From: Candidatus Altimarinota bacterium
GTDB taxonomy: Bacteria > Patescibacteriota > Gracilibacteria > BD1-5 > UBA6164
Direction: 5' to 3'
NCBI GenBank assembly: GCA_028691535.1
Contig: JAQUZB010000004.1
Coordinates: 52,745-116,744 of the forward strand
DNA: 64,000 bases
Positions 1-64,000 of the stretch are shown here, piece after piece; position 1 is the stretch's first letter; each line of letters begins with the position of its first letter. The notes below the pieces were generated by a model. That model was not told where the DNA came from, searched no databases, and was given only the letters and a program-made list of their open reading frames with translations. The position numbers were made by a program, and so were the translations under genes.

Positions 1-140
1 GAGCTAGAAATAAAGCTATCGAATTAATGGAAAAATATAGAGATAGTACTGATAAAATGGATATGGAAAAATATATAGAAGCAGAAGATATGCTTCTAAA
101 ATCTATAGCTCAATTAAAACTAAGTGATACACTTAAATAA
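1..140 (+). CDS. C-terminal end of a protein, possibly ATP synthase epsilon subunit (partial)
   Basis: Only the last 45 residues are present, ending at TAA 138-140. They form a charged two-helix stretch (ARNKAIELMEK ... AEDMLLKSIAQLKL) with no TGA codon. The pattern resembles the C-terminal helical hairpin of the F1 ATP synthase epsilon subunit, which usually closes with an Ala-rich helix ending in a xLxRLK/QLKL-like motif. The start lies outside the window, so this rests on a short resemblance. A T-tailed hairpin follows at once, so the gene closes a transcription unit separate from the Hxs cluster. Confidence 0.45.
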   Translation, partial: ARNKAIELMEKYRDSTDKMDMEKYIEAEDMLLKSIAQLKLSDTLK

Positions 141-146
141 ATAAAA

Positions 147-187
147 TAATAAGACTAAAAAAGATTTGGTCTTATTATTTTTTTTAA
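147..187 (+). terminator. Rho-independent terminator
   Basis: The stem AATAAGAC/GTCTTATT is followed by a T-run. It ends the upstream transcript just before the Hxs cluster. Confidence 0.8.
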
Positions 188-193
188 TATAAT
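188..193 (+). promoter_or_regulatory. Possible -10 element of the Hxs cluster
   Basis: TATAAT lies 35 bases before the ATG of the first Hxs gene and right after the upstream terminator. No convincing -35 box is visible. In sequence this AT-rich such hexamers arise by chance, so this is only the best placed candidate. Confidence 0.3.
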
Positions 194-227
194 AATAATA
201 AATATTTTTATTTAATAATATTAGTTT

Positions 228-791
228 ATGGAAAAATTTTTGTCTCAAATAGTTGAATGAAATAAATTTGAATTAATTATCGATAAAAATTTATTTAATA
301 AAGATATAGTATTAAAAGCTGCATATAATTTTTTAGATAGAGGATATTTCTTTTTTAAATTAGACAAGAGTGAAAACATAACTTTAGTTTTTACAAAAAG
401 AGAAGAAAATTCTGAGAAAGTTGAGAATATAATTTCTGATTTTAGTGATGAATTATTATCAGTATATTTAAGAGATAAACTTGAAAGAGAAAATAAAACT
501 ATAAGAGAAACTATAGTTTCTCTTGCTATATCAAATAGTATTGATTCAAATAATTTTGTTGAAATGAATACTAATCTTCAAAATAATCAATGACAAAATC
601 AAATTGATTTTGATAAGGATATTGATGATATTTTAAGAGAAATCGAAAATGACCCTGAATTAAAAATTGATGAAGATGAAATTGAAAGGATCCTTAAAGA
701 AATAGAGGATGAATCAATTTTAGAAACTAAATCAGAAGTAAAACTAAATATTGATGGCTTGAAAAAGGCTAAAGAACAATTTAATAAATAG
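228..791 (+). CDS. hxsD: His-Xaa-Ser system protein HxsD-like
   Basis: The protein has 187 residues and two TGA glycines. Residues about 25-95 carry the HxsD pattern: an AAYNFLDRGYFF segment, then LLSVYLRDKLERENKTIRET, matching the family's LLNDYxLRE-type motif and the following ET-IRE helix. The HxsD domain is usually the whole protein (about 100 residues). Here residues about 105-187 add an acidic Asp/Glu/Ile-rich tail with no known domain. HxsD accompanies the radical-SAM maturases HxsB and HxsC; its role is not established, and a peptide-binding or scaffold role is an inference. It opens the cluster, directly followed by a small gene and hxsB. The start is the first ATG after the terminator. 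Confidence 0.75.
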
Positions 792-828
792 TTTCTTTAA
801 TATTTTGATAAAATTTAAACTTAAAAAT

Positions 829-1023
829 ATGAACAAAAGTTTTGAAGTAGATAAATATTTCTATCCTGTTGATTTAATTTCTATTTGAATAGATGATTTT
901 TCTGAAATTTCAACTATTAGTTTTAGTAATAATCTATTAACTATAGAATGAAATAATGAAGATGAAATAAATAACATATTTAATGAATTTATAAATTATA
1001 TTACTTGATTAATTAATGAATAG
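829..1023 (+). CDS. Small protein, possible degenerate second HxsD-like protein
   Basis: The protein has 64 residues with three TGA glycines, and its stop lies two bases before the hxsB start, so the two are surely co-transcribed. It opens with SFEVDKYFYPVDLIS, which recalls the VxxxxYPxxAI opening of HxsD proteins, and ends with NEFINYITGLINE, in the place of the LLNDYxLRE helix. It lacks the conserved central part. It could be a reduced HxsD, a peptide-recognition element or an unrelated small protein. The gene is certain from its position and frame; the relationship is weak. Confidence 0.6.
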
Positions 1024-1025
1024 AA

Positions 1026-2507
1026 ATGTTAAACATTGATAATTTAAAAAAAATAGATACAAATACTTGATTTTTCAGATTTAAGAAATTTTGAGATGAT
1101 TATCTAATAACAAATGATATAGCAAGATATTCATTTTTAACTAAAAATGAATTTTCTGATTTTATCTCAGGTAATATAAAAGAGTGAAAAAAATATACTG
1201 AATTATTAGAAAAAAAATTTATAAAGTGAGTGAATTACATAAATGACATGTCTTCTGCTTTTGCTTTAAAAAATAATTTTTTAGTATATTGACCATCACT
1301 TCATATAATAGTTACAACTCTTAGATGTAATCATAAATGCCAATATTGTCATGCGGCTGTTGCTCCAATGACTGCAAAAAATATGGATATGACAGAAGCT
1401 ACAGCAAAAAAAGTTGTTGATACTATTTTCTTTACAAGTAATCCAAGTTTAACTATTGAATTTCAATGATGAGAATCTCTTGTTAATTGGGATATTGTAA
1501 AGTATATAGTTGAATATGCTGAAAGTAGAGCATTACATTTAAAGAAAAATTTAACATTTGCACTTGTTTCAAATCTTTCACTTATGGATGATGAAAAATT
1601 AGAGTATTTAATTTCTCATAATGTTCAAATATCTACAAGTTTAGATTGAGATGAAGATACTCATAATTTTAATAGAACATTTAAAGAATGAAATAGTTTT
1701 GAAAAAGTATCATATTGGATTAAAAAAATTAATAAAGAATATGAAAATAAATGAATAAAAACTAAAGTTGGAGCACTATTAACAGTTACTAAAAAAACTC
1801 TAGATAGATATAAAGAGGTAATTGATACATATGTTTCATTATGATTAGATTGAATATTTTTAAGACCATTAAATCCATATTGATTTGCTGCTGCAGATTT
1901 AGAAAAATTAGGATATGAACCAAATGAATTTATTGATTTTTATAAAAAATCATTAGAATATATAATAGAACTGAATAAAAATTGAACAATATTTAAAGAA
2001 GCATTATCATCAATATATCTTTCAAAAATGCTTACTGAAAAAGATCCGAATTTCTTAGATGAAAGAAGTCCGTGTTGAGCGTGTATTTGACAAGTTGCAT
2101 ATAATTATGATTGAAAGATTTACTCTTGTGATGAGTGAAGAATGCTTTGAAGAATGTGAGATGATAATTTTCTAATGACAGAAGTTACAGAATCAGGTGC
2201 AGAGACTTATAAAAATATGATAGAAAGTGAAACTACAAAGATTATGGTTCAAGCATCAACTCTAGACTGATTACCATGATATAATGATAGTGTCTATAAA
2301 CCATATATTTGAGTATGTCCAATTCATAGTTATAAATTGAGTTGAAATATAATTCCAACTTATGCAAAAGATCATAAGAGAATACTTGATTATGCAGTAC
2401 TTGATTACTTATTTAATAAGATAAGAGTTGAAGAAGATAGAAAAGTATTTGAAAGATGGTTATGAATGGAAAACAATTTAGTTACTAGTCAGTGTGAATC
2501 TATTTAA
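1026..2507 (+). CDS. hxsB: His-Xaa-Ser system radical SAM maturase HxsB
   Basis: The protein has 493 residues, near the usual HxsB length of 450-480. The [4Fe-4S]/SAM motif CNHKCQYC sits at residues 101-108 after a TLR strand, and the GGES variant of the GGEP motif follows, encoded TGA-TGA. The C-terminal part has a SPASM-like cysteine set (SPCGACIGQ, then a YSCDEG motif and a late VCPIH), as in HxsB. HxsB is thought to modify the HxsA peptide with SAM and auxiliary iron-sulfur clusters; the chemistry is not fixed by sequence. It lies between the HxsD genes and the HxsA-type precursor, two bases after the previous stop. Identification is firm by motif and neighbourhood. Confidence 0.85.
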
Positions 2508-2537
2508 TATATAAAATATATTTATAATAATAAAATT

Positions 2538-2963
2538 ATGAATCAAAACAATAAAAAGCTTTTTCCAAAATTTAAAAAGAAATTGAAGTGATTTATCACT
2601 GATGAAAGTGGTAAAATTAGTAAGAAAGATGCTTTGTGATTAGCTGTTTGAGCTATGATTTTAAGTTGAGTTGATGAAGTCTGAGCGGCTATATCAAATT
2701 CTTCTAGTCCTGCTGTTTTACCTTATCCAGCTATCTCAGATTATGCTTGAGCTAATTATACTAATACAAATAATTTTACTATTATTAACTCAGCAACATG
2801 TAATCATTTTAGTTGAATAGTAAATTGACATTATAGCTGAACTTCATCAGTTAATTTATCTCAATCTCAAATACAATTAAATAGTCATGCAAGTCATGGT
2901 AGTCATGGTAGCCATGGTAGCCATGGTAGTCATGGTAGTCATGGTTCAGGTGGGTGGTGTTAA
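2538..2963 (+). CDS. hxsA: His-Xaa-Ser repeat protein HxsA (presumed modified precursor)
   Basis: The protein has 141 residues. Residues about 1-30 are basic and lead into ITDESGKISKKDALGLAVG, the SE-GKI-KK-x-GLG type opening of HxsA proteins. A hydrophobic stretch and a Ser/Asn/Thr-rich middle follow. The C-terminus is seven Ser-His-Xaa units (SHA once, SHG six times) and then SGGWC. This His-Xaa-Ser array is the feature the system is named for and is the likely substrate of the radical-SAM enzymes around it. Outside the array nine of ten glycines are TGA; in the array and tail all are GGT or GGG. No protease site is obvious. The gene lies directly after hxsB. Confidence 0.88.
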
Positions 2964-2993
2964 AAAATTATCTTATATTTTAATATATTTAGT

Positions 2994-3728
2994 ATGAAAC
3001 AAAAAGTAATTATATTTATTATATATTGATTAGTTTTTTTTGTTATATGAATTATATCATCATATTTATTTTTAAGTAAAAGTTTGGTTAATAATACAAA
3101 TGTAACTACAACTATAACTGGTAGTGAATTAACTGATTGAGAAGAAGATACTGAAATAGTAGATGAAAATACATTCTGAACTTGAATTTCATTAAAAAAA
3201 GCACTTTTAAAAAATTGAAATTTTTCTGAAAATATAAATTTAATTGCTGAAAAATTTAACTTTGCTGAATTATTAGTAAATGAATTTTCTAAAGTAAAAA
3301 GTGAAAAATCTTTTGATTTATATTTAGATAAATTTTGAGCACAAGATATAGTTTCTGTTTTTTGAAAATTAAAAAATAAAGAAGGTTTATATAAATACTA
3401 TAATTTACTTTTTGATAAATATAATGTACCTAATGAAGATAAAGAATATTATTTTTGAATTATAGATACATTTATATTAAATTGAACTTATAGTTGAACA
3501 TATTTATATAATTGAACACCAGATTCTTCAGTTATACCTTTATTAAATTTATCATTAGATGAAAAATTAAAAATATGTAAAGATAGTTTCTCTACTGTTG
3601 AAGCTGATTTAGTAAGTTGTAATAAATATTCTATAATATTATCTTCTGATAAAGAAAATAATTATTGTGAAAAATTAGAAAATAATGATAAAAGATTATG
3701 TGAGGATATTTTATCGTTAATAAAATAA
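2994..3728 (+). CDS. Membrane-anchored extracytoplasmic protein of unknown function
   Basis: The protein has 244 residues. Residues about 4-27 form one membrane segment (KVIIFIIYGLVFFVIGIISS), followed by a Thr/Asp/Glu-rich linker and a mostly helical domain with a few cysteines near the C-terminus (KIC, VSC, YC, LC), which could form disulfides outside the cell. No known family was recognised. It sits between hxsA and a radical-SAM gene with about 20-30 base gaps, so it belongs to the Hxs operon. A receptor, exporter partner or protease partner for the modified peptide are possible roles, all inferred from position. Confidence 0.7.
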
Positions 3729-3749
3729 ATATATTTTAATTATCTTTTA

Positions 3750-4886
3750 ATGATATTAAATGATTTTCAGAGTACTATATTAAAGAATTTCGATAAACAA
3801 ATATATTTTTCAAAAGTTCTAATTTGAGAAGAATGTCCTTTACGTTGTAAATATTGTTTTGTTGATAAAGAGAGTGAAAATATTATATCTTTAGAAACTC
3901 TATATAGATATATAGATTTGTTATTGTTTTCTCCTTGAAATGTAAAGTTATTACATTTATTATGATGAGAACCATTGTTGCACAAAAATATATTAAAAAG
4001 TTGAGTTTTATATGCCCGTAAAGTACAAAAATTTTTATGAAAAGATTTAACTATATCTTTTTGTACAAGTTGATTATTATTTGATGAAGATATATTAAAA
4101 TTTGTTTTAGAAAATGATATAAAATTAGCATGGAGTATTGATTGACCTCAACATATACATGATGATATGAGAATTTCTAAAACATGAGCATGAACTTATA
4201 AAAATGCAATAAAACATAAACATAAAGTTTTTTGATTAGTTCCAGATAGAAATTTATGATTAGCAATAGTTGTAAGTAATAAATTTGAAATTGCTAATAA
4301 TTTATTTGAAAGTTTTAAATATTTAGTTGAGGAAGAGTGATTTACTTCTATGCAAATTTCATCTGCTGATGGTGAACCATGGAGTAAAGCTTCTTTCAGA
4401 GTGTTCATAAAAAACTACATAAAAATTCATGAATATATATTAGAAAATATTGAAAAATGAAAGAAATTTATATATTTAAATACAATGAATAAAGAATTTC
4501 GTTATTGATTATTATCTACTCTTCGTCATGAGGAATGAAGATGTATCTGGTTTTATACAGATTGTTGGGTAAATTGAGATATAGTTTTTGATCCTTTTGT
4601 TCATAAAGATGATATGCATTCTAGAAATCATGTTGCTTGAAATGTTAATTCAGATACATTTATAAATGATGTTAATGAATATATTTGATGTACTTATAAG
4701 CAAAATTCTATGAATTGTATTAATTGTCATAAAAAATATTTCTCAAAAATTTCTATTAATAATCATGTTTTAAAATATAGAGATGAAGTTACTTTATTTT
4801 TTGCTAATAAGATTAAAAAATTAGCTGAAACTAATAAAATTTATAGAGATTATATTGATGAAGCAAAAGAACAAATGTATGTTTAA
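3750..4886 (+). CDS. Radical SAM protein with SPASM-like cysteine-rich C-terminus
   Basis: The protein has 378 residues. The CPLRCKYC cluster motif is at residues 29-36 and LLGGEPL follows, its glycines encoded by TGA. The C-terminal third has cysteines in CIWFYTDCW and CTYKQNSMNCINCHKKYF, suggesting one or two auxiliary clusters, as in anaerobic sulfatase-maturase and SPASM peptide modifiers. It is the last gene before the internal hairpin at 4911-4949. The substrate is unknown, but its place in the cluster suggests the HxsA peptide. It does not look like classical HxsC; that pattern is in the gene at 13751. Confidence 0.85.
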
Positions 4887-4910
4887 AATATAAGTATCAA
4901 TTTCATATTT

Positions 4911-4949
4911 TTTTACTCCTAGATATTTATATCAGGAGTTTTTATTTTA
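4911..4949 (+). terminator. Strong internal hairpin, terminator or attenuator inside the cluster
   Basis: ACTCCT-A-GATAT and ATATC-AGGAGT form an almost perfect stem followed by TTTTTATTTT. No clear promoter lies in the 12 bases before the next ATG, so it may only partly terminate, separating a highly expressed precursor section from the long enzyme section. Confidence 0.7.
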
Positions 4950-4960
4950 AAATAAATAAT

Positions 4961-6064
4961 ATGACACAAATTAAATGAGCTTTCGCTATAAAATTACATG
5001 AATTATGTAATGAAAAATGTAGTTTTTGTTTTCAAGATAATGAAACAAGACATAAAAAATTTTGATTTGAAGATGAAAAAATTTTTCAAATTATTAATTA
5101 TGCATTTAAACAATGATATAAAATTATATATTTTACTTGATGAGAGCCATTAATTCATAAAAGTATTATTAAATTCATTAAATTTTCAAAAAAAATTTGA
5201 TTTGAATATATATACATACAGACTAATTGAGTTTTATTGTCAGATTATGATTTTGCAAAAAAATGTTATGATAGTTGAGCTACTATGTTTCATATTTCTT
5301 TACATCATAGTGATTCAAAAATCCATGATGAACTTGTTAATCTGCCTTGAGCATATGATAAAGTTTTAAAATGAATTCTTAATTTGCAAAAACTTTGAGC
5401 TTATCTTTGAATTCATATTGTTCTAAATAAGAAAAATTATAAAGATATATCAGATATAGTTAAATTTATTTTTTGAAAAGGGATTATAAATATTACTATT
5501 TTATTTCCAATAATACAATGAAGTATTATAAAAAATTATAATGAAGTATGAATAACATATAATGAAGTCATCCCTTATATTAAAGACACTTTTAGTCTTT
5601 ATTGAAATTTAACTTGAAAATATTTATATGTTATAAATATTCCACCATGTTTAATTAAATGATATGAAAAATATATAATAACTTGAATAAATAGTGTTTT
5701 GTTAGAGTTGAATTGAAAAAAAATAATTTATTTTGATGAAAAATCTACTTCTAATTACTATATTAATCATTGTTCTAGCTGTGATTATAGAAAAAAATGT
5801 CCTTGAGTAGATAAAGCATATTTAGATATTAATTGAGATGAAAAATTTTTAGACTTAGTTTTGAGTTTAGAAAATAAAAATACGAATAATGTACAGGATA
5901 ATAATTTTGTATCATTTATCCCTAGAAGTAATTTTTATAATAATTATTTATCAAATTTAATATTATCTAATCAATTTAGTATATCTCAAAATATGCCTAT
6001 AACCTGATTTGATGAATTAAACTTATTTAATAAACAAAATGTTTATAAAGAAATTTTTTTATAA
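4961..6064 (+). CDS. Radical SAM protein, close paralogue of the gene at 18283
   Basis: The protein has 367 residues, with the motif CNEKCSFC at residues 16-23, YFTGGEPL, a YIQTNG strand and SLHHSDSKIHDELVNLPGA. The same order and wording (LCNEKC, TGGEPL, QTNGV, LHHxxxxIHDxLVxLPGA) recur in the gene at 18283, so the two are duplicates that diverged. The C-terminus has HCSSCDYRKKCPGVDK, a CxxC-x5-C set for an auxiliary cluster. It begins the long second transcription unit. Its product is probably a modification of the cluster's peptide. Confidence 0.85.
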
Positions 6065-6078
6065 GTTAAATATTAATT

Positions 6079-6768
6079 ATGAAAGAACTTTTTCTCAAGT
6101 TTGATAATTTTGATTCACTGGAATTCACATTATGAAATAATGATTTATCTGTAAATAAAATTTTATTTCAATATTTTAATTTAGAAAATAATCAAATTAA
6201 TATTTTAAATAATTTCAGAAATTTAATATCTTGAAAAAATCTTGTTTTTCTTGATTTTTTAGTAAATGAATTTTTAGACTCAAATATAAATTTTCATTTT
6301 TGAATAGATAAATCAAATAGTAGATATAAAATATTTATACCTTTATATAATATGGATTTTAAATATTGTTTAAAAAAGATTGTAAATATTAAAAATAAAT
6401 TATGAATTAAAAAATCATATAACTTAGAAAAAAATTTTTTAAAATTTGATTGTATATGATTTGATTTTAGAGATTGAGAAGTTGATTTTAAAGTTTATGA
6501 ATTAATAGAGGATAATAATTTTGATTTATTACCAGTAAATATATCAAACAATAATATTAAAGAACAATGATATTTAAAAACTTTTTGATGAAGAAGAAAA
6601 AAATTTTTTAGGTTTAATAATTATATAGATATTGATTCTTTTTCTATTTCTTTTAATACTGAAGTAATAAAAGAAATAGAAAAAGAAATAAATAATTATT
6701 ATATATTAAAAAATAAAGTAAAATATTATTGCATTGAGGGATGAAATGAAGAAATTTATTTTTTTTAA
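6079..6768 (+). CDS. Uncharacterised protein of the Hxs cluster
   Basis: The protein has 229 residues, is rich in Asn, Lys, Ile and Phe, and has no signal or membrane segment. I recognise no motif. Between residues about 150 and 185 lies a basic aromatic stretch (YLKTFGGRRKKFFRF), which could bind nucleotide or an acidic peptide. It lies 14 bases after a radical-SAM gene and 12 before another unknown gene. A dedicated peptide-recognition or scaffold protein is possible but only by position. Confidence 0.7.
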
Positions 6769-6780
6769 TAAAAATTTATA

Positions 6781-7416
6781 ATGTTAAGTAAACAATATTT
6801 AAATTTTTTAAATATATTTTGAAATACTTCTAATTGAGTATCTTGATTCTCTGATAATATAAATAGCTTTGAATTAGTTCTAAATATATTTAATCATATT
6901 GAAAATATAAGTGATTTTGAAAATTTTCGTAGAAATTTTCCGCCAGAATGGATTTATATACCAGCAGTAAGACTAGGAGATATAAAATTATGGGAATTAT
7001 TTTTTAATTATACATATGAATATCATATAAAAAATGATCAATCATTTGTAATAAGGATGAATGATATAAATATAAAAAATAAAATAGATTTTATTGATTA
7101 TATGTTAGATATATATAATAAAATATTAAGTTGATGATTAGAATATGATCCCTGGTCTGATATGTCAACTACATTTTGTAAAGAAAACATAACTAAAATT
7201 ATAAAAGAATATTGTTCTGAAAAAGTTATTAATGAATTTAATAACGATATGGAAATTCATCCAATTGAAAGAAGATGAGCAATAAATAAAGTATTATTCT
7301 ATCATGCAACTTTACAAAATAAATATGTAGATAAAATATTTGATGATTATAATGAATGAAAAAATACGAAAAGATTAGCAAAAGATTTTCTTAATTATTT
7401 AGATAAATTAAAATAA
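6781..7416 (+). CDS. Uncharacterised protein of the Hxs cluster
   Basis: The protein has 211 residues, soluble and mixed alpha/beta in appearance. A readable core is RRNFPPEWIYIPAVRLGDIK, and the C-terminal half has helices with YDPWSDMSTTFCKEN. No catalytic motif is clear. It is followed seven bases later by the 2OG-Fe(II) oxygenase gene, so it may act with it. It is cytoplasmic and of unknown function. Confidence 0.7.
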
Positions 7417-7423
7417 TTTTATT

Positions 7424-8197
7424 ATGAAAAATTTTATAAATAAAAAATATTTAAATAAAGTAGTTATAGATAAAATTTCTAAAGAATTTAATTCTAGAAA
7501 TCCAATATCATACTATGTTTTTGATGATTTTATAAAACCAGAAGTTTATAATTTAGTAGAGTCTGAATTATCATTAATAAAAGATTTTAATGTAATTGAT
7601 AAAAGAATAAATCATTTTATAAACAATAAAACTATACTTTTAAATTCTATAAATTTTTCTAAGTTATATAATTTTTTCATATCTGAAGATTTTGAAAATT
7701 TCCTCCAAATTATTTATAAAAAAGAGTTGAAAAAATATAGAAAAATTACTTCAGAGTTTCTTGAAGAAAAAATATGAATAAAAAAATCAGGAGTAGTTCA
7801 AATATATGAAAAATGAGATTTTATGTGATGGCATACTGATATAGCTAAAGATATGGAGAGAGAAAAATTATATAATAAATGATGATTTATTGAATGGGAT
7901 AAATGTATAGTAACTAAATTTGATGAAGTGGGGGCATTTATTTATTATATATATAATTCAGATAATAATTGGGATTCTTCAAAATGATGAGTTTTAGAAA
8001 TGTGAAAAATTGAATGAAATGATATAGTTCCATATAAAGAAGTTTTTCCATTAAGGAATAGATTAGTCATTATTAAGTCATCAAATAAATCGTATCATAG
8101 AGTTACTGAGGTTTTAGGTGATTTAGATTTTAGAGTTACAATTCAAGATTTGTTATTTAATAAATATGCTGAGATATGAGAAGAAATAATGTATTAG
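7424..8197 (+). CDS. 2OG-Fe(II) oxygenase (prolyl-hydroxylase-like)
   Basis: The protein has 257 residues. The N-terminal part has YYVFDDFIKPEVYNLVESEL, typical of the opening of prolyl 4-hydroxylase-like oxygenases. The facial triad reads His137-x-Asp139 (in MGWHTD) and His225 (in SYHRVTEV), with Arg237 in DFRVTIQD placed to bind 2-oxoglutarate. Such enzymes hydroxylate amino-acid side chains using O2 and 2-oxoglutarate. Oxygen use sits oddly beside many oxygen-sensitive radical-SAM enzymes. The reading frame overlaps the start of the next radical-SAM gene by 22 bases, which suggests translational coupling. Confidence 0.8.
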
Positions 8198-9915
8198 ATA
8201 TTTATATAACAGAAGTTTGTAATCTTAACTGTGAATATTGTTATGTTGATATTAAAAAAGTAGAATCTGATTGAGTTAATTCAAATGAATTTATTGAAAA
8301 AGTTTCATTACTTGATTATGATAATATAAGATTTTTATGATGAGAACCATTAATAAAATTTAATGAAATAAAAGATATAATTAATAGTGTTAAATCTAAA
8401 AATAATAAAATTCAATTTAGTATTATAACAAATTGAATTTTATTAAATGAAGAAAAATTAAATTATTTTAAATTAAATTCTGTTAGTATTGCAGTTTCAT
8501 TACATGATGAAGTTTTAAAAAAGTTTAGAGATGAAAATTTTTTAAAAATTTTATTAAAATATAAAGATAATATTGGTTTTATATTATTGATTAAATATAC
8601 TAAGGAAAAGTTAACAACTAAGATTTTTATTTTACTTTCAAATATGTGATTTAAAAATTTTTCAATTTCACCTATTACTTCAGATGAATGGAATAATTTA
8701 GAAAATTTAGAAAATGAGATTAAAATTATTATAAATCATATTTTTAATAATTCACATATAAATATCTCAGAAGCAAGTTGGACATATTTAAAAAATTTAA
8801 ATATTGATAAATTTTGTACAAGGGAACAAGTTGATAAAAAATGAGATAATAAACTTTGTAATAGATTTAGTAGTGAAGATTTTTTATCTAAAGGTACAAA
8901 TATATCAAAAATAAGAAAATTATTTAATGAAGTGAATAATTGTTCAAATTGTGAGGATAGATGGTTTTGTGTTTGTCCTTTTTGATGGTATATAGATAAT
9001 TTTTGAAATAAGATTGAGAATAATGAAATCAAAATAAAAAATTTCCATAAACTTAACAAAGCATTTATTAAGTTTTATAAAGAAATTTCTAATATCAGAT
9101 GAAATAAAAATTTTCTTACAAAAAATATTGATGAAATTAGATTTAATTTAACAAATCAATGTAATTTAAGATGTGATTATTGTTATCTTAAATTTGATAA
9201 TGAAAAATTAGATTTAAGTGTTTGAAAAAATATAATTGATTATTATTTAGAACAAGAGTGAAATAATAAAATAATTTCTTTTTTTTGATGAGAACCTTTA
9301 TTAGAATTTAAACTTTTAGAAGAGCTTGTAGAATATGCTAATATAAAATCTAAATTTTTAAATAAAAATATTTCATTTAAGATTGCAACTAATTTAATAT
9401 TATTAAATGATAAGATAATTGATTTTTTATTAATTAATAATTTTGATCTACATATTTCTTTTAATTGAAAATGAAATATAAATGATATTACAAGAGATAA
9501 TAGTACAAAAATATTATTATCTAAGATAGATTTGTTGAAATCAAAAAATTTTAATTTTGAAAAAATTGTTATTTTAAATGTAATATTTCCACATACAATT
9601 TCATATATATGAGAAAATTTAACTTATTTTGAATTATTGTGATTTAAAAACATAAATTTTGAAATATATTTATGAAATAAATATATTTGGACTAGAACAG
9701 ATATAAATTCATTATATGATGAATTTAAAAAACAAAAAAATCTTTGAATATTGGATAAGCTAAATATAATTAATTATATTTCAAGTTTGAATAAATATAC
9801 TTTTTTAGATATTTCAACTTCTTGAAAAATAAGTGAAAATTCATTAATTTTTTTTAATGATAATATTGATTTTTCACCTAAGTTAGAATTAAATAATATT
9901 TTTAAAAATTTATAA
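8176..9915 (+). CDS. Tandem (double) radical SAM protein
   Basis: The protein has 579 residues with two complete radical-SAM domains. The first motif is CNLNCEYC at residues 15-22 with FLGGEPL; the second is CNLRCDYC at 329-336 with FFGGEPL. Between them lies a cysteine-rich section (CTREQ, LCNRFS, CSNCEDRWFCVCPFG), consistent with auxiliary clusters closing the first domain. The second half has no matching cysteine tail. The ATG lies inside the preceding oxygenase gene. A fusion of two modification activities on one chain is the natural reading; the order of reactions is unknown. Confidence 0.87.
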
Positions 9916-9917
9916 TT

Positions 9918-11168
9918 ATGTGAACTGTATTTTATTATAAAGACATAATTAAAATTGATGATAGTCTATTATGATTTGATGAAATTTTAAAAAATTCATG
10001 TTATAAAAAATATAACATATTTTTTGAATTCAAAAATATTGAGAAATCTTTTAGCTTAGTTAAAAAAATTATTCTTGATAATTATAAAAATATAAATTTT
10101 CAAAATTTGTATTTTTATAATGCTAATGATTTTATAAATTTTATTATAAAAAAACCAATATATTTGCCAAATAATATAAATTTATTTATTAATGAATGAT
10201 GTTTTATAGGTTGTGTATATTGTGATAATGTAAATGATTCATTTAATATGTTATCTCTAGAATCAATAAAATTTTTTTTATCAAAATATAATCTTTGAGA
10301 CAACATAAATTATAATATTATATGACAATGAGACCCCTTATTTCATCCAGAGTTATTTAAAATATTAGATTATATTAAATCTATATGATGACATATTACT
10401 TTTTTTTCATGATGAAAATCACTTTTGTATTGTTCAGACATCAATAGATTAAATATATTGGTAGATGAATTTAAAATTAATATATCTGCTTCTAATCATG
10501 AAGTTTATAATTTAACTCATAGTAATAAAATTAATAAGGATGATTTTGATATATTAATTTCAAAATTTAAAATAATCTCAAAAAAAACCACATTTATAAC
10601 GGTTATAAATAAATTTAATATTAATGATTTATATAATTTATATAATTTAATAATTTCTATTTGAGCATTTTGATTTGAGATTAAGAAAAATGTTTTCTAT
10701 AGAAATAATGATATATTAAATAACAAAGAAATATATAATAATATAATAAAGTTAATAGTATATTTTTCTAGAAATAAAAATATAAATATTGTTACTAATA
10801 TAATATCATGATTTATAAAATATAATATTTTTCCTGAATTTTTAAATAGACAAAAAAACTTGTTAGATTTCTATATAGATGATCTAATTACAAAAAAAAC
10901 AATCGAAGAAATAAATAATATAAATGTTTGTCATCAATTTTGAAATTCTATTGATATAATAGAAAAATGAATTGTATCACTTTGTTGTAAATATGATATT
11001 TGAAATGTTTCATTAGTTGATTGAGATTGATTTTATTATGATAATGATTTATTCATTAGTAAATACAGTGAATATTCAATTAAAACACCTGATTGATGTA
11101 AAAAATGTCCAATGCCTATTGATAGGTATAAAAACTATTTAAAATATAATTTTATAAATGATTTATAA
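9918..11168 (+). CDS. Divergent radical SAM protein
   Basis: The protein has 416 residues. The cluster motif CFIGCVYC is at residues 95-102, after an unusual N-terminal extension of about 90 residues; the GGEP-like loop is reduced to IGQGDPLFHPEL, as in members with weak SAM-amino motifs. The C-terminus has NVCHQFG, LCCKYD and CKKCPMPID cysteines for a further cluster. The stop shares its last A with the ATG of the next gene (TAATG), so translation is coupled. The specific reaction is unknown. Confidence 0.82.
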
Positions 11169-12343
11169 TGGATAAAAACTTTTTTAAAGTATTAAATTAT
11201 TATATATATAATGATTATTTAGATTTTAAATGAAATCTTTCTTGAGATAAAGAAAGAGCATTTTTTATAATCCCATATTATTATTATAATCATGATTTTG
11301 CTATTAATTATAATACTGATGATTATATTATAAAAATTATATCAGATAATAAATTTAATATTTATGAGTATGTTTTAGAAAATAATTCAGATTATTTATT
11401 TTTATTCTGAGAATGACAATCTATTGAAAATCCAGAATTTTTATCATGAAAAAATTTATTATTAATAGATGAATTATTAAAAAAAGATAATAATAATTTT
11501 TATGCATTAAGTGCATATACAACTTATTATTATAATAAATGAAATTTAGATTTAGATAATTATTTTCAAAAATTATTAAAAATTGATAATAATAATCCAT
11601 ATACATTAATAAAATATTCAAGATATCAAGCTAGTGCTTTATATAAAAAATATAAGGATAAAAAATACCTAATATTATGAAAAAATAATATAATCTTAGC
11701 TATAGATCAATTTAAAAATAAACAAGATATTCCAACTTTTTTTTATTCTTGGTTATGATATATAGAACATGAACTATGAGATTATGACAGTGCTTTAAAA
11801 TTGTTTGATATTACAATTAATTTAAATATTGATTTATGAGCAGAAGTTCCAGAACCATATGCTTGGAAAGTATTTTCATTAAATAAAATTTGAAAATATA
11901 ATGAAAGTATAGATTTAGCAAACGAAGTTATATTAGATGATATATTAAATTTTGATAATGATAAGAGAGATTTTAGACTATTTAAAGTACAAGCTGATAA
12001 CTTCTCAAATATTTGAAATAGTATTGAATTTTATAATAATTTAAAAATTACTGTAGAAAAATATTTATCAATTTTTTCATTTCACATAAATAATATTATC
12101 GCTATTGATATAAAAAATTTAGATTTAAATACTGATAATATAATACTTAATAATAGATTTAAAGCTTTTTTGGATTACAATAATAAAAATATAAAATCAG
12201 ATATTGATAAAGTAATTTTTATATTAGCTTTCTTTTATAAAGAATATTTACTTTGAGAAAAAGTGTTGTTTAATGATAGTAGATGAATAGAATTACTTTG
12301 TTATAATTATCTAAAACTTGTTTATGAATGAAAATATAACTAA
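11168..12343 (+). CDS. Helical-repeat (TPR-like) protein
   Basis: The protein has 391 residues. Residues about 195-260 read like tetratricopeptide helices (FYSWLGYIEHELGDYDSALK, then a WKVFSLNKIGKYNESIDLA helix). The N-terminal third is rich in Asn, Tyr and Asp without a known fold. It begins on the last base of the preceding stop and its end overlaps the next TPR-like gene by 20 bases. TPR proteins bind peptides or build complexes, so a scaffold for the many maturases is plausible but inferred. Confidence 0.72.
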
Positions 12344-13220
12344 ATTTGATTATGAAAATATCATTTATTATATATTGTATTTAAGAGATAGAAATCCAAA
12401 AAAAGATTGGGGACATATTTTTTGATGGACAACTGTCTTTAGCTACTATAGCTCACAATATACTGAGAGAAATTTTTGAAAATATGAAGTTTTTTTAAAT
12501 TCTATAGATTTATCTGAAGATTTATTTTTACAAATGATAAAAGAATGGTATATATGATGATATGAAAGAAAATATTTAGATAAGTATAATTTTGAATGAG
12601 ATTATTTATATAATTTTATTTATGCTATATCATATGATAAATATGATAAAAATAACTACTATTTTAGATTTTCTGAAATGATAGATGTGATTTGATATAA
12701 ATATTTATTGAAATCTCATAGTCAAAAACAAGATTATTTATTTACTAATATAGCATTATCATCTTATTACTTTCATAATAAAAATTATGATTTATCATAT
12801 AAGTTTTATTTATATTCTTTGAAATTAGATTCAAATAATCCTTACATATTATATAAACTTGCAATGTTATATACTAGTATTTGATGATTTAATAATATAA
12901 TTAATGCTGAAAAAATAATAAAAAAAGTTGTTGGTATAATTCCATCTTCACCATTTATTTATGAATGATATTGATATATATTAAATCTATTGTGAAAATA
13001 TAATGAAGCATTATATTTTTTAGAAAAATATGAAAAATTAACTGATTGAAAACATAGGACATTTGAACCATTTATGAGAAAATCTGAAAGTTATATTTGA
13101 TTAGGTGATTTTATAAAGGCAAGAATTGAATTAAATAAAATAAATGATTATTATTTTTGAGAATGATATAGATTTTTTTATAATGAAATAGATAATAAAC
13201 TAAAAAAATTATGATATTAA
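12324..13220 (+). CDS. Helical-repeat (TPR-like) protein, companion of the preceding gene
   Basis: The protein has 298 residues. TPR-type helices are visible at residues about 140-190 (NIALSSYYFHNKNYDLSYKF, then a PYILYKLAMLYTSIGGFNN segment) and again near 220-270 (YGYILNLLGKYNEALYFLEK). No enzyme motif is seen. The start ATG lies inside the preceding gene, giving a 20-base overlap. Two adjacent TPR-like proteins within a peptide-modification operon suggest an assembly platform. Confidence 0.72.
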
Positions 13221-13222
13221 AT

Positions 13223-13732
13223 ATGAACATAGATTATTTTGAAACTGAGGATTATAAAAAATCTCTTTTAGAGACTTTAAAATCATTTAATGATTGAATA
13301 ACAGATGAAAAATTATTATATATAATAAAAAATCTTGTTGTATTTAATAATTTTGAATTTGAAAATAATAAAAATATTAAATTATTACTATTTTATTATT
13401 TTTATTTAAAATGAGGTGTAGAATTTGATAATTGATATAAATTTAGTTTTAATAATAATTTAGATTTAAATTTAAATAAATTATTAAATATTAATAATAC
13501 ACAATTATCTAATTTTAAACAATATTTTGATTTTTGAAAAAATGAGATTTTTTTAAATAAAATAATTGATTTAACAGTATTAAGTAGAGAAGTAAATGCT
13601 GATAAAAAAATAGTTGATGTAGATAATATAATTGATTTTTTCTTTTGTTTCACAAAAGAATGTTCTGAATTATATTCATTCTCGTGAGAACATTTTCCAT
13701 TATTTAAATGGTTAATTAATGATGTTGTTTAA
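13223..13732 (+). CDS. Uncharacterised small protein of the Hxs cluster
   Basis: The protein has 169 residues, acidic and Asn/Leu/Phe-rich, starting two bases after the preceding stop. It is probably all-helical, with no signal or membrane segment and no recognised motif. It precedes the HxsC-like fusion gene by 18 bases. Function unknown. Confidence 0.65.
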
Positions 13733-13750
13733 TTAATAATTTTAATATAA

Positions 13751-15649
13751 ATGCCAGATATAGCTTTATGGCCAAATTGTGATCATAAGTGTACTATGTG
13801 CTCTAATGATGCTAATTATAAAGATACAACTTCAAAATATACATATGAGGTTATAAAAACAAGGATAGATAATTATTTTTGATGAGATGATAGAAATTTT
13901 CATCGTTTTCCTGATATGAAATCTGATTGGACAATAACATGATGAGAACCAACTTTAAATCCAAAATATTTTGAGATTTTGTCTTATATTAGAGAAAAAT
14001 TTCCTGAATCAAAACTAATCCAATTAACACATTGAGATAGGTTTTCTGATGTAGAATTTACAAAAAAAATCTCATCACTTGAAAATTATCATCTAGTTTT
14101 TCCAGTACATTGATATAATAAATTAACTCATGAAGCAATAGTTAGAAAATCAGGTTCTTGGGATGAATTAGTTAAATGAATTTTTAATGTTTTGAAGTAT
14201 AAAAAATATAATAATCAAACTTTAGAGTTGAGATTAATAATTCAAGGTCAAAATTATAAATTTTTAGATAAGATGTATGAATTTATTTATAAATATTTTC
14301 CTTGAGTTGATAGTGTTGTAACAATAATGATGGAATTTGAAGGTCAAGCAATTGATAATATTTGAGTTACAAAAGTAAATTATAAAGATGTATTAGATGT
14401 CAATGAAAGTGTATTTTTAAAATGGTGAGAAATATTTTGAGTAAATAAGTTTAAATTATACCATTTTCCATTATGTACACTTAAAAATCCTAGATTATGG
14501 AAATATATGTGGAGAACTCTACCTAGTCATGAAATAACTTTTACATGAAAATGTTCTTTATGTAAATTATCTAAATATTGTATGTGAATACATGAATCTT
14601 ATTGTGATTTTAATTGAAATGAAGAAATAAAACCTTTTTTTAAAAAAGATAGCAATAAAATTAAAATTATTGAAAATAAAGATAATTTTAGATTTAATCC
14701 AATTTTAGATGTAGTCACTAATAATAAACCAAGTAAAAAAACAGTTATATTTACATGATATGCTTGTGATAATATATGTAGATTTTGTATAGATTTAAAT
14801 AAAAGAAATATTAATAGAACAACTAAAGAAGTTTTAAAAGATATATTGTTGGCAAAAAAAAGCTGAACTCAAATCTTAGAAATTATTTGATGAGAGGTGA
14901 CTATAAGAAAAGATTTTTTTACAATTATGTGATTTATAAAATCTATGAAATTTGAACATGTATATCTTGTTACAAATTGAAATAAAATGTCAGATTATAA
15001 TTTTGCAAAGAAATTTTATGAACTTGATGTTTTAAATAGTATTGTATTTTCAATTCATTGATCAACAGCTGAAATACATAATTTACTTACTGCAACTCCT
15101 AAAAGTTTTGAAAAACTACTTCAATGAATTAAAAATTGGCAAGATTTATGATTTCCTAAAAGTAAAATCTGAACAAATACTGCAATCGAAAATTGAAATT
15201 ATGCTGATTTAGTAAATATTTGAAAATTAATTAAAGAAATTTGATGTTTATGAACTAGTGAATTTATATTTGCTGATCCAAATCAATGATGAGTAAATAA
15301 TGAATTTGAAAAATTAATGCCTAGAATTTCAAAAGCAGCACCTTATATGAGAGATCTTATAAATTGGTGAAATAATAATTGAATGATTTATAGAGTTAGA
15401 TATGTTCCACTATGTTATTTTTCTGAATATATGGATAATAACATTTCTGAAATTAAAGAATTAGAAATTTATAGTAATGTTACACATAGTGCTCCTGATT
15501 TTTTTAACTCAGATGTTGTTGAATGAAGAAAAAATAGTTGAAGAGTAAAAACAAAAAAATGTGAATGATGTAAATTATACGATAAATGTGAATGAATATG
15601 GAAAACATATTATGAAAAATGGTGAGATGAGGAATTAATTAATTTATAA
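13751..15649 (+). CDS. HxsC-like radical SAM maturase fused to a second radical SAM domain
   Basis: The protein has 632 residues. The first domain has CDHKCTMC at residues 10-17, TGGEPTL, a VFPVHGYN strand, and a late section with LYHFPLCTL, WKYMWRTL and CSLCKLSKYCMGI. This follows the order of HxsC (CxxxCxMC, GGEPTL, a late YNxxLC, then a CxxCxxxxxCxG tail). The second domain has CDNICRFC at 339-346, IGGEVTI in place of GGEP, and its own cysteine tail (CEGCKLYDKCEGI). I therefore take it as the cluster's HxsC with an added radical-SAM module. Full-length HxsC is normally a single-domain protein of about 350 residues. Confidence 0.8.
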
Positions 15650-15669
15650 TATATTTTAATAATTTTTGC

Positions 15670-16206
15670 ATGTTTTTAGATAATAATCATCCATTGTATA
15701 ATGATTTAATTAATTTTATTAATTCTTCTTTGGAAAATAAAAAATGGTATGATGACAATATTGAAAAAATATTATTGGTAGAAGATTGAATAAAATTAGA
15801 TAGTTTAATATTTGATATATATGATTTAAAAACTATTCCAAACAATAAAGATATATGGGAAAATAAATGATATATATATTTTTCATTTGATGCTGCAAAT
15901 ACTTATGCAAAGTGATTAAATAAAAGATTACCTACAAGAGATGAGTGGAAAAAATTTGTAAATTTTTTACCTTGAAAAATAGAAAATAAAGTTAAATTTT
16001 TTACAGATGTTATGAAATTTCCACTTTCATGATTTCGTTGTCGGGATAATTGATTTTTTTGTAATTTCTGAGATGATTGTTGATATTGGTCAAGTTCTGA
16101 AACTTCAACACATGCTTATAATCTTCATTTTAAGTCTAAATTTATAAATCCAAATGACTTTGATTTTAAAGAAATCTGATTTTTAGTTCGTTGTTTAAAA
16201 AATTAA
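15670..16206 (+). CDS. FISUMP-domain (Fibrobacter major paralogous domain-like) protein
   Basis: The protein has 178 residues. Residues about 75-178 follow the FISUMP pattern: a LNKRLPTRDEWKKF opening, FPLSGFRCRDNG, GYWSSSETSTHAYNLHF and a final IGFLVRCLKN. This fold is related to formylglycine-generating-enzyme and C-type-lectin-like domains. The family is normally secreted, but this copy has no signal peptide and lies between a radical-SAM and a YcaO gene, so it probably acts in the cytoplasm. Peptide binding is a reasonable guess. Confidence 0.7.
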
Positions 16207-16209
16207 TTT

Positions 16210-17421
16210 ATGAAAAAAGGTTATAAATTAGATACACATAGAGTGTGTGATCCAAAAATAACTGTTAAAAATGTATTGGAAAAACTTAAGTCTTCATTAA
16301 TTTGGGATGATGAAAATGTTTCATTGTATCAAATATGAAATTTAGATGTTTTTAATGAGTATGTTTATTGCGTTTCATCATACGTATGAAAAAGAAATAA
16401 TTGGTGAAAATGACTTACCAAATATCAAGCAATGGCTAGTGCTTTGATGGAATTTTGTGAAAGATATTCATGGTATAAAAAAATTTATGAAGTAAATGAT
16501 AGCGAACAAAAAACTCATAATGAAATTGAATCAAAAAAAATTAATGTTGATGAATTAATATTAACAGATAATGATAGAGAAAGATTTAGTAAGATAGATT
16601 TTTATAATGATGTTAAATATAATTGGATTGAATGATATTCTTTAACAAATAGTGAAAAAAAGTTAATTCCATGGTATGAACAAGAATTTCTTACAACAAA
16701 TTGTTTATGAGCAGGAAATACATTGGAAGAGGCAATAATTCATGCTATTTATGAGACTATTGAAAGACATAATTACAATGTTATGATGGCTAATTATGAT
16801 ATTCCAAAGATAATTAATATAGATACAATTACGAATTCTAATATTTTAAATCTGATAGAAAAAATAAAGTCTTTTTGATTTGAAATATATATAATGGATT
16901 GTTCTTTTGATTTCTGAGTTCATACAATTTGAGCTTTGATATATAATTGAAAATATCAGTATGTAAGTCATTATGCTATGAATTTACATATGTGAACTCA
17001 TTCAAATAAAGATATAGCAATTATTAGAGCATTAACTGAAATTATACAAAATAGAGCAACAAATATAGATAATAATAAATTTGATATTTCTAGGATAAAA
17101 AAAGAGGATTATATGTATGAAAATGATTTATCACCAATAACAAATTTTTATTTAAGTACATTTAGGACTTGAAAAACAGAAGTTATAAATTACAATGATT
17201 TAAAAGATACTGATACAGATGATATGTCATTTGAATTATCTTATATTGTAGAGGATTTGAAAAATAATTGATTTGAAGTTTTAGTTATTGATATAACAGA
17301 TGAAAAACTAGATGTAAAATGCGTGAGAGTAGTTATTCCATGATTACAACCAATGATTTTTGAATTATTTGATGATTTATCGTCAAAAGATATTAGATTT
17401 TCTAAATTTATAAAAAGATAA
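16210..17421 (+). CDS. YcaO-domain protein (ATP-dependent peptide backbone modification)
   Basis: The protein has 403 residues. It opens with DTHRVCDPKITVKNVLEKL, the thRtxxPxxTl start of YcaO proteins related to the methanogenesis-marker-1 (McrA thioglycine) group. Residues about 70-90 read GKGLTKYQAMASALMEFCER, the SxKGxxxxQAxxSAlmEaiER ATP-binding motif; a second ER motif (YETIERHN) and TEIIQNR follow. YcaO enzymes activate a backbone amide with ATP to make azolines, thioamides or amidines. No E1-like cyclodehydratase partner or TfuA is seen, but a SufS-like enzyme in the same operon could supply sulfur, which favours a thioamide; this is inference. Confidence 0.85.
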
Positions 17422-17424
17422 ATT

Positions 17425-18273
17425 ATGTCAAAATTAGACCACCTTGTACCAATTAATAATGTTTGTAATCAAAAATGTGTTTTTTGTAGTGCTGAATATC
17501 GTATGCAATGAAATAAACCAATTCCTTTAAAAAATATTTTTAAAGATATTTTAGAAAAGTGAGACTATATTCAAATCTCTTGAGGAGAACCATTATTAAG
17601 TCCAGATCTTTTTAAAATACTTTTTTTTATTAGAAAACATAAAAAAAAGTGTTTTATTGAGTTTCAAACAAATGGTGTTTTTTTGTTGAAAAATAATAAT
17701 TTAGATAAATTACAAAAATTTAATATAGATTTATATAACGTAAATTATCCATGTCACATTGAAGAAATTAATGATGAAATTGCCTGAGTAAAATGAAGTC
17801 AAACGCTTAGAGAATTAGCAATGAAAGAAATAATAAATAGATGATTAAATTTAAGAATAAATATAATAATTAATAAATTAAATTTTATATATTTGCCTGA
17901 AATTGTAGATTATATAAATGAAAATTTCGCTTGATTAGATAGAATTCAATTTAGTTTTACAAAAGCTATGTGAGCTGCTGATAAAAATGATGAAGTTGTT
18001 CCATTGTATGAAGAAACAGAAAAATTTTTAATTAATGCATTAGAAAAGTGTGAAAAATATAATATTAAAGTTGATGTTGATCATATTCCAATGTGTTTTT
18101 TATGAAAATATTATGAAAAACATGTTGATTTTAACAAGATGAAAATGTGAGAAAATTGAGTTTTTTTAACAGAAAAAAATTATGTAAATAGATGTAATAA
18201 TTGTGATAAAAAGAATTATTGTACTTGATATAGAAAAGACTATTTAGAAATTTACACAGAATCTATAATTTAA
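17425..18273 (+). CDS. Short radical SAM protein
   Basis: The protein has 282 residues, with CNQKCVFC at residues 14-21, ISGGEPLL (one Gly as GGA) and FQTNG. The end has RCNNCDKKNYCTGY, a CxxC-x5-C set for one auxiliary cluster. It is close in layout to the genes at 4961 and 18283 but shorter. It starts three bases after the YcaO stop, so the two may act together. Confidence 0.85.
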
Positions 18274-18282
18274 AAAAAAATT

Positions 18283-19542
18283 ATGTTAGAAAATCTAATT
18301 AAAAAATGAATTAAAAAATCAGATTTAGAATTAAGAGATGAAATACTTTCTTGAACTAAAGATAAAAAAGAAATTTATAAAAATAGTTGTTATGAAGTTA
18401 TGGTTCATAAGCTTTGTAATGAAAAATGTTTTTTTTGTAGTCAAGATCATGAAAGTAGAACTAAGGCAGAGAAACCAAATGATAATGAAATATATAAAAG
18501 AATTTTATTTTGAGCTAAACAATGATATTGAATGCTTGGTTTTACATGATGAGAACCTTTAACTCACCCAAATATAATGAAATATATTAAATTTGGTAGA
18601 AAAGCATGATTTAACTATGTTAGGGTTCAAACTAATTGAGTAATGTTATGAAAACCTTGATTTGCAGATAAGTGTGTTGATGCGTGAGCAACTCTTTTTA
18701 AATTATCTGTTCATCATTATAAACCTGAAATTCATGATTATCTAGTTTGATTACCATGAGCATTAGATAAGGTAATATATTGAATAAAAGAGTTGAAGAA
18801 AAAATGATCTAGGATTTGAATCAATATTGTACTTACAAAACAAAATTATAAAGATTTACCAGATATTTTGTTATATTATTTAGATCTTTGAATAACTGTT
18901 TTTGTTGTAATTTTTCCATTGTATGAAAATAGTATGAAAGATGAAGCAAAATTAGTTTGATTTAAATTTACAGATACAATTCCATATATTGTTAAATCAT
19001 TGCACATTTTTGATAAACTATGACTAAAAAGACCATTAGTTTTAAATATGCCAATGTGTTTATTACCATGATATGAATCTGCTATAATTCAAACTTTTAA
19101 TTGAACAGCAGTTTTAAATCTGGATTGAAGTAAGACAAATATAGATGATAATAAAGCTTGATGAAAAAAGAGAGTTAAGATTTGTAAAGATTGTAAACAT
19201 AACAAGATTTGTTTTTGAGTAGATGAAGAATATATTAAAAATTGGTGAGAAAGTGAGTTTGAATCTAAAATGGAAAATATTGATTTATCATTTAGTTTAG
19301 ATGAACTAAATTTAAAAGAATATTTTACGGAAGATGAATTATGTTTTTTAGAAATTTTAAATGTTAAAGATAAAGTTTGAGTTGAAGATATAATTAAAAT
19401 AAAAGATAAAATACAAATTTGTCAGGATTGTGATAGCTTAAACAAGATCATTTCTACTTGAGATTTACTTGTAAAAAAATGATATATTAAAAAAGAATTG
19501 GTGAAATGAAAAATTATTTTTAGTAAAATAATGTCAAAATAA
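18283..19542 (+). CDS. Radical SAM protein with C-terminal extension, paralogue of the gene at 4961
   Basis: The protein has 419 residues. A helical N-terminal extension (about 40 residues) precedes CNEKCFFC at residues 45-52 and GFTGGEPL. VQTNGVML and SVHHYKPEIHDYLVGLPGA match the gene at 4961. The auxiliary cysteines are in ICKDCKHNKICFGVDEE. Residues about 345-419 add a small domain with ICQDCDS, possibly winged-helix-like or a peptide-recognition element, absent from the paralogue. Confidence 0.84.
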
Positions 19543-19549
19543 TAATATT

Positions 19550-20767
19550 ATGTTACAAAAAGATTATCCATTATTATCAAAAAAGATTAATAATAAAAAT
19601 TTAATTTATTTTGATAGTTCGTGTACATATTTAAAAAATATCAATACTATTAATGAAGTTAATAGATATTATACTGATTATTCTTGTTGTTCAGGAGATA
19701 GGGAATCATCTTATTTATGAGCATTATTACAAGAAGAAATTGATAATACTAGAGCTCAATGTAGTAAATTTATATGAGCTCAAAAAAATGATTTCATTGT
19801 ATTTACATCTTGAACTACTGATTCTATAAATAGACTTATTTTTTCAATAGATGAAAGCAAAATAAAAAATATCATTACTTCTGACTTAGAGCATAATTCA
19901 AATTATTTACCACAATTTGAATATTCTAAAATAAAGAATATAAATTTTGTTTGTTTTAAATACAAAGATATCTTAAATTTAGATATTTTAGAAACTAAAT
20001 TAGAAAAAATAACTGGATGATTTTTATTATGTTTTACACATTGTTCAAATATAATTTGATCAAATTTTGATTTGCAATGAATTTCTGAATTAGTACACAA
20101 ATATTGATGATATATTTTGGTTGATGATGCACAATTTATATCTCATAATAGAGAAAATGTAGTATTAAATAATATAGATTTTCTAGCTTTTTCTGCTCAT
20201 AAAATTTGATGACCTACTTGAATTTGAGTGCTCTATATAAAATATTGAAGTGAAAATATAATAAAATATAGTTCAAAAATTTGATGAGGAACTATTATAA
20301 ATATAAATAATGAAAAAGTAGAATATAAAAAATTACCATATTTTTTAGAATGATGAGTTCAAAATTTTTGATGAATTTTATGATTAAAATGATGTATAAA
20401 TTATTATAATGAAATCTCATATGAAAAAATAAATACTCATATAAACATTTTAGTTAAGTATTTTTGGAATAAATTTTATGAAAATAATTTAGATAATTAT
20501 TTTGAAATATTAAGTTTGGATAATTCATTAATAATTACATTGAAACCTAAAAATTTTAATGTAATTGATTTTCACTGATATTGTAATTATTTTTTAGATG
20601 AATATATTATTTCATTTAGAACATGAACAATGTGTGCTGATAATTATGTAAATAACTATTTAAATTGAGATAAAAATATAATGAGATTATCATTTTGAGT
20701 TTATAATACTACTGAAGAAATAGACGTATTAATAATTTCTATTTTAAAATATATAAGAGATATCTAG
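19550..20767 (+). CDS. Class V aminotransferase, cysteine desulfurase (SufS/Csd)-like
   Basis: The protein has 405 residues with a fold-type I PLP enzyme layout: TSGTTDSIN, DLEHNSNYLP, ILVDDAQ and the PLP-binding Lys218 in FSAHKIGGPTGIGVLY. Cys362 in RTGTMC occupies the place of the SufS persulfide cysteine (RxGxxC). It is thus probably active as a cysteine desulfurase delivering sulfane sulfur. As the last gene of the maturase operon it could feed the YcaO reaction or rebuild iron-sulfur clusters of the radical-SAM enzymes. Its tail overlaps the convergent A24 peptidase gene by four bases. Confidence 0.82.
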
Positions 20768-20790
20768 TTATAGATATCTCTTATATATTT
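20749..20790. terminator. Bidirectional terminator at the end of the maturase operon
   Basis: TATAAGAGATATCT and AGATATCTCTTATA flank a seven-base loop and are followed by a T-rich stretch on the plus strand and A-rich sequence on the other. It closes two convergent genes whose stop codons lie inside it. Confidence 0.8.
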
Positions 20791-22062
20791 TATTATTAAG
20801 TTAATAATAACTTCAAATATTTTATTACCAAATATAAATGTAATTAAAAATCATAATAATATATATGGTCAAAATGCAAAAATTTTTAATATTTTTATAT
20901 GATTTAATTCTGTAAATTTTTCTTTTATTATTTCATCATTTTTAGATACTTCATTTGTTCTTAAAAATACAGTATTTATTTTTGTTATATCCTCTTCTGT
21001 TACAACTCTATTTATCGATTTTATATTTTTTAAATTTTCATTATAAATATTTATTGTATCTAAATTTTTAGGATTAATTATTTTTATAATTTTTGTTATA
21101 TATTCTTTATCTATTATATCTCAAATTTTTATATTATCTAGTGTTACAAAATAACTTTCAGCAATTTGAAAAGTTATCTTGTAACTGTATCTAAAAATAT
21201 TAAATAATATATATAATAATAGATATATTGTAAATATTTTATATAAACTATTTTTTAAAAATTCACTATCTATTTTGTATTCATATAAGATAAATCAAAA
21301 TAATAAGGATAATAATATAATATAGATTATTATATCAATATATTTATAATATATTTGATTAATTGATATCTTTTTTATAAAAATATAAATTAACCTTAAT
21401 AACATTATACTCAATAATATAATTACTATAGAAGATATGATTATTAATATTTGATATTTATTAAATAAGTCAAAATAATTTAAATCTTTCATTAGGTAAA
21501 TTCTACTTATTCTTAATCATACAAAAAGTATTCAGAAAGTTATGAAAAATTTTATTAATCTTAAAAAAATTGTCTTAATATAAAAATTTCAATCTCAAAA
21601 TTTAAAAAATGTTGTGAGTTTTTCTTTTAAATCTTCTTTTATATTAATTAATAGACTTTTAGCATATTTTCTATCAAATAGACATTTTCATAAATAGAAC
21701 CAAACAAAATATAACATTAAATATATTAAAGTTATTATTGCTATATTTCATACAAATGAAATTATTCAAATATATGGAATGAATAGTGCTAATACAAGCA
21801 AATATTTAGCATCTCAAGCGCTCCATATTCAAATTGAATATAATAAAAAAGATAAAAATAAAGTTATAACAACTTGAAAAAGAAAAAATAGAAAATTTAT
21901 ATCAAAATAATAAAAAACATAAATATAATAAATTGGTAATAATATTAATAAATATAATAAATATTTATTTGGAATTTTTTTTTCTTTTATATCAGAAATT
22001 ATTATCTTATAGTTTATATATAAAAATGGTATTGATAATATAAAAAGCAAAATATATTGCAT
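20764..22062 (-). CDS. A24 family prepilin-peptidase-like membrane protease with extra C-terminal domain
   Basis: The protein has 432 residues. The N-terminal membrane domain has the two A24 aspartates: Asp24 in ISDIKEKKIPN and Asp84 in SAGDAKYLL (the GxGD-type motif with Ala for the first Gly). A24 enzymes cut leader peptides of type IV pilin-like proteins. They are usually about 220-260 residues. Here several further membrane segments, a soluble stretch of about 100 residues and a last membrane helix follow. It could process the pilin-like protein at 62155 or serve the cluster; the extension is unexplained. The C-terminus overlaps the convergent PLP-enzyme gene by four bases. Confidence 0.78.
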
Positions 22063-22113
22063 ATTTTTTTATTAGATTATAATTTTTTATATTATATACT
22101 CATTATCATTTTT

Positions 22114-23235
22114 ATGAAATTAAATTATTATGTTTTATGAATTGAAAACAATTTAATGCTTTCTAATTATTTAGATAAATATTATGATTTACTTATTTCT
22201 TATTTATTAAAATTATCAGAAAATACTATTTTAACTTATGAAATTAATGAATTATTAAAAATTGATAATAGAGATTTTATATTAAATCCAGATTATTCAT
22301 CAATAATAAATTTATTATATAAAGAATTAATAAAAAAAATACCACAAAATATAAATAATATTGATAAATATATCGATATTTTTAAAAATGAAATTAAATT
22401 ATTTCTATCGTGAGATATTAATAATTTAATTTGTAATAAGTGAAAAAATATTTCTTGAACAAATATCAAATTAACATTATCAGATTCTAATCCATATAAC
22501 ATATTAGAAGATCATCCTGAACATAAAACAAATTGAGCTTGATTATGATGGTGAGAAAAATCAGAAGAGGAGTGGTTATTTATATATGAAAAAACATTTG
22601 ATTTGCTGAAAAAAGTTGATAAATGAATTTATAGTGAGTTAAATAAAATTATAAAAAAAATAATTCCATTAGGAACATCAAAGTGAGTTCATAATTCTTG
22701 TTCATATAAAGATTGTATTGGTCATTTATATTTATGATATACTTATGATGTATCTAATCCAGAAATTAATAATTTAGAAGCTATAATTCATGAATCTAGC
22801 CATAATAAATTAAATCTTATTATGCAATTTGATCCAATATTATTAAATTCAAGAGAAGAAAAATATTATTCAGCAATTAGACCTGATGCGAGGCATATTC
22901 AATGAGTTTTTATTTGATATCATGCCTTTGCACCTACTATGTATATTTTGATGAAAGCATATAGAGATTGATTATTTTGAAATGATTCATATTGGCTTGA
23001 AAAAATAGTTTTATATCATATTAAGACTAAATTTTTACAAAAAGTTATAAAAAAATATGCAAAACTTACTGAATTATGAAAAAATATTTCGGAAGAAATT
23101 GATTATGTAATAACTTTAATGGATGAAATGTTTAAAGAATTAAAGCCATCAAAAGAAATAATAGAAAGGGCTAGAAAAAGACAAATAGAGCATTTTAAAA
23201 AAGTAAATATGACTTATCCTAATCTAGAATATTAA
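22114..23235 (+). CDS. HExxH peptide-modification-associated protein
   Basis: The protein has 373 residues. The core is AIIHESSHNKLNLIM with His226-Glu227-x-x-His230, preceded by a SCSYKDCIGHLYLGY segment and followed by YYSAIRPDARHIQGVFIGYHAFAP (quoted here in part: IRPDARHIQG). This is the layout of the HEXXH domain family found in RiPP and radical-SAM clusters, where the motif holds a metal; some members are described as 2-oxoglutarate-dependent peptide beta-hydroxylases rather than proteases. It stands divergent to the A24 peptidase and right beside the Hxs cluster, so it likely works on the same peptide. It has no signal peptide. Confidence 0.78.
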
Positions 23236-23304
23236 AATATTTTACAAAAAAATAATAATATGAGATAATTACTTTATAAATTATTTTATATTACTTTTTT
23301 TTTT

Positions 23305-25767
23305 ATGTATAGAAATATATTAACTCTAGTAATTTCATTTGTTATTTTCTGAGCAAATGTTTATGCAGATACATGAGTATCAACTGTATCTTGGTCTAAT
23401 AGTATAGTTGATTGTCCATCAACTCTTTCACATTGAATTACTCATTTATGAGTTCCAAATTGAAATACTACATCAATTGCTAGTGTAGGATCTTTATGAT
23501 GTACTACACATTCATATTATTCTTCAAGTAATCATATAATTTGATTTACATATAATAATTGATGAATTACAGCTTGTCCTGTTTGAGAGAGAGCTGTATC
23601 ATGGGATTGAATAAGTACTATTACTTGTCAACAATATGATGATATTCCTCCTGTAGCAGTTGATATAACATCTAGTATAACTAATTGAGATTATTTTAGA
23701 GCATCAAGTTCTGTACCTATTTCAGTTGTTTGACTTAGTGCTTGATGATCTCCAATTACTCTTTTACAATGACAATTTGAAAATACAACTAACCCTGCAT
23801 CTTTAAACTCAGTAAAATCTTCAACTTCAGATAATAATCCATGAACTTTAAATGTACTTGAAACAAATGAAGATATTTCTATGGTTGATTGAAGTGACAT
23901 AACTACAAATAATTATAGACCATATTCATATAATATAACAAACATATGTGATGAAGCATGAAATTGTTTAGCTAATCCAGCAAGTTTTACTTATAATGTA
24001 TATGCATGATATATAAATTCTTCATTATCATCTGTTGCTTGAGCCTTTAATTTTGTATGACAAGTTGCAGATGGTTCTACTAAGTCATTAACTTATACAT
24101 TGAAAGATGATTATGGTAATAAAATTATTCCAGTTTATAGATCTAATGGTACTACACTACAAAGAAGTATTGAATTTATTCTAAATTATAATAATAGTTT
24201 ATATTTAAATCAATATAATAAACTTTGATCTTGAGTTGATATTTCTTGAGTTGATAATCCAGCTTTAGTAGCATCAACAATATGAACTAATGTAAATAAA
24301 AATGTAACTATTACTGATAAAAATAATAATGATTGAGATTATTTACAAAAATTTAATATCTATTCTCCTACATATAGTTCAAGTGCATCAGATTGAAGAC
24401 AATTTGTTAATTGAAATTTTAATATAAATTCAATTAACGTACAATTAAGTGATAAAATCCCATCAGATACTATACAATCTACATCTATAGATTTTCAATT
24501 TAAACCATTATATGTTACAAATATAACATGAAGTGTAAGAGATAATTGATTTATAGTTGGTTCAACTCAAACTTGAGTATTAAATGTAACTTCAGCTTGA
24601 ACAAAAAATGTTTACATTGAATATTGATATTATGATCCTTTATTTCCAGAGCCACATCTATCACATCCTAAAATAGATTTAAATTATAAAAAAACTGCAG
24701 CAGCTTCTTGGGATATATCTGCAGAATGATATACTAATCCATATAGTTCATTATCATTATTTTGAACTTCTACAAGTAATATATTAACAAAATTAGTACA
24801 AAGTTGATCACTTAATACTGCAGAACAAAATACTTATTTTGCAACACATATTTCAACTTTAGTAGCACCTTGAAAAACGGCAGTTTATAGTTCAGATATT
24901 TTATGAATGAATAGATATGCTTGAACTAATACTTGAGATAATACTTCTCAAAGATGAGTAAAAATTAATTGATTAACACATAGTAATGATCAAGTAGATA
25001 TTGTTACATGACAATCTACTAGTGATATAAGTTTATTGTGAAATCTAGAAAAATCTTATTTTCAAAGAGATGTAAGAAAAAATGCTTATTCATTGGTTAA
25101 AGAAGTAACTCCAATTAATTGAAGTAAAATTGTATCAAATGTTAATCAAACAAGTCCATGAGTAAAACTAGGAGATGTATTATACTTTGGTTGATTAGAT
25201 TGAGAAAATGTAGAGATAAATTTATCATGAAAATATACATGAGTTAAAACTATTTTAGTTGAATGATGAAATGTTTATATAAAATGAAATATTTTAGCTA
25301 ATAATAAGTCAACTGATATACTTTGAATAGTTGCACTTAAAAATGATTCTACATGAAATGGTTGAAATATTTATATTAATCCAAATGTATTAGAAATTGA
25401 TGCAGTATTGTATTCTGATAGAGCAGTAGCTAGTGCGGATGATACAACAATTTTAAATTCTACTGATTTATCAAGAGCTATTTCTCCTGATAATTGATGA
25501 ACTTATGAATATTTAAGTAAACAATTATATATATATGGAACAGTATTTTCAAATAATACAATTGGTTGATCAGTTCAAAGTCCATATAAATGTCCATTTT
25601 ATATTACAAGTTGTACTTTAGATATATCTCAAAAGTATGATATGAACTATTTAAGAAGAGACTATATAACAAAATATTTAGGTACTTATGAGGATTATCC
25701 AGTTATAATAAATTATAATTCACTTATACAATTAACTCCTCCTAAATTGTTTGAAAAAACACAATAA
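23305..25767 (+). CDS. Large secreted surface protein of unknown function
   Basis: The protein has 820 residues. A signal peptide is clear: a hydrophobic core (ILTLVISFVIFGANVYA) with cleavage likely after VYA near residue 21. The mature part is rich in Ser, Thr, Asn and beta-strand patterns; residues about 115-240 resemble an Ig- or bacterial adhesin-type repeat (DNNPGTLNVLETNEDIS). The last 250 residues include LGDVLYFGGLDGENVEINL and a beta-helix-like section (GNVYIKGNILANNKSTDI). A few paired cysteines are present. It is probably a cell-surface protein made with a host-contact or pilus system; no family was recognised. Confidence 0.72.
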
Positions 25768-25802
25768 AAAAAATAAACCTTTTTAAAGGTTTATTTTTTT
25801 TT
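25768..25802. terminator. Bidirectional terminator
   Basis: ATAAACCTT-TTT-AAGGTTTAT has a T-run on both sides. It serves the surface-protein gene and the convergent rpoD. Confidence 0.82.
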
Positions 25803-25803
25803 A

Positions 25804-27366
25804 TTAGAAAAATTTTATCTTATCTGCATTTGGATGTTCTCTCAATTTTTCAAGAGTTTTTGCTTCTATTTGTCTAATTCTTTCTCTAGTAACTCAAAAT
25901 TCTTTACCAACTTCTTCTAGAGTATGTACATCTCAACCATCTAAACCAAATCTCATTATGATAATTTTTCTTTCTCTAGGAGTTAGAAAATCAAGCATTT
26001 CATATAAATTATCTTTTAATAAATTCATATTTGTTTGAGCATCTGGAGTTGGGTTTTTATCATCTTCTATGAAATCTCAAAGACTTGTATCTTCTTCAGA
26101 TCAAACAGGAGAGTCAAGACTTAATATATCTTGAGAGATTCTCATGATTTGTCTTACTTTTCTTATATCCATATCTAGCTCAGTTGCTAGTTCTTCCATA
26201 AGAGGTTCTCTTGTTAATTCTTGAGTTAGTCTTCTATAAGTATGAGTAAATTTATTGATTGTTTCAATCATATGAACTGGAACTCTTATAGTTCTAGCTT
26301 GATCAGCAATTGCTCTAGTTACTCATTGTCTAATCCACCAAGTTGCGTATGTAGAAAATTTAAATCATTTATCAGAGTCAAATTTATCAACAGCTCTAAA
26401 TAATCATACATTTCATTCTTGGATTAAGTCTAGTAGACCTAATCATCTTCACATATATTTTTTTGCAATTGAAACAACAAGTCTTAAATTAGCAGCTGCT
26501 AGTTTTTTTCTAGCTTCCATACTTCAAGCTCTTATTTGTTTACCAAGTTCTATTTCTTCTTCACTTGATAGAAGTTCAACTCTACCAATCTCATTTAAGT
26601 ACATTCTAATTGAATCATCACTTATTTCTGAAAGAGAAATATTTGATTTATCTTTTTTCTTTTTTTCGTCAGTAGAAAAAAGATTTTCTTTATCCATATT
26701 ATCAACTATATCTATTTCTAGCGTTAAAAATCTAGTATAAACTTCATCAAGTAAATCTAAATCATCTTCAGCATTTGGAATAGCTGACATTATTTCATCT
26801 TGAGTAACATTTCATTCTTTTTTACCTTTTTTCATCAATTCTTGAATTTCCTCTGGCATTCATTCAAGCATTTTTTCAGGAACATTCACATCAATAAATT
26901 CATTTAATCATTTTCAAACTCTTCTTTTATCTTCACTTCTATCTTTTGGTAATTTACTTAATCATTTTTCTTTTTGAAGTGCTAAAGCAATATCTTCAAA
27001 ATCAGCATCTATATCTATATCTTTTAATTCTTCTAAATCTTCAGGAGTAGGTTCTACAAATATTTCATCATCTTCAAATCAAAAATCATCATCTAATTCA
27101 TCACTTACTATACCATCATCTGAAATTTCTTCTTCATCAAAATCTAAATCATCATCCTTTCTTTTTTTAGATTTAATTTTTTTTTCTACAACTATTTCTT
27201 CTTTTTTAGTTTCTTTTTTCTTTTTAGAATTATTCTCAATATTAAAACTTTCAATTTCTTCACTTGTTATTCAAACTTCTTTTAAAATATCTAAATCTAA
27301 ATCATCTAGAGATATTTCTTCTGCTATATTATTTTTTACTTTTTTATTTGGTTGTTTAGCTGTCAT
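25804..27366 (-). CDS. rpoD: RNA polymerase primary sigma factor RpoD
   Basis: The protein has 520 residues. Region 1.2 has [16 protein letters not shown]; region 2 has [35 protein letters not shown] and [17 protein letters not shown]; region 4 has [15 protein letters not shown] and [18 protein letters not shown]. The N-terminal 200 residues are a low-complexity acidic/lysine stretch typical of region 1.1 in this size class. Region 2.4 and 4.2 look canonical, so TTGACA/TATAAT-type promoters are expected. It lies downstream of dnaG on the same strand, the usual macromolecular-synthesis pairing. Confidence 0.95.
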
Positions 27367-27545
27367 TTAGCTTTTTTTATTAGTAAATATAAATAAGAAA
27401 TCTATACCGATAATACAAAAAATTCCTTCTTATTATTCTTTTGTAGAAGGAGCAAAAAAGTATTATATCAATTTTTTTCATCTTTTTAAAGAAGTTCATC
27501 TTCTTTTCGCGATTTATTATATAAAAAAAAGCCAAATAATCAAAT
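27367..27545 (-). other. Intergenic leader between dnaG and rpoD
   Basis: The gap of 179 bases has no gene. It holds a small stem (CCTTCT/AGAAGG near 27424-27450) and the dnaG terminator hairpin. An rpoD promoter is likely here but no clear -35/-10 pair was found. Confidence 0.4.
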
Positions 27546-27567
27546 TTATTTTATTTGGGCTTTTTTT
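27530..27567 (-). terminator. Terminator hairpin at the end of dnaG
   Basis: AAAGCC-AAATAA and TTATTT-GGGCTTT pair around a short loop, followed on the minus strand by an A/T run. The dnaG stop codon lies inside the hairpin. Confidence 0.7.
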
Positions 27568-29219
27568 GCTTTTGCTACTAGGATAGAATATTTTAAAAGT
27601 GCATCATTATCTCAAGAATTCATCAGATTTTTTAGCTTTAAAACTTCACTTTTATAGAACTCTCTATTAAGTCATTCTATTACTTTTTTTAGCTCTTCCT
27701 CTATATGTGTTGAATTTGTAATAGAATTATCATTTTCAACTTTTAAAGAGATTGCCTTATATCTTTCTTTTTTTGATAATTCCAATTTATCTAAATATCA
27801 AATTCAGTTTTCTATAAATCATTTTAAATCTTTTCAAATTGCTTCTTCAAAGATTATATTTTTCTTTATATAATCTATATTTTTTTCATCCATTATACAG
27901 TATCAAATTGCAATTTCACTAGAAGTTAGAGTTTGTTTCATTTCTAAATTTTTGTTTTTTGAATCATGATTTGTGAATCTAATCTTGTTGAAAGCATCAT
28001 ATACTATATTTGAATTTATGTTTAGTAGAGTAGATATTTCTTTTAAATAATAGTCTTTTTCTATGTTGTCAGAGTAACTTTTTACTATATCAAGTAGTTC
28101 AGTCAATAATTTTTTCTTTTCTTCTATGCTATTTGTATCAAAGTTTGATTTTTTTATATAGTATCAAATCGGAGTTACTGCTTTTTTTATAAATTCACTA
28201 AAATCTTTTCATGAACTTATTATTTCATCTGGATCTTTTCATCAACTCAAAAGTATGATTTTTACTTCAAAACCTTCGTTTTTCATTTTTTCCAAGCTAA
28301 GTTTTGTTGCTTTTTCTCAAGCTCAGTCTCAGTCAAAACAAAGGTAGATTTTTTTTGTTAATCTTTTTAAAAGTGTCAGATGTTTTTCTGTTAATGCTGT
28401 TCAAGAAACTGCAACTGCATTTGTAAAACCTCATCTATACAAAGCTATTGCGTCCATATATCACTCTGTAATTATTACATAATCTAGTTTTGTTATAGAA
28501 GTTCTTGCATTAAATAAATTGTATAATAAATTTGATTTATCATATATGTTTGATGCAGGAGAATTTAAGTATTTTGGTTCTCAAGCTCCATATATTCTTC
28601 AAGCAAAAGCTACAAAATCTCATCTAGCATTTTGAATAGGGAAGATTATTCTATTTATAAATTTATCTTTTTTTGATTTTGTATCTATAAAAATATGAGA
28701 ATCAGAAATTTGATTATCGTCATATCATTTTCATTTTAGATAGTTGTATAATTCAACTCAAGAATCACTATATCATATACCAAAATCTCTGATTACATCA
28801 TCACTTAATCATCTATCAAATAAGTATTTTTTGATTTCAGGATAATTTTTTAATGCTTCTTTATAATAATTATTTGCATCTCTATAAAGCGAATACATAC
28901 TCTTTTTTTCTTCAAATTTTTCTTTGTTAAAATTTGAATTTACTTTTATTCAAGTATAGTTTCCAAGTATTTCTAGTGCATCTCTAAATTCACAATTTTC
29001 TATATCCATTACAAATTTTATAGGTCAACCTCATTTGTGACAACCAAAACAATAAGCTATTTGTTTTGCAGGACTTACCATAAAACTAGGAGTTTTTTCA
29101 TTGTGACCAGGAAAAGGACAATTACTTTTGTAATTTGCCCCAGATTTTTTTAGACTAGCATATTTTGAAACCAAATCTACTATATCTATTGCGGATTCTA
29201 AATCTTCGCTTATTCCCAT
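27546..29219 (-). CDS. dnaG: DNA primase DnaG
   Basis: The protein has 557 residues. The zinc finger reads [13 protein letters not shown] ... YCFGCHKGG (Cys-His-Cys-Cys) near residue 34. The catalytic core follows ([40 protein letters not shown]) and a Toprim domain with EGYMDAIAL and CFDGDGAGEKA, whose Glu and DxD bind metal. The C-terminal helicase-binding part is short. It makes primers for replication and probably shares an operon with rpoD. Confidence 0.94.
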
Positions 29220-29282
29220 TTTTTATATTATTTTAGTAAGATTTTCTTTTTATATTCTAAATTATTTGTTTGAAATGTAAAG

Positions 29283-29311
29283 AAAAAAACTGATTTTAAT
29301 CAGTTTTTCTT
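29283..29311 (-). terminator. Terminator hairpin
   Basis: AAAACTGATT-TTA-ATCAGTTTT lies at the end of the minus-strand gene that starts at 30000; its stop codon lies in the loop. Confidence 0.7.
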
Positions 29312-30000
29312 TTTTCAAAAAATTTTATTTTTAAATTCATTCAAAGTTTTCTTAAATAAATATCTTCAACAGCTCATCTATTATATATTTTTCATCATCT
29401 AACAATAGTTTCTTGTTTATGATCTATTACTTCATGTCAAAGTAATTTCATATTATTTTGGCTTCTACCTGAATAATATTTTATTACATTGTTTCAATCG
29501 TATTGTATAAAAAACTTATCTCATCTTCTATAAGTTGTTTCTATATTTAGCCATGAATTAACTCTATGATCTCTTATTTTTGAAAAATCAACTTTTACAG
29601 CATAAAAATTGTTTCACATATATTCAAAACTATCACTTCACATAAATCTATAATCTCAAATATTTCATTCAACAATTTGGAAATCTCTTGGTCACATATC
29701 TTCAATTTCTTCTCTTAGATTTACTACATCATTTCTAAGAGCAGCCAATTGATACAGATCATCATTATTTAAATTTTCAGGATTATTTTTAAGTAAATAA
29801 TCTAAAAAAACTCTGAAATTTATATTATCTCAGTTAGCTTTTACAAGTTGAAGTAATCATTTATCAGTTCATTCTTCAAATGTTTTTTGTAAATATGCAT
29901 TTAAAAATCTGTCATATTTTGATTTCATTTCTCAAATTATAGGACCTTTATTTATTATTTCTCACTGATTTCTATAAAAATCCGGTACATCTCCAGCCAT
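29296..30000 (-). CDS. Uncharacterised cytoplasmic protein
   Basis: The protein has 234 residues and starts MAGDVPDFYRN. A mid-section has LAALRNDVVNLREEIEDM, then a beta-rich C-terminal half (YAVKVDFSKIRDHRVNSW, FFIQYDGNNVIKYYSGR) and a basic end. It has no signal or membrane helix. No family was recognised. It stands alone, between divergent tmk and dnaG, with its own terminator. Confidence 0.68.
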
Positions 30001-30100
30001 ATTTTTAAAATTAATTATATTAACTATATTTTATCATAAAACTTCCATATTTTCAAAAATATACTATAATAAAAAAAATTATAATTAAAAATATGAAATT

Positions 30101-30751
30101 ATGTTTGTAGTTATCGATTGACTTGATGGTTCTGGTAAATGAACACAAGTAAAATTACTTGAAGAAAATCTAAAAAAATTGGGTAAAAAAGTAAAAGTTT
30201 TAGATTATCCAAGATATTGAGAAAAATCATCTTTTTTTGTAGAAAAATACTTAAATTGATGATATGGAAAAAATGTATCTGCAAAACAAGCAAGTATTTT
30301 TTATGCACTTGATAGATATGATGATAGTTTTAACTTGAGAGCTGATTTTGAAACTTATGATTTTATCATAAGTAACAGATATGTTTCTGCAAATATGATT
30401 CATCAAACAGGGAAGATTGTAGATGAAATAGAAAGAGATGAATTTTTAGAATGGCTTGAAGATTTAGAATTTAGTATTTTTAATATTCCAAAACCAGATA
30501 AAGTTATATTTTTAAATGTAACTCCTGAAACAAGTCAAAAGCTGGTTCTTAAAAAAAGTGATAGAGAATATTTAAAAGACTGAAAAAAAATGGATCTTCA
30601 TGAAGAAGATAAAAATCATCTAACTAATGCTTATAATGCAGCAATTCAAGTAGTAAAAAAGTATAATTGGACAAAGATAGATTGTGAATTTGAGTGAAAT
30701 ATGAGAAGTATAGAAGAAATAAATAGTGAAATTTTAAAAAATATATTATAA
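30101..30751 (+). CDS. tmk: Thymidylate kinase
   Basis: The protein has 216 residues. The P-loop reads GLDGSGKGTQ near residue 7 with two TGA glycines; DYPRYG is the nucleotide-recognition DxPRxG-type motif; NRYVSAN is the catalytic DR(Y/W)-like segment; LNVTPETS is the late beta-strand. It phosphorylates dTMP to dTDP. Start chosen at 30101, since the ATG at 30093 is in another frame. The next gene begins 27 bases later, so a short operon with the YraN-like and trmB genes is likely. Confidence 0.92.
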
Positions 30752-30778
30752 AAAGTCTCTCCACTTAATTTTATAATA

Positions 30779-31138
30779 ATGCAATCAACAAAAAGTAAGT
30801 GAGATGAGTGAGAATTAATTGCTATAAAATATTTACAAAAAAATTGATACATAATCAAAGATACAAATTTTAAATTTGGTAGATTTTGAGAGGTAGATAT
30901 AGTCGCTTTTAAAGATTGAATAACAGTTTTTTTAGAAGTGAAATATAGGCATAGTATCAAATTTTGAACACCAGAAGAATCAATAACAAAATCTAAATTA
31001 TATAAATTTAGAAAAACAATTGAGTATTATGTAGTAAAAAATCATCTTAATTTTGAAAAAATAAGGTTTGATGTTATTACAATTTTGAAACAAGAAAAAA
31101 GTTATAAAGTTACACATTATAAAAATTTAGAAATATAA
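30779..31138 (+). CDS. UPF0102/YraN family endonuclease-like protein
   Basis: The protein has 119 residues. It opens with KGDEGELIAIKYLQKNGYII and has FGEVDIVAFKDGITVFLEVK, the family's GExD...EVK core that resembles Holliday junction resolvase and type IIS nuclease active sites. KYRH continues the pattern. The biochemical role of YraN proteins is not settled. It overlaps no gene; the trmB start follows one base after the stop. Confidence 0.85.
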
Positions 31139-31139
31139 A

Positions 31140-31799
31140 ATGAGTGAAAAATATAAAGAAATAAATGCTTACATACAAAAAGTAGAAGACCATGAAAAAA
31201 TAATAGATAAAGAAAAAGAAGCTTTTGAAAAAAAGTGACTTTGGTGAGAATATTTTGAAAATGAGAATGATTTAGTAGTTGAAATATGAACGTGACTTTG
31301 AAATTTTTTCTCATGAATTGTTTCAAAAAATCCTCTAAAAAACTTTATATGATTTGAAATAAGATATAAAAGACTTTTTGTTACTGCCGAAAAAACGCTT
31401 GAGAAATGATGAAAAAATTTTGTTTTATTGAAATCTATGGCTCAAAATATTTATAAGATATTTGAGAAATGAGAAGTTTCATTAACTTATGTTTTTTTCC
31501 CAGATCCATGGGATAAAAAAGATAGACAAAGAAAAAATAGATTATGGAGTGAGAAATTTATAAGTGATTTGTATGTTATAACAAAAACTTGATGAAGAGT
31601 GATTTTTAAAACAGATCATTTATGATATTTTGAAGATACTCTTGAACTTATAAGAGTTTTCTCAAAATGGAATATAGAAAAATTGTCATATGATTATGAA
31701 AATGAAATAGAGGATTTTGATAAAAAAAATCTAACTGAATTTGAAAGTATATTTAGGGAACATAAGATGAAAATAAATTATTTAGAATTAAGAAAGTAA
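31140..31799 (+). CDS. trmB: tRNA (guanine-N7-)-methyltransferase TrmB
   Basis: The protein has 219 residues. The SAM-binding loop is VVEIGTGLGNFFSG with three TGA glycines, and GFEIRYKRL follows. The diagnostic motif VFFPDPWDKKDRQRKNRLW is present, with RVIFKTDHLGYF near the active site. TrmB methylates G46 in tRNA. It follows the YraN-like gene by one base. Confidence 0.93.
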
Positions 31800-31858
31800 T
31801 TTTTTTGACAAAGTATATATTATAATATATTTGTATTTTAAAATTTAATTTTATTATT

Positions 31859-32140
31859 ATGTGATTAGATGATAAATATTTGAATGATAAAGGAGAAATT
31901 GATAAACTAACAGCGGATAAAATAGCAGCTAAATTATTACCTAATGATAAAGACGTAGGTATAGTGAAACATGATGTAATAGTATCTAAAATATCAGCTG
32001 ATGGTAAAGATATTGATTGATTAACAGCTGATAAAATAAGGACTAAATTAACTAAATATGAAGAAGTTGATTGAGAAACAGCTAATAGAATAGAAGCAGA
32101 AATATTGGCTAATAATATAAAATCTGGATTAATAAAATAA
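31859..32140 (+). CDS. Small protein with internal LTADKI repeats
   Basis: The protein has 93 residues. Three related motifs follow each other: LTADKIAAKLLP, ISADGKDIDGLTADKIRTKL and GETANRIEAEILA. They are acidic helix-forming units that resemble small repeats of calcium-binding or cell-wall anchored proteins, but no family was recognised. It has no signal peptide. The -10-like TATAAT at 31821-31826 stands alone before the ATG. The gene has its own terminator. Confidence 0.6.
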
Positions 32141-32169
32141 TTATATTATAAATTATTTAGAATTAATAA

Positions 32170-32204
32170 AAGAATAAAATCAATTTGAATTTTATTCTTT
32201 TTTC
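32170..32204 (+). terminator. Rho-independent terminator
   Basis: AGAATAAAAT and ATTTTATTCT pair around CAATTTGA, followed by TTTTTTC. Confidence 0.8.
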
Positions 32205-32238
32205 TTGCTTTTTTTTCTATATTAAATATAGTACATTT

Positions 32239-32257
32239 ACTATATAAAGTATAGTAA
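32239..32257. promoter_or_regulatory. Inverted repeat upstream of the nitroreductase gene
   Basis: TACTATATAAAGTATAGTA is a palindrome-like element 35-53 bases before the ATG and could be an operator or simply AT-rich promoter sequence. Confidence 0.35.
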
Positions 32258-32291
32258 TATAAAAAGTATTGTATTATATAAAATAAAAAAT

Positions 32292-32924
32292 ATGTCAGAA
32301 TTAATTAAAAAATTAGAGTGGAGATATGCTACAAAAGATTTTGATACTACAAAAAAAGTATCAGATGCAGATTTAGAAGAAATAATTGAAGCATTTAGAC
32401 TTACACCATCAAGTTTTGGTTTAGAACCTTGGAAATTAGTAATTGTAGAGAATCCTGAAATAAGAGAAAAATTACAAGTTAATAGTTGGAATCAAAGTCA
32501 AATTACAAAAGCATCACATTTGCTTGTTTTTACTAGAATCAAAAATTTAGACAATGATTATATAGATAAATTTCTTTTAAATAATTCAAAAATAACTTGA
32601 GCAACAAAAGAACAATTATCAGTGTATGAAGGTATGATGAAATGATATTTTTCTAGTTTAGATGAAAATGGAAAAATCTTATGGGCAAGTGAACAAGTAT
32701 TTTTAGCACTTTGAAATGTTATGAATTTACTTGCACAAAAAGAAATAGATTCATGTGCAATTTGAGGTTTTGATTCAGCAAAATATGATGAAATATTAGA
32801 ATTAGATAAACATTGAATAGCTTCTGTTGTTGTTTTACCTATTTGATATAGAAGTTCAGAGGATAAATATTCTTCTAAACCAAAAGTAAGATTTAGTAAA
32901 GAAGAAATTGTTTTAAAAATATAG
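32292..32924 (+). CDS. Nitroreductase family oxidoreductase (NfsB-like)
   Basis: The protein has 210 residues. It starts LEWRYATKDFDTTKKVSD, the FMN-binding RRSxRxF-like opening, followed by TPSSFGLEPWKLVIV (the classical nitroreductase TPSxxNxQPW motif). Later SCAIGGFDSAKYDEIL and the C-terminal LPIGYRSSEDKY match the family end. It probably reduces quinones or nitro compounds with NAD(P)H. The upstream region has an inverted TACTATATAAAGTATAGTA sequence. Confidence 0.88.
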
Positions 32925-32979
32925 TAATTATTTAAATTTATGTTAAAATAAAATTACTTAAAATATAGTCTAAAATAAA

Positions 32980-35055
32980 ATGAATTTTTTTGATATAAAA
33001 TCAGTTGCGATAATTTGAGCATCAGAAGTTGAATGAAAAATTTGAAATACACTTTTAAAAAACCTATCAAATTTTTCTTGAAATAAATATTGAGTAAATC
33101 CAAAATGATGAAATTTTGAAGAAATAGATTTTTATAAATATATTTCGCTATTGCCTGAAATCGTAGATGTTGCAGTTTTTGCAATTCCAGCAAATTTTGT
33201 AGAAGAGTCTTTTTTAGAAGTTGCAAAATTTTGAATTAAAAGAGTTATAATTATTTCTGCTTGATTTAAAGAAATTGGTAATTTAGAAGGAGAAAATAAA
33301 CTCAAAAATATAGCTAATGAATATGATATTTCACTTCTTTGACCAAATTGTTTATGATATTTTGATGTAACAAATAATCTAAATCTAAGTTTTTGAGTTA
33401 AGGATATAAGATCTTGAAATATATGAGTAATTTCTCAAAGCTGAGCAATTGCTGTTGCTTTATGTGACTGGGCTAATAATAAAAATCTTTGATTTTCAAA
33501 AATTATTTCTATGTGAAATAAAGCTTGAATTGATGAAGTTGATTTTTTACTTGAGCTTGAAAAAGATGAAAATACAAAAGTTATAGCACTATATCTAGAA
33601 AGTTTAGAAAGATGAGAATTATTTTATGAAATTGCAAAAAGAGTTTCAAAAAATAAGCCAATTATTTTGATAAAATCATGAGTTTCTAATCTATGACAAA
33701 AAGCTGCAATTTCACATACTTGAGCTTTATCATCAGATAAAAAAATCCTTGATTCAGCTTTTTTACATAGCAATATACATTCAACAAATTCACTAGAGGA
33801 TTTTTTTTCTATGATAGAAATATTTTCAAAAGTTGATTATAAAAACATACCAGAAGAATTAGCAATTATTACAAATGCAGGATGACCATGAGTTGTAACA
33901 ACTGATCATTGTGAATTTAACGATATAGTTCTTAGTCAATTTAATGATGAAGAAAAAGAAATCTTAAAAGTTTGATTATCTTCATCATCAAGTGTTTCAA
34001 ATCCTATTGATATTATTTGAGATGCAACATCAAAAACTTATTCACAAATACTTAACAACTTTTCAAAAATTGTGCAAAAGAGAGCTATGTTATTGCTTCT
34101 TACAGCTCAAAGTGTTACAGATGTAGAAAATATTGCAAATGTAATTTCAAATTATAAAAATACATATAATAACGAATTAATTTTTGTATCTTTTATATGA
34201 TGAAATCTTGTTTTAGAATGAAAAAAAATCTTAAAAGAAAACGATATTTTGCATTATGATTTTCCTGAAAATGCTATATTCTTGTATTCTAAATTATTGA
34301 AACAAAAATCTTGGGAATTAGAAAAAATAGAAGATAAAGTTGACTTTATCTTACCAAATGAATTAGAAATTTTAAAAGAAAAATTAAGCAAAGAACAAAA
34401 ATTTTGTTCAAATGATCTAACTTGAGAAATATTATCAAGTTTTGATATAAATTATTCAAAAGAAATTTTAGTTATAAAAAACGAAGACATAGAATCTGCT
34501 TATGAAAAAATAAATTCAAAATTACTTGCTGCTAGAATTAGTTCTCCAGATATTCCTCATAAAAGTGATGTTTGATGAGTTATTTTAAATATTTCTTCAA
34601 AAAATGAAGCAATTTCAGCATATGAAAAAATACTTGAAAATATAGAAAAAAATTGCTCTGGAGCAAAAATTTCATGAGTTACTTTTGCAAGAATGGTAAC
34701 AAAAAAGAAAAATACTCAGGAAATATTTATATGATTTAAAAGAGATAAAAGTTTTTGAAATATTATGTTTGTTTGACTTTGATGAATATATGTAAATGTT
34801 TTTGAAGATGTAAGTATGAGGATTTGAATAGTTTCAAAATATGAGATACTAAATATGATCAAAGAACTAAAATCTTTTCCAATATTAGAGTGAGTTAGAT
34901 GACAAATTTGAATAGATTTTGAAAAGTTAATTGATATAGTTTTTGCATTACAATTTGTATTTAAAGAATTTGATGAAATAACTGAAATTGATATAAATCC
35001 AGTATTTACAGATGATATAGAAAGTATAGTAATTGATGCAAAATTTTATTTGTAA
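32980..35055 (+). CDS. ADP-forming acyl-CoA synthetase (alpha-beta fusion)
   Basis: The protein has 691 residues. Order: CoA-binding domain (SVAIIGASEVEGKIGNTLLK), succinyl-CoA-synthetase-like domain with LGPNCLGYFDV, VISQSGAIAVALCDW, and the phosphohistidine motif ISHTGAL, then an ATP-grasp domain (LLAARISSPDIPHKSDVGGV, FIGFKRDKSFGNIMFVGLGG). The arrangement is that of acetate-CoA ligase (ADP-forming), which yields ATP from acetyl-CoA. It suggests fermentative ATP production in an organism with little respiration. ATP-grasp and subunits are fused in one chain. Confidence 0.9.
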
Positions 35056-35124
35056 AGCTAAATATTTAAGTGTTTCTTAATTTAATATGATATAATCTTT
35101 GCATATATTTATTAATAAAAAATT

Positions 35125-35676
35125 ATGTCTAGAAATATACATGAAAAAAATGAAGAAATAGTAAAAAAAATCCAGTGATTATTCCATATAATTCCATTAA
35201 AAAAATTAAGAAATACTGATAAAGTTGATTTTGATGTTATGTCTTTATATCAAGAATTTAATTGAATCGATATTGTTACTCACGAGCCAGGAGCAAAATC
35301 TCCATGAAGTGCATGATGAAAAGAAAATCTATGGTATATGCATACTGGCCAAGAAGATAATTTAATTACTCTCTCTTGAAATAGATATGTTGAATTATAT
35401 ACAAAAAATCATTGAAAAATAGAAAGATTTGAAATCTCTCATAATCGTATTAAATGGAATTGAGAAATTGTTTTAGAATGACCATGAATTTTATGATGGC
35501 CAACATGAGTTTTTCATAGGAATTATTCTCCAGAAGGTTCAGTTTCTATGAATTTTGCAGTTAGAGATGATAAATTTAACTTGGATACTGAGTTTAATAT
35601 CTATGATTTAGATGTTGAAACTTGAAAATTCAAAGTACAAAGATTATGAAAATTGGATCAAATAATTAATAATTAA
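35125..35676 (+). CDS. Cupin-like small protein
   Basis: The protein has 183 residues. The middle has ENLWYMHTGQEDNLITLSG and GPGILWWPTGVFHRNYSPEG, a pattern of beta strands with His residues like cupin barrels. The exact family is unclear. It lies between the acyl-CoA synthetase and glutamate dehydrogenase genes and may be a metal-binding regulatory or enzymatic protein of amino acid or acid metabolism. Confidence 0.65.
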
Positions 35677-35686
35677 TTTTAAAAAT

Positions 35687-36943
35687 ATGACAAGTAATGT
35701 AAATCCATTTGAAAGTGCTAAAATGCAATTAAAACAAGCAATTGATATATTAAATAATCCAGCTTATACTTCAAAACTTGAAGTAATTTCAAATCCAAAA
35801 AGAATCCTTGAAGTAAGTATTCCAGTTAAAATGGATAATTGAGAAATAAAAGTTTTTACTGGTTTTAGAAGCCAACATAATGATGCTCGTGGTCCTTTTA
35901 AATGAGGTATTAGATTTCACCAAAATGTTTCTAGAGATGAAGTAAAAGCTCTTTCAATTTGGATGACTTTTAAATCTTGAGTTATTGATATACCACTTTG
36001 AGGTTGAAAAGGATGAATTATCGTTGATCCAAAAACATTATCAATTACTGAATTAGAAAGACTTTCTAGATGATATGTAAGAGAATTATACAAATACATA
36101 GGACCAGAACAAGATGTACCAGCGCCGGATGTTAACACTACTCCACAAATTATGGCTTGGATGATGGATGAATATTCAAAATTAGTTTGAGTTTATTCTC
36201 CAGGAAGTTTTACAGGTAAACCTTTAACTTCAGGTGGTTCAAAATGAAGAGGTAGATCTACAGCTCAAGGGTGAGTTTATGTTTTACAAAAATATTTAGA
36301 ACTTATTTGAGAAGATATTACTTGAAAAAGTTTCATTGTTCAATGAGCTTGAAATGCAGGTTTAACTTTTGCAGAAATATTAACTGCACATGGAGCAAAA
36401 CTTATCTGAATTTCAGATTCAAAATGATGAATTTATAATCAAAATGGTATTGAACTAAAAGAAATAATTTTATTAAAATCTTCTAGAAAATCTGTTGTAG
36501 ATTATAAGGATGCTAAAAAAGTATCAAATGAAGAAATTCTTGAATTAGATTGTGATTTACTTGTTCCTGCTGCACTTGAAAATCAAATAACTACAGATAA
36601 TGCAAAAAAAATAAAAGCTAAACTTATTTTAGAACTTGCAAATTGACCAGTTGTACCAGATGCAGATGTGATATTATTTAAAAATAATATACAAGTTATC
36701 CCAGATATTTTGGCTAATTCTGGTTGAGTAATGGTTTCATATTTTGAACAAGTTCAAAATAATGCAAATTTTTATTGGGAAGAAGAAGAAGTTGATACAA
36801 AATTAAAAACAAAGATTCAAAAAGCTACTTTTGATGTATTTAATAAAGCAAAAGAACACAATGTTCCACTTAGAACTTGAGCATATGTAATCTCGACAAA
36901 AAGAGTACTTGATGCTATGAATGATAGATATGAAAATATATAA
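35687..36943 (+). CDS. gdhA: Glutamate dehydrogenase
   Basis: The protein has 418 residues, the usual length for the NAD(P)-dependent hexameric type. GPFKGGIRFH has the catalytic-domain lysine; LGGGKGGIIVDP is the K-G-G motif; [19 protein letters not shown] and the dinucleotide-binding loop FIVQGAGNAG follow. It interconverts glutamate and 2-oxoglutarate with ammonia. The 2-oxoglutarate link is notable because oxygenase-type genes are in this window. A terminator follows. Confidence 0.93.
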
Positions 36944-36971
36944 AAAATCTGCCTTTGGCAGATTTTTTTTG
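36941..36971 (+). terminator. Rho-independent terminator
   Basis: AATCTGCC-TTT-GGCAGATT is followed by a T-run. Confidence 0.85.
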
Positions 36972-36973
36972 TA

Positions 36974-37001
36974 TTGACAAAACCTAAACTATTTATATTA
37001 T
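36974..37001 (+). promoter_or_regulatory. Promoter of the acyl carrier protein gene
   Basis: TTGACA at 36974-36979 and TATTAT at 36996-37001 are 16 bases apart. A GGAG site at 37062-37065 stands 11 bases before the ATG, unlike the native genes, which lack such sites. Confidence 0.65.
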
Positions 37002-37076
37002 ATTGTGGCTATTGGCTTCTAGATTTAATTCTTATGGAGTCAGTACATAAAAACCTTTTTTGGAGATAAAAATCAA

Positions 37077-37328
37077 ATGGCAACAAAGACTGTTCCTGAA
37101 CGTGTCAAAGAAGTAATTTCACAGCAACTCGGTGTTGATGTTGCAGGAATCAATGTTGAACATCATTTAGTTGATGATCTCAAAGCTGATTCGCTTGATA
37201 CTGTCGAGCTAGTGATGGCAATTGAAAACGAGTTCGGTATTGAAATACCTGATGAAGAAGCTGAAAAGCTCCTTACGGTGCAAGAAATTATTGAAAAGGT
37301 TCTTGCTGAAAAACCTGAACTTGCTTGA
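37077..37328 (+). CDS. acpP: Acyl carrier protein, apparently written for the standard code
   Basis: The protein has 83 residues, the normal ACP length. Ser39 in [17 protein letters not shown] is the phosphopantetheine site, followed by [13 protein letters not shown]. It carries fatty acids or other acyl groups. Base use is unlike its neighbours: CGT and CTC codons, GGT/GGA glycines, no TGA inside. It ends with TGA after KPELA, followed by a GC-rich palindromic terminator. If UGA is glycine here, translation would run 19 more residues through the terminator to TAA 37383-37385. I infer transfer from a standard-code organism or an assembly joint. Confidence 0.85.
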
Positions 37329-37344
37329 ATTCTGAAAAGGATAA

Positions 37345-37379
37345 AAAAAATCCCTCGCATGCGAGGGATTTTTTATTTA
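37345..37379 (+). terminator. Terminator of the acyl carrier protein gene
   Basis: AAATCCCTCGCATGCGAGGGATTT is a perfect GC-rich palindrome with a T-run, in contrast to the AT-rich hairpins of native genes. Confidence 0.88.
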
Positions 37380-37468
37380 TTATAATACAATTTTTATAAA
37401 TATTACAAAAATTGTATTATTTTTTATTTCAAGTATTATAATTTTGAGTTTAATATTAATATTTTCCT

Positions 37469-38008
37469 ATGGATAAAAAAGATTTATTAAAAGAATTAGA
37501 AAGAAAATGAGATTATTCAATTATTTTACTTGATGAAATTTCTGCTGATATATCAAAACTAAATGATTATCCAACATCAAAAGTAAGTAATAAATTAGAA
37601 GAAGTATATCAAAAAATTGAATATGCTAAGTCTCAATGAATAAATGTCGCAAATATAGAAAAAAAATTATTAGATTTCAGAATATTATTTTTTTTAAATA
37701 ATATAGAAACTAAATTAGAATTAATTAAAAATAATTGAAATGAATTTAATACTGATTTAAGATTAATTGAATCAGAATATAATAAATTAATAGAGCAAGA
37801 TTGAGTTGATTTAGAATTATTGAAAAATAGTATGAATAATCTACGTAATGAAGTAAAAAAATCAAAATTGTTATTAAAATTAAAAGATTATTGAATATCT
37901 TTTTGAAAATCAATTTATAATATGGATGAAATCCAAAGTGAATATTTAGAATTAAAAAAGAAGTGAGTTAATTTAGAAGAAATAGAAAAAATATTATATG
38001 AGTCTTAA
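37469..38008 (+). CDS. Coiled-coil protein of unknown function
   Basis: The protein has 179 residues with several TGA glycines, so it is native. Long heptad stretches run nearly the whole length, with NNLRNEVKKSKLLLKLKDYG as an example. No enzyme motif or membrane segment is seen. It stands alone with its own terminator. Confidence 0.65.
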
Positions 38009-38038
38009 AAAATTCTGACCAAAGGTCAGAATTTTTCA
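38006..38038 (+). terminator. Rho-independent terminator
   Basis: AAATTCTGACC-AAA-GGTCAGAATTT has a T-rich tail. Confidence 0.82.
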
Positions 38039-38106
38039 CTTAAATTTCATTTTTTACATATTTTGTATATATTATATGCGATTTTAAAATTTAATATTAG
38101 AAAATA

Positions 38107-39561
38107 ATGAGTTCAAATGAAACTGTAATAAGTTTTAAAAATGTAGATTTTCACTACGATTTTAGAAAACCTATTTTAGAAGAGGTTAGTTTCAATGTAA
38201 GAAAAGGTAGTAAGATAACAATCATGTGACAAAATGGTGCAGGGAAATCAACTATTTTTAAGCTTATAAATTGAAGTTTAGAAAAAAAAGTAGGACTTAT
38301 AAATATAGATAAAAACTTAACTATTGCTACTTGATATCAAGTAGTTTTACAAGAAGATAAAGAATTAACTGTATTAGAGTTCTTCAGAAAATATTTTCCA
38401 GATAAAGATGTTTTCAACATAGATAGACAAATAAATGAAATACTAGAAGTTGTAAACTTAAAAGCTGCATTTGATAAAAAAATCAGTGCTTTTTCATGAG
38501 GTCAACAAGCTAGACTTTTACTTGCAGCAGCATTAATCCAAAATCCAGATATATTATTACTTGATGAACCAACTAATAATTTAGATAAAGATGGTATTTG
38601 GCATTTAACTGATTTTTTACAAAATTATAAAAAAACAGTTTTAGTTATTTCCCATGATGCAGAATTTTTAAATAGTTTTTCTGACTGAGTATTGTATCTT
38701 GATGTATTTACAAAAAAAGTAGAACAATATGTTTGAAATTATTTAGATGTAGTTGAACAAATTAAAATCAAAATAGAAAAAGAAAATATGGCAAATGCTA
38801 GACTTGCAAAAGAAGCACAAGCAAAAAAAGAACAAGCAGAAAAATTTGCACACAAATGAGGTAAACTTAGACTTGTTGCAAAAAAAATGAGAGAAGCAGC
38901 TGATGAAATGGAAGATGATATAGTTGATTCTAGGAGAGAAGACAAAACAATTAGAGCTTTTAAAATTCCTCTTCAAGATGACATTGGATGAGTTTTACTT
39001 GATATTCATAGTGTTCATATAATTAGACATGATGAAGTAGTTGTTAAAGATGTAGATTTTCAATTGAGAAAAGATGATCATTTACTTTTATCTGGTCCAA
39101 ATGGTATAGGGAAATCAACACTTCTTGAAAAAATCGTAAATGGTGATGAATCAGGTTGTACACTTACTCCATGAGTTAAAATTGGTTATTACAGACAAGA
39201 TTTTTCAAATCTTGATTTCAACCAAACAGTTTATGAATGTTTTAGAGAAACTGCACCAGAAGAAATAGGTGAACAAGAACTTAGAAGACAAGCAGCATGA
39301 TTTCTTATAACTTGAGAAATTATGAAAACAAGGATTTGAGATTTATCAGAATGACAAAAATGACTTGTTGCATTTTGTAGATTGGTATTTTTAAAACCAG
39401 GTATTTTGATACTTGATGAACCAACTAATCATATAAATTTTAGACATATTCCTATTATTGCTGAAGCTTTAAATGATTTTGAATGAGGTATGATACTTGT
39501 TTCCCATGTAGATGAATTTGTATGGCAAATAAGAATGGATCAATACATAGATTTAGAATAA
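38107..39561 (+). CDS. ABC-F family ATPase
   Basis: The protein has 484 residues and no membrane segment. It has two ABC domains: Walker A GQNGAGKST and GPNGIGKST, signature motifs FSGGQQAR and LSEGQKG, and Walker B LLLDEPTNNLD and LILDEPTNH. A linker of about 80 charged residues (KEAQAKKEQAEKFAHKGGK) joins them, as in ribosome-acting ABC-F proteins. Likely roles are ribosome rescue or antibiotic protection at the ribosome. Confidence 0.9.
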
Positions 39562-39597
39562 AAAAATAAAATCCTGGCGGGATTTTATTTTTTTGTA
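39559..39597. terminator. Bidirectional terminator
   Basis: AAAATCC-TGGC-GGATTTT with A- and T-runs on either side closes the ABC-F gene and the convergent methyltransferase gene. Confidence 0.75.
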
Positions 39598-40403
39598 CAA
39601 ATTATAATTATTTTACTTTTGTCCTTATGTTTTATTTCTATTTCAAAATATTTCGTTAGCTCTTCTATTATTTTTTTATTTTTTTCTTCATCTTCATCTA
39701 AAATATTATCACTATATATTAGTTGTCATCAATTTTTTAATACTCTATATATTTCTTTTATAACTTCTTCAAATTTAACTATTTCTTTAGTTAATACATA
39801 ATTACAAAATACATAATCTTGACTTTTATCCATAACTCAATCGATTTTTTCTCAAAATGAAGCATTTCTTTCTATATTTTTATTATTTATAGGATTATAA
39901 TTAAGCCACCATTTCATTTCATCTAAAACTAATTCTGTTTCTATTGAGTTTTTAGTTATTTTTGGAATATTAGAATTATTTTTTATTAATTCCTCTCTAC
40001 TATTTATAGCTCTTTCTTGAGAACTTATATTTTCTACTAATAATTTTTTTAGGTTTTTTTCTCAAAAAACAGGATCAACAACAGTTATATATCATGCAGT
40101 TTCTTCTAGATTTGCTGCTACTCATCAAAATCATCAACCTAAATCTAATACATTTTTTCAAGTAAAATCATTTTTATCTAATCATAAAAATGATAAAAGT
40201 GATTTTATAGAATTTGAGGGAGCTCTTTGAGGAATTTTTTTTATTTCTTCTAAAGAAGGTTGATTTCTTTTTCATCAATTTAAAACTATCTCAGAATTAG
40301 TTTTTGTAGATATTTGAATTTTTTTTAAAGTAGCTTGAACAAGAGCAGGATGTATCCAACTTGGCAAACTTTCTATATATCTTTCAATTTCAGCATCTCA
40401 CAT
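39585..40403 (-). CDS. SAM-dependent methyltransferase
   Basis: The protein has 272 residues. NVLDLGGGFGGVAANLEE is the SAM-binding GxGxG loop with four TGA glycines, and DYVFCNYVLTKEI and IYRVLKNGGQLIYSD are motifs III and post-IV of class I methyltransferases. The first 80 residues are an unknown N-terminal part. Substrate unknown. Confidence 0.8.
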
Positions 40404-40545
40404 TTTTATATTTATTATTTTTAATAATTTAATTATATAATATTTTTTTAAAATATAAAAATATTATGTATTTTTAATAAATATTGACAATATAAATATA
40501 TTATATATAGTATATTTACCATCATTTTTTCATAGGAGGCAAGAT
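40404..40545 (+). promoter_or_regulatory. Promoter and ribosome-binding region of the 294-residue protein gene
   Basis: TTGACA at about 40484-40489 and TAGTAT near 40508-40513 form a plausible sigma-70 promoter. AGGAGG at 40534-40539 stands six bases before the GTG start, the only perfect Shine-Dalgarno sequence seen in the window. Confidence 0.6.
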
Positions 40546-41430
40546 GTGGACCAATGGACAATGTTTTTGTATTCACCTGACTTTCTGATTTTTTCTGTGA
40601 TTGTTATGTTTATGATTCTTTATCTTGTTTTCAAGGTAATTGATGTCATTAACAATACGAAAAAAAGAAAAAGTTTGGAAAGAATTGTTAATTTTTTTGT
40701 TTCAGAAGGAGATACCGTCATGAAAAATTTGTTCGCTAAAGCCATTGCTCAAGTCGATGCTGAGCATTCTGCTCAACCGATTTCTGGCAATGAACAGGAA
40801 CTATCGGCAGTTATTGCCAAGGTTTACAAACGCTCAGAACAACAAGGTTTCGGTCTTGCTCAACTGATGTCTTTCTCAAGTTTTTTAAAGGCGGCGAATA
40901 ACCAACAAGGTGAAATCAATGAAATCATCATTGCTGTCAGGAAGGAGATGGAATCTGAAAATTGTCGTTTTGATTCTGAAACCAAGCAGTTACTTCAGAA
41001 TGCCCTTGCAAAAGGGCCAGATGAATTAATCAAGGTTTTGCAGCAAGCTGTTCAGGCAGAAGCTCCGGCTCCGGCCGAAGCTCAACCGGAAACTTCGGTG
41101 GTTGAATCCACCGAAATTTCGGCTCCTGTATCAACAGTTGCTGACAATGTTGTTTCCATTGACTCTGTGGCTTCAGAAGAAAATTCTGCTACGGCCGTTG
41201 TTGACAACGAAGAAGAGCTCAAGCAACTCTTGGCTGGCTGTGATTGGTTACCGGTGAAGTTGCCTGAAGAGCCATACAAAATCATGGATCTTCCTGCAAG
41301 TACTTTTGACCGTTTGTGGGGGGCATTTAATGTCCGTCTCCACAAGACGTCAGATGAGCAACGTGCTTCTCAACTTCTGGATGGTATCAAAACCATTCGT
41401 GATGGTGAGCCTGCACAAAAAGTTGGCTGA
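40546..41430 (+). CDS. Membrane-anchored protein of unknown function, apparently written for the standard code
   Basis: The protein has 294 residues. One membrane segment is at about residues 12-30 (LIFSVIVMFMILYLVFKVI), then a soluble domain (QPISGNEQELSAVIAKVYKR, ELIKVLQQAVQAEAPAPAEA), an Ala/Pro/Glu-rich linker and a C-terminal domain with DWLPVKLPEEPYKIMDLPAS. GTG is chosen because AGGAGG precedes it. GC is about 45 percent against roughly 25 percent around it; glycines are GGC, GGT, GGA or GGG, never TGA, and it ends with TGA. Under code 25, it would read on for 34 residues to a TAA three bases before the next ATG. No family was recognised. Confidence 0.75.
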   Translation: MDQWTMFLYSPDFLIFSVIVMFMILYLVFKVIDVINNTKKRKSLERIVNFFVSEGDTVMKNLFAKAIAQVDAEHSAQPISGNEQELSAVIAKVYKRSEQQGFGLAQLMSFSSFLKAANNQQGEINEIIIAVRKEMESENCRFDSETKQLLQNALAKGPDELIKVLQQAVQAEAPAPAEAQPETSVVESTEISAPVSTVADNVVSIDSVASEENSATAVVDNEEELKQLLAGCDWLPVKLPEEPYKIMDLPASTFDRLWGAFNVRLHKTSDEQRASQLLDGIKTIRDGEPAQKVG

Positions 41431-41447
41431 AACAATCCTACTATTAG

Positions 41448-41480
41448 AAAAAGCTGCTGAAATATGCAGCTTTTTTTTAT
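41448..41480 (+). terminator. Terminator of the 294-residue protein gene
   Basis: AAAGCTGC-TGAAATAT-GCAGCTTT is followed by a long T-run. Confidence 0.85.
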
Positions 41481-41534
41481 TTTTAAAAATATATATGATA
41501 TAATTATTTTAAATATTATTTTTAATAATTAAAA

Positions 41535-42251
41535 ATGACTGAAAAACAACAAAATAATTTTGATTTTATTTGAAAAAGTAAAGAATTAAGGTTATTAACT
41601 GACTCACTTGATAAATGAATTGAAATATCTTCAAAAGAACAATTTGATAAAATTGTTTTAATGTTAAAAGAAAATAATTTAACTGATTTATCAAAAAATA
41701 CTTTTGATTCAATTATCTGAAATTGAAAAACTTTTGTTATAAAAAAATCAAATAATTGATTAAATATTTATTGAAAAAATGATAATTTTATATCTAGAAA
41801 TTTTAGAAAGTATTCAAATAATTTTCGTTTAATCTGAATTATTTCTAATGGTGACACTTTTAAATCATTAGTTTGAGATGATATTTATGAAGAAGATGAA
41901 AATAATCTATGAGAAAAACTCATATCAAAAATTGAACAAATTCGTAGTGAATCAAAAAGTAGATTACAATCACTTAAAGAGGAAATAGTAGAGGATGAAC
42001 CATATATAATTCAAAAAAAAGATACTCTATGGAAAATAGTAAAAGAAAAATACTGACTTACAAAGAATCGTGATATAGCAAATGCTGTAAATGCTTTAGT
42101 AGAATACAATAAAAATGTAAAATCATTAAAAAATGATGATAATCCAGATGGTTGAGATGGTATTAAATGAGATAAAATAATTATTTGAAAAATAATTAAA
42201 TTACCTCCTAAATTAAAAATCTATTGAGATGTTGAATTAAATAGAAAATAA
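41535..42251 (+). CDS. LysM-domain protein
   Basis: The protein has 238 residues. The C-terminal part (about residues 155-230) has YIIQKKDTLWKIVKEKYGL and KIIIGKIIKLPP, a single LysM module that usually binds peptidoglycan. No signal peptide is seen, so export or a role inside the cell is uncertain. It starts just after the intrusive gene and leads a same-strand group with the MacA/MacB-like genes. Confidence 0.78.
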
Positions 42252-42325
42252 TTAGTTTTTTCTTAAACACTTATTAACTTGCATAGTTATAATAATAATT
42301 AATAATTATATTATAACTTTTTTTT

Positions 42326-42655
42326 ATGAAAGATAAACTTATTTCTGCTCTTATTTGAGCCGTTCTATGAGGTTTAATTGTTTTGTTGTATACAAATTTA
42401 ATTAGTGTTCCTTCAAATAATACTTGACCAAATTGAAGTAGACCAGCTGGGTGATCTTGAGCTGCTTTAGATGTTTCAACTATGTCAGATGATCAATTAG
42501 AAAAAATGGCAACAAGAGCTTGAATAACAAAGGATGAATTAAAGGCTAAACTAGATGCTTGAGAAGATATAAGAAGTTTAATGTGAAATCAAAATGGAAA
42601 CTGAGGATGAGGTAATCAATTAAATTCTACTTGAAATACTACTCCAGTACAATAA
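42326..42655 (+). CDS. Small membrane-anchored protein
   Basis: The protein has 109 residues. One membrane helix at the start (LISALIGAVLGGLIVLLYTN), then a Gly/Ser/Asn-rich region with DQLEKMATRAGITKDELKAK. The C-terminus is glycine- and asparagine-rich. It lies 22 bases before the MacA-like gene, so it likely belongs to that efflux system. Function unknown. Confidence 0.65.
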
Positions 42656-42677
42656 TTTATTAATTTAACTTAAACAA

Positions 42678-44744
42678 ATGAAGTCAAAAATTTCTTTTAA
42701 TCTAAAATATTTTTTATCTTGAATGGTCTTAGTATTACTTATTAATTATAATACTTTTTTACCATCTCTAGGTTCTAGTTCTACTAATATAGCATCAACT
42801 GAATCATCAAATTTAAAAGTTGAACTATGAAATATAGAAGAATCAATAGACGTTGTTTGAAATTCTGAACTTGTAGATGAACAAAGTCTTAAATTTACAA
42901 AAGCATGAACTATAACAAAAGTTTATTATAAAGCAGGTGATAGTATAAAAAAATGAGATATAATTGCAGAAATTGATAATAGTGATGCATATGATGCAAT
43001 TGAGGAAGCAAAAATATCTTTGGAAAATGCTAAACTTTCTTTATCTGATTTATATGATGATGTTGATGAAAGTAAAAAACTTCAAGCAGAAAACAATATA
43101 ATAACTGCACAAAAAAATCTAGAGATTGCAAATACTGAGTTAATAAATCTTAAATCTTCACAAGAAAATTCGTTAAATAAATTAACGGATAGTATTAGTA
43201 TATCAGAAAAAGAGTTACTAACAGCAAAATCAAATTTAACTATATCTGAAAGTGAATTAGATATACTAAAAAAGGAAAAGGAAAATTCTTATAATAATAC
43301 AATTTCTAATAAAGATAACACAATTATTCAATTAGAAAATTGACTTAGTTCTGAATTATCAAATATAAGTAAAACTTTGGAACAAGTAGATTATATACTT
43401 TGAGTTACTCCAAAAAATGAAAATAAAAATGACTATTATGATATATATCTTTGAGCAAAACTTGCATGAGTAAAAGACTCAGCAAAAACTAGTTTTTGAA
43501 AAAGTTTAAGTTATTATACTGCTTTAGATTTAAAAATTAATAATTTCATAACATGAGATACTGATGAACTACAATCTATATTTGATGACTTCTTAGTTTT
43601 ATATAAAGAACTGGAAAATACTACTAATTTAACATATAACACTCTTGAGTCATCTGTTGAATCATCTACTTTTTCACAAAGTGATATTGATTCAAAAAAA
43701 TCAAGTATGTCTAGTTATAGATCAAATGCACAATCAAAAATTATATCTATAACTTCATCAATTAACAATTTAAAAACACTAACAAATACAGATTTATTAT
43801 CACAAACAAATGCAAATACAATTTCTCAAAAAGAGGCTAGTGTAAATTCTAGTAAGTTATCTATAGAGAAACAAGAAAAAGATATTGAAAGCTCTAAAAA
43901 ATCTTATGAACAAACTAAAATTGAGTTTGCGACTTCAATAAAATCTAAGGAAAATAATATAAAAAGTCTAGAAAATAATTTAGAATTAGTAAAAATAACA
44001 CAAACTGAGTTACTTGATTGACCTACAAGTAGTAATATAACTAAAGCAAATAACTCTATAAAACAAGCGGAATTGAAATTAAAATCAGCATATGAAAATT
44101 TAGATGATTATACATTGACTGCACCATTTGATTGAGTTGTTAGAAAAATAGATTATATGGTTTGAGATAATCTAACAACTGATAATGATAAATATGTTTA
44201 TATAGAAAATCCAAATTTATTGGAAATAACTGTAAAACTTGATCAAATTGATATTATGTCTGTAAAACTTTGAATGGAAGCAACAGTTACATTTGATGCA
44301 TATCCAACTGTTCCAGTAAAAGCAGTAATTAGTTCAATTGATACTACACCAATTTCAAGTAGTTGAGTTGTTTCTTATGAAGTAAAACTTATATTAAGTG
44401 ATGAAGATTTCAAATGAAATGTATTGTCTTGATTTTCAGCTGATGTAAAAATAATAACAACTTCAAAAAATGATATTTTACTATTAAAATCTTCAGCAAT
44501 CACTGAAAAAGAATGAAAATATTATGTAAATCTACTTAAAAATTGATCATCAACTGAAACTGAAATTACTGTTTGACTTGCTTCATGATGAAAAACTGAA
44601 ATATTATCAGGACTTAATGAATGAGATGAAGTTTCTATAAAGGAATTCTCGGTTACTACTAAAGAAGATACATCATCTAAAACTCTATTTAGTACTCCAA
44701 CTAGAACATGATGAAATCCTGATAGACAACCAGGTTGATTCTAA
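42678..44744 (+). CDS. MacA-like efflux adaptor with very long coiled coil
   Basis: The protein has 688 residues, against about 370 for typical MacA. A membrane anchor (YFLSGMVLVLLINYNTF) is followed by a barrel-sandwich half (KFTKAGTITKVYYKAGDSIK) and about 380 residues of coiled coil. The second half of the sandwich (YTLTAPFDGVVRKIDYMVGD) and a beta-barrel domain follow. Such proteins link a membrane transporter to outer cell layers. In a bacterium expected to lack an outer membrane, the length suggests a reach across a thick envelope or host contact. It lies 17 bases before the ATPase gene. Confidence 0.85.
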
Positions 44745-44761
44745 TATTTAATAAAATAATT

Positions 44762-45424
44762 ATGATAAAATTAGAAAATGTTACAAAAAAATATAAGATG
44801 TGAGAAAATATAGTAGAAGTATTGAAATGAGTAGACTTAGAAATTGAAAAGTGAGATTTCGTTTCTATAATGTGACCAAGTTGAAGCTGAAAATCTACTC
44901 TTATGAATATTATTTGAATGCTTGATACTGTTAGTAGTTGAAAATATACTTTTAATAATACAGAAATTAGTTGAAAAAAAGAAGATGAGTTATCAAAAAT
45001 AAGATGAAAAAATATAGGTTTTATATTTCAAAGTTATAATTTAATTTCAAGAATGCCTGTTATAAAACAAGTTATGTTACCACTTGCTTATCAATGAGTA
45101 CCAAAATTTAAAAGAGAAAAATTAGCAATGGAAGCACTTGCAAAAGTTTGAATAGCAGATAAAAGAGATAATAAACCAAATGAGTTGTCTTGATGACAAC
45201 AACAAAGAGTTTCAATTGCTCGTGCTCTAGCTATTAATCCAAATATGATCTTGGCAGATGAACCAACTTGAGCATTGGATACAAAAACAGGTGATGAAAT
45301 CATGAACTTACTTATAAAGTTAAATAATGAATGAACAACTATTGTTTTAATTACTCATGAACATGACATCGACAAATTTGCAAAAAAACATATTTTAATT
45401 AAAGACTGATTGATAGTTAAATAA
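44762..45424 (+). CDS. MacB-like ABC transporter ATPase
   Basis: The protein has 220 residues. Walker A MGPSGSGKSTLMNIIG, signature LSGGQQQRVSIARAL and Walker B MILADEPTGALD are all present, with the H-loop LITHEHD. It drives the permease encoded six bases downstream. The family exports peptides, lipids or antibiotics. Confidence 0.93.
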
Positions 45425-45430
45425 AAAATT

Positions 45431-46630
45431 ATGATTACAACAATATTTGAAAATATACTAAATTCACTTGAATCAATTAGAGCTAATAAACTTAGGTCAT
45501 CTTTAAGTATGCTTTGAATTATTATATGAGTTTCATCCGTTATTATTTTAACTGCAATTTGAAACTGAAGTAGTCAGTCAATTGTTGATAAAATAGAGGA
45601 AATGTGAACAAATATATTGACTATTTCTGCTGGTTGATGATTTTGATGAAGTAGAGATAAGGCTACAGCTAAAGATATTTTAACTTCAAATGTAGTAAAA
45701 TCTATAAAAGAAAATGTGGATGGTTTAGATTGAGTTTTACCAATTATTTCAACAAATGGACAATTAGTTTATTCTTGAAATGATATGTCTGCAACTGTTA
45801 ATTGAATAGATACAAATTATTTTGATGTAAAAAACGTAGAGATTGTATATTGAACAAATATAACACAAACTCATTTAGATAATTTAGATAAAGTAGCAGT
45901 TGTAGGTCAGGATATAGTTACAGAACTATTTGATTGAGAAAATCCCGTTTGAGAGAGACTTAAAATGTGAAACAATGTTTTTGAAATAGTTTGAGTAATA
46001 GAAGAAAACTCAACACTTGATTCCAATATATTTATACCTATTACAACTGCATCTGTTAGAATAACTGGACAAAAATACTATTCTCAAATCATAGTTGCAG
46101 TAACAAATGCAGAGGAAGTAGACGCGAAAGAAACAGAAATTTGAACTGTTTTACAAGATGTTTTAAAAGTTACAGATATAAGTAGTTTACCTTATAGTAT
46201 AAGAAATCAATCTGAGATGCTATCAAATTTCAGTTCAATTACTGAAACTCTAACTATGCTTTTGAGCTGAATTGCTTGAATATCACTTCTTGTTTGAGGT
46301 ATATGAGTTATGAATATAATGCTTGTTTCTGTTACTGAAAGAACAAAAGAAATAGGTATAAGAAAGGCAATCTGAGCATGAAAAAGTGATATACTTTTAC
46401 AATTTTTAACTGAAGCTTCAAGTTTAAGTATTCTTTGATGAATTATATGAATTTTGTTTAGTTATGCAGTTGTGTTTTTATTAAATTATTTTTCAATTGC
46501 TGCAATTATTTCAACAAACTCTATAATAATAAGTTTCTTGTTTTCACTTTGAATATGACTTGTTTTTTGAATATTACCAGCTTATAAAGCTGCAAAACTT
46601 AGACCAATTGATGCGCTTAGGTTTGAATAA
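45431..46630 (+). CDS. MacB-like ABC transporter permease
   Basis: The protein has 399 residues. The first membrane helix (SSLSMLGIIIGVSSVIILTA) follows an N-terminal RANKLRSSL segment, then a periplasmic-type domain of about 240 residues (MacB_PCD type) and three C-terminal helices starting [20 protein letters not shown]. Start and length fit the family. It ends a unit with the ATPase and the MacA-like adaptor. Confidence 0.92.
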
Positions 46631-46666
46631 TAAAAAAATAAATAACGTAAGTTATTTATTTTTTTA
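46630..46666. terminator. Bidirectional terminator
   Basis: AAATAAATAAC-GTAA-GTTATTTATTT closes the MacB permease gene and the convergent methyltransferase-like gene. Confidence 0.8.
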
Positions 46667-47438
46667 TTATTCTTGTGTTTTCTAATATTTTTGCATTATA
46701 AATTATATTTCAAGCTTTATAGTTTTTTATATAATTTGAATTAAAATCTGACTCTAAGTAATCTTTGTCTAAATTATAAATTCAAGCTATATTTCATATT
46801 TTATCATTTTCACAGATTAGGTGAGAATAGTATTCTCAAAATATACTTATCAGATTTGAGTGAATTTTATTGTAAAAAATATTTTTTTCTTGATTTAATA
46901 TGTTATAATTTGAAAAATTTATAGATAATACTCAATCACTAAAAAGTACTTTTTTTACTTTTTCAAAAAATATTTTTTCTTCAAAATATTTTGGTATTTC
47001 TCAATCTGCTCAATAAACATCAATTAATACTAAATCATAGTTTTTATTTTCGTTTATAAGAACTTCTAATGTTTCAAATATATCACTTATATATAAATCA
47101 TTTGTTTTAACTTCTAGCTCATTTTTAGCTATTTCTATCATAGATTTATCTATATCAATTCCTGTAATTTCTATATTTCTAACATGATCTTCTAGAAACT
47201 TAGCAAATGCTCATCACCCAAATCATATTATAAGTATTTTTCCAGGTATTTTTTTTATAAATCATCATAGCAAACATTTATTTATATACATACTTTGAGT
47301 ATTGTTTTCTACTATGTCATACCAAGAATATATTATTTTTCTATTAAAATTGTCTGTAATTGTAACAATTATTTCTCAACTTATATTTTCAACTTCTATC
47401 GGTTTACTATAAAATTGAGAATTATAATATTTTGTCAT
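46656..47438 (-). CDS. Spermidine synthase-like protein
   Basis: The protein has 260 residues. It has ILIIGFGGGAFAKFLE (dinucleotide loop, TGA glycines), then ITGIDIDKSMIEIAKNEL and DYDLVLIDVYGADGEIPKYF-like text (read here as YDLVLIDVYGADG), as in the spermidine-synthase-type aminopropyltransferase fold. Product and substrate cannot be fixed from these motifs; it may be a methyltransferase of the same fold. Confidence 0.75.
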
Positions 47439-47551
47439 TATTTTTCATTAAAAAATTTACTTATAAATATACTATAATTAATATTTCGTAAGTTTCAATT
47501 CAATATATATTAAAAACGCCTTGTTCATTTGCAAAAAATACAATATAATTT

Positions 47552-47567
47552 ATACTATATATAGTAT
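47552..47567. promoter_or_regulatory. Palindrome upstream of the zinc-ribbon gene
   Basis: ATACTATATATAGTAT is a perfect inverted repeat 11 bases before the ATG, at the place of a -10 region, so it may be an operator. Confidence 0.4.
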
Positions 47568-47577
47568 TTTTTAATTT

Positions 47578-47928
47578 ATGCACAAAATGAAAGTAAAAAA
47601 TTGTAATCATGATTCTTTTTGGCAATTATACAGAGTTATAAATTTTTCTAGATTCTCAAATTTAGATAATGGTATTAAGTATAAATGTGATATATGTGGT
47701 ACTAAATGCACATTGAAATGGAAATGATATATGAAAATGGAAGAAAATATCATGAAAAAAATGGCTACATATTTATTGTGGTTATCTCCAGGAATAGTAT
47801 TGATATTTTTAGTTGCAACATTGAGATTAAATTATTTAGTTGCAATAGGATTGGTTATTCTTTATCATTTTGCTGCTATGTATTATATTATATATTCTGG
47901 GAGATTAAAAATTAAGCTTAGAGAATAA
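47578..47928 (+). CDS. Zinc-ribbon protein with two membrane helices
   Basis: The protein has 116 residues. An N-terminal part has YKCDICGTKCTLKWKGYMK, a short cysteine set for a zinc ribbon. Two hydrophobic helices follow (LLWLSPGIVLIFLVA and LVAIGLVILYHFAAMYYII). It resembles small cxxc-type membrane proteins. Function unknown. A terminator follows directly. Confidence 0.7.
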
Positions 47929-47958
47929 AAAAACATCTTTTTATAAAGATGTTTTTTT
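47928..47958. terminator. Bidirectional terminator
   Basis: AAAAACATCTTT-TTAT-AAAGATGTTTTT with T-runs closes this gene and the convergent RND transporter gene. Confidence 0.85.
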
Positions 47959-50900
47959 ATTTTTTCTAACTAATCACCATTTCAACATTGCAGGAATATA
48001 AACTAAAATAATAAATGTTCCTAAAAGTAATCCTCATATAAATGCAACAGCTAAACTTCACCATAAATCATCTTTTATTGCAAGAGTTAATAACCCTAAA
48101 ACTGTTGTAAGAGTTGTAAGTAAAACTGGTTTAAATCTTGTTCTAATTACATTTAAAATTAAATCGTCATTATTTTTATATTTTTGATTTTTCTCACTAT
48201 TATATTTTTCTATTAATAAAATTGCATCATTAACTCATACTCACATTAAACCAAACATTCAAAGTTGAGCTGGAAAACTAAATGGTAATCATGATATAGT
48301 TAGTAATAGAATAGCTCAAATAAATAAAAATGGTATAACAGATAAAACTAAAAATGGTTGTTTAAAATTTCAAAAATGTAAAACTAAAACAGTGAACATA
48401 AGCATAACTCATATACCAAATGCTTTTATTAAATCAATCATAGAACTTTGCATGTCTTTTACGTCTCAAGCGTACTCTAAAGTAACTCATAAAATTTCTT
48501 TACTATTTAACTCCACTATTTCTTCAATATAAGGAGTTATACTTCAAAGGCTTGTTTCTTTTGTTTTATATGCTCATACATTTAGTATAAGCTTAGAATC
48601 TGAATGAATTAGACTTTTTACTTCTCAAATTAATTCTATATTTTTAATTAATTGTTTTAGATAAATATCTCTACCTGGTACCATTATATCCAAAATATTG
48701 TTCTCTCATATTTTAGTAAATGCTTTTACATCTATTAAATCATTAGAAAAATCATCTAATTTTTTAAGTAAAATTCAATTTGGTTCATAAAATTCTGAAT
48801 TATCTACACTTGCAATAAGTATATCTAATTCTTTAGCAGTAATATTAAATTGTTTTAATTTTTCTATATCCCAAGTAATATCAAATTTTCAATTTGTATA
48901 TTCCAAAGAATTTGACCAATCATAAGTTCAAGAAATTACTTTTAATTCAGGTCATATTTTTTCATAAAAATTAACTAAAGAATCTAAATTATTTCAAACT
49001 AAATAAAAATTAATATCTTTACCAGAACTTGGACCATTTTTTTGTATAAACATTTCCATTGATTGCAGTTTAGAATCAAAATCTTCTAATTTAATAGTAT
49101 TTTTTAAATCTTGTAATATTAAATATGAATCATACTTTCTTTCAAAATCCTTATCAGTAAGTTTTAAATCTATATATGCTAAATCAGGATTATAAGAATT
49201 TCCATAAACTACATTATCAAGAGGATCTAAGCTCTTATAATCTCAAATATTTATTCCTTGATAAGCTAATAATCATTTATTTTCCTTAAAATAATTATCT
49301 ATTTTATATGAAATATCTGATACTATTTTTTTGTTTTCTTCTAAACTTATATCACTAGTAAATTTTAGATTAACATAAATATTATTTGTATCTGTAGGAG
49401 GTAAAAAATCTGCTTTTAAAAATTGTGAAGCAACTCATAAAGTTATAAAAAATAGTAATATAAAACTAAAAATAGCTTTTTTATAATTTATAATAATTTT
49501 TTTAAAAAATCATTCAAGTTTTAAAAATAGTTTATTCTCTTCTATATCTTTTCACTTAGTATTTTTTTTATTATCGTTTTTAAAATTAATAAAACTTAAA
49601 ACTATAGGAAGAAAAACTAAAGAAACTAAAATAGAAATTATTAATACAACATTAACAGTTGTAGGCATATATTTCATAAAATCACCTATTTTACCACTAA
49701 GCATAAAACCAATAGGTAAAAACATTGAAATAGTAGTAAAGTTTCACGATAATATTGGTTTCCAATATGTTTTTATAGAAAATGAAATTGCATCCCATTT
49801 TTTCAATCATTTTTTCATTGCTTCTTCAAATCATTCGATAACTACAATTAAGTTATCAACCATAATTCAAAGTGTCAATACAAGTGAAAATGAAACAATA
49901 TTATTAAATGTATATCCTATATTTTTTAATGCAATGAAAGAAATTAAATACACCAAAGGGAAAACTAAAGTTATACCAATAGATTCTTTAAATCATATAA
50001 AAAGTAAAATAACTAAAAATATAATAACTGTTGTTTGCCGAAAATTTGAAATAAAGGTTTTATAAGTAGAGTCTATTTTTTCTTTTTGAGAATTTATTTC
50101 ATAGATTTGTAAATCACTTAAATTATTATTTTCTATTATATCATTATTTTTGGAAAACATTTTATCTATAAAAGTAGGCTCTGGAATATAATTTGAATCA
50201 CTAAATTTCAATCAATAATTTTTTAATACTAGCTTTACACTATCTATAGTTTTTAATATATCACTTCAAGGTATTTTTTTAATAGAATATGTTATACTTG
50301 AATAAGTGTTTCAATTATCCATTACATAAGATTCTTTTTTATATGAAGAAGGTCAAGTCGTAACTTTAGCAACATCTCACAATAATAAAGTATTTCAAAA
50401 TTGATTAACCAATGTTAAATTATTAAGAAAATTTACTATATTATCAAAATCATTTGGGTAAGTTTTTAAAGTAAAAGTATACAAAGTAGAATCTACTTCT
50501 TTTTTATCAGCTGGAAATTTATCTATATATGTAGTTATCTCTGATATAGCATATGAAAAATTTATTTTATTTTTAAGTAATTTTTCATAATCAAATTTAA
50601 TTTTAATTTGAGGTGTATATGATCAAATAACATCAACTTCAGAAACTCAAGGGGTAGCTTGTAATTTGTCTTCTAAATCTCTTATTTTGTCATAAAGTAC
50701 ACTTGGCATGTTTGGTCAAGTAATAGAAAAAGTATAAATAGGAGAATCAGACATATCTACTCTTTTTAATACGGGTTCTTTAACCTGATCAGGAAAATCT
50801 GATCTAGTTTTATCAATAGCTGAATTTAAATCACTATAAGCTTCTCATATTTCTTTATTTCTATCAAATTCAATGGAAATAACTCAGACATTATATGCTG

Positions 50901-51147
50901 AAATAGATTTTACTTCTTTAACTTGAGTTACACTTGATAGATTATTTTCAAGTTTTTCAATTATTTGTTTTTCAATTGTTTCAGGATCAGCTCAAGGATA
51001 AACTATAGAAATAGTAAAAAATGGTACATTTATTGCAGGACTTGCTTCTTTAGGAAATGTTTTGAATGAGAAGAATCAAATTATAACTGATAAAATCATC
51101 AGCATAATTATAAAAGCCTTAAAGTGTTTTAAGAGATTTACTAGCAT
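47941..51147 (-). CDS. RND family efflux transporter (AcrB/HAE1-like)
   Basis: The protein has 1068 residues, the usual size for RND pumps. The first membrane helix is followed by a periplasmic porter domain (SIVYPGADPETIEKQIIEKL) and a second half with repeated layout; transmembrane motif LVLTLGIMVDNLIVVIEGFE and the later LGMFGLMGVGVNDAILLIEK are characteristic. It exports drugs, lipids or other amphiphilic molecules with proton energy. It is the last gene of a minus-strand operon with the AbrB-like protein and a long lipoprotein. An RND pump normally needs an outer membrane, which CPR bacteria are thought to lack. Confidence 0.9.
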
Positions 51148-51163
51148 ATTTTTTTATTAATGA

Positions 51164-52981
51164 TTATTTACAAATTTCTATTATTTTTTCTAATCCAGAT
51201 TTAATTTCCACAAAATTTCAATTTATATTTCATAATTCTATTTCCTTTTCTATAACTCAAGAATTAGAATTTATATTTACAAAATTTCAATTAATTTTAT
51301 TTTTTACATATCAAACTGGAATTTTAATTATTTTGTCTTCTATTTCATTAGTTTTAGTGATACTAGTATCACTAAAACTTAAGCTCAATATTTCTCAATC
51401 TTTAAAATTTTCATCTACTAAATAATTTGATTCATATAAATAATTTTGTGTAGTTGGATCTTTATAAACTAAATCATTCTCAATAATTATTTCATGATTA
51501 GTTCAATTAAAATCAAAATTTAATTTATCTCATGTATTTAATTCAATAGGTGAATATATTTTAATTTTTGTTGAGTTATTATTTGGAATAATTTGACATA
51601 AAGGAGTATTTACTCATATATTATTTCATTTAGAAGATTGTTTTTGTTTAATAATTCATGATACTTCAGCATAAAGACTTCTAGCAGAAAGGTTAGTATT
51701 TAAAGAATCAATATTTTGATCAATTTGTAATATTTGATTTTCTAAATTTAATATCTGTGTTTGTTTTGTAGATTGTAAATTAGATTTACTAGATAATAAA
51801 TTATCTAAATTTGAATTTAGTGTTTTTAATTGACTATCTAATCATGATAATTGTAAATCAAGTCAAACATCAACAGAATCAATTTTATTTGTCTTAAGAT
51901 TATCTAGATTATCTATTGAATTAGCTATTTGATTTTTAAGTGATGAAATTTGAGTATCATAATTAATAGTTGTCGAATTTTTTGTATTCTCTAAAGAATC
52001 TAGAGAGTCTTTTAAAGTTGATATATTGTTTCAATAAGTTAAATATAAACTATAATAAGAATCCATTTGTGCTTTTGTAAAATAAATATTTTCAATAGAC
52101 TCTTTAATAGCATCTCTAGAAAGGTTATTTAATTCAATTAAATCTCATAAAAATGATGATATTTCTTCATTATTTAGTGTATTGATATTTTTAAATAAAT
52201 TATTTAATTTTGAAAAATCATTTTCAACCTTGTTTTTTAAGCTAGAATTTTTTGCAGATAAATAAATTTCATATTTATTATTTAAATCTTGATTTGCGTA
52301 AGTAATTCAAAATACTTCATCAATTTTTAGTAAATTATCTGCAGTAGTAGATTTGATATTAGTAAGTAAAGTTTGTATTGAAATAGAAAGTTTTTTTAGC
52401 GCTTCGTCTTTAGATTTTAAAAGTAATTCTAAATTATTTTCTAAACTTAACAATGTTTTTTCTAAACTTATAATTTGATTTTCTAAATCATTTTTATTTA
52501 AATTTGATGATTGTTTAGTTAATAAAATATTTTTTTCAATTATTTTTATTTGATCTTTTAAATTTAATATTTGATTATCTATACTGGAAATTTGTGTATC
52601 AAAACTTGATATAGTCGAAATCTTAACTGATTCTAAATTCGTTTTTTGATTAATTAAACTTCATTTTTGAATAGATAGATTTATTATATTTGGATTATTA
52701 AAATCTGGACTTACTTTAGCTATTAAAGTATTTATATTGACTTCTTTTCAAGCATCACAATCTAAATAATCAATAGTTCCTGCAATTGGAGAACTTACTA
52801 TTTTTACATCATTACTTATTATTATTCATTTAACTTTAAAAGAAGATTTATCAATTTCTCAAATTTTGAATCAAGAAACACATTCATTATTTTGTAAATA
52901 TAAAGGATCATTTACATCTAATTTATCTGAACAAGCTGTTAAAATAAATAATAAAATTAGTATTAAAATATATTTTTTCAT
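51164..52981 (-). CDS. Long coiled-coil lipoprotein, efflux adaptor-like
   Basis: The protein has 605 residues. A lipoprotein signal reads ILILILLFILTACSDK with the lipobox cysteine at residue 17. Residues about 50-100 have GTIDYLDCDAGKEVNINTLI (half of a biotinyl-lipoyl-like sandwich), then about 380 residues of coiled coil, and the second half (SLYAEVSGIIKQKQSSKGNN, LNTGDKLNFDFNGTN). This is the layout of a membrane fusion protein, far longer than usual. It lies 17 bases before the RND transporter and after the AbrB-like gene. Confidence 0.83.
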
Positions 52982-53006
52982 TTTTTTAAATTTAGGAATA
53001 TTATTT

Positions 53007-53234
53007 TTATTTTCAAGGAACAACCGCTCATTCTGAAGTGATATATTTCATCAAATCTCAAATATTATCATTTTTAACTAATCATATATATTTATCGTCT
53101 TTCATAAGTACCACCATATTATCTCAAGCTTGAAGTCATAATTTATCTCTTATTTCTTTTGGAATTACTATTTGTCCTCTTGATCACATAGATGTTGTTC
53201 CAACAACTTTTAAATTTAAAATTTTCTTTAACAT
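53007..53234 (-). CDS. AbrB/SpoVT-like DNA-binding protein
   Basis: The protein has 75 residues. TSMGSRGQIVIPKEIRDKLG is the AbrB/MazE swapped-hairpin motif, followed by LQAGDNMVVLMKDDKYI. It is the first gene of the operon with the lipoprotein and RND pump. It probably regulates its own operon. Confidence 0.88.
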
Positions 53235-53581
53235 ATATTTAAAATTATGTATATAAATATGAAAAATCATACTTTTCATATTTATATGATAACATATTTT
53301 TTATTTATTACAAATAAATATATATGTTTGTTTTTATATTTTTAAGAATAAATTATTTCAATTTAATTTAGCTGAAAATATTGTCAGCTTTAATTAAATC
53401 ACTTATTTTAATTTTTTTATATATAAATATTTATCTATCAAATTATCGTGTAGTAAACAAGATTAGAACTGAGATTAAAAATATAATTTGTAATAATTAT
53501 ATAAATTTATATTATAATTTTACTTAATTATTACTTTTGTATTATAGACTATAATACAAATTATAACTTATAAAATAAAAT
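53235..53581. other. Intergenic region between the divergent AbrB-like and DUF4395 genes
   Basis: These 347 bases carry no gene. They include a stem GCTGA/TCAGC with AT-rich flanks at about 53356-53397 and the inverted repeat listed below. Both divergent promoters should lie here. Confidence 0.45.
53536..53561. promoter_or_regulatory. Inverted repeat upstream of the DUF4395 gene
   Basis: TTTGTATTATAG-ACT-... ATAATACAAA is a strong inverted repeat containing TATAAT, 25-45 bases before the ATG; a likely operator. Confidence 0.5.
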
Positions 53582-54148
53582 ATGTTTAAACTGAAAATAT
53601 GAGAAATAATACCTGATTTAAAAATTAATTGAGTCCCGGCACCTTATCCAGTTTTAGATGAGAATGCAGTAAGAGCCTGAGCATGACTAATGTTTATTTT
53701 ATGAATGATAGCTTTTGTGTATTCACTTACTACTCATTCACCTTTATTAGCTAATATTATAGTTCCTATACTTACTTTAGATTTATTTATTAAAGTTTTT
53801 ATAGGACCAAAATATTCACCATTTTTAATTATGTGAAATTATTTAGTTAAAAATAAAAATCCTGAATGGGTATGAGCAAAACAAAAACAATTTGCATGGA
53901 TAATTTGATTAATTATAGCTATTATTGTTTTGTGATTTCTTTTATTATTAGGTAAGTGCTGACCAGCAATGTTATTATGTTTAATTTGTTTAATATTTAT
54001 GTGGTCAGAATCGGTTTTATGAATTTGTATTTGATGTAATATATATATTTTTTTGAGAAATAAATGATATTTTATTGAAGAAAAATATGCTCCAGTTTGT
54101 GCTTGATGAGCTTGTGAAATAAAAAAACAAAAAAATACAACTAATTAA
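53582..54148 (+). CDS. DUF4395 family membrane protein
   Basis: The protein has 188 residues. It has four or so membrane helices (AGLMFILGMIAFVYSL, WIIGLIIAIIVLGFLLLL), with conserved cysteines in KCGPAMLLC, GICIGCNIY and VCAGGACEIKK. DUF4395 proteins are often thiosulfate/redox or thioredoxin-linked membrane proteins. It follows the inverted repeat and ends in a perfect hairpin terminator. Confidence 0.8.
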
Positions 54149-54168
54149 TTAGTTGTATTTTTTTGTTT
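54133..54168 (+). terminator. Rho-independent terminator
   Basis: AATACAACTAATTAATTAGTTGTATT is a perfect palindrome with a T-run; the stop codon lies in it. Confidence 0.85.
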
Positions 54169-54175
54169 TTTTATT

Positions 54176-54252
54176 TGGTCGGAGACGCGAGACTCGAACT
54201 CACAACCCCTCGCTCCCAAAGCGAGTGCGCTAGCCAATTGCGCTAGTCTCCG
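54176..54252 (-). tRNA. tRNA-Pro (anticodon UGG)
   Basis: Acceptor stem CGGAGAC/GTCTCCG, anticodon loop TTTGGGA between CTCGC and GCGAG, T loop TTCGAGT, and an encoded CCA end are all readable on the minus strand. The length is 77. Confidence 0.95.
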
Positions 54253-54260
54253 AAACTTAA

Positions 54261-54337
54261 TGGTGGGTATAGATGGAGTTGAACCATCGACCTCATGATT
54301 ATCAGTCATGCGCTCTAACCAACTGAGCTATACACCC
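54261..54337 (-). tRNA. tRNA-Ile (anticodon GAU)
   Basis: Acceptor stem GGGTGTA/TATACCC, anticodon loop CTGATAA between CATGA and TCATG, T loop TTCAACT, CCA encoded. The length is 77. Confidence 0.95.
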
Positions 54338-54346
54338 ACAAAGTAT

Positions 54347-54418
54347 TAAAAAAACGAATTTTGATTTTACGAATAAGGTCTTTATGAAATACTCGTAATC
54401 TCAAATTCGTTTTTTTTG
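54347..54418 (-). terminator. Long hairpin between tRNA-Ile and tRNA-Gly
   Basis: ACGAATTT(T)GATTTTACGA and TCGTAATCTCAAATTCGT pair over a 20-base loop, flanked by A- and T-runs. It may terminate or process tRNA transcripts. Confidence 0.6.
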
Positions 54419-54430
54419 CAAGTTTTTTAA

Positions 54431-54507
54431 TGGAGCGGGTAAAGAGACTCGAACTCTTAACCCTCTGCTTGGAAGGCAGATGCTCTAGCCAATTGAGCTA
54501 CACCCGC
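54431..54507 (-). tRNA. tRNA-Gly (anticodon UCC)
   Basis: Acceptor stem GCGGGTG/TACCCGC, anticodon loop CTTCCAA between TCTGC and GCAGA, T loop TTCGAGT, encoded CCA. The length is 77. It reads GGA/GGG; the tRNA-Gly(UCA) needed for code 25 is not in the window. Confidence 0.93.
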
Positions 54508-54577
54508 TTAATTTATCTGACTTGCGAGACACATTTTATTAAAAATAAAATATAAGTCAAAACTTTTTTTCAAAAAA

Positions 54578-54610
54578 ATAAAAATCTCTATTTATAGAGA
54601 TTTTTATACT
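54578..54610. terminator. Terminator between tRNA-Gly and folD
   Basis: AAAATCTCT-ATTTAT-AGAGATTTT with a T-run. Confidence 0.8.
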
Positions 54611-54620
54611 TATATTTATA

Positions 54621-55454
54621 TTATTTATTTTGTATTTTGTAAGCTTTTATTGTATTTTTCATTAAGCATGCAACTGTAAGAGCTCATACTCAACCAGGAA
54701 CTGGAGTAACTCTACTTCAAACTAAATTTATAAGTCTAGTATCTGCATCACCATGTATTTTTCAATCAATTACTGTAAATCACACATCAATTATAATTGC
54801 TCAAACTTTTAACATATTTACTTTTAAAAGTCATGGACTTCAAGCAGCAACAATTATTATTTCAGCTTGTGTAGTAAATTTAGCTAGATTTTTAGTTTTA
54901 CTATTACAAGCTAAAACTGTTGCTCAAGCATTTATAAGTAGGGAGATTATAGGTTTTCAAACTATGTTACTTCTTCAAATAACACAAACAACTTTTCATT
55001 CTAAATCTATTTTTTCATGTTTAAATATTTCAAGTATTCAAGCTGGAGTACAAGGAACAAAACCACTTTCATCTCAAAGTAAAACCTTACCTTGATTATT
55101 TGGATGAAATCAATCTACATCTTTTTTTGGATGAATATTATTTATAATTTTTTGAGAATTTATATGTTTTGGAAGAGGTAATTGAACTATGTATCAGCTT
55201 ATTTCAGGGTTTTCATTGAAACTTTTTATCTTGTTATATAATTCTAATTCACTGATTTTCTCATCAAATTTTTCTAGTTTAAAATTTATACCTATGTATT
55301 CTGCCCATTTTTTCTTTTGTTCTATATATCTTAAACTTGAACTGTTATTTCATACTAAAATAGCTCAAAGAGTAGGCTTTGACTTAAATTTACTTACTTC
55401 ATTTTTCAATTCATCATACATTTTTTTCGCTATTTCTTTTCCATCTATAATCAT
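54621..55454 (-). CDS. folD: Methylenetetrahydrofolate dehydrogenase/cyclohydrolase FolD
   Basis: The protein has 277 residues. The catalytic segment SLRYIEQKKKWAEYIG has the YxxxK lysine; GYIVQLPLPKHIN and DVDGFHP follow; VCVIGRSNIVGKPI is the NADP loop; TPVPGGVGALTVACLM closes it. It interconverts one-carbon folates. Length and order are canonical. Confidence 0.95.
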
Positions 55455-55578
55455 CTTTTTTTGTTTTTTTATTAAAATATTATTATAAGCATAAGTATTT
55501 TATGATTTTTATCAAGATAAATTTTGTAAACTAAGAGAAAAGTGTATTATTATATAAGTATAATTTAACAAAAAAAAT

Positions 55579-56400
55579 ATGTCAAACAGATTAATTTGAA
55601 TTTTAATAATTTTATCATTCATAATTTGATGATTTTTTTATTGGTCTTTTGTTTATATCCCAAACAAAGCAGAAAAGGAAAAACAAATGCAAATCACTTT
55701 AGAAAATGAAAGAAAAGAAATTAAATTAACTAAGCTTGATGATGAAATAATAGAAGCAAAAACTCTAACTCCTGAAGAAAAAATAGAAGAATTAAAATTA
55801 ACGAAATCATATTACAAGATAATAAATCTATCTAATGATAATTTTTATTTTTCAAAAAAAGATAATACTCTTGATCTAAAAATAAATAATAAACTAGTTT
55901 GAAATTTTGATCTAGTTCCAGAGAATAAATTGGATATACAAAAAATTTATTCAAGCGAAAATGATTTTTATCTAGTAGTTTGAAATAAAAAATATATTTA
56001 TAATTCACTGACTGATATTATTTTTGAACTAGATTTAAATATAGATGTAGATTACATAAAAAGAAGTGATGATATTTTCATCATAAATACTGACAAATGA
56101 AGTTTCACTTATAATAAAACTAATAATAAATTGGAATATTTTACATTTTTTGAAGATTTTGTTTATTATAATTATAGTTATATTTGAGTAGTAAAAAAAG
56201 ATGATGAGGTAAGAATTAAAAATCTTTCATTATGAAATATTGATTGAAATTCTATTTATTTTTATAATCCAAAAACTAAAGAAAAAAAATCACTTTATGT
56301 AAGTGATTTAGATTTAGAAAAGATATATATGGAAGGTAGCGAAGTTTATTTTATGGATTCAAGTAAATGAGTTTATAAATTAGAAAATTTAGAACAATAA
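55579..56400 (+). CDS. Membrane-anchored protein of unknown function
   Basis: The protein has 273 residues. An N-terminal membrane segment (LIGILIILSFIIGGFFYWSF) is followed by a short coiled coil (EKEKQMQITLENERKEIKL) and a region of repeated YxxN-type beta strands with NNKLVGNFDLV and LVVGNKKYIYNSL that look like a propeller of short blades. It is probably exposed outside the cell. No family recognised. Confidence 0.65.
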
Positions 56401-56429
56401 AAAAATTGGATGAAATCCAATTTTTTTAT
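56398..56429. terminator. Bidirectional terminator
   Basis: AAAATTGGAT-GAA-ATCCAATTTT with T-run, between two convergent genes. Confidence 0.82.
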
Positions 56430-58858
56430 TTACTTCAAATCCTGTATTCTATTTCTTTACTTACAAATGCTTCGTCACGACCATATTTAAGTCTAGATAA
56501 CTCAGTAAATGCTTTTGCTAAACTAGGTTCTCACTTTTCAAGATATGGATTAACTGGAATGATTGAAAATGGAGTTGTAGGTTGATTATCAACTGATAAC
56601 TTCATAGTTGCTTTAAATTTATCCATATTAACTAAGTCTTGATCAGAGAAAGTAGGAGCATAGTATTTTGCCATAAATTCTCAATCTTCAGGTCATATCT
56701 TATAACTCATGATACTTCATACGTTACCAAATATTGCTTGTTTTAAGTTTAGATTTGATTTTGTAAGTGCGTCACTTTGTTCTAATTGTCATAAATATTG
56801 ATGTGCAATATTTAAAGAAAGTCTATATTTTCTGGCTTCTGAAAGTATAGATTCAATACTATCAGTTACATAATTTTGGAATTCATCTATATATAAGAAA
56901 AAATCACTTCTGTCTTCTTTTGCAATCCTATCTCTTCTCATAGCAGCCATTTGTATCTTTGATACAAGCATCATACCAAGAAGTTTAGAGTTTAAATCTC
57001 AAAGTCTTCATTTACTTAAATTTACAATCAGTATTTTTTTATTTTGCATTATATCAAGTACATCAAAACTAGATTTTACTTGTCATATAATGTTTCTCAT
57101 CATTTTATTTGTCGTAAATTGACCAAATTTTGCAGCAAAATAAGGTATAATTTCTGCTTTTTCTCTATCTCACATAGAGGCATATGTTTTATCCCACCAG
57201 TTTTTTACTATTGGATTTTTTACATGTCTTGTTCTATCTTTTTGAAATTCTACATCTGTAAATAATCTAACTACATCAGTTATTGCTCAACCTCCTGGAT
57301 AATCCATAAGAGTTAAAACAGCATTTCTAAAATAATCTTGTATCCTAGGACCAAATACTTCATTACCAAAAAGTTTTATCATTATGTTTAATGCATCCAT
57401 TGCAACTAATTCTTTTTCTTCATCTGTTGATGCTTCAAGTAGATTTAATCACATTGGTCTTTCTAGATCACTTGGATCAAAAATAATTACATCGTCAGCT
57501 CTTTCTCTAGGGATAAAAGGTAACAAATCACGAGCTAAATCTCCATGTGGATCTATAACACAAAGTCATTCTCAATTTAGTAAATCTTGTCTAGCCATAA
57601 CTTGCATAATACTTGATTTTCAAGTACCAGTTTGCCCAATAACATAAAAATGTCTAAATCTATCTTCAGTTTTTATTCTTATTTCTTTTTTTACTCATCT
57701 ATATATATTATATCCTAGTAAAATTCATTCTTTTGGAATATTGTTAGGAGCTTTAACTATCTTGAAATTTTGCCATTTTATTTCTGGTGTAGAATTATAT
57801 CTTATATGTGGAAAATGAAATAGGGAAGCCAATTCTTCAGTATTTAAAATCATTTTTTTCAGATAAAATGGTTTTCTAAAATATCTAAAAATATAATTTT
57901 TAATTAATGTTTTTTGGTTATGATAAAGAGTTGCAGTAAACTTATTGAAATCTGGATAATTAAATTGTGTAAAACATGAAACTATATTTGTAATTTCAGA
58001 TTCTACCATAGATTTGTTGTTTCAAGTTGCTATAACTCTAATTATTGCTTCAAAACCTGTTTTATCTCATTTTTCATCTACTGTTTTTGCTCTTTCTTGA
58101 GTAAGAGCTGAGTTATTGTTTTCAGGAGTTGATTTGCTATTTTCGTCACTAGTCGAAAATGCTTCTATAAAATTTATAAATAATTTAATAGGATTTAGAG
58201 TAAAAAAACTAGTTTTTCAATTCATTATCTTGCTACTTGCTTTACTAGATTCTCATTGCCAATCATCATCAATTGGTTTAAGTATTATTTGTAGTGCAGC
58301 AGATTCATCTTCTTCAAGTTTTGAAAAAGCATTTGTTATATTGTTGATTGGGTCACTTTCCAATTTTTGATAAGTTTTTAATGGGAAGAAAAACTCTTTA
58401 GTTGTATTTATATATTTTGCTTCGTAGAATTTTCTATTTTTAAAAATATTTACTTCTGTTGTTTCTTCTATAATCGCGTCAGTATAAAATCAATTTATTT
58501 GTTTTTCTATAAGAAATTTATAATTTTTTGGTATTACAACATAGAAAAGTATTTCATTTTCATGAGCTATATATTCAAAACTTATTAAATCTTGTCATAA
58601 GATTTTTTTCATCAATTTATTTGAATGAATTGCTTTTAGAGAAGCATAAAGTTGTTCCATCAAACCAATCATTTCTTTGAAATCTTTTGTTGTTTCTTTT
58701 TTTTCGTCTAAATCACTATTTTTTTTAGGAAGAGTTATTCTTAAAAAAGTCATATTTAGCGTTCTTTTATAATCATTTTTTCTTTTTAATATTTTTAGTA
58801 TCACAATAAAGACTATTGTTATAGCTAAAATACTAGAGAATAGAATTATATAATCCAT
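56426..58858 (-). CDS. VirD4/TraD-like ATPase with N-terminal membrane helix
   Basis: The protein has 810 residues. One membrane helix at the start (IILFSSILAITIVFIVIL) is followed by a long N-terminal domain and the ATPase core: GQTGTGKSSIMQ (Walker A), LCVIDPHGDLARDLL (Walker B-like) and FFLYIDEFQNYVTDS with NLKQAIFGNVGSIMSYK. Such type IV coupling proteins or VirB4-type motors move DNA or proteins across the membrane. CPR genomes often carry one. No conjugation partner genes are near. Confidence 0.83.
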
Positions 58859-58987
58859 TTATTTTGGTCTTATTTTTTAAATTTCTTTTATTATATCATA
58901 TTTTCATTTAAAATAAAAGAAAAAGTATTGATAATTTCAAAAAAAAATGTATAAAAATACTATAAAAATTTTTAATAAAATCATAAT

Positions 58988-59437
58988 ATGTCAAAAATAA
59001 TATTACTTGATTCAATTCGTAGCATGCAAAATGTATGAGCTATATTTAGAAATGCAGATTGAGCTTGATTTGAAAAAGTTATTTTAACTTGAACAACTCC
59101 AACTCCTCCAAGAAATGATATAAGTAAAACAGCACTTTGAGCTGAAACTTTTATAGATTGGGAATATTATAAAAATCCATTTGAAATACTTGAAAATTTA
59201 AGAGAAAAAGGTTATATTATAATAAGTGTTGAATTAGATGAAAGAAGTATTGATTATACTGAATTGTATAAACAAAAAAATCCAAATGTTGTTTTAGTTA
59301 TGTGAAATGAAGTTTCTGGCGTAAATAAAACTATTTTAGATATTTCTGATGAAATAGTTATAATTCCTATGAGATGACAAAAAGAATCACTAAATGTCTC
59401 AGTTGCAGCTTGAATAGTTATGTATAGTGTTAATTAA
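58988..59437 (+). CDS. SpoU-family RNA 2'-O-methyltransferase
   Basis: The protein has 149 residues. SIRSMQNVGAIFRNADGAGF is the start motif, LVMGNEVSGVN the SPOUT knot motif II and IPMRGQKESLNVSVAAGIVM motif III. It is the short single-domain form, as in TrmL. It is followed 11 bases later by the PKD protein gene. Confidence 0.9.
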
Positions 59438-59448
59438 TTTAAAAAAAT

Positions 59449-62037
59449 ATGCTTAAAAAAATAGCTTCATTCTTTCTTTTGTATTTCATATTTTTTGTAT
59501 GAAATACTTTTGCTGATTCAGTTCCAGTAGAAGATGTTTTTTCTGATATAAAAAAAGATTATAAATACTATAATGAACTTCAAACTCTTTATGATAAAGG
59601 TATGATTACTCCTGATAGTGATTGAAGATTTAATCCACAAAAACTTTTAAATCGTGATGAATTTGTATGAATCATGATGGAAGTAAGTTGTAATAAATGT
59701 ATCGCTCCAAATGTATCATATGATTTTTTAACTAAATATGAAAGTAAACCACTTTTTTTTGATATAAATAGAACAAATAAGTATTTTTATTGTATTGCTG
59801 GAGCAGATGATAGCTCATTTGTTTCTTGATATCAAGCGTGAACTAAATGTGAAGATTGAACTTTAAGACAAGATGAAAAACCTTTTTGTCCTAACAATGC
59901 AATTATTTTAGAAGAAGCACTTGCAATAATACTTAGATCATCAGGTATACTTACAAATAGTGAAGCTGATATAGTTAGATTAAAAATAGCATCTTGAGAA
60001 ATTACTCAAAATTTATCAGAAGATGTTAAACCAAAAAACTTAGATTGAAGTGTTTATAGTTTTTATCCAGATTTTCAAAAAGCACTTGATTACCAAGTAG
60101 TTGAATATGATAAGAATTGAAATGAAAAAATATATAAGTTAGTAGAAGTAGTAGATAACAAACTTAGACCTAAACAAGCAATAACAAAAGAAGATTTTTT
60201 GCTTATTTCTTATGTTGCATTGAGATCAAATTCTTGTAGTGAAAAAAGTAATGATAAATTAGGTTTAGAAATAAATGTATATGATAAATCATGTAATTTA
60301 AGTATTTTAGGAACTTGTAATATTTCAAATTTATCTTGAAATCAAAAGGTATTTGATTTTTATTGAAATGTGGCATTTCCTTATGGAGATACTATAAATA
60401 ATGACACTTGATATATTTGGAGGTTTTATAATTATAATACAGGGGAAGAAATTAAAAAATATTGAAAATATATAGATAATTATGATTTTTTAAAAGATTG
60501 AGATTATAGAGTATTTTTAAGAGCAATTAGTGATAATTGAAATACTGCTGAAGTTTATAATGATATGAAATTTTTTTCAAATAGTAATATAGATATAAAT
60601 TATAATTATTTATGATGAAATAATTATAGTTTTGAATGAATAAATAACACAAACAATAATATTATAAAATATGAATGGGATTTCTGAGATTGAACAACTG
60701 GATTTTGAAAAACTATAAATCATAAATATGAAAATGCATGAACATATAAGGTTACATTAATTTGAACAGATTCAAATAATGTAAAAATAGAAAAAACATT
60801 ATATGTAAATATTACAAATAATATAAATACTACTAATAACAATATAGATATAAGTTATAATTATTTATGATGAAACAATTATAATTTTGAATGAATAAAT
60901 AATACAAACAATAATATTATAAAATATGAATGGAATTTTTGAGATTGAACAACTGGACTTTGAAAAACTGTAGATCATAAATATGAAAATGCATGAACAT
61001 ATAAGGTTACATTAATTTGAACAGATTCAAATAATGTAAAAATAGAAAAAATAGTATATGTAAGTAATACTTCTATAACCAATGAAAACAATAATAAATT
61101 ATCAATAGATGCAAATCCTATATTTTGAAACTCACCTTTACTTATAAATTTATCATCTATTTTTAGTTGAAATAATAATTGAGCTACTTATTTTTGGGAT
61201 TTTTGAGATGGTACTTCTAGTTTATGAAAAACAAATAATCATATATATAAAGAACCTTGAGTCTATAATGTTACATTAACTTTAAAGGATAGTAATTGAG
61301 AAATTTATAAATCTAGTATTAGTATAATTGTTCTTTGAAATAATTCATTGGATACTGATTGAGACATAGTTAATAATGATATTGATAACGAAATAAATAC
61401 ACCTAATGACAAAATTTTGTATATTTGTACCTTAGATGATATAAGCAATAAGAGATTTGATTGTTTAACTAGTGATAAACTGTGAGTTTATTCAGAAGTT
61501 AAAAAGGGAAGTGATACAGATTGAGATTGAGTAAGTGATAATGTTGATAATGAAATAAACACACCTAGTGATAAGATTTTGTATATTTGTACTTTAATTG
61601 ATATTAATTCTAAATCATATGATTGTAAGAGTATAGATATGCTATGAGTTTATTCTGAAGTTAAAGAAAATTCATTGGTTTGAGATTATGATGATGATTG
61701 AATAAATAATTTGCTTGATGCTTGTCCTGAAATAAAATGAAGTGAAAAAAATAAATGATGTCCAATTTTTGATAAATTATGTAGTTTAGATACTGATTGT
61801 GATGCATGATATTATTGTAATTCTTGAATTTGTTCACCTAAACAAATCGCAAAAAGTTGTGAATATACATGAGGAGACTTAATTTTTTGAAATGTTGTTT
61901 GTAATACTTGTCCTTGTTCTAATTTTGTAGATTTTAATTCTACTCTTAGAAATTGTGATATAGTTTTTCCAGCAATTGTTTCACCTGATAAAAAAACTAT
62001 TTATAGTAAATGAAGTTATTATGAAATAAAAAAATAG
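59449..62037 (+). CDS. Secreted PKD-repeat and calcium-binding repeat protein
   Basis: The protein has 862 residues. A signal peptide (FFLLYFIFFVGNTFA) is cut near residue 22. S-layer-like paired segments follow (DEFVGIMMEVSCNKC; ITKEDFLLISYVALRS). Three PKD-type domains at about residues 385-620 have YEWDFGDGTTG, YEWNFGDGTTG and YFWDFGDGTSS. Two type-3-like calcium repeats (DTDGDIVNNDIDNEINTPND, DTDGDGVSDNVDNEINTPSD) follow, then DYDDDGINNLLDACPEIKG and a cysteine-rich end. It is a likely surface or adhesion protein. Confidence 0.85.
60586..61065 (+). repeat. Two near-identical 255-base PKD repeat units
   Basis: The unit beginning near 60586 and that beginning near 60841 differ by a few bases and encode successive PKD domains; the period is 255 bases. 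It suggests recent duplication. Confidence 0.85.
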
Positions 62038-62069
62038 TTCTGATTTTAAATCAGAACTATTTTTTTATT
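62028..62069 (+). terminator. Rho-independent terminator
   Basis: AAATAGTTCTGATT-TTAA-AATCAGAACTATTT with T-run; the stop codon lies in the first arm. Confidence 0.85.
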
Positions 62070-62154
62070 TATATTTTTTATTTGTCTATAGTTTTTAATT
62101 GCAATTTTTTTTTTAAAAATTATAATTAATTGTATTAAAAATTAATTTATTATT

Positions 62155-63627
62155 ATGAAAAATAAAAAACAAGCTTTTACGTTAGTAGAGTTAATAGTAG
62201 TAATAACAATATTAGCCATATTGTGAACAATAGCATTTATAAACTTGCAATGATATAGTTGATCAGCAAGAGATAGTAAAAGAGAAAGTGATATAAGTAA
62301 TATCTTAAAAAAAGTATCAGTAGAACAAATAAAATGAGTAACATGATGAGAGTTAATTGATAATCAATTAAGTAAATCAGTAGTAATAAATTGAATCACA
62401 ACAAATGCAATCCAATGAACACCAAAATTTTTACAACTAAAAGAAGATTGAAATAGTTTTAAAGATCCAACAACAAAAGCAGATTATGTATTATCATATG
62501 CAAAATGATGAACAAGTACATGAGCATATAATTTTTTACAAATAGCAACAATAAATGAAGAAAGAAATGAAGCAGTAGTAAAATGAAATTATTATATGTA
62601 TAATTCTTCGACAGATAGTCCAAGTATAGTAAAAAATGCAAGTAATTTATTTGTAGTTGATTGAGGAAGTCAATTACCTTATGAAATAAGTTGAAATAAT
62701 ATTGTTGTTTCTAATCCATTTTCTTCTTGATGGACAAATTTTACTACTTCTAATTCGTCATTACCTTTTAGTAAAGTTCGTTGAATTACTTCTGATTGAG
62801 TATGAAACTTATGGTTTGCAACATATGGTTGATGAGTAGTAAAATTTGATTGAACTAATATGCAAATTTATAATACTTGAAATTGATTTCCAAATAATGA
62901 AGCAAAATCTATTATTAGAGATAGTTCTTGAAATATATGGGTATGATCAAAATGATGATTAAGTAAATTTGATTGAACATCATGGACAACTTTTAATACT
63001 TCAAATTGATTGCTTGATAATTTTGTAAGAGCTTTAGATATAGATTCTTCAGGTAATTTTTGGTTATGAACATGATGATGAGTATCAAAATTTAATCCAA
63101 CATCAAATACTTGGGTTTCATATACTACTTGAAATTCATGATTATCTGGTAATGTAATAAATTGAATAAAGGTAAGTACTGATTGAAATATTTGGATATG
63201 ATTATATTGATGATGAGTATCAAAATTTAATCCAACATCAAATACTTGGATTACATATAATACTTGAAACTCATGATTATCAAATAATACTATAAATTGA
63301 ATAAATCAAGATTCAAATTGAAATATTTGGATATGAACTGATTGATGATGAATTTCAAAATTTGATCCTACATGAAATACTTGGATTACATTTACAACAC
63401 CAGATTTACCAGCACCAGATGGTATATATGTAAATTCATCAATGCAAGATTCAGACTGAAATATTTGGATATGAAGTTGGTGAGGAGCAGTAAAATATAA
63501 TCAAAGTACTTTTACACAATATACTAATAATTTAACTAGTAATAATATTTATACAGTATATAATGATTCAAATTGAAATATATGGTTTGGAACAACTTGA
63601 TGAGTAAGTGTTTATAATCCGAATTAA
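62155..63627 (+). CDS. Type IV pilin-like protein fused to a two-component-regulator-type beta-propeller
   Basis: The protein has 490 residues. Residues 1-30 have KKQAFTLVELIVVITILAIL, a class III/type IV prepilin signal, with Ala instead of Gly before the Phe, so cleavage by an A24 peptidase is still likely. A pilin-type helix and linker follow to about residue 190. From about residue 200 on come repeated blades with SSGNIWVGSKGGLSKFDG, FWLGTGGGVSKFNPTS and NIWIGTDGGISKFDP, a propeller of the Reg_prop kind normally found in hybrid sensor kinases. It is unusual for a pilin. The protein may tip a pilus or bind a target cell. Confidence 0.85.
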
Positions 63628-63664
63628 AAAATAGATAAGATTTTAAATCTTATCTATTTTTTTA
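63624..63664 (+). terminator. Rho-independent terminator
   Basis: AAATAGATAAGATT-TTAA-AATCTTATCTATTT with T-run. Confidence 0.85.
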
Positions 63665-63667
63665 TTT

Positions 63668-63703
63668 TAAAAAGGAAAAAGCCCCCGTACGGGGGCTTTT
63701 GTT
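63668..63703 (-). terminator. GC-rich terminator on the minus strand at the right edge
   Basis: AAAAGCCCCCGTACGGGGGCTTTT is a perfect palindrome, similar in kind to the acyl carrier protein terminator and unlike native hairpins. It would end a transcript coming from beyond the window. Confidence 0.8.
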
Positions 63704-64000
63704 TTCAGCTTCGAAAATCTTATGCAATATCGGACGTTGGCACCCGATTTCATAGAATAAAGGTTAGGAGCTAAATATCCTTCCTTTTATTTTAAATTTT
63801 TAAAGAACAAATCAAATACTAGAGTAATCTCTGAATATTATCAAACAATTGTTTTATCCGTTTAAGAGTGTTTGAATTTCTTGGTTAAAAAACTTGTTTT
63901 CACAAGACTAATTCGGGGCCGATAGCTAAATTTTCTTGATATATGCCATAGCATTCTCCTAAAAAGTTTGAAAAAGTCCACATCAAAACAATGTTACTTG
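63704..64000 (-). other. Compositionally unusual non-coding-looking region with a short leader ORF
   Basis: About 300 bases with higher GC segments (CGGGTGCCAACGTCCGATAT, TCGGCCCCGAATTAG). Read on the minus strand, AGGAG precedes ATG at 63949 that begins a 7-codon ORF (MAYIKKI) to TAG 63926-63928. No longer gene is seen. It could be a leader, a small RNA, or the remnant of a transferred segment. The window ends before its origin can be judged. Confidence 0.4.

What the first reader, a model, noticed from the sequence alone, without database searches (positions are those of the whole stretch)
228..23235. A maximal His-Xaa-Ser peptide-modification cluster in a reduced CPR-type genome
The window holds HxsD-like, HxsB, HxsA-type and HxsC-like genes, normally a compact four-gene system, together with seven further radical-SAM domains, a 2OG-Fe oxygenase, YcaO, cysteine desulfurase-like, FISUMP, TPR-like, HExxH and unknown proteins. 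Roughly twenty consecutive genes seem to serve one small peptide family. I know of no Hxs cluster of this size or in this lineage, and so much dedicated enzymology in a small genome implies an important product, perhaps used against or on a host cell.
Basis: partly seen in the sequence, partly recalled or inferred. Interest (0 to 1): 0.95.

Follow-up and report, generated by a model that had tools for sequence, protein, structure and literature searches.

The report
Swappable peptide-tailoring island in Gracilibacteria
In a tiny-genome bacterium related to Gracilibacteria, the one gene for a His-Ser-repeat peptide sits in a 25-kb chromosomal slot with 17 further genes, mostly enzymes predicted to modify that peptide, and the same slot in four same-genus relatives, as far as it could be read, holds no counterpart of any of these 17, so the slot likely works as an exchangeable kit for a changeable secreted or surface molecule.

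Summary
Read with TGA=Gly, window 228-25767 carries HxsD and HxsB above NCBI cut-offs, an HxsA-type His-Xaa-Ser precursor and HxsC-like genes below theirs, 10 Radical_SAM domains in 8 genes, YcaO, a 2OG oxygenase and a HExxH peptide hydroxylase. It is neither maximal nor unique: 35 of 60 related genomes (own included) have HxsB over cut-off, and some islands are larger. New is the architecture: a recurrent frame (hxsD, hxsD-like, hxsB, hxsA left; A24 peptidase, HExxH, large predicted exported protein right), here between the ATP-synthase operon and rpoD, encloses cargo that turns over. G000 shares none of its 17 cargo genes with four same-genus islands (one complete, three partly read); HxsB is 60% identical between genomes with 98% identical AtpD; one congener has a 62-bp empty site. 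Cargo elsewhere includes a nitrogenase-like module, halogenases and glycosyltransferases. HxsA keeps its leader while its middle segment changes even where HxsB is 90% identical. One genus (g4) keeps its cargo, and shared cargo does not follow the HxsA segment, so action of all cargo on HxsA remains inferred. Best reading: an exported, heavily modified peptide whose modification kit is swapped much as capsule loci are.

The parts
228..791 (+). hxsD
   Evidence: TIGR03976 58.8 bits, cut-off 50 met; 36-77% identical to the 28 homologues aligned
754..1023 (+). hxsD-like small protein (start 751 TTG or 754)
   Evidence: NF038315 23.1 bits, below 41; homologues at the same place in many loci
1026..2507 (+). 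hxsB radical SAM/SPASM maturase
   Evidence: TIGR03978 497 bits, cut-off 370 met; nearest solved structure by sequence 5wgg
2538..2963 (+). hxsA precursor: conserved leader, V/A-x-A-like site, variable segment, HFSGIVNGHYS motif, HGS repeats, GGWC end
   Evidence: NF038313 44.7 bits, below 55; alignment of 27; only copy found in the genome
2994..3728 (+). companion: N-terminally anchored (predicted) Cys-containing protein next to hxsA
   Evidence: such a protein at position 1-3 after hxsA in 19 of 24 loci
3750..4886 (+). radical SAM, PapB-like (below cut-off)
   Evidence: PF04055 52 bits; NF047865 123.7 of 340
4961..6064 (+). radical SAM, HxsC-like (below cut-off)
   Evidence: TIGR03977 105.7 of 267.9
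6079..6768 (+). unknown
   Evidence: no family; 45% homologue in the G031 stretch
6781..7416 (+). unknown
   Evidence: no family
7424..8197 (+). 2OG-Fe(II) oxygenase
   Evidence: PF13661 and PF13640 cut-offs met
8176..9915 (+). double radical SAM
   Evidence: two PF04055 stretches; homologues in G031 (41%) and G017 (47%)
9918..11168 (+). radical SAM
   Evidence: PF04055 39.5 bits
11168..12343 (+). TPR-like
   Evidence: TPR_2 20.6 bits, below 27
12324..13220 (+). TPR
   Evidence: TPR_17 28.1 bits, cut-off 24.4 met
13211..13732 (+). unknown
   Evidence: 43% homologue in the G022 island
13751..15649 (+). double HxsC/HxsC4-like radical SAM
   Evidence: TIGR03977 201.5 of 267.9; 74% homologue in G022, another genus
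15670..16206 (+). FISUMP/Lcl_C-like, weak
   Evidence: 24 bits, below 41.65
16210..17421 (+). YcaO
   Evidence: PF02624 204 bits; best NCBIfam TIGR03266, below cut-off
17425..18273 (+). radical SAM, HxsC-like (below cut-off)
   Evidence: TIGR03977 96.8 of 267.9
18283..19542 (+). radical SAM, HxsC4/HxsC-like (below cut-off)
   Evidence: NF038332 100.4 of 500
19550..20767 (+). SufS-family class-V aminotransferase
   Evidence: PF00266 218 bits; TIGR01979 249 of 475.1
20764..22062 (-). A24 prepilin-type peptidase, right frame
   Evidence: PF01478 30.9 bits, cut-off 26.5 met; only hit in the genome
22114..23235 (+). aKG-HExxH-type peptide hydroxylase, right frame (TTG start at 22057 also possible)
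   Evidence: TIGR04267 53.4 bits, cut-off 40 met
23305..25767 (+). large protein with signal-peptide-like start, right frame ('surf')
   Evidence: no family; homologue on the right side in 18 of 22 readable right ends

Best explanation
The window holds a 25.5-kb island in which a recurrent Hxs frame (hxsD, hxsD-like, hxsB and hxsA on the left; A24 peptidase, HExxH hydroxylase and a large predicted exported protein on the right) encloses 17 genes, none of which has a counterpart in the islands of four same-genus relatives as far as these could be read, and which likely builds one exported, heavily modified His-Xaa-Ser peptide. Proposed mechanism: HxsB, with HxsD, modifies the His-Xaa-Ser repeats of HxsA (inferred from family); the exchangeable cargo (radical SAMs, YcaO, 2OG oxygenase, and in other genomes a nitrogenase-like reductase, halogenases, carbamoyltransferases, glycosyltransferases) adds genome-specific chemistry (inferred); the leader is cut at the conserved V/A-x-A-like site and the peptide leaves the cytoplasm (inferred from the signal-peptide-like leader); it then acts outside the cell together with the envelope-anchored companion encoded next to hxsA (inferred). 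The frame persists while allele exchange swaps both the kit and the HxsA middle segment, much as capsule or O-antigen loci switch type (pattern shown, purpose inferred).
For: Frame: of 22 loci whose right end could be read, A24 is in 16, HExxH in 12, surf on the right side in 18, sigma-70 right flank in 10. Turnover: G000 shares 0 of 17 cargo genes (reciprocal best hits >=35% identity, >=60% coverage) with each of G002, G003, G004 and G005, of which 18, 5, 16 and 25 cargo genes were read and only G005's island is complete, although AtpD is 93-96% identical; a 74%-identical cargo gene sits instead in another genus (G022). Allele exchange: G002/G004 AtpD 98%, HxsB 60%; the HxsB tree rejects the genus as one clade (AU p=4e-56) while the AtpD tree has it as one side of a branch. 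Empty site: G001 has atpC and sigma-70 62 bp apart. One precursor: copy number 1 in 32 of the 35 genomes that have HxsA; no room in this operon for another of its size. HxsA: leader 77-93% identical but no detectable segment similarity (z<=1.3) in the five pairs with HxsB 89-90% identical. Companion at position 1-3 after hxsA in 19 of 24 loci, following cargo (Mantel r=0.54, p=1e-4).
Against: HxsA-segment similarity does not correlate with shared cargo (22 loci, r=0.04, p=0.36), so a direct enzyme-segment match is not seen. Turnover is not universal: genus g4 keeps most cargo (15 of 17, 15 of 17, 20 of 24), and of ten pairs in the window's genus six share 0 and the others 1, 3, 4 and 9 genes. 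G033/G026 (HxsB 83%) do share their HxsA segment (z 17). A right-end radical SAM pair (about 421 and 314 aa) recurs in many loci. The right frame is incomplete in about half of the readable loci and lacking on the right side in G034 and G030; in G013 HxsB and HxsA lie on different contigs. Some cargo (GDP-mannose dehydratase, glycosyltransferases) suits sugars better than peptides. Export, cleavage, modification and display are untested; surf also occurs in some genomes without HxsB.
Confidence: 0.5

Rival explanations
1. The slot is a hotspot for mixed biosynthetic genes: Hxs modifies HxsA alone, and the cargo makes something else (a glycan, lipid or small molecule) that has nothing to do with HxsA.
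For: No correlation between HxsA segment and cargo; sugar-nucleotide, glycosyltransferase, carbamoyltransferase and halogenase genes in other islands.
Against: 230 of 384 cargo genes carry the CxxxCxxC motif; in G000 most of the radical SAM genes score best against HxsC- or PapB-type peptide maturases, though below cut-off; cargo is in one operon directly behind hxsA; the seven genomes with a NifH-type gene all have HxsB.
Confidence: 0.25
2. The product is a secreted antagonistic peptide (bacteriocin-like or used on prey or host cells), and the envelope-anchored companion next to hxsA is its immunity protein.
For: Envelope-anchored (predicted) divergent protein at position 1-3 after the precursor in 19 of 24 loci; allele turnover.
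Against: The companion follows cargo, not the HxsA segment: 2 of 13 homologous companion pairs have similar segments; no transporter family in G000's Pfam scans or among the 25 families listed (of 45) for 66 other cargo representatives.
Confidence: 0.2
3. The differences are binning or assembly artefacts of metagenome genomes.
For: Many are drafts in dozens to hundreds of contigs; several islands run off contig ends.
Against: Islands lie in long contigs with housekeeping genes beside them: G022 has a 1.34-Mb contig, G005 a 971-kb contig, and G000 has atp and rpoD/dnaG in the same contig.
Confidence: 0.03

Closest known systems
Canonical His-Xaa-Ser (Hxs) system (NCBIfam TIGR03976-TIGR03978; founding paper recalled, not held)
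   Same: HxsD and HxsB over cut-off, HxS-repeat precursor, HxsC-like radical SAMs.
   Different: An example on Sphingobium plasmid pTK1 is hxsB and hxsC behind two small unnamed genes, about 3.2 kb in all (L157 4349-7564); here 25.5 kb, no HxsC over cut-off, exchangeable cargo.
HxsA3/HxsA4/HxsC4 variants in NCBIfam (NF038309, NF038313, NF038332)
   Same: 23 of 25 precursors match HxsA3 and 17 of 25 HxsA4 at E<=1e-3 (25 of my 27); HxsC4-like genes present.
   Different: G000's precursor and HxsC4-like genes are below those cut-offs; the one-line descriptions I saw say nothing of an exchangeable island.
Compact Hxs loci in distant families of the phylum (G576, G510)
   Same: hxsD, a small protein where hxsD-like sits, hxsB and HxS precursors with a related leader.
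   Different: Four CxxxCxxC genes each in the stretch listed (G510's ends at the contig end); HxsB without in-frame TGA; two precursors side by side in G576; none of the right frame among the genes listed.
Capsule / O-antigen loci (recalled)
   Same: Fixed slot, conserved flanks, exchanged middle, allele switching.
   Different: Built round a ribosomal precursor and radical SAM enzymes instead of a sugar polymer pathway.
Prochloron patellamide family (recalled; PMC3062557 seen only in a search listing)
   Same: Hypervariable peptide product in close relatives.
   Different: There, as I recall, the enzymes are constant and the core varies; here enzymes and core both vary.

Membership tests
Hxs system | HxsB (TIGR03978) over cut-off | tested here: met
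   497 bits, cut-off 370
Hxs system | HxsD (TIGR03976) over cut-off | tested here: met
   58.8 bits, cut-off 50
Hxs system | HxsA with His-Xaa-Ser repeats | tested here: inconclusive
   repeats plain, but 44.7 bits below HxsA4 cut-off 55 and 27.4 below HxsA3 cut-off 65
Hxs system | HxsC (TIGR03977) over cut-off | tested here: not met
   best 201.5 over two domains, cut-off 267.9
RiPP | ribosomal precursor with conserved leader next to modifying enzymes | tested here: met
RiPP | modified product | not testable with these tools
   needs mass spectrometry
RiPP | PqqD-type RRE in HxsD | tested here: inconclusive
   model pLDDT 72.9; Foldseek against PDB gave no match at E<=0.001 and no PqqD among the 50 rows shown
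Exchangeable capsule-type locus | fixed flanks, empty and alternative alleles | tested here: met
   within the window's genus and part of its family; elsewhere in the order the flanks differ
Exchangeable capsule-type locus | surface-exposed product | not testable with these tools
   leader resembles a signal peptide only
Nitrogenase-like reductase (in relatives, not in G000) | NifH family with both cluster-ligand Cys and a NifD/K-type partner | tested here: met
   PF00142 282 bits, PF00148 92 bits; Cys of CAGRG and VVCGG invariant in 5 of 5 (ligand role recalled)

The most novel reading that the evidence does not exclude
Gracilibacteria carry a peptide counterpart of the O-antigen locus: a chromosomal slot where a constant Hxs engine displays one ribosomal peptide whose chemistry is re-specified by swapping a 6-30-gene enzyme kit, including the first nitrogenase-like reductase that acts on a peptide.
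Probability: 0.25. Interest if true: 0.95.

Novelty: new variant of a known kind. Interest (0 to 1): 0.82.

Why it matters
Reduced CPR genomes are thought to make little chemistry of their own; here one slot holds more than half of the over-cut-off radical SAM domains found in the genome (10 of 18). The turnover gives a natural combinatorial library of peptide-modifying enzymes, a nitrogenase-like module in a new setting, and a testable idea of how such bacteria vary what they show to hosts, prey or phages. The open question of what Hxs systems make becomes approachable through many natural variants of one precursor.

Tried and rejected
Tested and failed: correlation of HxsA segment with cargo (the segment was cut there by a rough rule, last Ala near the site; one search used a fixed cut). 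HxsD as an RRE by fold: no support. HxsD by sequence in PDB: only chance-level matches. A24 as a marker of Hxs: it also occurs in genomes without HxsB over cut-off, mostly outside family f1. surf as strictly Hxs-linked: its C-terminal domain is widespread and long matches occur in G006, G015, G016 and G028, which lack HxsB over cut-off. A resemblance of the HxsA leader to Flp-pilin leaders (FL.DESG, recalled) was considered and not pursued: the Glu expected after the cut is not there.

Control for the empty site: of the 25 genomes without HxsB over cut-off I searched 23 for AtpD (G032 and G053, with partial HxsB, left out; 22 had it), and read 20 atp neighbourhoods, some cut short by contig ends. 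Only G001 has atpC next to sigma-70; the other 19 show other genes there, and none shows hxsD, hxsB or hxsA.

Literature: 'His-Xaa-Ser' is in 3 open papers; Absconditabacteria + radical SAM in none; HxsA/B/C names, Gracilibacteria + BGC + RiPP, Patescibacteria + RiPP + radical SAM, CPR + RiPP, nitrogenase-like + RiPP and hypervariable clusters list no title that describes this island. Of these I saw the abstract and passages of PMC9062424 and passages of PMC12153355 and PMC8692599, the rest as listings only. Subscription papers and preprints are not held.

Rows left out: cargo and HxsA sets cover 27 of 36 HxsB-bearing stretches (those where an ORF with at least three HxS lay near HxsB, so the repeat is selected for); G031's hxsA was missed by my ORF caller (one search finds it). 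G057 (partial HxsB) is not in the HxsB tree. Loci with fewer than 6 cargo genes were left out of the Mantel test (22 of 27 kept). Cargo genes under 90 aa are not counted. G034's cargo was cut at its last radical SAM gene before the Mantel test. Of 87 non-radical-SAM representatives 66 were scanned together; part of the rest were scanned, some not at all. Homology below 35% identity or 60% coverage counts as not shared; weak radical SAM family resemblance (20-34%) runs through all islands. The companion count has no background control.
Full report
What is there. The window is G000 contig C14 52745-116744 of a 1.26-Mb draft genome, 94% complete. It needs TGA read as glycine. Twenty-one genes run on the + strand from 228 to 20767 with hardly any gaps, followed by a minus-strand A24 peptidase, a HExxH peptide hydroxylase and an 820-aa protein with a signal-peptide-like start; then come sigma-70 and DnaG on the minus strand. 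To the left is the ATP synthase operon, whose atpC ends at window position 140. HxsD, HxsB and the HExxH hydroxylase pass NCBI's cut-offs; HxsA, HxsC, HxsC4 and the HxsD-like gene do not. Ten of the 18 over-cut-off Radical_SAM domains found in the genome lie in the island.

The precursor. One HxsA is found in the genome. I aligned 27 precursors, picked because they have at least three HxS and lie near HxsB. The build is shared, with exceptions: a lysine-rich leader close to FPKhKKKhKGFLTDESGKISKKDALGL, a hydrophobic stretch ending at a small-x-Ala site, a variable segment with scattered HxS/HxN, a central motif close to HASGIVNGHYS, and a run of HGS repeats (nearly lost in G024, HSS in G017) ending mostly in W, R or Y. 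164 relatives were found in the large protein database; none of the 120 listed has a recorded Pfam domain, and 113 of those 120 have at least four HxS. Export by a signal peptide is my inference from the leader.

The frame and the slot. Of 60 genomes (own included), 35 have HxsB over cut-off and 35 have HxsA; 33 have both, two only HxsB (G038, G057), two only HxsA (G006, and G032, which has HxsB fragments). In a sample of the class 26 of 242 genomes (own included) were over cut-off, all in two families of one order; in a sample of the phylum 3 of 379, own included. Of the 15 loci with a full AtpD, 14 have the operon on the left of hxsD or hxsB with at most three genes between; in G013 it follows HxsB. 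Of 22 loci with a readable right end, A24 is in 16, HExxH in 12, surf on the right side in 18, and sigma-70 follows in 10; G034 and G030 have none of the three there. Both flanks are read in six loci (G000, G005, G008, G011, G022, and G019 with a partial AtpD). Elsewhere in the order the frame has other neighbours, so the atp-rpoD slot is a feature of part of family f1. In G001, a congener in which neither HxsB nor HxsA was found, atpC and sigma-70 are 62 bp apart and the genes beyond keep much of the window's order; its AtpD and AtpC are 98.5% identical to those of G003, which has an island. So the block from hxsD to surf can be absent as a unit. Of 20 atp neighbourhoods read in genomes without HxsB over cut-off, only G001 shows this clean empty site.

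The cargo. Between hxsA and the right frame, the 14 loci in which a right-frame or sigma-70 gene closes the run carry 6 to 25 genes of at least 90 aa (G000: 17); one G027 contig has 33 before its A24. In all, 384 cargo genes in 27 loci, 230 with a CxxxCxxC motif. G000 shares none of its 17 with G002, G003, G004 or G005 (18, 5, 16 and 25 cargo genes read; only G005 complete, G004's on a contig assigned by gene content), but shares three with G022 (one at 74%) and one with G017, both other genera; in a comparison of whole stretches it also shares three with G031. G005 shares 0.72 of the smaller set with G052 of another family. Against this, the three g4 genomes keep most of theirs, G004 and G005 share 9, and a right-end radical SAM pair recurs. 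Other islands hold carbamoyltransferase, NifH and NifD/K-type proteins, PPDK_N, DegT, asparagine synthase, a glycosyltransferase fusion, tryptophan halogenase, sugar-nucleotide enzymes and methyltransferases (one search scanned 66 of 87 representatives and lists 25 of 45 families). NifH-type genes are in 7 of 60 genomes, all seven with HxsB over cut-off: on the HxsB contig in G009, G034 and G054; on other contigs rich in radical SAM genes in G027 (whose contig ends in A24-HExxH-surf-sigma-70), G020 and G004; on a small separate contig in G029.

Exchange. AtpD and HxsB disagree: G002 and G004 are 98% identical in AtpD and 60% in HxsB. The HxsB tree (35 rows) puts G000, G004, G005 and G002, G003 far apart and rejects the genus as a clade (AU p=4e-56) and the eight f2 rows as a clade (p=2e-5). 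In the AtpD tree (27 rows, quick method) the six congeners form one side of a branch, support 88, not starred. Over all 15 AtpD loci the two identities still correlate (Spearman 0.45). GC is 0.17 in the cargo stretch 6079-13732 and 0.145 in A24, 0.19 in HExxH, against 0.24-0.26 in hxsD-B-A, surf and the flanks.

What varies together. Among the five pairs with HxsB 89-90% identical the HxsA segment before the central motif has no detectable similarity (z<=1.3), while G002 and G011, 56% identical in HxsB, have nearly the same segment (z 36); G033 and G026 (HxsB 83%) share theirs (z 17); 18 of 351 pairs have z>4. Shared cargo correlates neither with the HxsA segment (r=0.04, p=0.36) nor with HxsB (r=0.14, p=0.19) (22 loci). 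A small, predicted envelope-anchored, Cys-containing protein lies at position 1-3 after hxsA in 19 of the 24 loci with at least three cargo genes; its homology follows cargo (13 homologous pairs, mean share 0.56; 158 others, 0.11; Mantel r=0.54, p=1e-4) and hardly the HxsA segment (2 of 13 against 8 of 158 with z>4). The 13 pairs come from few groups, one of them a single genus.

Reading. Shown: an Hxs frame with turnover of cargo, of HxsA segment and of HxsB allele in the same slot within one genus. Inferred: that cargo enzymes modify HxsA, that the peptide is exported and cut, and that variation serves recognition by hosts, prey or phages. The null correlation between segment and cargo means that either cargo works on the constant parts (central motif, HGS run), or some of it works on something else. 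I put 0.5 on the main reading.

Compared with the known. An annotated Hxs locus on Sphingobium plasmid pTK1 is hxsB and hxsC behind two small unnamed genes, about 3.2 kb; Hxs loci in two distant families of the phylum show four CxxxCxxC genes each in the stretch listed, and HxS-repeat precursors with a related leader. The island is therefore a new variant of a known kind; the nitrogenase-like module inside such a locus is, as far as the searches named reach, undescribed.

Noticed in passing
L009:10987-13692 (G000:C14:44486-47191), upstream of the window: A 901-aa ORF in the ATP synthase operon consists of 12 tandem c-subunit hairpins, each with the ALVE[SV][AV]AIYGL carboxylate motif at 75-77 aa spacing: a c-ring apparently made as one polypeptide; repeat assembly not checked.
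   Followed up: partly
L080:13955-17654, L034:14861-17714 and next gene, L051:14080-18499, L089:11100-16900 region: Nitrogenase-like module (NifH type plus NifD/K types) inside Hxs islands or island-like contigs of CPR genomes.
   Followed up: partly
G026:C16:19630-21006 (L046): A second, divergent HxsB (363 bits, just below cut-off) in G026 next to a surf-like protein.
   Followed up: no
L149 and L150 (G006): G006 has two HxsA-like genes and, beside one of them, a HExxH-surf right end close to sigma-70, but no HxsB over cut-off: perhaps a decayed or split island.
   Followed up: no
G025:C116:662-1036 and 7373-7747: G025 carries two further HxsA-like genes on another contig.
   Followed up: no
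window 20764-22062: The island's A24 peptidase is the only one found in a genome with seven over-cut-off type II/IV secretion-type ATPase matches and eight PilC-type domains, and it has the lowest GC of the pieces measured (0.145).
   Followed up: partly
AtpD of G039, G044, G045, G048, G049, G050, G055, G058: No in-frame TGA in AtpD of eight relatives of families f2 and f3, against 13-28 in the eight f1 relatives and 32 in one f2 relative (G041) of the same call: use of TGA as glycine differs strongly within one order.
   Followed up: no
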